Part shown: positions 1 through 64,000 of the stretch, piece after piece
Position numbering within the stretch: position 1 is the first letter of the stretch
How the letters are laid out: each line of letters starts with the position of its first letter
Source: Halichondria panicea
Taxonomy: Eukaryota > Porifera > Demospongiae > Suberitida > Halichondriidae
DNA: 64,000 bases
Direction of reading: 5' to 3'
Assembly (NCBI RefSeq): GCF_963675165.1
Contig: NC_087380.1
Span: 6,704,071 to 6,768,070, forward strand
The notes under the pieces: model-generated
What the model was told of the DNA's origin: nothing
Databases searched by the model: none
What the model saw: only the letters and a program-made list of their open reading frames with translations
Position numbers and translations under genes: made by a program

Positions 1-58
1 CTTCAAAGGGCAGTACATATTCTACTACCGTTTTGAGACATCACAAGCTGCTAACCAT

Positions 59-399
59 AGCCCCGTTTACACGACACCTAATCCGGGTCGAATCTGGATT
101 GAATCCGGGTCAGATTTTTCTGAGTAGTGGGCATAGTAAAATGACCACTAATTTCATTTGCGCAAACATTGGACTGATAGGAAGCTACAGGCTTACTCTA
201 GAAACACCCACGAACATGTACAACACCTCAGAATTAGCCCTTTGCGCTTACAGCTAAACCGCTTCTGACACAATCTGAACCACCTCCAAAGGTGGGTTGG
301 CTAATCCGGATTAGAACCCGGATAAGGGCTGTTTACACGAATGTGGTTAAGTTTAATCCAGATTCCAACCCGGATTAAAGGCCTCGTGTAAACGGGGCT
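59..399. mobile_element. 341-bp MITE-like element with 16-bp terminal inverted repeats
   Basis: The ends are perfect inverted repeats: AGCCCCGTTTACACGA at 59-74 and its reverse complement at 384-399. The similarity continues inward imperfectly for about 25 more bases (TAATCCGGGT-type motif on both sides), and a partial inner copy of the end lies near 327-340. The trinucleotide CAT flanks both sides and may be a target duplication, though three bases is weak. No coding capacity is seen, so this is a non-autonomous DNA element. The superfamily is not assigned. Confidence 0.7.
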
Positions 400-1443
400 C
401 ATGACACTCTAATTAACCACGTAAAAGTGGGCGTACAATAACTGTACGCCCACTCTTAATTAAGCTTGTGGTTGATTAAAGCGGCATTGGTTTGTGGTTT
501 GCAGCTGCTGATGTCATCAAAACAGTAAATTATGTAGCTTTTCAGTGTTATCTCATCTCAGCAATGGAATAAGCATATAGGATTTTCTTGGTATCAACAT
601 GTAGTCCATTTATCTGTTAACTTACTATAGAAATTTGAAAGCTAAGCTATTAATTTTTCAGAAGTTATTACTCTAACCAAAAGTGTACCTAAAAACCAGT
701 AAATCATGAATTATTATAGACACTGTGAACATATGTAAGACCCATAAAGGGATGGTCAGGATACCTAAACCATTGAACAATTATGTGATGCAGTCTAGGA
801 CTTTAGCTGTACAAGATTACTGTTTTATTACTCTAACCGATTACCCACTATATATAACAATTTGCTGTTGTTCTATTAATCACCACAAACCCACCACCTT
901 ATGTTTCCTTGGAAACATTTTGAGTATGTTGTAGCTTGGTCATTCACCTCCACATTGGTATCAACACCATTTCTTAGAATTGTTCCAATCGAAAGATATT
1001 TACATTTAAGTACAGCTACTCACAAATTTGTGGTAATTATACTCTCTACATATAAGCTGTATATTATGTATTCATGAATATAAAGGTGAAACCTGCAAAG
1101 TTGTGCAATAAGTTGCTGAGGGAAATTAAGCTTATTTATAGGCTCTGTGCGTGGAAACCGACACTAATGCAGGCACATGTGATCACTATAAATGTTAGCA
1201 TGTTTGTGTTATCTTTATAACTTCTCCAGGCCTGTAATCTGAAATCTGAAAAGCACCGAAGCTGAATTAAACTATTTCAACAATTAATGGGTACGTTCTT
1301 TCTATAGTTGCTTATATAATAAGCATAGTTCGTGGCTTACATGTATATAGCTACATTTGTAAGTTGTGTATACATAACTGTATGCATGCATGGCTGCATG
1401 TGTCTCTGCACATGTTGATCCTAATTCCATGTATATAATATAG
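400..1443. other. AT-rich stretch, no gene recognised
   Basis: Only short unrelated open frames are present and no splice-consistent coding segment was found on either strand. It could include the upstream exons or promoter of the exon at 1444, but nothing identifies them. Confidence 0.5.
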
Positions 1444-1961
1444 CTACTGGATTCGGAATCAAAACCAAGTATAGTGTACCATGTGCAAACAAGATATCTC
1501 TTGATCTGAATTGCTGGGATAATTGGAAAGCATACAATGGGAAACTCGAAGGCTACATCTACAAAGCAACTCATGGCTGCCATAAGGGTCTTTGCATCCG
1601 ACAACTTGACAACACCGATAATATTGCCAGATTGGATCTTAACCTGATTGATAAACAGTCTTCCTGGGCAGTAAATATAGTTCCTTGTCAGTGGCGTCCA
1701 GAAGATCTCCCTCTTTTTCGAACCACAGACACTTGGAACCTGACATTACTGATAACAGCCTTGATTAATTTTGGGTCATCTTTTGGCAATTGGAATCTTT
1801 GCTGTAGCAATTGCCACAAATGGTCCAGTGGCTTTGTTGAATATATTCAAGATTCTAACAAGTACGAAATCTTGAAAGCAAAAAATGATGTACAAATTCA
1901 GGATGGGATGGAACTTATAAGATACAGCAAAAGAAATGACTGCAAATTAGAATATGTATGA
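1444..1961 (+). CDS. Orphan terminal exon of an unrecognised Cys-containing protein
   Basis: An open frame of about 172 codons runs from a plausible splice acceptor (AATATAG at 1437-1443) to a TGA at 1959-1961, with no Met near its 5' end, so it looks like a last exon. A polyadenylation signal AATAAA sits downstream at 2077-2082. The product has several cysteines (including a CCSNCHKW segment), many Trp and Asn residues, and no membrane segment. The NCH-type motif loosely recalls LRAT/papain-fold proteins, but I do not recognise the family. The upstream exons were not found. It could be a relic. Confidence 0.35.
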
Positions 1962-2798
1962 TAATGACAAACAATAGCAGTAAACCTATAATTTTTATAC
2001 TTAATTTATTTGCTTCTGTTCTAAAAATATACGTACATCTATTTTAATTGTGTAAAAATATCTACCTATCCGAACTAATAAAAGCTTTAGATCTGCGCTT
2101 GCCGGGTGCATGGAAACTAGAGCAACAAGTGACTATATATAATTAATGCAGGAAATAAATTTTACAGGAAGTGCGGTCACTTAGCAGCACCCAGAAACAT
2201 GATTTTATTAACAGTGGCACTGTGTAGAAAATTAGCATTTGACGTTATTGATTGCAGTATGATGGGCTCTCTTTCGGTGATTAGCCGGAATTTGTAGTGT
2301 ATACCAACTGCTGTAAATGGTCCGGTCAGTGGCAAGTCGAGTTGTGCTTATAGGCCTTGGTAGATTATTCTCACCTATGTATACCACGAGCACATGACTG
2401 TTAAAACGGTAGCCTGCCATGCAATGTCAAAGAGTAATTATTATTGTCCACCAATTCTATCGTTTCCAAAGTAACTGGAGGCGCATGGGCGGCCACGGAT
2501 ATAGTATAGTTGATATAGCCTTCACACAACTAGTTATACTAGTTTAAGTACTGGCAGATATGGCCACTCCAACAAAGAACTTAGTTTCCCGTCCTGAATT
2601 CTCAGAATTTTGACGAGGGCGAGCTCCATTATCCAATATCATTATAAATACCATTGAAATGTACTGGCCTTGTGGCTTGATGTGATGTCATATTAAGGGA
2701 ATAAAAAGGGTACAAAGGTCAACAATGGAAATAATGAGGTAGGATGAAACATGCGCGCTCATATGGCAAGCCAAGTGTAACAAAATTATCAAACCGTT
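1962..2798. other. No gene recognised
   Basis: AT-rich intergenic sequence following the exon that ends at 1961. Apart from the AATAAA at 2077-2082 nothing is recognised on either strand. Confidence 0.5.
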
Positions 2799-2892
2799 AC
2801 CCCGGGGTGACGATCACCCTTACGCCGGGGTAAGCATATATACCCCGGGGTGAAGGATAAGTTTACGTAGGGTGATGAATCTACCCCGGGGT
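2799..2892. repeat. Cluster of ACCCCGGGGT palindromes
   Basis: The 10-bp palindrome ACCCCGGGGT occurs at 2799-2808, 2842-2851 and 2883-2892, with a variant (ACGCCGGGGTAA) at 2822-2833. The motifs are flanked by GTGA/TCAC-like bases and stand out as a GC-rich island inside AT-rich DNA. It may be the core of a small foldback element or a protein-binding cluster. No coding signal is present. Confidence 0.6.
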
Positions 2893-3265
2893 AGATTCTT
2901 GTGTTTTTTCGCATACTCAGTGTGCACTTCAGTGCTCTAGTTATCAGTATACTTGACATTATGAATTAACGGGTAGTGAATTTTAGTAATTAACACTAAA
3001 TTAATGAAAATGTACTTTTTTGGTAGCCCTTTTTTTCATCTAGCTATATATCCTAAACCCTAAACAGAGAAAAATCTGAAAATGCAACGTCCTTATATAT
3101 ACACTCCCCATACCTAGCACAATGATAATCGCGGTTGGCCAACAGCTAAAATTGCTACCCGTCACCATAAGGTACTACCAGGTATAACGCTTATTTTGTG
3201 ATAGGTCAAATTTAAAGCTAAAATTACTGACTGACAAGCACCTATGGTGAAAAATGCATTGATAT

Positions 3266-3520
3266 GAAGTTTACTAATCAGAGCTAATCAATGATGTTTA
3301 CTATTCATAGCCTAGTACACTGTTTGGCCTAAATATGTGATTAACCTGTTTTGTAATGTTTTAAACACATAATTTGGTTATAAGTTTCATGAAATTGCCT
3401 TTTATGGTAAAATAGTATAGGCTACGAATAGAAGTTTACAAGAACTAATCAGAACTAATCAATGATGTTTACTATTCATAGTCTACATTGAGTGCCTAAA
3501 TATGTTTCGTAATGTTTGTT
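3266..3520. repeat. Imperfect tandem duplication, unit about 100 bp
   Basis: Copy one (3266-3365) and copy two (3431-3520) both start GAAGTTTAC, contain AATCAATGATGTTTACTATT and continue through CCTAAATATG. They are separated by 65 bases. The second copy has small indels. No coding potential. Confidence 0.65.
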
Positions 3521-3824
3521 ATTCTCATTACGTAGTTATTTAGAATTAAACGTATAATTGTTGGTATAAGTTTCTGTTCTCAAATGTTGTCGCCTGCACT
3601 GATTCATCATCACCGATGAATGGACCCAGCAACCAGTCAGTGATTCCAGGTAATCGGTGGCCTGCATTCGATTCCCAGAAATTGATCTGCAAGGCAGTGA
3701 TCTCACGAATTCACTTATGAAATGTTGCAATTCATATCGAACTGTATACATGATGTAGTGGTTTTCACTGTATATATACATAGGCTAAACAGTCTAGGGA
3801 GGTACTAAGTCGTCTTACTCCAGT

Positions 3825-4719
3825 TTAACCCTTTCCCCGTTGAAGCCGTCATATGACGGCCACTCTAGTGGTCATTTTCAAAAATTCGTTGTGCCCACTG
3901 TGTTGGAGCTATGCACACGCTGTAGGTAGCAGCACATGTGTGGTGTTGAGCTGCTCTTTCACATGGTATCTTTAATATGCTGCCTCGAGGTACACTTTGT
4001 ACAGTAATGTCGAAAGAAAAGTGACCGTTTGATAATGTTTCAAGATCTTTGTAGTACAATCTCAGTGAGGTTCTAAAGTAGCTAGACAGTGAGAATATCG
4101 ATGCTTATGGCCTTGTTGAGTGAGAGGACTGTGACTGGGATCATAGCTAGATAAAAAGCTACCTCAAGCTAGAAAATATAGAGCCTGAAGGCCTGAGGAA
4201 GAAGCTCTTGCGATGGAACAACTTCTTGGATCTGGTAAGTCTAGAGTAGCATCTGTAGTCTTGATAGCTTCAGTATAACTGTATTTAGGCTAGTTAGTAC
4301 AGCAGTGGACATCATGAGCCACCATTGAACTTGTAAACCTGTGTGTAGGTGAAGAAAACATTTCCCGGGAAAAGGGCGTCTGCTGATACGACCTCGCAGA
4401 GAACTTTCTGCAGATCCTGATTGAACCATGTCACTGTGAGAACATTGAGAACACTTATTTAGTGTCTTTAGCCACTCTGTGCCTTCATACAATATTATTT
4501 GTGTACATAGTTGTGAATGTTTGTAAACAATTGCTAATTAGTGGGGGTGGTCAGTTGCTAGGTAACGAAGATGGTGTTAAGATACCTCTGGGGTCTGCGC
4601 TACCTGTAGGAAATAGTTACAAGTCATTTCAATGTATGGTTCATGACATACAAATTTTTAAAGAAAATTGTTATTTATTCTGTATTTTCTTGTTTTAATT
4701 AAAACGGAGAAAGGGTTAA
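3825..4719. mobile_element. piggyBac-like non-autonomous element with TTAA ends
   Basis: The left end TTAACCCTTTCCCCGTT (3825-3841) and the reverse complement of the right end (4703-4719) match at 16 of 17 bases. TTAA target duplications and a CCC start are the hallmark of piggyBac-superfamily transposons. The 895-bp interior has no long open frame. A short segment starting ATG at 4213 runs into a GTAAGT donor-like site, but no transposase motif is visible, so this is probably a deleted or MITE-type derivative mobilised in trans. Confidence 0.7.
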
Positions 4720-4899
4720 GTGATGCTAGAAAGCACAGCAGTAGATCTATCACAGGCACCATACTACACTATACCACTAACATCGAAGAAAGTCTAATAT
4801 AAATATTGTGTGCGACACATTCTATTGCCATGTGACCAATAACACATGTCCCACCTCCTCTGACACTATACAAGCCCCCTTAGCTCCTCCTCTCCAGGC

Positions 4900-5009
4900 C
4901 TTCAATGATCAAGTGCGTATATAGTATTGATCAGCAACATCACAGAGCTCGTGGGTCAGAAAGTCAATCTGGCACAACAACCCTCTATGCAGATTGGACG
5001 CTTAGAGCT
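4900..5009 (+). pseudogene. FARSA: Relic of the C-terminal exon of PheRS alpha
   Basis: Translation of 4929-5009 gives SNITELVGQKVNL followed by a GRLE ending, which matches the conserved C-terminal end of eukaryotic phenylalanyl-tRNA synthetase alpha (NIRELVGHKVNL and beyond). The preceding MIK motif (ATG at 4905) is in another frame because of about 7 extra bases (TATATAG), so it is broken. No other FARSA exon adjoins it. It lies about 390 bp upstream of the LRR-family copy at 5399. Confidence 0.6.
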
Positions 5010-5398
5010 TATAACTGTGTATAGAAGTGTTTATAATGAAAATGAAATGTATATTCTTTGTTATGACTTTTGCTTCCATATTTGGGCATGTTACGCGTGT
5101 GTTGTTGTAAGTACTTTAGCTTCTATAGCCACCAGCTTTGCATTACTGATATAAACTGTAATAGTTGAAGGTGAGCTGAAACCGGCATTTATAGTAAATG
5201 TATACTGTCAGAGCTTACTCGCGTGTTGCGCATTTTTAGTCTGTAATGATCACGAATGAATCAGTTTCGGAGTCTGTTGTATACATGTTCTCTTTGGTAT
5301 TTAGTTACTCCGTTTTTGGTTGTGTAAATTTGTGGTCTTATAATTATTCTTATGCTCCTAACCCTCTGTAATTCTAGGCACACCAAAACATCTTAACA
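5010..5398. other. Intergenic / possible 5' leader of LRR copy 1
   Basis: No coding signal. The end (TAACAATGG context) resembles the region just before the start codon of the other family members, where a TGTAG splice acceptor is usual; here the nearest candidate is TTCTAG at about 5373-5378. Confidence 0.4.
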
Positions 5399-7332
5399 AT
5401 GGCTGCCGTCCTCTCAATCAAGTCCCTGGAGGAGCTCTGTCTCACTCACGTAGCAATGACACTGGAGCAATACTCGACTGACTCTCTGTCACTACTACCT
5501 AAAGGTTTCAGATTACAGCTACTCCACAAGATACCAATTATTGACATTTGTCGACTAGAAGATACTGCATTTGTCACAGGGATCGATATGGAGCCTATTT
5601 GGAAGCAAATTTTTGTTGATTTCGAATGTGTCAGGAGACGATGTATAACTTCTGATGATGCTGTCAATGAGGTAACTGTCGGTGATGTGATCCCTTCATC
5701 TATCCAAGGCTAATGGAAACATCATTTTTTTAGTGTTTTTCTTGACTTTATTATACATGGTAAACGTCATTACGGTCACTTTAATACGTATGATGAAGCC
5801 TCTCTGGAACAAAGAAATTTCATTCAGTGAATTATATCAACTACTTGGTAGCAATGAAGTGCAAGAATTCCACTGCTAGAGAAAAACTGGTTACAGCTGG
5901 TGCCAATTATCTTCTGCCTATATTATCCTACCAAGAGGAATGTGAATCTTGGCATAGTAACAAAAATAAGTTTCAAGCTAGGCATTTTAAAGCACCTCGA
6001 CGCAGACCTGGTACAGACCCCTTGCCCTGTCTACAATACTGTCTACCACCTCCTGGAAAGGCTTACCATGAAGCTTGCCGAGCTGAACAGTTTGTCCCAC
6101 CTCGATACACAAAGTTCTTCTCTGAAGGAAGTTCCTACTTGCCAGACTCTACTGCACTGGAACTGATTGCTGAAAAGTGTAACTTTCAACCAAAAGAGAT
6201 GTGTGTGGTTGTTTCTTATTTGGTTTTGATGGTTCCATTTTTTCTAAAGCCTGAAAGAAATGACATTATATGGTTGGGAAAACTCATGAAGAATGTCGAG
6301 TCTCTTCGTATCATAACAGGTCGTAATTGTAGCAATGTGTGTGAAGCAATTCCATCGAAGATTTTACAATTAATAGTGCAGCAGGATAAGCCAAAACTTA
6401 CTTCAGTAACGATAGATTTTTCGTACTCTCGTTCATAAAATTTTGAAGATGTTCTCAACTCTCTCCCTCCTGTTCTTACCTCTTCATACAGTGGACTGAA
6501 GGAACTCCATATCAAGGTTGAATCTAGTCAGCTCCCAAATCCTGATAGCCTGATGGTAATATTTGAACACCATTGCTCACTGCACACTGTTTCGCTCGGG
6601 TGTCGTGATCCTATTTGTGGTAAATTAGACATGTCGATGTGATTAATAAAGCCTTGGCTTCAAGTATGCTTTACCAAGCCTTCTCTGCGCCATTTCAAAC
6701 TCTCTCTATCGCCAATGCCTACCCATGTTATGATGGACATCCTGGCCATGTTTCTCTCTACCCCACAAGAACAGACTCTTACCTTCAGTGCTATGGATAT
6801 TAAGAGTTCAAGGTATAATAGTTTCTATATACATGCACATGTCACATATACGCTTTGAATTGTATGCCAGTCTGTTTAATGTATGGTACATTTTTTATAG
6901 CAACCAAGGCACTCTATTTAATGAAAGACAACTTTTTGAAGACTCGATACTGCAACTCAAGTCACTGGAATTCTGTCAGTGCTCTTTCGGACCGTCTTTT
7001 ATGAATAGTTTGTTGAGCTTCCCTCCTTTTAATGTGAAGAAAATCTCAATGATCGAGGGAAACAAACAATTAAAATTAATACCCTACAATTTGCCAGCCA
7101 CCCTCGTGTTAAACTAGAAGCGTTAGATATAACTGACGTAAGAATGGATGGATCTGAAGACGTCGATATTATTCTGTCAAAGAACTCTCTGAAAACTGTA
7201 CAGTTTATGAATTGCCATGGCATTGATTGTACTACCCTTCGTGAAGCAGCTTTCCGACATGGGTTCAATGTTGAAGAGATCAAAGAATCTAGAATGTGTA
7301 GATATATACCGTTAGTAGAATGTAGTCTGTGA
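5399..7332 (+). pseudogene. VHL-box / LRR-family paralogue, copy 1 (broken)
   Basis: The first ~60 residues are intact and nearly identical to the other copies, including SLEELCLTHV (BC box) and LPKGFRLQL (Cul2 box). The gene is then disrupted: an in-frame TAA at 5711, a frameshift before 5827, an in-frame TAA at 6436 and a TGA at about 6640, judged against the intact copies at 25497 and 29370. The second exon region (about 6901-7332) keeps the LEFCQCSFGPSFMNSLL segment but is frameshifted near 7080-7115. The central GKAYHEACRAEQFVPP block (about 6055-6180) is preserved. This is a pseudogene of the two-exon subfamily. Confidence 0.85.
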
Positions 7333-7432
7333 TCATGTGTTTGGTCATTATAATTTTTTTTTGTGCTCACTGCATTAAATAAATGTACCAGGCAATCATG
7401 TTTATCAGGTGACATACAAAATGTATTTTGGT

Positions 7433-8067
7433 TACTGTATAGCGCGATATTTTTGAGTCACTTATATTTCGTGGAATGGCCTCTAAAAGCATTTTGTTCA
7501 TGGGGGTTGATTGCTTACTGGAAGCCATGGTTTTGTTTGAATGTTATTATAAATTATTACTTAACTTTGAGTCGTCATAACTTCAGTTTCAATAGAGTAC
7601 CAGCACAATTATAAATGTAGTTTGTAGCCCTCTGTAATGTCTATCTAATGGTGTATTTAAATCAGTAGAGATAGAGAAAGTTATATTCTCTGAGAAAAGC
7701 CATGGCGAAACCAAATCGTCCTGTTTTATTACCAAATTTGAGTCGTCATAACTTGAGTTTCGATAGAGTACCAGTGCAAATATAATGTAGCCCTTTGTAA
7801 TGTCTATCTAATGGTATGTTTAAATCAGTATAGAGATAAAGAAAGTTCTATTCTCTGAGAAAAGCCTAGCCTCGATCCCAGGCCGAGTTTTCGCTTTTAT
7901 AACGGTTAGGCGAATAACTAGTCGAGGCTAAGAAAAGCCATGGTGAAACCAAATTGTAGGAATTCGGCCTGTTTTTAATTATAGCAGATAATAATATTTT
8001 CGTGGACTTAATTTTTGTGTATAGGATTGCTAACCAAATTAAGCCTCTCGAAAAATTCGTGCTATAA
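7433..8067. mobile_element. MITE-like element of the TACYGTATAGCGCGA family with internal duplication
   Basis: The left end TACTGTATAGCGCGATATTT (7433) and the reverse complement of the right end around 8048-8067 resemble the ends of the element at 54689-54916, and both share the interior phrase GGAATGGCCTCTAAAAGCAT. The element is enlarged by a direct duplication of about 150 bp: copy A 7566-7723, copy B 7739-7970, both with GAGTCGTCATAACTT and TGTCTATCTAATGG. Copy B carries a further insertion described separately. Confidence 0.55.
7867..7930. mobile_element. 64-bp foldback insertion with 9-bp target duplication
   Basis: The insert begins TAGCCTCGA and ends TCGAGGCTA, a 9-bp perfect terminal inverted repeat. 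It is flanked on both sides by AGAAAAGCC (7858-7866 and 7931-7939). The neighbouring duplicated copy at about 7690-7710 has the same flank uninterrupted (GAGAAAAGCCATGG), so it is the empty site. Related sequence occurs at 15299-15316 (inverted), 38315-38374 and about 38404-38425. Confidence 0.8.
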
Positions 8068-8828
8068 TTATGGTAATAGTTACATCACCAAAGCAGTCAA
8101 TTTTGTTTAAGTATTCTGCTTGTTCTGATCACCATAGCAGGGGTTGTGAGTGTACATGCATGTCTGTCTTATACATGAATTATGATGTATATATAATTAT
8201 TAGCTAATGTATATGCAATAATGCTCTGAGCGAGCAATAGATTAACCTCTAACCCCACCCCCATTGCATTATGTGCTTATCAATTACAGTGAGGTCTCAT
8301 ACTGGGTGCTCTATTGTGCGGCAGTGCCGTATACCTGCTCAAGCTTTTCTATTAAAAGTCATTCGCAAACTTACACGATATATACGATTTCCACTCATTC
8401 TGTAATCTGCTCCTGGTAACTGCAGTGATGGTAATTTTGTGTGTGCATGCATTCTTATGTGGATTTTCATTATTGGTTAATTGTGCGTGTGTGGGCGTTG
8501 TTGGATTCTGGTATCTTAGCAGTGATGGATTTCTATTGAAGAAAGAAACCGTATACTACCAGAAATGTCTTAATTATATGCCTCGAGGCGTAGCCGCACG
8601 AGGGATACGATAAATGTCTGTCTATTCCAGCTGTAATTGCTCACTGTTACAATGCGACGAAAACTATAAGTCAATTTGTGTTAAGGTTGACCTTCATGAT
8701 GTTGTTACTTGCGGTAACATGCGATATCATGGTATCTAGCTACTCAGCAACCAAAATCTGTGGCATAGCTACACCCTTTTATACAGCAATTATGCATTTG
8801 CCATTCCACTTGAATTCATTAATAGTTC
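8068..8828. other. No gene recognised
   Basis: AT-rich, with short open frames only. A phrase at about 8580-8612 (GGCGTAGCCGCACGAGG) recurs in diverged form near 60421-60450, so part of it may be an old dispersed repeat. Confidence 0.45.
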
Positions 8829-9062
8829 TACCGTATCTAGCGGGTAGTTTCGGGGGGCCAAGTATTCGTGGTTGAGCAATATAGTATTTCGCCAGTTCGT
8901 GGATCTTATTTTCGCGATTGCTGCTTGCACTGCATCGATCAGCTGCATATTTAGGTCGTTTCATTCGTGGGTAAATATTCGTGGTCCATGCAGTGTTCAA
9001 CCATGATCGAAAACAATGAATATTTTGCCCCCTCTGGAAATTATACCAGCTATAATACGGTA
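8829..9062. mobile_element. MITE-like element, TACCGTAT..TAGC family
   Basis: Left end TACCGTATCTAGCGGGTA (8829) pairs imperfectly with the reverse complement of the right end (TATACCAGCTATAATACGGTA, ending 9062). The interior has repeated ATTCGTGG / TTTCGC words also seen in elements at 35811, 47380 and 54689. It ends about 57 bp before a FARSA exon. Confidence 0.5.
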
Positions 9063-9119
9063 ACGAAATGTCCACATCCTCATATCTCCCCCATGCACCC
9101 TCCTCTCTATAGATACCAG

Positions 9120-10101
9120 TGATTGAAAGCTGGGGGGAGGAAGCACAGAAGAACATCCTCCGCACACACACCACAGCCGTTAGTACTCGCATGCTCTACA
9201 AGATAGGACAGCAGGAGAAGTTTACTCCCGTCAAATACTTCTCTATCGATCATGTGTTTCGCAACGAGACACTGGATGCTACTCACCTGGCAGAGTTTCA
9301 TCAGATTGAGGGAGTGGTGGCCGACTATAACCTAACACTGGGTGACCTCATAGGAGTGCTTAATGCTTTCTTCCGCAAAATCAGTGAGACCTGATCGATT
9401 ATGTATGTTATGGGTGTGAGTGTCTTTACAAGTGCATGTATTAGTATAGGTATAGGGGGGGTGTGATTGCTCAAATCAGTTGACGTTAATAGCCTTATAT
9501 GATAGTATTTAATTGTGCGGGTGCGTTATTGGCATGGTTTCAGGTTTGACGATAGGCTACAATGTTGTGGTTCATTGAATCCAGGCTGCCTTTCAGAAAA
9601 CTCTAATGATAAGTTGCTATATATATAATTATGGCTCTGTTACAGTATTGTGAGGATCAAAGTGCATGCACATTACCTCCTCCATTACGCATGTCCCCTA
9701 ACTACTGCTATACCCCAGTGCACATAGACTAAACGATGGTACTGTCAGTGTTCCACTCACTTTATACTGTGCTCGAGCAGCTATTCCTACCTGCGACACA
9801 CCTGGTCACTATCATTGCACTGGTGTTACTATTAGGAGGATACATTAATGGTGGTCTTGAACGTCTGTCTAGGTCTAATGTCCTCCATAATTAATGTTCA
9901 TTGTGCTCTATTTTTACTATCCATAGCTGAGTATGAAGATAATTGTTAAAGCTCGCAACAATCTTTTTAAACATCTACATTGAAAATGTTGGTGCATCCT
10001 TCTCTTTAACAATCATGTTACAGGCATCACTCAGCTCCGGTTCAAGCCTGCCTACAACCCTTACACTGAACCGAGCATGGAGGTATTTAGTTATCACCAA
10101 G
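9120..10101 (+). pseudogene. FARSA: PheRS alpha catalytic-core exons (partial gene copy)
   Basis: Two adjacent exons with correct splice sites encode the class II core of cytosolic phenylalanyl-tRNA synthetase alpha, which with the beta subunit charges tRNA-Phe. Exon 9120-9383 (acceptor ATACCAG, donor GTGAGA) carries [26 protein letters not shown] and [12 protein letters not shown]. Exon 10024-10101 carries [20 protein letters not shown]. Phases join correctly. No N-terminal exons lie upstream. The next expected exon is only found 6.2 kb downstream (16289), in the right phase but with indels. I therefore treat this as a partial, probably dead copy, although these two exons themselves are intact. 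Confidence 0.75.
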
Positions 10102-11112
10102 GTCAGTGAATTGATATACATCATTGTATTGCCAAGGGGAAGTCTAAATCGTGAGCCAATCACTTTTCAACGATTGCATTTTGAAACTAGATCTGTTAAT
10201 TGGCATGCACTGAATTACATGATTTTTCCTGGGGTATAGGCCTAAGGCCCTGATAAATTCTGCTTTCATTCTACTTGAAAAATGTGCCTGATATGTAGAC
10301 AACATTAAATAAGACGTAGACATAAACACAGCAACATGCACAACATAATTAATTTGCCATGAAACGTCGTTATGCAAACTTAATATAGGCCTAATGATCT
10401 TTACCAAAAATGGACATTGATTCCGGTTTTAGACATGCACGTGTATTATGCTAAAATTATTCCGAGCATAATTTATCAGGGTCTCTCTCTAGAGAGGTGG
10501 GCGTATTTACCATCTGTTGTATTCATAATTATATAGAGTGCATGGCATCTCAGTGTGTATATATATAGGTGTTGCCTTTTCCTTAGTCATTCTGTGATTT
10601 GCATTTGTTTGCTTACTTTTAACCATTATAGTTGTGGTACTTGTTTTGATTGTGCTACACACTACACAGCTTCATCCTCTTCCCTGCGCTGCAGCCAGGT
10701 ATACCTGCTAGATCCGCCCCTGGAAGCAGCAAAGGCCCACGATGATCAAATATGTTATCAGCAAGGTCAATTAACCTCGGAGCTGGAGATGGTCCACAAC
10801 AACCCTGTGCCAATTTAATTTTACGCTTATAATTAGAGCTTATAGTTATAACTGTGTGTTAGATCTTAATAATCACTAGATATTCAACTGATGCAGCTTC
10901 CATAAAAATATATTATAAAGACTGTAAGGTTGTTATCACAATTTGATCAGCTTATTACAATTACATCGACTCATGATCATGACCATGCATACGTATAACA
11001 ATACTCAAATTTTGATCCTGAAAAACGCTTATAATTAGTATAAATATATACGCCACTACTGCATGTAGTTCTAATCCTTGGCTGTTTGACATTTTGTAAA
11101 CTCCTTGGCTAT
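10102..11112. other. No gene recognised; possible exon-edge remnant
   Basis: Non-coding by inspection. Bases 10484-10501 (TCTCTCTAGAGAGGTGGG) are identical to the exon-donor edge of the FARSA exon at 16382-16399, so a decayed copy of that exon may have stood here. The rest shows no similarity. Confidence 0.35.
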
Positions 11113-12350
11113 TTAAACATTGTGTACGTTTATTTCACATTCAATGAATACAGAATCATCTTGTGTGATATATCCACTCATTAGTTCCGCTTGAGATGCG
11201 ATGTTTGGGCAGCCATACACAATATTTTTATCTGTATCGGGTTTTGCACATGTGGGGCTGTCTTGTGATCCAAGAGATCTGATGATGTCTCCGCCTCCAG
11301 TCTTGTTGATCACTTTGAACATTATCTGGTTGGGGAAAGGCCATTGAAGCTTACTATCGAATTCTCCTTTTATGATCATGAAGTTGAGTGACATGCTAGG
11401 TTCATTGTTGATGAGATCAAAACGCACGTTAAGACGTACTTTGTAGCGGCATCTCTCCAAAAAGAATGGCTGGCTGGAAAATGTTTTGCCCTTTTCAGTC
11501 AAAGACTCAACTATTTTCTGATTAACTTGTGAGATCTCAATCAGGATATTTCCATTGTCTGCTTTTTTTGCATGAAAGTCTCCAGCCAGTTGACTTTTCA
11601 AACTTCGATTTTGTTTACAAAGTGCAACATTTACTGCTCGTTCTATTCGTATTTTCTCTTCCAATTCGTTTCGATCTTTGGCCAATTTCATGAGTTGTGT
11701 TTTATTGACGGACAGACAAAGCTGTTGCTGTTTCTCACATTGTGATGAAAATGCTTTTCGAAAAGGTGATGCTCCTTCCAATTTCTTCGGACATTGTAAA
11801 GGTGATGCCAGTATACCAAAATGGTTATTCAACTTTGATTTCATATGTTCGTTGAGCTCAGATGTTGTCATCTGCAGCAAAAAGTAAGTAGATACGTATA
11901 TTCAAAATTAATAGTCGTGTATATCTGTTATCCATAAAGATATTGACTAGATTAATAACAGGACCACCAATTAATTGTTTGCCCAAATGGGAAAGGTTCC
12001 TTTGAAAAGGTTTACACAACACAAAGCAAAATTAGTCTTACCCAGTAGAGGCCACTGCATGTGTGATTTTTGTCACTGTCAGATGAATTATTAAATTTGC
12101 ACTGGATATAATTAACGCGTATAATTAATTATAGCTAACTCCATGTATCTACCATTCTGAATGATCATAGGCCCTACCAGCTACAGGTTATAGATCTACC
12201 ATAGATATAGATATGGCCCTACAACTTGAAGTTTATATTGAACATGATCTCTACCATTTCCTGAGTACAGCCATATTCAGCAATCGGACAAGGACTGAGA
12301 TGATATTTAGGATGGTCCACTTGATTCAATTTGTCATCACAATTTGACAT
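11113..12350 (-). CDS. RING-less TRAF-like protein (one zinc finger, coiled coil, MATH domain)
   Basis: Two exons: 12255-12350 (ATG at 12350, donor GTAGAG) and 11113-11871 (acceptor CTGCAG), giving about 284 aa. The first exon plus the start of the second form a TRAF-type finger (CPIAEYGCTQEM, then EHMKSKLNNH). A charged helical stretch (about residues 70-110) follows, then a diverged C-terminal MATH/TRAF-C domain with PFFLERCRYKVRLNV, MIIKGEFDSKLQWPF and IVYGCPNIASQAEL. The MATH fold binds receptor or substrate peptides and trimerises. There is no RING, so no direct ligase activity is expected unless upstream exons were missed. Its structure matches the gene at 33644-34643. Confidence 0.75.
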
Positions 12351-12541
12351 TTTGCAAGATACTCGCGTACTCGCTGGCCAACAAGTACGTAGCTAGCTCA
12401 AATTATGTGGTAGGCGTATAATTATACAGGGGCATTCCCTGGGACAGTCCCCTATACAGTAAAACTGTACTACACATAATTATCGGTAGAGCAAACAATA
12501 ACTATGAATAACTATATATACACCACAATGATTATGAATCA

Positions 12542-16135
<3,594 letters not shown>

Positions 16136-16200
16136 CTAGTAGCTTTATGTTATGTAGCTTTGACACCTCCATTGAGGCATCAGCACCCGCGGTGCTTTCA
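16136..16200. repeat. Dispersed repeat (GCGGTGCTTTCATT type), copy 1
   Basis: Contains GGCATCAGCACCCGCGGTGC followed by TTTCATT, preceded by TTATGTNATGTAG. A second + strand copy lies at 17234-17305, and an inverted, more diverged copy at about 47293-47362. No coding sense. Confidence 0.55.
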
Positions 16201-16288
16201 TTGTGCTGGCATTAAATATCATAGGTATTCCTGCATGAAACAACATGTCATTCCCTCATCCTTCCCTCATCCTTCCTCCTGCATGCAG

Positions 16289-16394
16289 GGCTCAAGAAGT
16301 GGGTAACTCCGGTGTGTTCAGACCAGAGATGCTCCTCCCCATGGGACTCCCCCGAGGATATCACCATCATTGCCTGGGGGTTCTCTCTAGAGAG
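16289..16394 (+). pseudogene. FARSA: PheRS alpha exon with frameshifts
   Basis: Between acceptor CATGCAG and donor GTGGGT, the three frames together read GLKKWV, then GNSGVFRPEMLLPMGLP, then EDITIIAWGFSLER, the segment that follows the exon at 10024-10101 in the family. A loss of about 7 bases after the WV codons and one extra C in CTCCCCCGAG break the frame. Splice phase fits the exon ending at 10101. This is a decayed exon, possibly the same gene copy with a 6-kb intron. Confidence 0.75.
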
Positions 16395-16596
16395 GTGGGT
16401 GGGCAAAGCTTCGAATTAGTAGCTGTTTCTGAGGTACTTAATTATTAAATTTGTACTACAGCGGTTTTCAAAGCATTCTAGTAAGATTTGTGTGGCTATA
16501 AGATAGTTATCGGATAAATTTGTGGAGAGCCGGCCTTGTTTGTTGTGTAGTGTGTATAGCCTATGAAGACATCATTGTCCTGGTGAATCTCCTCAG

Positions 16597-17148
16597 GTCA
16601 GGTATAGAGACAATAGACGACACAGTACAAGCTCTGTTAATGAAGATAGGGAAGGAAGAGGTAGCGAGTGATCAGTTGAAGGAGTTTAAGAAGAGGAAGC
16701 TCATAAACAATGAGTGAGGGCCCTGGGGTAGTCGTAATGGCCGCTTGTTGAGAGCAATTGATATGGATGAAGGGCTAGCCACCTTCAAAAGGTTGTGCAT
16801 ACTATACCACCTATTCACCCCCCTTCACCACCACACACACACACACACATTTAGGTGTGATAATGTGCCTCATAGTGATGAAAGGAAGCCACTCAAATAG
16901 CCAAACAAGATGTCAACCTCACACAGGAAATGATCCAAAGGTAATCACAACACTCTGCATTTATCTCCAGTACGTGTATTGTGCCAATAGTTACTAATTG
17001 GCCTGATTATGCAGTGGTAGGTGGAAGGACAAGAGTTTCAAGGAGTACAAATTTGATGGCCTGGGTGTGTCCCCCTCCACTGGTCACCTCTACCCCTGCT
17101 CAAGGTCCGCACTGAGATCAGGAAGATCTTCTTGGAGATGAGCTATAG
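16597..17148 (+). pseudogene. FARSA: PheRS alpha N-terminal half, second copy, one frameshift
   Basis: Three exons in order: 16597-16713 (DDTVQALLMKIGKEEV to LKEFKKRKLI), 16901-16940 (SKQDVNLTQEMIQ) and 17015-17148 (GRWKDKSFKEYKF, then LLKVRTEIRKIFLEM). These match the linker between the N-terminal DNA-binding-like domains and the catalytic core of cytosolic FARSA. In the last exon one C is missing near 17097-17101, shifting the frame. Because this N-terminal part lies downstream of C-terminal exon 16289, it belongs to a different copy. It precedes the LRR paralogue at 17875. Confidence 0.7.
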
Positions 17149-17233
17149 GTACACTGGAAAAGAATACAGTGTGTAATAGTATATTTCCCAGTAAACATGT
17201 TCATCATAATATAATTGTGTGTATTTAATAGCA

Positions 17234-17305
17234 ATAGCTTGTAGCTTTATGTCATGTAGGTTTGGCACATCCACCGAGTCATCAGCACCTGCGGTGCTTT
17301 CATTA
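17234..17305. repeat. Dispersed repeat (GCGGTGCTTTCATT type), copy 2
   Basis: Matches 16136-16200 over most of its length (TAGCTTTATG, CATCAGCACC, GCGGTGCTTTCATT) with scattered substitutions. Confidence 0.55.
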
Positions 17306-17874
17306 GCAGTTGTAGATATGCCCACATGCATGCACATGCATGCACTGGTCAGTGTACTGGTGTATATGGTCGAAACCATGTAGTAAATATTCCCACCACA
17401 CCACTTTGATGGACAATGGCTACATCCTCACTTCAAGGACATCTCTATATAGATTGTTTTGTATAAGAGGATGCATATAGCAGATGTTGGTGGATGTGGG
17501 CTACTACATGTATGCACTTGCACTGCCTGTGTTGTTAATATTTGCTATTATTGGGCATGCATGCTGTGTGTGTGTTTCGTCTATAAAGCATTGCCATGCA
17601 CAGTCTCTCAGCGCTCTTGTCACAAGCTGTAAATTGAGCTGGAGGTGAGTCTAAAAGTACCTGCAATGCAGTTATATAAATAAGTGTACTTAGCGTAGGT
17701 ATCTTCAGGCTGTATTTAAGTATCTGTGTTACGTATTTTAATATGCCATGTCGATTTAATTCGTTGGTGTACGAGGCTTTGTTACTCCATTGTTTGTTCA
17801 CGTGATTGTGTGCTCTTGGACTAGAACTCACTATACACTCCTAACCCCTGTAGGTATATACCAGCATCTCAACA
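17306..17874. other. Upstream region of LRR copy 2
   Basis: No coding signal. The final bases (CCTGTAGGTATATACCAGCATCTCAACA) contain a splice-acceptor-like CTGTAG as in the other family members, suggesting a 5' leader intron. Bases 17395-17450 loosely recall a further FARSA segment (HHFDG...) but too weakly to call. Confidence 0.4.
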
Positions 17875-19717
17875 ATGGCTACCGTCCTCTCAATGAAGTC
17901 CCTGGAGGAGCTCTGTCTCACTCACGTAGCAATGACACTGGAGCAATACTCGACTGACTCTCTGTCACTACTGCATAAAGGTTTCAGATTACAGCTACTC
18001 CACAAGATACCAATTATTGATATTTGTCGACTGGAAGATACCAAGTTCATCTCGGGGATCGATATGCAAGCAATCTGGATGGAGCTTCACAGAGAGTACT
18101 TACGTGCAAGTGTTTACGACTCAAGTTTGGACTGGAGAGAATCATTTTTTAGAAGACTCTTCTCTGCCATTGTTAGAGGGGAGCGTCCATACGGACATTT
18201 TTATGTAGATCGAAAGGAAAATCATACTATAGCGTTTGGCCGTCGATTGGAGGAAATTGTTGGCGAGTATATTAAAGTGGACTTTGTAAATTTTTTAGTG
18301 GTAGTAAAGCGCGAAATTCCAGTGACATTTTCTGGGGAAGATGTTGTAAATTTGATCAATGGCCCAGTATATCGTGGTAAGGCATACAGTGTTCTTTGTC
18401 GGGCTAAACAGTTTGTCCCACCTCGACACGCAAAGTTCTTCTCTGAAGGAAGCCGCTACTTACCAGACTCTACTGCACTGAAGCTGATCACTGAGAATTA
18501 ATTGTCACTATCGACCAAAAGAGTTCACTGTTGATGTAGTAAGCAGTACATTTGCTTTCAATTTGATGCCCCAAAAAGTTAATTGTTTGAGGAATTGTTT
18601 CAAAAAGGTCGAGTCTTTAACTATTCAAGGATACATTGAACAAAGCCAAAGACCAACCGCGATTATTCATGGAGCTAGGTATGGAGAGTGTAAGGACGTT
18701 GCTCGCTGTACTCTTCACTTGATACCCAATCCAAAATTTACCAGTCTCACAATTGGGCTCAGTCCCACTGAGAATGTAATAGATACAATAACGCCACCTC
18801 TGACTGCTTATGGTGGCTTAACGGAACTCACTCTTCAAGCTTACGGTAATGTTTCTCCGGATTTTCAAAAGCTAAGTTCGATAACTGAACACCAACCTTC
18901 ACTTCACACTGTGTCAATATTGGTTGGTATAGGAATGGTAAGGCGACCTCAGAGTAATATCGTTTCTTGTGCCCCAACGTTATCTGAAAAGCATTTCATT
19001 TCTTGGCTTCAAACATGTTTCAAGAAACCATTGTTGCAAGACCTAAAGCTCTCACTTGAACCAGCATATTTGAAGTTTCTTATCCGGGTGCTTACTGATT
19101 TTCTTTCGACACCATGCTCACACGAACAAACTCTCACTATCCGATGTGATCTCGAAGAGTTGCCCCCAATTTTGCCCCCCAGACCTCCTTGTGTTTTTAA
19201 ATCAGGACCGCCTCTCCCTCCAAATCATCCTACATTGCGGACACCACCACTATCCCCTAAACCAATCCATTCAAGTGAATCCAGTGACGTTCCCACCACG
19301 CCCATTCATCAGTTTGACGATGCTTGCACTATGAAGTACAAATGTTTGACCTTTGATTATTGTAGGATTGGCCATTTGTTTGCTAAAGCTTTCATGGAAC
19401 TTGCCCCTTTGAAGCTTAAAAATAATATGTCGATTCTTAAAGGAAGCCTAAAAAATCAATACTCCTCTGAATTTCTCTCACAGCTTGCCCAACATCCGCT
19501 CATTGAAATGGAGTCACTAGAATTGGAGCTTGACAAGAATGAGTTGTCTACTTTTGACTCCATACTGCAAAAGAAGTCGTTGAAATTTGTAACTGTTACA
19601 TGTTCTGATCGCTGTTTTACCATGTTTTCTGACATTGCTTTACGCCAAAGTTTTAAGATTAAGACGATAGTTGAGACTCCTAAAAACAGAGTCATGTTCA
19701 CTCTTTCTAGAAATTGA
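17875..19717 (+). CDS. VHL-box / LRR-family paralogue, copy 2 (single frameshift)
   Basis: Coding runs 17875-18492, then a 4-base insertion (extra TTAA at about 18496-18499) creates a stop, then the frame resumes and stays open to 19717 (about 600 aa if read through). The N-terminus carries SLEELCLTHV and LHKGFRLQL, the proposed BC and Cul2 boxes. The central block QFVPPRHAKFFSEGSRYLPD is near 18410-18470. Then come leucine-rich segments (GGLTELTLQ; PLLQDLKLSL; LIEMESLELEL) and a proline-rich linker (about 19165-19260, PPLPPNHP). Unlike copies 4 and 5 the second half is one exon with a different tail (KYKCLTFDYCR). With one lesion in 1.8 kb it is either a very recent pseudogene or a sequencing error. 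Confidence 0.7.
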
Positions 19718-20011
19718 TTTTCGTTCCATTGATCTATTCACACCCTTTATAAGAAGTAACTTTATAGTTTTTTAGTTTCACCTTTCTGGTGTTTATGATT
19801 ATTGTATATCTACCTGTGTTGTATCTGCATGTATCCCTTTCCTTGCCATTCGTGAAATCTGGAACAGGAGCGTCTTTAGGTCCATCAATTAGTGTGGATC
19901 CGGCCTCACCACGCCTCCATGTCATTCTATTAGTCTAGATCCGGCTAGCAATTCTAGCTGGGACTCCCAGTTCTAGCTCCTTTTGTTTAGCGTGTCAGAG
20001 ACTGGGAGAAG

Positions 20012-22006
20012 ATGATTGGCACTCCCTGGCTCCTTTGGATGTACAGCTGTCCAGATCCCTACAACTTGACCAGTGCCCTTCGATCGGCCAAAAAAGACTT
20101 TTTCTCAAATCTCGCCAAAAACATCCACTCTCCAAAGGACTTTTGGTCTGCATATCACAAACTGTCACCAAACCATCAGAGGATTCCACCCCAGATAACT
20201 CTCAAACACCACTCAGCAGAAAAACCTATTGAAAAGGCGAATCTTTTTAACAATTTTTTTGCATCTTGTTTCTCTAAACCATCACAGCCGCTGCCTATCC
20301 CATCACCAACCACTCAAGCAGTGTCCCTTCTATCCATACACTGCTCTGTTTTAGAGGTAGAACAACAACTACTACACTACAAACAAAAGACTGCTTCTGG
20401 ACCAGATGGAATCTCTAGCATTATGTTAAGGAACACTGCCAGCTCCATAGCACCCCAACTGTCTACACTCTTCAACCTATCCCTCAGTCAAGGAAAAGTC
20501 CCCTCGGCCTGGAAAGTCTCAAATGTAACCCCAATTCACAAAGCTGGTGATAAATCTGATGTCTCTAACTATAGACCAATTTCATTACTGTCCTTAATAT
20601 CGAAGGTTCTCGAGAGAATTGTTCACAATCAAATATCACTTCATTTAACATCAAACAAACTTCTCTCCAACAACCAATTTGGTTTCAGGTCAGGATTTTC
20701 AACTCAGGATGCACTACTGACTGTCACAAACGACTGGCACCAATTACTATCAAAAAACAGACAAGTAGGAGCAGTTTTCTTTGATATTCGTAAAGCATTC
20801 GACTCTGTCCCCCACAATCAGATCATTAAGTCACTCTCAAAACATGGTATCTCGGGTCCACTGCTAACTTGGCTCTCAGACTACCTATCAAACAGAAGTC
20901 AGAGAGTCGTCCTGGAAGGTGCATCCTCAACACCGTGCCGTGTAACGTCTGGAGTCCCTCAAGGCTCTATTCTGGGACCCCTACTGTTCATTATATTCAT
21001 GGACTCGCTGAATGAAATAAAGCTCTGCCCCGGAACCAAGCTAATCCTATATGCTGATGACATCCTCCTTTACAGGCCAGTAATTTCAGATAACGATCTC
21101 ACTCAGCTCCAGCAGGATATTAATGCAGTTCACAACTGGACTATACAACATGGTCTCCTTCTAAACAACAAAAAAACCAATGTTCTACCCATCACAAGAT
21201 CTATGAATGCGATCCCACTCACCCTCTCTATTTCAAACCAGCAAATCCCCATTGTGGAATGTTTCAAGTACCTCGGCGTCACCATCTCTAAGAATCTGTC
21301 CTGGTCTCAGCACATTACTAACACTGTGAGGACATCCAAACAACAACTGGGATTGCTCCACAGGAAGTTAAAAGATGCATCACAGCAATCAAAGCATACA
21401 ATTTACAGGAGCACTGTACTACCCAAACTTGAATACTGCGCCGCAGTATGGGACCCCCATCAATCAACACTCACCAAGAAACTGGAGAACACCCAATCAT
21501 TTGCCTGCAAAATCATAACCAAAGAATGGAAATCTGACTATACTTCTCTACTTAACAAACTCCAACTCAAATCTCTTAAAGACCGCAGGAATATCCAAAA
21601 ACTTAAAGTATGCTTCAAAATCATCAACAACAAATCCTGTATTCCTCCCTCTGTCTTCTCACCCCACCCATCCCCTTCCCCCCGTCATCCGCACAGCCAA
21701 ATACTCTTTATACCACATGTGGGCACCTCATCCCACAAACATTCCTTTTTTCTGGATGTAATACCAAAATGGAATTCTTTACCACCAGAAGTTATCAACA
21801 GCTCCTCTGATTCATCATTTAAATCGAACCTCAGTAGCTTTTTGTGTAATAATTATTATAATTAGCCGTAGCTCCTGTTTTATTTCTCTGTTTTTGTGTT
21901 GTCCAGGGGAAGTCTTCACACTAGCCATCTGAGCTACCTGACCTACCCTTATGCATACCTTGGTTTTGCATAAAAATTTCTTAAATAAAAAAAAAAAAAA
22001 AAAAAA
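20012..22006 (+). mobile_element. 5'-truncated non-LTR retrotransposon (LINE) with poly(A) tail
   Basis: A 617-codon open frame (20012-21865) encodes a LINE-type reverse transcriptase. Visible motifs are SGPDGI, YRPISLLSLISKVLERI, QFGFRSGFST, the catalytic FFDIRKAFDSVPH, SGVPQGSILGPLLF and the YADD box at 21049-21060, followed by the thumb and a C-terminal KYLGV / YCAAVWDPH segment. The endonuclease domain is missing, so it is 5'-truncated. The 3' end has an untranslated tail and about 20 A residues (21987-22006). The lineage looks like the CR1/jockey group. The RT frame is undamaged, so insertion is fairly recent. The exact 5' junction was not determined. Confidence 0.9.
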
Positions 22007-22448
22007 GAACATACCCTCCATTCTGACGAGTTATCAGTGCATAGGGTGCTTACTAGATTCTTGCCAGCCAGTACAGTTCAAGCTACACACAGCACCGCTC
22101 AACTATTCTCTACCCCATTATCTAGCTAAATCTGGTCCAACTAGACAGCAGACACAGCTAGTTAATTCAGTAAAGCCAGGGGTAGCCCTACTTCTACGGT
22201 TGTTCAGTACCCACGGTAACAATTCCTCTGGGCTGGGCTAACTAGTTGAGCCACGCCTCACAATTCTCAAGGCTAGGTACATGTCTCTGTCTAGCTGCTT
22301 CTTCAGCTTCTTGCTCAGTTTTGTGGCTTAGAGAAAGGCCAGCTACTCAGGGGGAAGAGTCCAGATGAAAGTCTGGCAGCCAGGTGACGTCCAAACGGTC
22401 AGTTATTCTTTCCACCAACTTTTTAATCTAGTCTAGTCCTGCTTGCAC

Positions 22449-22537
22449 TGCTACTACTGCTACTGCTACTCTTCCTACTACTACTGCTGCTACTCTTCCT
22501 AGCTAGTCAAAGGTTTCTTTTTTTTTTTTTTTTTTTT
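22449..22537. repeat. CTACTACTG microsatellite and T run
   Basis: Interrupted CTA/CTG trinucleotide repeat at about 22449-22497 followed by a 20-base T run (22518-22537). Confidence 0.7.
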
Positions 22538-23184
22538 ATAACTACATATGCACAAAGAGACATCAAAGCTTACATCAAAGGACACAGATTTTTAGCCTAC
22601 TTGACTGATAAGGCGGTTACCTAGACTACAGTTTGTTTGTCAGGGAGGAGCTCACATACAACTTCATCTAATTCATCATAACGATTCCTTACCCATTGTT
22701 GTAATTTCTACAACAGATTGCCAAGGAAAGAGGTATAGGAATTTGATAAAGTTTGTAAGGAATTTGATAAAGTTTGTACATACCAGACTCCATGACTAAG
22801 ATTGTTATCTTAACCTCGTATGTGCATATTCATATATTGTGTGGGTGGAAGCATCATGTGGGAATTGACGACCATATTCGGTATTTGCTGTGTCTGCTAT
22901 CTCTAGGACTAACTTCCAACATTAGCAAGTGATTTACTATAGCTGTAAATTGGAGTTAGCATACAGTTGTAACTTGTTAGGGCATTGAATAATTATGTAT
23001 TAGTGTGCTGGAATAATTATAGCTACGTTTTATTTGTGTAAGTGCTTATATTATTACAGCTTTATGGTGAGATGTGTTCTAGGCAGCTAGTGCCAGGTTT
23101 TTAGTGGGGATGGAGGTGTTCTAGTTATGTATCGCATTTGTGTACATATATTGTAGTGTATGTATTTATGTAGGAGTCTCAACA
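22538..23184. other. Upstream region of LRR copy 3
   Basis: No gene. A 20-bp direct repeat (AGGAATTTGATAAAGTTTGT) occurs twice in a row near 22737-22777. The segment GGGTGGAAGC...GGTATTTGCTGTGTC (about 22850-22895) recurs upstream of copies 4 and 5 (about 25300 and 29060) and near 32650, marking shared upstream sequence of the family. Confidence 0.5.
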
Positions 23185-24986
23185 ATGGCTACCATCCTCT
23201 CAATGAAGTCCCTGGAGGAGCTGTGTCTCACTCACGTAGCAATGACAATGGAGCAATACTCGACTGACTCTCTGTCACTACTGCCTAAAGGTTTCAGATT
23301 ACAGCTACTCCACAAGATATCAATTATTGACGTTTGTCGACTGGAAGATACCAAATTCACCACGGGGATTGATATGATGTCTGTTTGGGTGGAGATTTAC
23401 CAACAGTACATAGGTATAAATCGTTACAATCCACGTTTAGACTCGAGAGAATCATTTTTTAGGCAACTTTTCATTGTTATTATTAGAGGGGAGCGGCCAT
23501 ACGGATATTGTCAGGTGCAAAGTCGGAGGGCAAGGCAAACTCCGTGGATTGGTAGCAACATGAACGAAGATTGTCCTGTTAGCGAGTATAAAGTGGACGT
23601 TGTTAACTTTTTGGTGGCAGTAAAACGCGAAGTTCCAGTTGTAACTACACAAAGTCTGTATAGAAAAGTTGATTCTACAATACCCGCCACGAAGTGACTT
23701 TAGTAAAAGGCCCAGTACCTCCTGGTAAGGCTTACCATTAAGCTTGTCGGGCTAAACAGTTTGTACCACCTCGATACACAAAGTTTTTCTCTGAAGGAAG
23801 CTGCTACTTACCAGACTCTACTGCACTGGAGCTGATTACTGAGAAATGTCACTATCGACCGAAAAAGCTCGTTTTTGTCTTACAAAGGTTCAATACATTT
23901 GTTCTCAATTTGAAGCAAGAATTAAGCAGTGTCGATTGTTTGAGGGATTGTTTCAAAGATGTTGAGTCTCTAACCATTATTAGGCAAAGGGAAAGTGCGA
24001 GAATTGAAAGTGAGGAAGTTATTAGCTGTGCTCCTGACCTGAAACTTTTAGCAGCCAACCCCAAGCTGACGAGCCTTACAATAAATGACGACAATATAAT
24101 AGATATCATTACACCAGCTCTGACTGCTAATGGTGGCCTAAAGGAACTAACTCTCAACACTAATGTTTCTCCTGATTTTCAGAAACTTGCTGAGATGACC
24201 GAACACCAACCTTTACTTCACTCTGTGTCATTGTCGGTCACCTGTTTATTTTTTGATCCAGTTTCTATTTATACCCCCAGAAAGGGTTCCAAGACACATT
24301 TCATTTCTTGGCTTCAAGCATGTTTCAGAAACCCATCGTTGCAAGACTTAAAACTAAAGCTCAACACATCATCTCCAGAGTTACCTCTCCAAGCCGTCAT
24401 TGTTTTTCTGTCAACACCATGCTCACACCAGCAAACTCTCACCTTGCAAATCCTCGGAGAATATGCGTCAAAAGCTATCGAACCATCCCCTAAACCTCCT
24501 GCACCACTTCACAAACCCTTAAAAAATACAACACTCCTGAGTATACCTAGTGACGTTCCCACCTCACGTGTTCATCAGTTCGACAATGCTTGCAATCTGA
24601 AATACAAATGCCTGACCTTTGATTTTTGTTCGGTCCACGCTTCCTTCACTAAAGCTTTCTTGACACTGGCCCCTTTGATGCTCAAGCATATAAGTCTTAA
24701 TGGAGTCTCGTTAATTGCCACTGAATTCTTCTCCCAGCTTGCCCAGGAGCCACTCATTGAAATGGAGTTATTAGAAGTTACCTCTGTGTTGCGTGACCAT
24801 CAAAGCACGACTGACCTTGACTCTTTGCTTCGTAAAAAATGTTTGAAATCTGCATCTATAAAGTATTATTCTTACGATAGTTTTCCAGTGCTCTCTGATG
24901 TTGCTTTGTGTCGAGGTTTTGAGATGAAAACAAACTTCAATACTTCTACAAAGGAAGTCACATATATTTTTACTAAAATTGTGTAG
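23185..24986 (+). pseudogene. VHL-box / LRR-family paralogue, copy 3 (broken)
   Basis: ATG at 23185 follows a TATGTAG acceptor-like site. The N-terminus with SLEELCLTHV and LPKGFRLQL is intact. A frameshift near 23680 leads to a stop at 23695, and in the correct frame the central block contains a nonsense TAA at about 23741 (GAA in other copies). From there the frame is open to 24986, with leucine-rich segments and a tail related to copy 2 (KYKCLTFDFCS, LIEMELLEV). It belongs to the single-exon subfamily with copy 2. Confidence 0.8.
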
Positions 24987-25496
24987 TACATTGAAATTGT
25001 ATACGCCGAGGTTTTGTGATTAAGATAACAGTCAAGACTCCCAAGGGTAGTGACTGTGTGGTGTTCACTCTCACTCTCTCTATAGAAATTGATTTTATTA
25101 TTTCTAGGTAAATTGTTGCACTCTTATAATCCTTTGATCCACTCACACTCTTGTCTTTATGTTTAGTGCTTTTGATTGTTCCTGCATGCATGTATTCAGT
25201 ATTCTGTATTTCTATATTTTCTGCTATGATGTCGATACACTCAAACGTGAATTAAATTGGTTGTCCTTGTAGACTATGTGCATATTCATTGCGTGGGTGA
25301 AAGTATGTCAACAAACATATTCGTATTTGCAGTGTCAGCTATCTGAGACCAAACAAACAATTAAAGTAGGTAGTTATACTAGGTATGTTAGCATGTCTTG
25401 TATGTATGAGTTTGCATAACTGTTGCCTGTGTAAGTGCTTATAATTATATAGAGAACACACAACACATAATTGATGTGTATGTAGAAGTCTCAACA
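24987..25496. other. 3' flank of copy 3 and upstream region of copy 4
   Basis: Bases 25005-25215 (CGAGGTTTTGTGATTAAGAT to the CTGTATTTCTATATTTTC region) are repeated in inverted orientation at about 27815-28025. The last bases contain TGTATGTAG followed by AAGTCTCAACAATGG, a conserved acceptor-like leader before the start codon of copy 4. Confidence 0.6.
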
Positions 25497-27391
25497 ATGG
25501 CTATGGCCATCTCAATAAAGTCCCTGGAGGAGCTCTGTCTCACTCACGTAGCAATGACACTGGAGCAATACTCGACTGACTCTCTGTCACTGCTGCCTAA
25601 AGGTTTCAGAGTACAGCTACTCCACAAGATACCAATTATTGACATTTGTCGACTAGAAGATACTAAATTTGTCATAGAGATCGATATGGAGTCTGTTTGG
25701 AAGCAAATTGTCGTTGATTTGGAATATGTCCGGAGACAACATATCATTGATGTTGATGATGTCAATAAGGTAGCCATCGGTGATGTGGCCCCTTCATCCA
25801 TAGAAGGCTCTTGGAAACATTATTTCTTTAGTGCCTTTATTGACTTCATTGTACGAGGTAAACGTCCTTATGGATACTTTAACTATTCATTTGGTCAAGA
25901 TGATCAGGTTGTGGGATTTCATCCAGTGGATCATATCAACTACTTGGTGGCAATTAAGTGGGAAGATTCAACTGCTAGAAAACCATCTGGTGCAGAATAT
26001 CTTCTGCCCTCATCCAGCAAAGAAGAGTTTCAATTACATCTAGCTAGGCATCGTCTCAGACATGACGACGGTTCGTTGCCCTGTCTACAGCTTCCTGGTA
26101 AGGCCTACCATGAAGCTTGCCGGGCTAAACAGCTTGTCCCACCTCGATACACAAAGTTCTTCTCTGAAGGAAGCTGCTACTTACCAGATTCTACTGCACT
26201 GAAGCTGATCACTGAGAAATGTCACTTTCGACCAAAAGAAATGTGTATAGACTTACTTACTTTGTTTTTAGTAGTTCCAACTTTTCTAGAGGAAGGAGAG
26301 GACATTGTTTGGTTTAAAAAACTTGTGAAAGATGTTGAAACTCTGAAAATCATAACTGGTCGTGATTGTAGCAATACATATGTAACAATTCCATCGAAGA
26401 TTGTACAACTAATAGTTCAGCAGGAGGAGCCTAAACTTACTTCAGTAACGGTGAATTTTTCGGACTCTCGTTCACTAAATTTTGAAGATGTCCTCAACTC
26501 TCTCACTCCTGTTCTTACCTCTTCATACAGTGGATTGACGGAACTCAATATCGACGTGGATGCTAGACAGTTCCCAAATCTCGATAGTCTGGTTGCGATA
26601 GTTGAGCACCATTGCTCACTGCACACTGTTTCTGTCAAGTGTCGTCATCCTTCTCGTGCTGAATTAAACATGTCAATGCAATTAATGAAGCCTTGGCTTA
26701 AAGTATGCTTTATCAAGCCATCTTTGTGTCATTTCAAGCTCTCTCTGTCGCCAATGCCTACCAACATTATGATGGATATCCTGGCCATGTTTCTCTCCAC
26801 CCCTCGCTCACAAGAACAGACTCTTACTTTCAGTGCTATGGATATTGGGAGTACAAGGTATTAAAGAATAGTATTTGCATTGGTCTCTGCACATTCAAAT
26901 TATGATATACTGTTACTTCTTTTCATTACAGCGCTCAAGTCACCAGCCTATCTGACATCACCCTCGAAAGACAAGTCTTTGAAGACTCGATACTGCAACT
27001 CAAGTCACTGGAATTTTGTCAGTGCTCTTTCGGACCATCCTTTATGAATAGTTTGTTGAATCTTCCTTCTTTGAAAGTGAAACAAATGTCCACGAAAGAA
27101 CATTTTTATGCAGGTAACAAACAAAATACTTTACAATTTGCCAGTCACCCTCGTGTTAAACTTGAATCATTGAATTTAACTGGAGCAAGGATGGATGGAT
27201 CTGAAGACTTTGATGCCATTCTGTCAAAGAACTCTCTGAAAATTGTGCAGTTTGTTAATTACCATGGCATCGATATCGTTGCCCTTCGTGAATCAGCTAC
27301 ACGACATGGGTTCAAAGTTGTGAGATCAAAGACTCTGACGAGTGTAGATATACTCTTACTAAAATTGAAAATAGTGTGTGATCATGTGTAG
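25497..27391 (+). CDS. VHL-box / LRR-family protein, copy 4 (intact)
   Basis: Two exons, 25497-26857 and 26932-27391, separated by a 74-nt GT-AG intron, give 606 aa in one frame. I start at ATG 25497 because the 15 bases before it are conserved in all copies and look like a 5'UTR exon edge; an in-frame ATG at 25476 would lie in the leader intron. Residues 9-18 (SLEELCLTHV) fit the BC-box consensus for Elongin C binding, and 33-41 (LPKGFRVQL) fit the Cul2 box. Leucine-rich strand/helix repeats follow (GLTELNI, SLCHFKLSL, LKSLEFCQCSF, KLESLNLTG). By analogy with ZYG11, LRR-1 and PRAME proteins it would be a substrate receptor of a cullin-2 RING ligase. The family link is inference; the motifs are seen. 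Confidence 0.8.
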
Positions 27392-27522
27392 ACATTTTAT
27401 AGTTGTGTTTGTGCTTACTGCATTGAAATATACAAAGCAATAATATTCGCATTTCATTGGGACATGCATTTCATTGACTCTGGCCACATTCCGCTAGAGC
27501 TCATGGAAATTCTGCAAGAGTC

Positions 27523-27812
27523 TACAGACCTAATCCTAGCTCTACTTGATTTTGCCCCCAAGCTATTAGGTCTGGCCCCCAGACTACATTACCAAAACAT
27601 GACGTAATAATTATGAAGATGCATGATGTGGAATTTGGATTACAGCGAGAGTAATTGCTACATCTACTCCTTCCTTATAACCTCCAATATCACAAGTCTA
27701 ACTAGATTCCAAGAGCACACCAAAGTACTGCAAGAGTTTCCAGACTTTTTCTCCTCTTCCTCCTCTGAGAAAAGGTATGGCCCCTATAGAATGCATGAGT
27801 AGATTTTGAAAG
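27523..27812. repeat. Foldback-like repeat shared with 31.3 kb
   Basis: The reverse complement of about 27523-27605 (AAAATCAAGTAGAGCTAGGA and TGTAGTCTGGGGGC) matches 31321-31410. Bases 27716-27812 (AGCACACC, TTTCTCCTCTTCC, ATAGATTTTG-like) match 31403-31520 directly. So the element at 27.5 kb has two arms in opposite orientation, while 31.3 kb has one colinear copy. Confidence 0.55.
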
Positions 27813-27814
27813 TG

Positions 27815-28025
27815 AGCAGAAAATACAGAAATACAGAATACTGAATACCTGCAGGAACAATCAAAAGCACTAAACATAAAGACAAGAGTGTGAGTGGATC
27901 AAAGGATTATAAGAATGCAACAATTTACCTAGAAATATAAATCAATTTCTATAAGAGCGAGTGAGAGTGAACACCACACTGCCCTTGGGAGTCTTGACTG
28001 TTATCTTAATCACAAAACCTCGGTG
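27815..28025 (-). repeat. Inverted copy of the 3' flank of LRR copy 3
   Basis: This stretch is the reverse complement of 25005-25215, including CCTTGGGAGTCTTGACTGTT and TTTCCTAGAAATAATAAA-like bases, with small indels. It marks the remains of an inverted paralogue or a rearranged 3' flank. Confidence 0.7.
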
Positions 28026-28030
28026 TATTA

Positions 28031-29369
28031 CTTACGGACTTAGAGATTGTCAGTGATGTAAACTTACTTCTCTAAAGTAACCTCCCAGCCCCTGAGTGAT
28101 CGCTAGTGGATAGGAGAGCTGAAATACAACCAGAGTACGGTCAAAACGAACGAGCGCGAAGTCATACGCGGAGTGTTTCAACCATTTACACAGGGAGGTC
28201 TTGTCGTTTCCAATCCCCTCCCTTTTCAATTTATGAAGTAATAATACAGTTACAGTTAAAGTTTCTAATGATCTGAACATCAAAGCGGATTGAATGATAA
28301 TGATATTCATAGAAATTTAATTGAAAAACACACCCCTAACTTCCTCAATAACCCTTTACTGTGGTCAAATTGTTGTAAATTTTACAACAACAATCTGGGA
28401 GGGAGCGTGATATCAACTTGTGAATGTTGCATGATATTGGATTCTGTGGCAGATTGGATAGTATCATGAATGCGATTATCCTTTGAAGTTCTGCTGAGTT
28501 GTTCAATTAGGACACTTAAAAAAAGGTTTAAAACAAGCTATACAGCATGTAGAACTGAGTAGTATCCATTGGTAGACCCTCTGGACTATCTTGGTAGCCA
28601 TAGAATATTTTCGAAGAGGAAGCAGCAAGCCATTTGTGTACACAGGCACTTCACAAGTGGACACAAGCACTACAATAGTCTACATGCTTGCTAAGCAGCT
28701 TAGTTGACCAGAGTGCAGCTTTTAAAGGCCACACATACTTCCATCGAGGCAGCAGCAAGGCATAAAATCGATGGGGTTAGTTTGTGCACAGCCATTGATG
28801 ACCCACGCCCATCTCTACAAGCCATAGCCACTTCATTGGAGGCGGCGATAACATCAAGCTAATTTGGTGGGTTGGGATCAGCAAACTGTTCCAGATTGTG
28901 TGTGCGATTGACCTGGAAAGGGATAAGGGGAAGTGCATAATTTAATTTTAGTCATAATTATTTCATGACCAAAAAAACCCATACAAATTTATCTTTTTCT
29001 ATTCGTTTAGTGCCTCTAATTTGAGGTCACATGATATTTGGAGTGCATATTCATTGTGTGGGTGGAAGTGTGTGGACAATCATATTTGGTATTTGCTGTG
29101 TCAGCTATCTAGAACCAAACAATTAAAGTGGAGTAAATTTTACTAGGTATGTACGTTGTCATAGCATGAACGTCTTGTATGTATGAGTTTCATAATATAT
29201 ATAACTGTTGCCTGTGTAAGTGCTTATAATTATATAGAGAACACACATAATTTATATGCATGTAGGTGGTGTGTTCTAGACATCTGTTGCCTGGTGTATT
29301 TTTGAGACGGAGTTCTAGTTATAGTATGTAAAGTACTCACTTTATATACACTATGTAGAAGTTTCAAGA
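28031..29369. other. Upstream region of LRR copy 5
   Basis: No gene recognised. An 86-codon - strand frame (28050-28310) has no family resemblance. Bases about 29040-29270 repeat the upstream sequence of copy 4 (GTGTGGGTGGAAG, AACAATTAAAGT, TGTAAGTGCTTATAATTATA), so the promoter region was duplicated with the gene. Confidence 0.5.
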
Positions 29370-31243
29370 ATGGCTACCGTCCTCTCAATGAAGTCCCTGG
29401 AGGAGCTCTGTCTCACTCACGTAGCAATGACACTGGAGCAATACTCGACTGACTCTCTGTCACTACTGCCTAAAGGTTTCAGAGTACAGCTACTCCACAA
29501 GATACCAATTATTGACATTTGTCGACTGGAAGATACTGAATTTGTCACAGGGATCAATACGGAGTCGGTTTGGAAGCAAATTGTCGTAGATTCGAAATTT
29601 GTCCAAAGACAACATATCATTAATGTTAATGATGTCAATAAGGTAACCGTCGGTGGTGTAGTCCATTCATCCATAAAAGGCTCTTGGAAACGTTATTTCT
29701 TTAGTGCCTTTATTGACTTCATTGTACGAGGTAAACGTCCTTATGGATACTTTAACTATCAGGTTATGGGATTTCATCCAGTGGATTATATCAACTACTT
29801 GGTGGCAATCAAGTGCGAGGTTTCAACTGCTAGAAAACCATCTGGTGCCGAATATCTTCTGCCCTCATCCAGCAAAGAAAATTTTAAATTAAAAAACGCA
29901 TCTAGGCGTCTCAGACAATTAGACGACGGTCTGTTGCCCTGTCTACGGCCTAGTGATAAGGCCTACCATGAAGCTTGCCGGGCTAGACAGCTTGTCCCAC
30001 CTCGATATGCAAAGCACTTCTCTGAAGGAAGCTCCTACTTACCAGATTCTACTGCACTGAAGCTGATTGCCGAAAAATGTCACTTTCGACCAAAACAATT
30101 ATGTATAGACTTACTTACTTTGTTTTTAGTAGTTCCAACTTTTCTAAAAGAAGGAGAGGACATTGTTTGGTTTGAAAAACTTGTGAAAGATGTTGAAACT
30201 CTCGAAATCATAACTAGTTGTGATTGTAGCAATGCATATGTAACAATTCCATCGAAGATTGCACAACTGATAGTTCAGCAGGAGGAGCCTAAACTTACTT
30301 CAGTAACGGTTAATTGTTCGAAATCTCACTCACTCAAGTTTGAAGATGTCCTCAACTCTGTCGCTCCTGTTCTTACCTCTTCATACAGTGGACTGAAGGA
30401 ACTCAGCATCAAGGTTGAATCTAGTCAGTTCCCAAATCTCGATAGCCTGGTTATGATAGTTGAGCACCATTGCTCACTGCACACTGTTTCGATCGAGTTT
30501 CGTTATCCTTCTTGTGCTGAATTAAACATGTCAATGCAATTAATGAAGCCTTGGCTTAAAGTATGCTTTATCAAGCCATCTTTGCATCATTTCAAGCTCT
30601 CTCTATCGCCAATGCCTACCCATGTTATGATGGACATCCTGGCCATGTTTCTCTCCACTCCTCGCTCACAAGAACAGACTCTTACTTTCAGTGCTATGGT
30701 TATTGGGAGTACAAGGTAAAGAATATAGTATTTGCAAATTATTTTGCTGGTCTCTTCTCATTCAAATTATGATATACTGGTTTTTCTTTTCATTACAGCG
30801 CTCAAGTCAACAGTCTAGCTGACATCACCCTCGAAAGACAAGTCTTTGAAGACTCAATACTGCAACTCAAGTCACTGGAATTTTTTCAGTGCTCTTTCAG
30901 ACCATCCTTTATGAATAGTTTGTTGAATCTTCCTTCTTTGAAAGTGAAACAAATGTCCACGAACGAAGATTTTTATGAAGGTAACAAACAAAATACTTTA
31001 CAATTTGCCAGTCACCCTCGTGTTAAACTTGAATCATTGAATTTAACTGGAGCAAGGATGGATGGATCTGAAGACTTTGATGCCATTCTGTCAAAGAACT
31101 CTCTGAAAATTGTGCAGTTTGTTAATTACCATGGCATCGATGTCGCCCTTCATGAAGCAGCTACACGACATGGGTTCAATTTTGTGAGATCAAAGACTCT
31201 CAGACTGACGAGTGTAGATATACTCTTACTAAAATTAAAATAG
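29370..31243 (+). CDS. VHL-box / LRR-family protein, copy 5 (intact)
   Basis: Exons 29370-30715 and 30799-31243 with an 83-nt intron (donor GTAAAG, acceptor CATTACAG) give 596 aa. The gene is very close to copy 4 throughout. Residues 9-18 SLEELCLTHV and 33-41 LPKGFRVQL are the proposed Elongin-C and Cul2 docking boxes. The central block GSSYLPDSTALKLIAEKCHF follows a diverged region (about residues 56-190), then leucine-rich repeats end in KLESLNLTGARMDGSEDFDA. No signal peptide or membrane segment, so a cytosolic or nuclear adaptor is expected. The start has the conserved CTATGTAG leader acceptor before it. Both exons are undamaged, and with copy 4 this is the best candidate for a working gene. 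Confidence 0.82.
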
Positions 31244-31320
31244 TTTGTGATCATGTGTAGACATTTTATAGTTGTGTTTGTGCTTACTGCATTGAAATGT
31301 ACGAAGCAATCATGTTCATA

Positions 31321-31530
31321 TTATGTCATGTTTTGGTACTGTAGTCTGGGGGCTATACCTATATAATAGCTCGGGGGAAAAATCAAGTAGAGCTAGGATT
31401 AGGTCTGGAGCACACCGAAGTGCTGCGAGAGAGAGTCTCCAGACCTTTTCTCCTCTTCCCCTCCCTCTATGAGAATAGATCTGACCCAATACAAAATGCA
31501 TGTGTATAATAGATTTTGGAAGTGGTTATT
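31321..31530. repeat. Repeat shared with 27.5-27.8 kb
   Basis: Colinear version of the repeat described at 27523-27812, containing TGTAGTCTGGGGGC, AAATCAAGTAGAGCTAGGAT and CCAGACCTTTTCTCCTCTTC. A related word set (GTCTGG, CCAGACC) occurs near 14575-14830. Confidence 0.5.
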
Positions 31531-31594
31531 AATTACATCACCTGAATATACAATGTTTTAATGATCAGAAATTATGATGAAACTTGTGAACTGT

Positions 31595-31781
31595 ACCTTA
31601 AGGTGACATACTTTTGCGTGTATTAATTTCTGCTATTTCTGCGAATGAGAGTAAAATCGCAAAAATTAGTACTCGCAAATAATTGGCCGCCCTCTTCAGA
31701 TCGACATTTCACAAACAAATTATACCAGGCAGTACAAAACTGTAAAAACGCTCTACCTGTGAAAAGATGTCACCTTAAGGT
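31595..31781. mobile_element. 187-bp MITE with 15-bp terminal inverted repeats
   Basis: Perfect inverted repeats ACCTTAAGGTGACAT at 31595-31609 and its complement at 31767-31781. The outer 10 bases (ACCTTAAGGT) are themselves a palindrome. Interior without coding sense. A copy-and-paste relative elsewhere in the window was not noticed. Confidence 0.75.
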
Positions 31782-32159
31782 AACTATAATTGTTTTGCCT
31801 ATAATTATGAGTGGAGTATAGATTACATACAACGATTGGCTATAATTAATTAACCTCTCACCCCACCTCCCACTGCTGCAGACCCCCCCCCCCGTCATCT
31901 CGGGACTTTCCCACCAATTATGATGACGCTATTAATAGTAATAAATTTGCATGAGTGATGATATCCCTCCTTGCCTTTTTTTGGTGTTGTTAAATTGTTA
32001 GCACATTGTACCTGAAGTGATTGTGGTCACAAATGCTCATTTGTGACATAGGTCTGGCCAAATTTCTCCTGTGTATCTATTAGCTAGAGTTGCACTTTCC
32101 AATGAACTCTCTTGGTATTATGCCCTCAAATCATTCTACATTGACACCACCATGCATGC

Positions 32160-32480
32160 ACTATCCCCCAAACCAATCGATTCGAGTGAACCCAGTGACA
32201 TTCCTATCACGCCCATTCATCAGTTTGATGCTTGCACTATGAAGCACTCCACTGAATTCTCTCATAACTGGTCCAACACCCACCAGCTCATTGAAATAGA
32301 GTTAGTCACTAGAAACAAGATGATGTGTCTAGTTTTGACGCCATACTGCAGAAGAAATTTTAACCGTTGTGTGTTTTATAATGTTTTCTGGCATCTCTTT
32401 ACACTGAGAACGATAAGTCATGACTCCCAAGGGCAGTGTGGTGTTATTGCACCTCTTTCTACAATTTTATTGTATCCTTA
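32160..32480 (+). pseudogene. Truncated 3' fragment of an LRR-family paralogue
   Basis: Bases 32160-32245 closely match 19249-19336 of copy 2 (SPKPIDSSEPSDIPITPIH, then QFDACTMK). A deletion then joins to sequence matching about 19460-19720 (STEFSHNW, IEIELV, CRRNF), ending with the GACTCCCAAGGGCAGTGTGG tail. No 5' half is present, so this is a degraded remnant. Confidence 0.7.
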
Positions 32481-32835
32481 AAATGAGTACGTATTATAAT
32501 TATTCCATTGATCTCTACTTTTTCACTTTAGTTTTTAGTTGTTCAAGCTTTATCGTACATTTGTATGTTGTGCCCAGTACCACTACCCTCAACTGTGAAT
32601 AAGATTGTTGTCTTAACCTCGATATGTGCATATTCATACACATTGTGTCAAGTGGGTGGAAGTTAAGCATGTGGAAATTAATGACCCTTAAAGGTCAAAT
32701 ATTGCGGTATTTGATGTATCAATGCAGCTAGGACTATAAACTTCCAATAACAAGTGATTTTAAAATACTGTAAGAATTCTTTTAGTGTTATAATAGGTAG
32801 TTTAAATCTGTAACTTGTAGAAGTCTCAACTGACA

Positions 32836-32860
32836 ATGGCTACGGTCCTCTCAATGAAGT
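32836..32860 (+). pseudogene. Five-prime stub of an LRR-family paralogue
   Basis: ATGGCTACGGTCCTCTCAAT (32836) plus GAAGTC matches the start of the other copies, preceded by the conserved CTTGTAGAAGTCTCAAC leader, and then ends abruptly at CGATATAG. It is a promoter-and-start stub cut off after about eight codons. Confidence 0.75.
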
Positions 32861-33313
32861 CGATATAGATATAGGATCGGTTTACCTATGCATGCCTGCC
32901 TGTAGTGGCTATAGTGCTTACAGTAATAGATGTCTATCTATAGCTACATTATAAGGCATGAAATTAGGTCTATCAGACTCTGAGGGTCAAATTAGTGCCT
33001 ATATTTAATACTGATTCTCAATTATGCTATATATAGTTCAATGCTGCTATAGAAGTCTCTCAAAAATTATGCTAGCATAATTTGCCAAGCTCTAACATGG
33101 GACTGCATGCAACTGAACTAACTTTCTTTAGTACCATTGTTATTTCTAGAAATAGACCTTTCAGAATATTTTGTAATGACAACAGACACACCAATCACTT
33201 GACTGTCTATATATACCCTTGCTGTGCATACGGGTATAATTATATATACATGTACACAATGGCAGTGCACATCTATATTCCTGGCCATTCTATTTCCAAC
33301 CTTCTTCATGCAG
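32861..33313. other. No gene recognised
   Basis: AT-rich spacer between the LRR stub and FARSA relic, with no coding or repeat structure noted. Confidence 0.45.
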
Positions 33314-33590
33314 GGTGGGGTACGCAACGCTGGTGTGTTCAGACCAGAGGTGCTCTCCTGAGAATGTCACTGTCAGTTGCATGCCTGGGGGCTTTGTGTA
33401 CAGAGGTGTGCACATGGAACAGGTTGCTTCAAGTCAAGTCAATAAACTGAAGAAGAGTAGATAAGATACTCCCAAGACACCCACACCCACTATAATCCAC
33501 CCCCCTCTCACTCACATGCAGCAGTGATCATATGGTATCAGCATTATCAGAGCTTGTGTGTCACAAAATCAACTCTCAATTCTGATTAGA
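33314..33590 (+). pseudogene. FARSA: Decayed PheRS alpha C-terminal exons
   Basis: From a CATGCAG acceptor, 33314-33416 reads GVRNAGVFRPEVL and, after an internal deletion and frame change, PENVTV. Bases 33522-33590 read ALSELVCHKIN, matching the NIRELVGHKVN end of FARSA, followed by an in-frame stop. Both correspond to the exons seen at 16289 and 4900, so this is a further broken copy. Confidence 0.65.
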
Positions 33591-33643
33591 CACCGAGTGT
33601 TTGAGTGCATAATAATAATAACTTATATAGTATAATGGCGTAT

Positions 33644-34643
33644 TTACCAATGAATCTGACATTCAACAATAACATTGTCTTCTTTGATAACACCCGCTGT
33701 CTTCAGTTCTGTAAGGGATAAAGGCGTACAACGAAATTTAATGTTACTGTCTAAGTTTGGTTTATGATAACTTCTTGAGTCAGGTGTACCTATTAGAGCA
33801 ATATCACTGCCCTTGAAGCTAGTCAGCTTGAAGGTGACCTTCTGTGAGAACGGCCACTGAATTACACTGTCATAGTCTCCTTTCACGATCACTAGTAGTA
33901 GAGACAAATGGGAAATCATTCCATTCTCAGGATTATCAAAGTGTACCTCAATGCGAACCTTGTACGGAATCCTCTCAAGATAGAACGGTTGGCTGCACAA
34001 TAGTTTCATTTTAGTGTGTAGGTGGCCACTAAACTGTTCTATAGTCAATTTGATTGATCCAGAGCCATCTTCTGGTTCCATTGCATCCAAATCTCCTATT
34101 TGCTCTTGTAAATTACTAAGTCTCTCACTAAGAGCTGCAACTTTCATTTGTTCTCTTTTAGCCTTGTTGTCCAATTCTCGAGTAATCACTACCATCTTAA
34201 ACAATTCACCTGTACTGGGGGGCAATTTGGTTAGCTTTTTACATTCTCTTTCATTCCGATCATGGTTGCTTCGCCTGAGTGTTGCGCCTTTTTCACGAGG
34301 GATGGTGCGTATCGATGTTCCCTCACGTGCTAAATTTGTTCTCGTGTATTCATGCAGGCAAGCTGTAAAGAGAATGCTCAAATGCTGCATATAATTGCTT
34401 GCCATGTGTTTATTGTGTTCGTCCCGCGTCATCTATGCCATGAATAAAACATACATACTGGTATACTGTTAATTGCTCAGGAAAGCATTAACATACCAAT
34501 TGTACTTGGGGACATCCATAACTGGCGATAGAACATTTAAAAAATCGATTTGAACACTTGCACTCTATGCTTTGATCATGAGTTTTGCAGTTGCAGAGGT
34601 CAGAAATACTCTGACCAGTCTTGGAGACCTTGTCCTCCGTCAT
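33644..34643 (-). CDS. RING-less TRAF-like protein (zinc finger, coiled coil, MATH domain)
   Basis: Exon 1 is 34497-34643 (ATG 34643, donor GTATGT) and exon 2 is 33644-34432 (acceptor GGCATAG), 311 aa in one frame. Exon 1 encodes a Cys-rich segment (CNCKTHDQSIECKCSNRF, then CSIASYGCPQ), completed by EHNKHMASNYMQH in exon 2 to make a TRAF-type finger. A charged helical region (about residues 110-155) leads to a diverged MATH/TRAF-C domain with PFYLERIPYKVRIEV, VIVKGDYDSVIQWPF and VTFKL. There is no RING in the model. It has the same two-exon layout as the gene at 11113-12350, so the two are probably duplicates. Expected to be a cytosolic adaptor in receptor signalling. Confidence 0.8.
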
Positions 34644-35810
34644 CTTTGTCCCTGGACAAATCTTGCAGCCTGTTCCCTATTTAAACTTGTTGCACAGAAT
34701 CTATACTGCACTGTAACTGCGAGGTTGTTTCCTTTTATAGGGATGAATGGGGACTCCCACGCATAATACGGTATTATGTGCAGCTCCAAAAGCCTGTTTA
34801 CATAAACTCCCCCACAAGCAATGTACTCCAAACTTACAACTCACTTCAGTAAGGGGCCATCCCAGGGAAAGTCCTAACAGGATTAGGGGGCAGTCCCGGG
34901 GAAAGACCAAGATTGCTAGTCATGCACATGCACATGCAGGTGACTAATTAGAGCAACCATAACAAGTGATGCAGACAAAAGTCCCAGGGAATTTTTGTGA
35001 GAGTACCAGGGAGAGTCCCATGGAAAATACCTTACTGTCCTTTGTCTGTAAACAAACTTTCCTTAATTAAATTGTACACAATGCCGAAAATACATTATGG
35101 ATTGACTCTTAAACTCTCTAATGCTAGCTGCATGCATCTTAATTATGTCGTTTTTCAAAATGTTTCGCAATCAGCTATTCCACTCCACGATAATAACAAC
35201 CAAAATTAGACAAAATCACCACAAATACCTTGGTCTCTTTAGAGAATGGAACTCCCTATATAAAATTCGACGATTGAACACATTACGCTGTGGCACAGTT
35301 TAACTTTCTGCTTTAACACAGTTGTAGTTTAAGTGCTAATTAGTTTTGTGTTTGTTACAGGTCTCAGATTAATTATTAGCTCAGAGTCCATTATATAAGC
35401 AAGTTGTAACTACATGCATGTATATAATTACACAATGCACACATGCACACTGACTACATATATATATAGTCTACACACTTTGGTTCAAGTGAAGTGAAAA
35501 GGATTGTAATATACTGGCCATGGATCTTAGTGTACTTCATTTTCTCATTGCCTTGTACTAAACAAACAACTACAATGTATTAATTTCCGCTTTATGTTAG
35601 TTCACGTGAGGTGAAAGGATTAATACAATGTAGTCAAGTCTATATAGTGGCATGCCAGTTATACTCTGCTGTATAGTACAAATCATTCGATTGGGTTCTA
35701 TATTCCTCTTCTTACCACACAGACACGTGACGGAGTATTGAGCTTCGCAGCTCACTTGTGCATGGGTTCAATTAGGAAAAAACTGCTGAGATGGCAGCTA
35801 TAGGACTGTA
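34644..35810. other. No gene recognised
   Basis: Intergenic. Contains repeated CCAGGGA / GTCCC words around 34855-35030 that look like an old repeat, but no clear borders. Confidence 0.45.
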
Positions 35811-35992
35811 TACCGTTATAGCGGGTATATTTTGAGGGTATAAACCTTCGCGGACTGACCGTTAGAAAGGTTTTCGCAGATTTAATTTTCGCGGAATAGC
35901 AGCCTTTCATGCATGCGATACTAAATTCGTGGGTATATACATTTTCGAACATTTATACCGGCCCTCGAAATAATTACCCGCTGTAAACTGTT
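35811..35992. mobile_element. MITE-like element, TACCGTTATAGCGGGTA ends
   Basis: Left end TACCGTTATAGCGGGTA (35811-35827) pairs with the reverse complement of the right end (TACCCGCTGTAAACTGTTA, to about 35992), with mismatches. The interior contains TTCGCGGA and ATTCGTGGG words like the elements at 8829 and 54689. Confidence 0.55.
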
Positions 35993-36152
35993 ACACGTAT
36001 AGTGATTACCATTTGCCTCAAACTTAATTGCTACAAAGCTAGCACTGCACAGACATAAATCCAAGGCATAAAAAAAAACATTATAAGAAGATCGTATATA
36101 CATATATATAATAAATTATACTTATATAGCTATAATTAATTAAAATATGTCT

Positions 36153-38073
36153 TCATGCACATTTGTCAACAATACACTTGATAAACACGGTATCGGTGAC
36201 AATAAATCCACCAAGATTTAATTCTGAATGGGTAACAAATTGTGGACAGCCCGAAACAATGTTCATATCGGACTTTGGTTTTTGGAAAGAGCTGCTCATG
36301 GGGTCTGGTTGGAAAGTGTCGATGATGTCCCTATTCCCTGTCTGGTTGATCAGCTTGAAGGTCACCTTGGATGTGAAAGGCCATTTGAGAATGCTGTCAA
36401 ACTCTCCCTTCATGATAACAAAGAACAGCGACATGTGCGTGTTCTTTCCAATACCGTCTCCCATGAAGTACAACTTAAGACACATTTTGTAGCCATATTG
36501 TCCAGAGTAGAATGGAAGGCTGAAGATGGATGTGTATTTGCCTGATTGTGCGTCTGCCAGTTTCACTTTAAAGTTCTTAATCTTCCATAATATGGTCCCG
36601 TCATAGTTACCACTCTCGCTTCTCAACCGTTGATAATTTTGTTTGACCGTCTCACTCTGTGACTCCTGCAAGCTCACCACTTGGTCCCTTAACATGTCTC
36701 TCTTAATGCAGATTTGTTCAAGTTTAGATGTTGAGATACTTTGAGTAACCCTCGCCATGTGGATGTCACTTTCGAAAACAACTGACAAAGCTGTTTTTGT
36801 ATGTCTATATATATGTAATAATTATTATATATACATATAATAATAAAGATATTATACATATAATAATAAAGAAACACCATACCTGAAGGAATGATTTGTG
36901 GATGCAGGTTGAGGGTTTGGGAGATCTTCATCAAAATGAATAGCACTTCGCGTTTCTGCACTCTATATAATATATACAATGACTTGGTGAAAAAAGCTGG
37001 CTTGAAATTTTACTCTAACGAAAATGGGAGATCTTAAATTCATCTTCCATTTTTGTAAAAGAATTTCACCACAATCAGACATTTAAAAGCAAAAAAGCAG
37101 ACCTCATTAGCTTAGTGCATGCATGCGTGACTGCATGTGTATATAATTATATAGTACGCAAAATTGTATACAGAGTCTATATTATAGTGATCCCATGCAA
37201 CTGCGTACACTGCATGCATGTACATGCATGCATATATACATGTATAGTGATTGACACATTTTAATATAAATTTTGCATTTCAAGTAAGGCTCTTTCTGAT
37301 ATACACATTACTTTTTTAGACAAATGTATAATCTACCTCATTAAATAGTGCATTAAATTTTATGTATTCCCCATGACAGTCATGTTGGCGGGACAATGAA
37401 CTTTCTTTTTGATTTTTCATTTCCATCTATAGAAAGGCATAAAATAAGTTATAAGTCATAATAATTTTATATAGCTTTGTTGCCGTACCATTTTTGTACA
37501 GTCAGCAAGTGGTGTGTCTATTTCGTCATGAATAATGGTTTCCCCACAAATGGATGGGTTTTGAAGCTTGCAGACATCCTTCTGATGAGATCCCAGATTT
37601 GATAATTTGCCTTCCCATGTGCATCCCTTTTCACGACGAGGGCAAGTGACCTCTAGCTTCTCAATATCCTTTCTCGCACACCAATCTGGAGAGTACTGTT
37701 GGCAAATATAATACATTAATTGCTCTGCAAATGTTGTGAGAGACTCAAACACACCCTTAAATCTCCATGGGCATGGCAGCCCAACGTTGGACACTTTGTT
37801 GAGCTGCAAAATTAAAAATGAATGCAATGATCACTAATGATCGCCTGTCAAAGTGAGGCAATTCAAATATATATATACATGAATTTGCATATGACACGCA
37901 GCTCTTTACCTGTCTGAATCAAGAAATTCAGCGCAACTTTTGCATAGCCAATGGCCACAGTTAATAAGCTGAACAGTATTCTTCAGGATATGGGTGCATT
38001 GAGGGCAGCGGTACTTAGTGAAGAGAGCTGGATTCTTGAAGTCTCCAGAAACTAAATGATCATTCACCGGCAT
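36153..38073 (-). CDS. TRAF-family RING E3 ligase / adaptor, complete six-exon gene
   Basis: Exons (in transcript order) 37910-38073, 37755-37803, 37489-37695, 37337-37426, 36883-36955 and 36153-36781 join in frame to 403 aa. A RING finger is at about residues 23-64 (C23, C26, C39, H41, C44, C47, C59, C64). A TRAF finger follows with CARKDIEKLEVTCP and GCTWEGKLSNLGSH, then a helical/coiled region, then a well-conserved MATH/TRAF-C domain (about 256-400) with TILWKI, PFYSGQYGYKMCL, MSLFFVIMKGEFDSILKWPF, PKSDMNIVSGCP and DTVFIK. TRAF proteins are trimeric signalling adaptors and ubiquitin ligases below immune and developmental receptors. The 49-nt exon 2 and its small introns are my inference from frame; the rest is strong. 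It is divergent from CUTC. Confidence 0.88.
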
Positions 38074-38314
38074 TCTTAAATAATAATAATTATCTAACAA
38101 GACCTAGTCAAGACCTAGTCAAGTCATCGCTAGTGTCTAGTATTCTGTATCTAGTTTCTACGTGATTTAGAAGCCCAAAGAAGAGTGTAAGGATTCTATC
38201 TCAAGTGATCATGCGCCAATAATATAAATTAAGCTTTAGGCCGGGGGGATCCCCAGGGGAATTTTTCACTATTTTTTTACGCGTTTTTTTATTATTATGT
38301 ATTATTGTACACGC

Positions 38315-38374
38315 CTAGCCTCGATTCCAGGCCGATTAAAATACTTATTTTAATCGGCCTTGAATCGAGGCTAG
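38315..38374. repeat. Hairpin, 29-bp arms (foldback family)
   Basis: Left arm 38315-38343 starts CTAGCCTCGATTCCAGGCCG; right arm 38346-38374 is its reverse complement with one mismatch and a 2-base loop. The end motif TAGCCTCGA is that of the 64-bp insertion at 7867-7930. A further partial copy (CTAGCCTCGGTCCCAGGCCG) starts at about 38405. Confidence 0.85.
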
Positions 38375-38510
38375 TAGAAGATAAAAGTGCAAGTTGTCTA
38401 GTCTCTAGCCTCGGTCCCAGGCCGATTCACTCACTGCCCTTTGTGATGGACTACAAACTAGTAGGTAGGACCAACACTGCCGGCCCTTGTCTACAGGTGT
38501 GTGTTGTCAT

Positions 38511-38547
38511 AGATAGTAGAGGAATATGGAATATTCCTCTACTATCT
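38511..38547. repeat. Perfect hairpin, 17-bp arms
   Basis: AGATAGTAGAGGAATAT (38511-38527), loop GGA, then its exact reverse complement (38531-38547). Confidence 0.85.
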
Positions 38548-38559
38548 AGGCCTAGTCAA

Positions 38560-38634
38560 GGTACGGGATCACTTCAGCTGAAAATACGTAGTCAAGGCTT
38601 GGTTACGTATTTTCAGCTGAAGTTATCCCGTACC
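38560..38634. repeat. Long hairpin, about 31-bp arms
   Basis: The arm starting GGTACGGGATCACTTCAGCT (38560-38590) pairs with 38604-38634 across a 13-base loop, with one or two mismatches near the ATC/TAT positions. Confidence 0.85.
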
Positions 38635-38993
38635 AAGAACAATTGAATAGGGTCAAGAAAGTAGAATTGTGACTGCACTGGTTGTTGACTGCCTCTGGAT
38701 CCTATACTCCAGCCTAGAAGGAGCCATACTTCTCTTAGTCTAAGACTCCAGGCTTCTTTGCTGTGATCCCAGTCCATAGTGCATGTCTCATGCATGTACG
38801 TTGTTAGTTTAGTTTTATTGCTCTTGAGTTGCTGTGCTAGCGCATGCTAGTCATACATGCTACATGCATTGCATTATCACTCTGATATGACTAGTCTTCT
38901 GGTTTCTTTATTATCATGTCACCAGCCGACGGTTTGCACTTTAGTTCTAGTTATGTATTCAGTGGGTAAAGATCGTTAACACACATAGCTACA
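38635..38993. other. Upstream region of CUTC
   Basis: Intergenic between the hairpin cluster and CUTC; part of the ~920-bp divergent interval between the TRAF gene and CUTC. No motif could be assigned. Confidence 0.4.
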
Positions 38994-39816
38994 ATGTCAA
39001 GTAAGTGATATAATTTATAATAATTTAGTGGTCTAGTATAGTCAAAGTAGTGTTTTATTGTACACAGGTACGACAATGGAGGTGTGCATTGACTCTGTGG
39101 AATCAGCCGTCAATGCTGAAATGGGTGGAGCCAACAGACTGGAACTGTGTGCATGTCTGGGGGAGGGTGGGACCACACCCACTTTAGGGATGCTCCGTAT
39201 TGTCAAAAAGTCCACCAAGCTACCCGTATTCGTAATGATTAGACCAAGAGGTGGAGACTTCCTCTATTCGAATAACGAATTTCGAATTATGAAAGAAGAT
39301 ATTCGAATTCTTAAAGAAGGTGGTTCTGATGGATTTGTGTTTGGGATTCTAACACCTGAAGGTTGCATCGATGCAAAGAGAGTTGAAGAACTTATCTCAT
39401 TATCTCGACCATTACCAGTAACTTTCCATCGAGCATTCGATATGATCAAAGAACCAAGTGACTGTCTGGAGACATTGATACAACTAGGTGTGGATCGATT
39501 ACTTACCAGTGGATGTGAGCAAAATGCTTTCAAGGGAGCCCCTCTAATTAAATCACTCGTTAAGCAGGCTAACGGTCAGATATCTATCATGCCAGGTGGT
39601 GGAATCACTGAGGATAATTTGGAACAAATTTTGACTGAAACTGGAGTTAACGAATTTCATTGTTCTGCCCGTGTGTCTGTTGAATCGAGAATGGTGTATC
39701 GGAATGAGCAAGTGTGTATGGGAACCAGTCATGGAAGTTCAGAGTTTAGCTTAAAGACTACTGGAGTTGATAGAGTTAAAAGACTTGTAGCAATTGCATC
39801 TCATGGTACTCGTTAA
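38994..39816 (+). CDS. CUTC: CutC homologue
   Basis: An intact TIM-barrel protein of the CutC family, about 251 aa, the usual length. Visible family features are MEVCIDSVESAVNAEMGGAN at the start, then RLELC, FVMIRPRGGDF, DGFVFGIL, VTFHRAFDM, RLLTSGC and IMPGGGI. CutC is a conserved copper-handling protein; its exact reaction is unsettled. A 7-nt coding first exon (ATGTCAA, 38994-39000) with a GTAAGT donor fits a 67-nt intron to acceptor TACACAG and the frame from 39068, giving MSSTTMEV; otherwise the start is ATG 39076. An AATAAA lies at 39834-39839. Confidence 0.92.
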
Positions 39817-39833
39817 TTTTACATTCATTGTTG

Positions 39834-39839
39834 AATAAA
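39834..39839 (+). terminator. Polyadenylation signal of CUTC
   Basis: AATAAA 18 bases after the CUTC stop codon. Confidence 0.6.
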
Positions 39840-40097
39840 ATTGATAACAAGTTCAACAAACATAGTTTTATATTGGAAGATTGTCTATTGAATATTGAAT
39901 AATTAAAACAGCCCAACACCTACTATACTATTCAGTGTGAAAATTGATAATTAATTTGACAATGATCATCTAATTTACACAATACTGTTGCTTAGTGCCT
40001 TGCACAAAAAAATGTAATGACATTTGCATAGCAACAATCATGACAATTGGAAGAAAAACTACTTAATTGTACATCTAAAATAAATAAAGCTCACAAA

Positions 40098-41189
40098 TTA
40101 GTCTTCCCCGTCTTGTGTAGTCTGTTCATCTGTGGGCTTATCCTCTTGCTCCACCACCTTCACGGCTGCTGCTACAATGGCTGCCTCCTCTTCCGTGAGC
40201 TCATTTGTTTCAGCAGGAGCATCTTCTGTTGTTGGTTCTGATGTTGAGGGTTCTGGCTCAGGCTCTGCTTCGGGTTGAGGTTCAGGCTCAGGCTCTGCTT
40301 CGGGTTGAGGTTCAGGCTCAGGTTCTGCTTCTGGTTGAGGTTCAGGCTCTGCTTCTGGTTGAGGCTCAGGCTCCGGCTCTGATTCTGGTTGAGGTTCAGG
40401 CTCAGGCTCTGCTTCTGGTTGAGGTTCAGACTCAGGCTCTGCTTCGGGTTGAGGTTCAGGCTCTGCTTCTGGTTCTGTGGGTTGTGAGTCTGATTTTTCT
40501 TCTGGGACAGTTTGTGGCTCTGATTCTGGTTCCGGCTCTGTGGGTTGTTGCTCAGTTTCTGGCTCGGCCACAGGATCAGATTTTTCTTCTTCTGCAGGTT
40601 GTGGCTCGGCTTCTGGTTCTACGATTGGCTCGGGCTCTTTTGTAATAGCTTCAGGTTCGGATTCAGTTTCTGTGACAGGCTCTGGTTCTGCTGGTTGAGA
40701 AACAGGTGCTTCCGGCCCGGCAATAGGTTGTGGTTCAGGCTCCGGTTCTGCGACAGGTTGTACTTCAGGTTCCGGGTCCTTCACTGGTTCTTCGACGGGT
40801 TCAGATGGTGGTTGTACAGTTTCCACAGGTGTTGATTCTTCTGTAGTGGAGTCTTTGGTGGTTTCTTCTTCAGTGTTGTTTTGTGTCTCTGGTGTTGCGG
40901 TATCTTCAGATTTCTGCTCTCTTGATTCAGATGGTGCTTTTTCATCTTCCTTGGCAGGAGTCTCTTCAGATTGAGGTTTATCAGATTCTGCTGCTGGTTG
41001 TTCATCAGTTTTGTTCTCAGTACCATCTTCTTTTTTGTCTTCTGTTTTCCCTTCTGTAGTTGTTTCTTCAGTTTGAGCATCGACCACAACGTTTATTTGC
41101 ACCTCCACCCCTTCTGCAGATTGAGCTGCTTCCTCCTTCTGCTTGGGCTCTTCAGCAGCACTGCTGTCAGATACACAAATATTGCCCAT
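40098..41189 (-). CDS. Dual-acylated acidic Glu/Pro-repeat protein
   Basis: A single-exon frame of 363 aa starts [10 protein letters not shown], a textbook N-myristoylation context (Gly2) with a neighbouring Cys5 suited to palmitoylation, so membrane anchoring is expected. The rest is low-complexity and intrinsically disordered: a Glu/Lys/Thr-rich stretch (about residues 10-125), then long runs of EPEPQPEA-type repeats (about 130-315), then a short possible helix ([20 protein letters not shown]). No enzyme domain. It resembles acidic acylated scaffold proteins of the GAP43/BASP1/MARCKS type in composition only, not by alignment. The gene is convergent with CUTC. The antisense Leu/Val-rich open frames over it are shadows. 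Confidence 0.8.
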
Positions 41190-41800
41190 TCTCTCTTATT
41201 AGATTTCACTACTGAACTCGATGCTCTATAATAATATAGCTAGCATATAAATATATAATTATAGATACTGCACAAGTTTTAAGTTACCAGAGAATTTTAA
41301 CTCTAAGTCTTTCTATAGCTATAAACTGTGAGCACACAAATCTGAGATTGAGCTAAAACCACAATGATCAGTTGTGGGTAAGTTAGCTGCATTCCACAAC
41401 TTGGGTGTGGCTGGAATTGCTGGATGTTGTGTGTATAGCTGCATACAATGTCATACATGTGTAGACAGTCCATATAGTCCATGGATCACTGTACTTGTTG
41501 CTAACATGGAACATGGAAGTTACAAGCCATTATTACTCGTTTTCCCACACAAAACACGACTCAAAAAGTCGTTTGGTTGCTCAACAAATTGGTTCTTTCA
41601 TATTCACAATTCGTAACATGATAAGCAATGATTGTTCAGATGATTAAATAAGATAACTGTGCAGATAGTGTCACTGTGTACGCAGAAAAGAGGCAGATGA
41701 TAATTACAATTTAGGAACCTAACAATAATGCAGAAATGAGTGGGCAGGAGAGTCAGAAAACCACGGAGAAAGCAGTCTCAATTAGCTAGAGTAAACCACT
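41190..41800. other. Intergenic between acidic-repeat gene and RAD17
   Basis: No gene recognised in 611 bp; holds the promoter of the - strand gene at 40098-41189 and the 3' flank of RAD17. Confidence 0.45.
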
Positions 41801-57285
<15,485 letters not shown>

Positions 57286-57510
57286 GACCTCAACTGTTCA
57301 GGAACCTTTAGTAGAATGGATTTCTGGTTCTTGTATCTTTATATAGCTGTTGGAGCTGCCATGTGTGTTTGGTAAAGATCGACGCTGGTTCACTTGCATT
57401 CTGTTCTTGCATTCCAAGATCCTTTTAGAGAGCTAGAGAGAATGCATTGAACACACAACAACCAGCCAGCAGCGAAGCTAGCACAGCAACAGCAGCACGG
57501 CTGGACTAGT
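57286..57510. promoter_or_regulatory. Shared divergent promoter interval, RAD17 / beta-trefoil gene
   Basis: Only 225 bp separate the RAD17 ATG (57285, - strand) from the ATG of the + strand gene (57511). No TATA box position could be assigned. The call rests on gene orientation. Confidence 0.45.
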
Positions 57511-58982
57511 ATGGCCTACCAAGATGACTGCAATGTGAGTTTTGAACTATTACTACTTGTAGGTGGGTAGGATTCGTGTGTATCTAGATTGTTGTTGTAG
57601 CTCGTGTTGGACGAGTGAGAGAGTGAGGTCACCGGCACCGTATCTACTGTACTATGTCATTACTGATATATCTCACATCATGATCACTATAGTAACTCCG
57701 CTATTAGGGATTGATGGCTGGAGTGGCTGGAATGAACATACAAGATCAGGTAGGTACTCCATGACTAAGTGTGTTCGATATTTCCGACACTAGCTGCTCC
57801 ATAATAAAGTAAACACATGCTCACAATAGCACAATCGTGTGTGTGTTTTCAGGTGCAGCCTGCCTATTGTGGTCACCCCATATAAAGCAGGCCATCCCTC
57901 TATAATACAGCCAGGCTAATAGGCCCAATTTAGTCTCCATACATGTGGACCTGTGTTAGCAGGCCACCTTTATTACAGTCACTGTTGACTTACCAAGAGT
58001 GACCACTATAGGCAGGTTTCACTGCACATGTTGTGAGCATACTGTCATGCAAGGGAGTCTAAATAATCATCTCTTGTGTTATGTTCTGAATAGATGTTAT
58101 TAGCGAACAATTTGTTTGGAAATGAAAGCCTTATAATTAAGGTATCCTATTACAATATCACCATATTCACAGTAGCTACATGACGGTGCATATAGAGCAT
58201 GCCAGTCGCTATCATTACAATACCTCACTCTCTACAGCCTGTCCCCTCAGCCCCGCCCCCTTCTTCCATGCCCCCCCAACCTGCACCCCCCATAGAGGTA
58301 CCCCCACCCTACAACCCCTCGATGGATAAGCGAGCAGCACTACAACAACAAGTATCTCTACCAAACGTCGGCTATGGCCAACCCCCAGATCCCAGGAGGT
58401 CGCAATTGTACTCGCAACCACCCCCTTACTCACCCACACAACAGTACACAACACTCCCTCGGCCACAAACTGGGCCTTGGGGTCAAAGGTCAAGTTGTCT
58501 GGACACATCAATAGCATACATGAGTCTACCGAGGCAAATGCCCCCTGGATCGACGTGGGGGGTTGCGACCCCTCAGCCGCTGGGTTACCCCCAGCAGCAA
58601 GCGTATCACGGGGGTCAACCCCAGTCTACGTACGGTGTGCCACCACAGCCAGTGTATGGGGGTCAAGGGTATCCAGCTTACAGGAGTCAAGCACCTGCTC
58701 CCTCTGTACGCTATGTTTCTCCTTGCAGGCCGAATGGCTACAACATTATGGTAAGTGGTCTTCCCGTATGATTATGTCTTTTATAACGAAGGGTAGCAGG
58801 TGTAGTCGAAGTACCAAAGCAGCCAATACTGTTAGGTGGGTGTTCATCTACCATCCTCAAAAGTCCATTCTTGGATCATACCTCTCTAAGTCTGTAGATT
58901 AACAAACAGCTTCTTAAACACTCATAATAATTTCATACCAGTTATAACTCTTCCCTTCTTTATTTACTCCACAATGCATACC

Positions 58983-59023
<41 letters not shown>

Positions 59024-61899
59024 ACACAGGATCTGTTTCACAAGGGCAATCTTCTCCACTTAATCCCAGAGACCAGCTCCAACAGATCACCTATCAGAAC
59101 AGACTGGGGAAAGGTCAGTATAAATTATGATTGATTATACATGTGAGGACTTTATAATTTTGATCACTTATGCACGTACTTTTTGCCTCAGTACTTGCAA
59201 AGCCCAATCACCCATCACAATTTGTAATTGACCGATCCTCCCTTGTAGGTTGTGGGTGGTGGCTCATTTAGTAACCAAGACACCCTGTTTGTGGTGGAAG
59301 AGCCGAGGGCTAATCCCAACGATGGTGTCATTTCTCTAAGGAATGTGGCTAACAGTAGTCGATACATTGCCATGAGCGCTAAGGGTGATGTCAAGGCCAG
59401 AAACGTGAGTGAAAGCACCTCTCATATATTATTTGTTGGTATATATCGTAATGTTTTATGTTTCTGTGTGCCTGTGCTGTGGAACCTTTTTGTGTGATGG
59501 ACATATTTGGGAAACAATTAAAGCTTTGGCCTTAATACACTGAAGTGGCTTTTGTTGAAGGATTGTTTAATCGTTTATTTGGGACTGGCCTTTATGTTAA
59601 TTGCAGTTGCCTTTTCTTCTGGAGTTGCTATTAAGAGGGGCTTCACTGTATACATGTATCCATGGTAACATTTCCCTGACTGTAGACATGCAAAGTGCTT
59701 GTATTGACCAACTAAATGTTACACTCGATCATGATGCAATTTTGATTTTGTGTCTATAATAATAATAATAAACGTACTTGCCTCAGGGATTCAATGAGAA
59801 GTGTGAGCTCCACGTTCGCCCTGTGGGGAGCATAGAGTCGAGGGTGGTGTGTCTGGAGTCAGTTGCTCAGCCCGGGAAGTTTGTGGGGATGCTGCCCAAT
59901 GGGTCCACCATTAACTCTAATACTCTAGTGCCCTCCTCCAAAGAAGCTCAGTTCAGAGTCAGAGCACACGTACGTTTATTGGTATCTGGCTAGTTTGTTA
60001 TAGTTAGGTACCATATAGCGGATAATTTTCGTTGGTGATAAATGTTACTGTATCGTTTCATTGATTATAAGAGACACTTTTGTTACAAAAGAGACAGTTG
60101 CTTCTCGTACATGTACATGTACTAAGCATGGTATGTTTGATTAGTATAAGTATACAGTAGAACCTCACTTATCCGGACACCTTGATTCCAGAAGCAGGCC
60201 GGATAAGTGAATATGCCGAATAATCGAGGTTCTACTGTTACAGTACATGTACGTGTTTGTGTGTGAAGGCTATTTGAATGTGCCCTTCTTTGTGCAGGGG
60301 ATTCTAAATATGTACACTGCGAACATGCCACTGAAAGCGTATGGAAGGATATCAGTATTGGTAAGCCACTTCACCTCTGTCTGTGTACCACATTCCAAAT
60401 GTATGTGTCCAAATGTATGTCTCAGGGCGTAACCACAAGAGGTGCGATAAAGCTGCATGATGTGCATGGTTTAGCATCGTTGTGTTTAAACCCTCGTTAA
60501 TTATCTGTGCTCAATATAATTATTGTAATCTATACGTACTAATTACCAAAAATGTTTCTCTGCAGAACCAAATTGCCGACAAATGTACTGTCCAGTTGTG
60601 TAACAAAGTGTCTAAGATGTATCTGGCTATCGACAAGAAGGGGAGAGTCACTGAGCTACAGGACAATACTGATACCCACGGTAACCATGTAACATTAATG
60701 TGGCCAGCTGTGTATGGCATTGCAATAATAACTGATAATAGAACTAATAGATTGTGTCGTTGCTTTGATGTGGTTGTTCTCAGAGGGGTGGGTGATTTTG
60801 TTTACTTTTGTGCAGCTCTATTTATGGTGTTTGACCGAGGTATGGGTGTGGTCTCACTGCGTAGTTGGAAGCATCCTGGATACTGGCTGAGGGTGGTCAA
60901 TGGAGAGCTCATGGGAAAGGTGAGAGTGAGTGGGTGTGATGACCCTAGCGTCATGTAAGCCCTGAGGGTATTGTTACGAGTGCACTCAGTATCACATGAT
61001 TATCGTATTACTACGCACTATAATGTTTTGCAAGGGACAAACCGTCACGAATAAGCCAATGGTACTTAGCAATTTGTTGCAATCTGGCAAGGATCATGCA
61101 AGTACTGGGTATAAATATTATGTATGATGCTTTGCTGCTATGGTGTTCTCTCCCATTCTCACTACAGTAAATATGTGCAATGTACCATGAGTGATTTTTT
61201 TTATGATGGGGTTAGATACGTGCGTACTTGTTTGGAGTGGAATATTGAACTGTCTATTAATAATTATTGTGGTCACCCTATAAGTAGGCCACCCCTCTAT
61301 AATAATACAGCCATGTTAATGGCCCCAAAGTCTCCATAGCATGTGTTTGGACCTGTGTTAGCAGGCCACCCTCTATAATACAGCCAGGTTAATGGGCCCC
61401 AAAGTCTCCATAGCATGTGTTTGGACCTGTGTTAGCAGGCCACCTCTTTATTAAAGCCATGCACTGTTGGTCTGCCCAGAATAGCATTTCAACATACATG
61501 TCTATAATTATGTATGTACTTCCCCCCAGGGTGTTCCGGTCTGGTTGGAAGCAGACTTCAATATCAAGGAGAGTTACGATGGCACAGTGTGTCTTGAACC
61601 ATTCAACTCCCCCGGCACATTGACCACACCCCCTAGCTCCAACTGCTACGACTTCACTCTGACCAGTGTGGTGAGTTGAGAACATTAACACCATCCATAC
61701 ATGCCCCTCAGCTTTATGTATAGTGTAGACAATCTACAATTCAAGCGGTGCATGCATGGGGATTTTGATTATGCGTTTAATTTTATTTGTGTCTATGGTA
61801 CCGACTAGTGGGCAGATCTCTTTTGGACCATCTTGATAAATCTGCATACAATCCGAGTCATTATAATTATCTTTTTCCGTACAGACTGTTACTCAGTGA
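57511..61899 (+). CDS. Proline-rich PPxY protein with beta-trefoil-like repeats (ten exons)
   Basis: Exons 57511-57534, 58238-58750, 59030-59113, 59249-59404, 59787-59969, 60298-60360, 60566-60680, 60816-60919, 61530-61670 and 61885-61899 join in frame to 465 aa. Residues 9-180 are Pro/Gln/Tyr-rich with two PPxY motifs (PPPY at 30-33 and 69-72), ligands of WW domains such as those of NEDD4-type ligases. The C-terminal ~285 residues hold repeated strand units of the type VxLRSxxxPGxYLxxxNGxL: VISLRNVANSSRYIAM, VVCLESVAQPGKFVGM, VQLCNKVSKMYLAI and VVSLRSWKHPGYWLRV. These resemble beta-trefoils, closest by eye to the AbfB-like sugar-binding type. No signal peptide, so cytosolic. Function unknown; a membrane-trafficking or lectin-like adaptor is possible. 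Confidence 0.8.
57869..57985. repeat. Intronic repeat copy (GGTCACCC ... GCAGGCCACC)
   Basis: Contains CCTCTATAATACAGCCAGG, AGTCTCCATA and GGACCTGTGTTAGCAGGCCA, matching the doubled block at 61271-61455 in another intron of the same gene. Confidence 0.75.
58985..59022. repeat. (CA)n microsatellite before an exon
   Basis: About 19 CA units ending eight bases before the exon at 59030, forming part of its polypyrimidine-like acceptor region. Confidence 0.9.
60154..60238. mobile_element. 85-bp hairpin MITE
   Basis: Ends ACAGTAGAACCTC (60154-60166) and its exact complement (60226-60238). Just inside, CACTTATCCGG pairs with CCGGATAAGTG. This is similar to short pogo/Tigger-type MITE ends (CAGTAGAACCTC), though a clean TA duplication is not obvious. 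It lies in an intron. Confidence 0.7.
61271..61455. repeat. Tandem double copy of the intronic repeat
   Basis: Two adjacent copies, about 61280-61365 and 61367-61443, each with CTCTATAATACAGCC, CCCAAAGTCTCCATAGCATG and GACCTGTGTTAGCAGGCCAC. The second is almost identical to the first, so the local duplication is recent. A third copy is at 57869. Confidence 0.8.
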
Positions 61900-62485
61900 T
61901 GAATGAATGTCCAGTCCAACTCAATCACAAACTTCAATCGAATCAATAATTATTATTTTATTATTTTTATCTGTATTTTAATGAACCGTTTTGTTTTCAT
62001 TTTTTGTATGGTTTACTGTTCATGTCATGGTTATCATAATGTATATAATGTTGTGTTAAGACAGTTAATTGTAGCAGGAGTACATTAAGATTGTAGCTAT
62101 GGGGTATTGGTGATGGTGTACTTGTCAATAACATGTGCCATCCTGTATATAGAAATGAGAAAGGAAAAGTTAAGGTGAGGAAAAAGAGCTACAAACACGT
62201 ACTATCAAATGAACTCTTGGTACTATTCATTGCAGCCATTAATAATTATGGACTTTGACATCCTCTTTAGCAACATGGCAACAATCATAATTATAGCCGA
62301 TCATTTCCCGTCTTTTCACCATTCTGTGCTCTGCATGCATGTCATTTGTGTATACATGACATGCGAGGACTTCTGACTGGCTACGTATTTACATGATGTG
62401 TGTATTTAAATAGTTTACTGTTTTGGTGCTCAAGTGGACATGTTACGATGAAGCTACTAGCACTGGCAGGTCAGAGGGAGCTCAC
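61900..62485. other. 3' flank, no gene recognised
   Basis: AT-rich 3' flank of the ten-exon gene. Short open frames only. Confidence 0.45.
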
Positions 62486-63500
62486 CGTGAAGTCGTAGAG
62501 AGGCCAGTGCTTGTAGATGTGCTCATGACCCCACAATTCAATGGCCACTCCTGCAGAGAGAGAAGAGATACAGTCATTCACGATTCACTAAATCAGAACG
62601 CAGCACACAAGGTTCACGCTCGGAACACACCATACTTATTTGTAGAACCAGTCCAAACTTGTGCACTGTTGGCTCACCAACTCTCACCTGTATAGACAAT
62701 CAAATACAACAAGTGAGAACACAACTATTGATCAGCATGAAGGGTGCACTGAATGTGAATACTGTATTATAAGCAGTGCAGTCACTTCAATCATGCACTA
62801 TCACAGTGTTACATGAAAGTACTCTTTCATATCAAAACAAGCACATTCAACAGTTTACTTAGCACTCCCACTGTCTACGCAACAAACACCACACTATTTT
62901 ACAATCATCTCGTGCATGTCATAAATTCTTATAAAATCCGTGTTAATAATGCTATTAGCAACACCCACCTGAGTCCAGTAATTTAGCAAACATTCAACCA
63001 TTTTAAACTCCTCAGAAATGATACATGTATTCAGAAATCCTCACATTGAAGTTGTCTCCTGCATGCAGTATATAGCATCAAACCGTTCCTTAGCAACATT
63101 GTCAATGAGCCAGGGGAGAGAGCGAGCATTCTCCAGTCCAAAATCACCTTATAGAAAGCAAGCCAGAGTAGGGGAAGAGGTTTGGTCTCCCAGGGTTCTC
63201 AGAGCACCTGACTCCAGTTGGCAGGGGAGCCACATCTGTAGTCTGTAGGGCTCCGGTTAATACTGTACATTGTCTGCATGAGCATTGTAAGGTGGTGTCT
63301 TTGGGGGGACCAAATGAGCAATAGTAACACTCACCGTGAATAAAGCGAGTCACGTCTTCCACTACAAACTTTGTGGCATCTCTCATCGCAGTCTTGTACA
63401 GGTCCGTCTTGCCGCTATGGATACCATTCTACACTTGTGAGGTCTCTTCCGTCTGGTTGAAGGTCATCTGCATCCACATAACAATGATTCCCGAGTAGGA
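62486..63500 (-). pseudogene. ACP7: Purple acid phosphatase (ACP7-like) pseudogene
   Basis: Pieces in correct order on the - strand match iron/zinc purple acid phosphatases. About 63335-63494 reads MWMQMTFNQTEETSQV, an in-frame TAG, then DATKFVVEDVTRFIH. About 63160-63250 reads YRCGSPANWSQVL then a stop/frameshift. About 63047-63147 reads GDFGLENARSLPWLIDN, with the metal-ligand Asp of GDFG, and KERFDAIY, then loses frame where the GD motif should follow. 62486-62550 reads AIELWGHEHIYKHWPLYDF, the second metal-binding HEH motif. The GNHE exon was not found. The stop, the frameshifts and the gaps show a dead gene. Confidence 0.8.
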
Positions 63501-63731
63501 GTAATCTATGTACAATTAAAATAGACTCAAGTTAACTCATAATAGAGCCTTTCCCCAGGGATTGCTACACGTATCTCTTGTACTCTCAGAGATCTTGTTT
63601 TTGTGATTACAGACGAAAACTAGTGTTCAAGCTGGCGCTGTGCTAATGCCTCTCGCCATGTTTTTGCTTTCGCTTAAAAGTATTAGAGTGTTATATTAGT
63701 ATTAAAGTTAGCTTATCTATATAAAGTCACT

Positions 63732-63958
63732 GAGAAGAAAAGACTTATTTACATGCATCTATTGTTGTATTATGTGGCTTACCAGGATCTCAAGAAAGAA
63801 GAAAATTGATTCTTCCAGGATCTGTAGTTCAGTGTATATAATATCTAAGAAGAAAAGACCTGTGTACATGCATATTGTTATCTATATTGTTATATGGTAG
63901 TGTTTTGTGGCTTATATACCAGGCCCTCAAGACAAAGATGATTCTGCCAGGAGGATCT
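63732..63958. repeat. Imperfect tandem duplication, about 110 bp
   Basis: AGAAGAAAAGAC...ACATGCAT...GTGGCTTA...CCAGG...CTCAAGA occurs at about 63732-63822 and again at about 63848-63958 with indels. The rest of 63511-64000 shows no gene. Confidence 0.6.
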
Positions 63959-64000
63959 TGGGATATTATTTTCTCACACAGGGAATGAGCGCGCATGCGC

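Follow-up and report, generated by a model that had tools for sequence, protein, structure and literature searches.

The window (the whole 64,000-nucleotide stretch of DNA analysed here) carries part of a tandem array of leucine-rich-repeat (LRR) genes that probably encode substrate receptors of Elongin-BC cullin-RING ubiquitin ligases. The family is of a known kind, and its array is wider than the window. What is new here is a docking cassette at the start of the coding sequence that has been homogenised, silent sites included, amid diverged flanks and body. The docking module, together with a second block located before the LRRs, was apparently copied among the array members by gene conversion.

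Ten Wnt-family exon matches on three contigs mark the genome (131 Mb, 39 contigs) as that of an animal; the early animal suggested previously goes further than these matches do. Searches of this genome with w5, the w5 N-terminus or the singleton copy C5 as the query returned an identical set of copies. Beyond this set only weak matches (E 0.57 or worse) were obtained, and no further members were found genome-wide. The array comprises nine copies and two fragments on one chromosome, represented by contig C4, in which the window occupies positions 6704071-6768070. It begins ∼20 kb upstream of the window, and its nine copies share one strand and span about 51 kb (Table 1). A previous sequence-only reading of the window had described five full-length paralogues and two fragments on the + strand. 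Five near-full-length copies were indeed found there, but only two of them are open and three are broken. One fragment was recovered, and a second was not detected within the window by tblastn at E<=1e-4. In the family as a whole, half of the ten copies are open, with proteins of 593-680 residues, and half are broken. Some of the frame changes in the latter could reflect an indel in the assembly or an intron that was missed, explanations that are harder to apply to the in-frame stops.

Table 1. Copies, fragments and homogenised blocks of the family. Positions are those of the window unless a contig is named; u1-u4, copies upstream of the window; w1-w5, copies inside the window; C5, singleton on another chromosome.
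Feature	Position	Strand	Description
u1	C4:6684247		open, single exon, 624 aa
u2	C4:6688624		broken: TAG within BC box and frame change
u3	C4:6691490		open, single exon, 680 aa
u4	C4:6697609		broken: TAG, early end
Upstream fragment	C4:6700846-6701035		about 3 kb before the window
w1	5399..7296	+	broken: stop after codon 104, then further stops and frame changes
w1 docking cassette	5399..5563	+	first 165 coding bases
w2	17875..19714	+	broken: frame change near 18488-18501; cullin box LP changed to LH
w2 docking cassette	17875..18039	+	first 165 coding bases
w3	23185..24986	+	broken: frame change near 23697, TAA beyond
w3 docking cassette	23185..23349	+	first 165 coding bases
w4 exon 1	25497..26857	+	open
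w4 docking cassette	25497..25661	+	first 165 coding bases
w4 intron	26858-26931	+	74 bases, GT..AG
w4 exon 2	26932..27391	+	w4 protein 606 aa
w5 exon 1	29370..30715	+	open
w5 docking cassette	29370..29534	+	first 165 coding bases; SLEELCLTHV and LPKGFRVQL
w5 second block	29958..30099	+	about residues 197-244, before the LRRs; silent sites alike with u3 and u1
w5 intron	30716-30798	+	83 bases, GT..AG
w5 exon 2	30799..31243	+	w5 protein 596 aa
Window fragment	32143..32247	+	best match, residues 532-559 of u3
C5	C5:1380654-1382432	minus	open, single exon, 593 aa

The consensus of the BC box is (S,T,P)Lxxx(C,S,A)xxx-phi and that of the Cul2 box is phi-Pxx-phi-xxx-phi (PMC4878042, excerpt), while the Cul5 box follows the pattern LP-phi-P (PMC4812663, excerpt). 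The motif SLEELCLTHV, previously read in all window copies, is present in 5/5 of them, and the LP motif does follow 14 residues later. The second motif, LPKGFRLQL, had also been attributed to all five; it is exact in w1 and w3, but w4 and w5 have LPKGFRVQL, and w2 has LHKGFRLQL, without the proline. Across the family, the BC box pattern fits 9/10 copies, including all five open ones, the Cul2 box pattern also fits nine (the exception being w2), and the Cul5 box pattern fits none of the ten. Among ORFs of 100 aa or longer from 12 stretches, 9 of 130 combine a BC box with a Cul2 box, and eight of these nine are family members. When the u1, u3 and C5 proteins were shuffled, the pair appeared anywhere in 4-11% of the sequences, but a start no later than residue 15 was seen in just 0.05-0.15%. 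The contacts of ZYG11B with Elongin C include L18, C22, L26, F50, P51, V54 and L58 (PMC13201589, excerpt), and the family keeps hydrophobic, Cys or Pro residues at this spacing inside each box. Both boxes are retained in C5 despite an overall identity of 30-36%.

The earlier interpretation turned on two helices for the putative VHL box, and AlphaFold does predict two, with the BC box on one and the cullin box on the other. In the w5 model these helices comprise residues 10-20 and 35-44, respectively, and are followed by further predicted helices. When the docking domain alone was compared with known structures, APPBP2 (top row) and Elongin A came first, with weak Z scores of 6.0-6.5. The rest of the protein is modelled as an LRR solenoid, for which LRR fold matches were found, and in the C5 model the strand/helix repeats extend up to about residue 571 of 593. 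No death domain occurs among the fold matches listed, which does not by itself exclude the presence of one. The motif fit, the predicted helices, the structural ranking and the LRR fold matches lend moderate support to the structural idea of a VHL-box LRR receptor (docking domain plus LRR solenoid), though not to the PRAME label that came with it.

According to the mechanism that we infer, the first ∼55 residues would form the docking module, in which the BC-box helix would enter the Elongin C groove and the cullin-box helix would select the cullin, either CUL2 or CUL5, with its RBX protein. The C-terminal LRR solenoid would capture a target, leading to its ubiquitination. With copies arising in tandem, some decaying, and gene conversion recurring, the docking module would remain common to the array, while the flanks, linker and LRR part diverge. 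The copies, their open frames, the silent-site homogenisation and the mosaic nature of w1 can be read from the sequence itself; the fold is predicted, and conversion as the cause, as well as Elongin C binding, the choice of cullin, target binding and ubiquitination, are inferred.

The evidence for conversion comes from the distribution of identity along the copies. The first 165 bases are 90-98% identical in 36/36 array pairs, silent sites included, compared to 60% in shuffles. The 250 bases upstream are only 60-70% identical in 30 of the 36 pairs, near the shuffle level (60%), with six pairs among u2, u3, u4 and w1 reaching 81-89%. Much of the body is also near the shuffle level among array pairs. 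Three pairs look younger over two body stretches (w4-w5, 85-88%; u1-w2, 84-91%; u3-u4, 74-89%) and, judged by body identity, not all of the array pairs appear to be old. In the comparison of w5 with u3, four-fold sites are alike at 25/25 positions in the first 60 aligned codons and at 20/21 in the 60-codon window from aligned codon 181, but at only 3/8, 2/6, 1/10 and 3/13 in the windows at 61, 241, 271 and 301. For this pair, codons 1-57 give a dS of 0.066; in codons 58-130 dS is saturated, and beyond them it exceeds 1. Copy w1 is a mosaic, in which a u4-like flank is joined to a w4/w5-like body near the cassette: the identity of its upstream flank is 0.89 with u4 and 0.61-0.62 with w4 and w5, while that of its body is 0.71-0.78 with w4/w5 and 0.60-0.62 (shuffle level) with u4. 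A near-identical cassette between flanks and body close to the shuffle level, together with the mosaic w1, therefore indicates that the docking cassette has probably undergone gene conversion. The decay of half of the copies and the divergence of their bodies fit birth-and-death evolution with partial concerted evolution.

Constraint at the nucleotide level, for example from a regulatory or RNA element, might instead explain why the first 165 bases are alike at silent sites, since the high-identity block is common to the nine array copies and, relative to w5, begins close to the ATG. We consider this unlikely: the silent sites of C5 are not common with the array (3/10 alike versus w5, 5/12 versus u3), the second block before the LRRs shows the same behaviour, and the combination of flank and body in w1 requires recombination. 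If, as we prefer, the docking block was copied by conversion, the uniformity of SLEELCLTHV is weak evidence of constraint and provides no independent support for the docking interpretation. The diverged singleton C5, with both boxes kept, is the better evidence of constraint.

No sequence relatives of the family were found in Pfam and PDB. The nearest one found elsewhere is the LRR receptor LRRC41/MUF1, of CUL5 type, which we treat as a lead: LRRC41 is absent from PDB and has no Pfam family, and the human N-terminus used for comparison (210 residues) is a provisional sequence. If its letters are right, the family would be LRRC41-like. This sequence scored 92 against u1 (shuffles 30.6 +/- 4.9, 0/3000 as high), 55-59 against w4, w5 and u3 (1, 1 and 3 of 3000 shuffles as high, respectively) and 43 against C5 (51/3000 as high). 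A profile of five family sequences ranked it first of 6004 sequences with E 5.7e-5, the next being a shuffle at 0.39, and a profile without u1 still gave E 6.7e-4; most of the aligned stretch (positions 41-103) falls outside that homogenised block. Searched against the whole genome, the provisional sequence had just two matches at E<=10, namely u1 (E 0.005) and w2 (E 0.015). Within the N-terminal domain, the only part compared, the LP-box, (R/Q)(L/I)E, W and W-x-x-x-F occur in the same order in both, but the cullin box is LPGP in the provisional LRRC41 sequence and LPKG/LPKA in the array family.

MUF1 is an Elongin-BC LRR protein assembling with CUL5 (cited in PMC10716050, excerpt), and its Elongin BC binding and CUL5 assembly have been described (PMC4812663, excerpt). 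Other likenesses concern architecture. The family shares a BC box and a phi-Pxx-phi-xxx-phi box with the VHL-box CRL2 receptors ZYG11B, LRR-1, PRAME and APPBP2 (PMC4878042, excerpt), and the arrangement of N-terminal boxes followed by LRRs with ZYG11B (PMC13201589, excerpt). By sequence, APPBP2 showed no similarity to the family beyond the motifs, and Elongin A gave no significant match. Elongin A likewise has further helices after the boxes, as predicted for the family, but this subunit of a transcription factor carries a TFIIS domain at its N-terminus, and the excerpt of PMC10716050 describes no LRR for it.

Three other views of what these proteins are have to be weighed. They could, though we judge it improbable, be LRR proteins of F-box type, in which LPKGF...IIDICRLED...W docks SKP1 and the preceding helix is incidental. 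The LP start, the helices after it and the later Trp do resemble an F-box; the best whole-model Foldseek match was the F-box LRR protein COI1, with TIR1 in fourth place, and in VIA-align FBXL3 is aligned to the model from residue 40 onward. No F-box profile model was matched at E<=10, a search in which the HMMER filters drop weak matches. There is also a small chance that the docking module serves no ligase, the function having been lost or never acquired, and that most members are decaying duplicates kept alike by conversion. The five broken copies speak for this, as does a dN/dS that is not low within the converted block among array copies (e.g., w5-u3, dN 0.093 and dS 0.066). Against it, five copies, including the dispersed singleton, are open over their whole length, and between w4 and w5 the LRR part has a dN lower than its dS (0.076 versus 0.128). 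Over codons 58-220 of the latter pair dN slightly exceeds dS (0.105 versus 0.092; 0.148 versus 0.130), but this is a purely descriptive excess on few sites, and adaptive evolution is therefore not claimed. Lastly, true membership of the PRAME or ZYG11 family, with which the array shares the order of an N-terminal BC/Cul2 box followed by LRRs, is very doubtful. Among the candidate relatives compared by sequence, which included APPBP2 and Elongin A, only the provisional LRRC41 scored above shuffles. ZYG11B has a C-terminal ARM domain (PMC13201589, excerpt), and the C5 model contains no all-helical ARM stretch. PRAME is reported only from eutherians in the excerpt of PMC3037382, and the PRAME-like character that had been proposed for the array is not supported. 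Mammalian PRAME clusters resemble the array in that they encode LRR proteins of CUL2 ligases which are duplicated and evolve rapidly. However, GENECONV found no conversion in bovine PRAME copies (PMC3037382, excerpt), in contrast to the homogenised docking cassette observed here. One human PRAME gene has been suspected of inter-locus conversion or misassembly.

Fast-evolving cullin-receptor clusters are best known from mammalian PRAME, other well-known examples being the F-box genes of plants and nematodes. In a 131-Mb animal genome, an array of Elongin-type LRR genes that combines uniform docking with diverging recognition would, if true, be an independent case. It would allow evolution against moving targets to be tested, and would show how a receptor family switches its cullin partner (LRRC41-like body, Cul2-like box). 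More speculatively, the array might supply ubiquitin-ligase receptors by a cassette mechanism, in which conversion would keep a short docking module (from approximately the ATG to about codon 50-60) uniform, and recombination through it would join different upstream regions and recognition bodies, as in w1, to yield fast-changing receptors, perhaps directed against pathogens or selfish elements.

As the cullin partner of these putative Elongin-BC receptors, CUL2 appears slightly ahead of CUL5. Docking to CUL2, as originally proposed, agrees with the fit of the Cul2 pattern and the absence of LP-phi-P. Even so, Elongin A, whose VPYSVLEPV fits the Cul2 pattern without LP-phi-P, works with CUL5 (PMC10716050, excerpt), as does MUF1. 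Matches to Elongin C, Elongin B, CUL2, CUL5 and RBX1 are all present in the genome, with exons assigned to both CUL2 (E 2.1e-17) and CUL5 (E 8.3e-40), an RBX1 match of 90% over 59 residues, and Elongin B-like exons of 53% and 44%. Elongin C is encoded in three exons, and its C-terminal 46 residues show four differences (75, 94, 96 and 97) from a provisional human sequence. The Elongin C residues contacting ZYG11B, i.e., V73, Y76, Y79, N85, S87, F93, I95, L101, L103, L104, M105, A107 and L110 (PMC13201589, excerpt), are all unchanged in the Elongin C of this genome.

The proteins of the array, a tandem family of predicted Elongin-docking receptors, share a second block directly N-terminal to the leucine-rich repeats (LRRs). 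When w5, an array copy in the window, was compared with u3, an open copy upstream of it, 20 of the 21 four-fold sites of this block were found to be alike. In its silent-site uniformity between these two copies, the second block resembles the docking cassette, the homogenised first 165 coding bases of the array copies.

Downstream of the array, the ORF with a TRAF-type zinc finger is possibly another ubiquitin-related gene; a RING match within it was below the cut-off. One of the three ORFs encoding a TRAF-type MATH domain is located within the array span, in the gap between copies w1 and w2, and the other two lie directly downstream of the array.

The reverse transcriptase ORF of a retroelement is flanked by array copies w2 and w3. 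In the upstream array region, HSLRATGATRLFEANVPEKLIQERTGH-like stretches were observed in ORFs at L009:5755-7180 and L010:8904-9233, which we take to resemble tyrosine-recombinase/integrase pieces.

Features of the array and its surroundings (window coordinates)
Feature	Position	Strand	Details
Second block of w5	about 29958-30099		KAYHEACRA.Q.VPPRY.K.FSEGS.YLPDSTAL.LI
MATH ORF	11113-11898	minus	Pfam, E 1.6e-17
MATH ORF	33644-34432	minus	Pfam, E 2.6e-20
MATH ORF	36153-36821	minus	Pfam, E 2e-42
Reverse transcriptase ORF	19991-21865	plus	RVT_1, E 1.4e-41
CutC-family ORF	39037-39816	plus	E 9e-75
Pro/Glu-repeat ORF	40098-41195	minus	365 aa, mostly repeats
Zinc finger ORF	52615-53613	plus	E 1e-11
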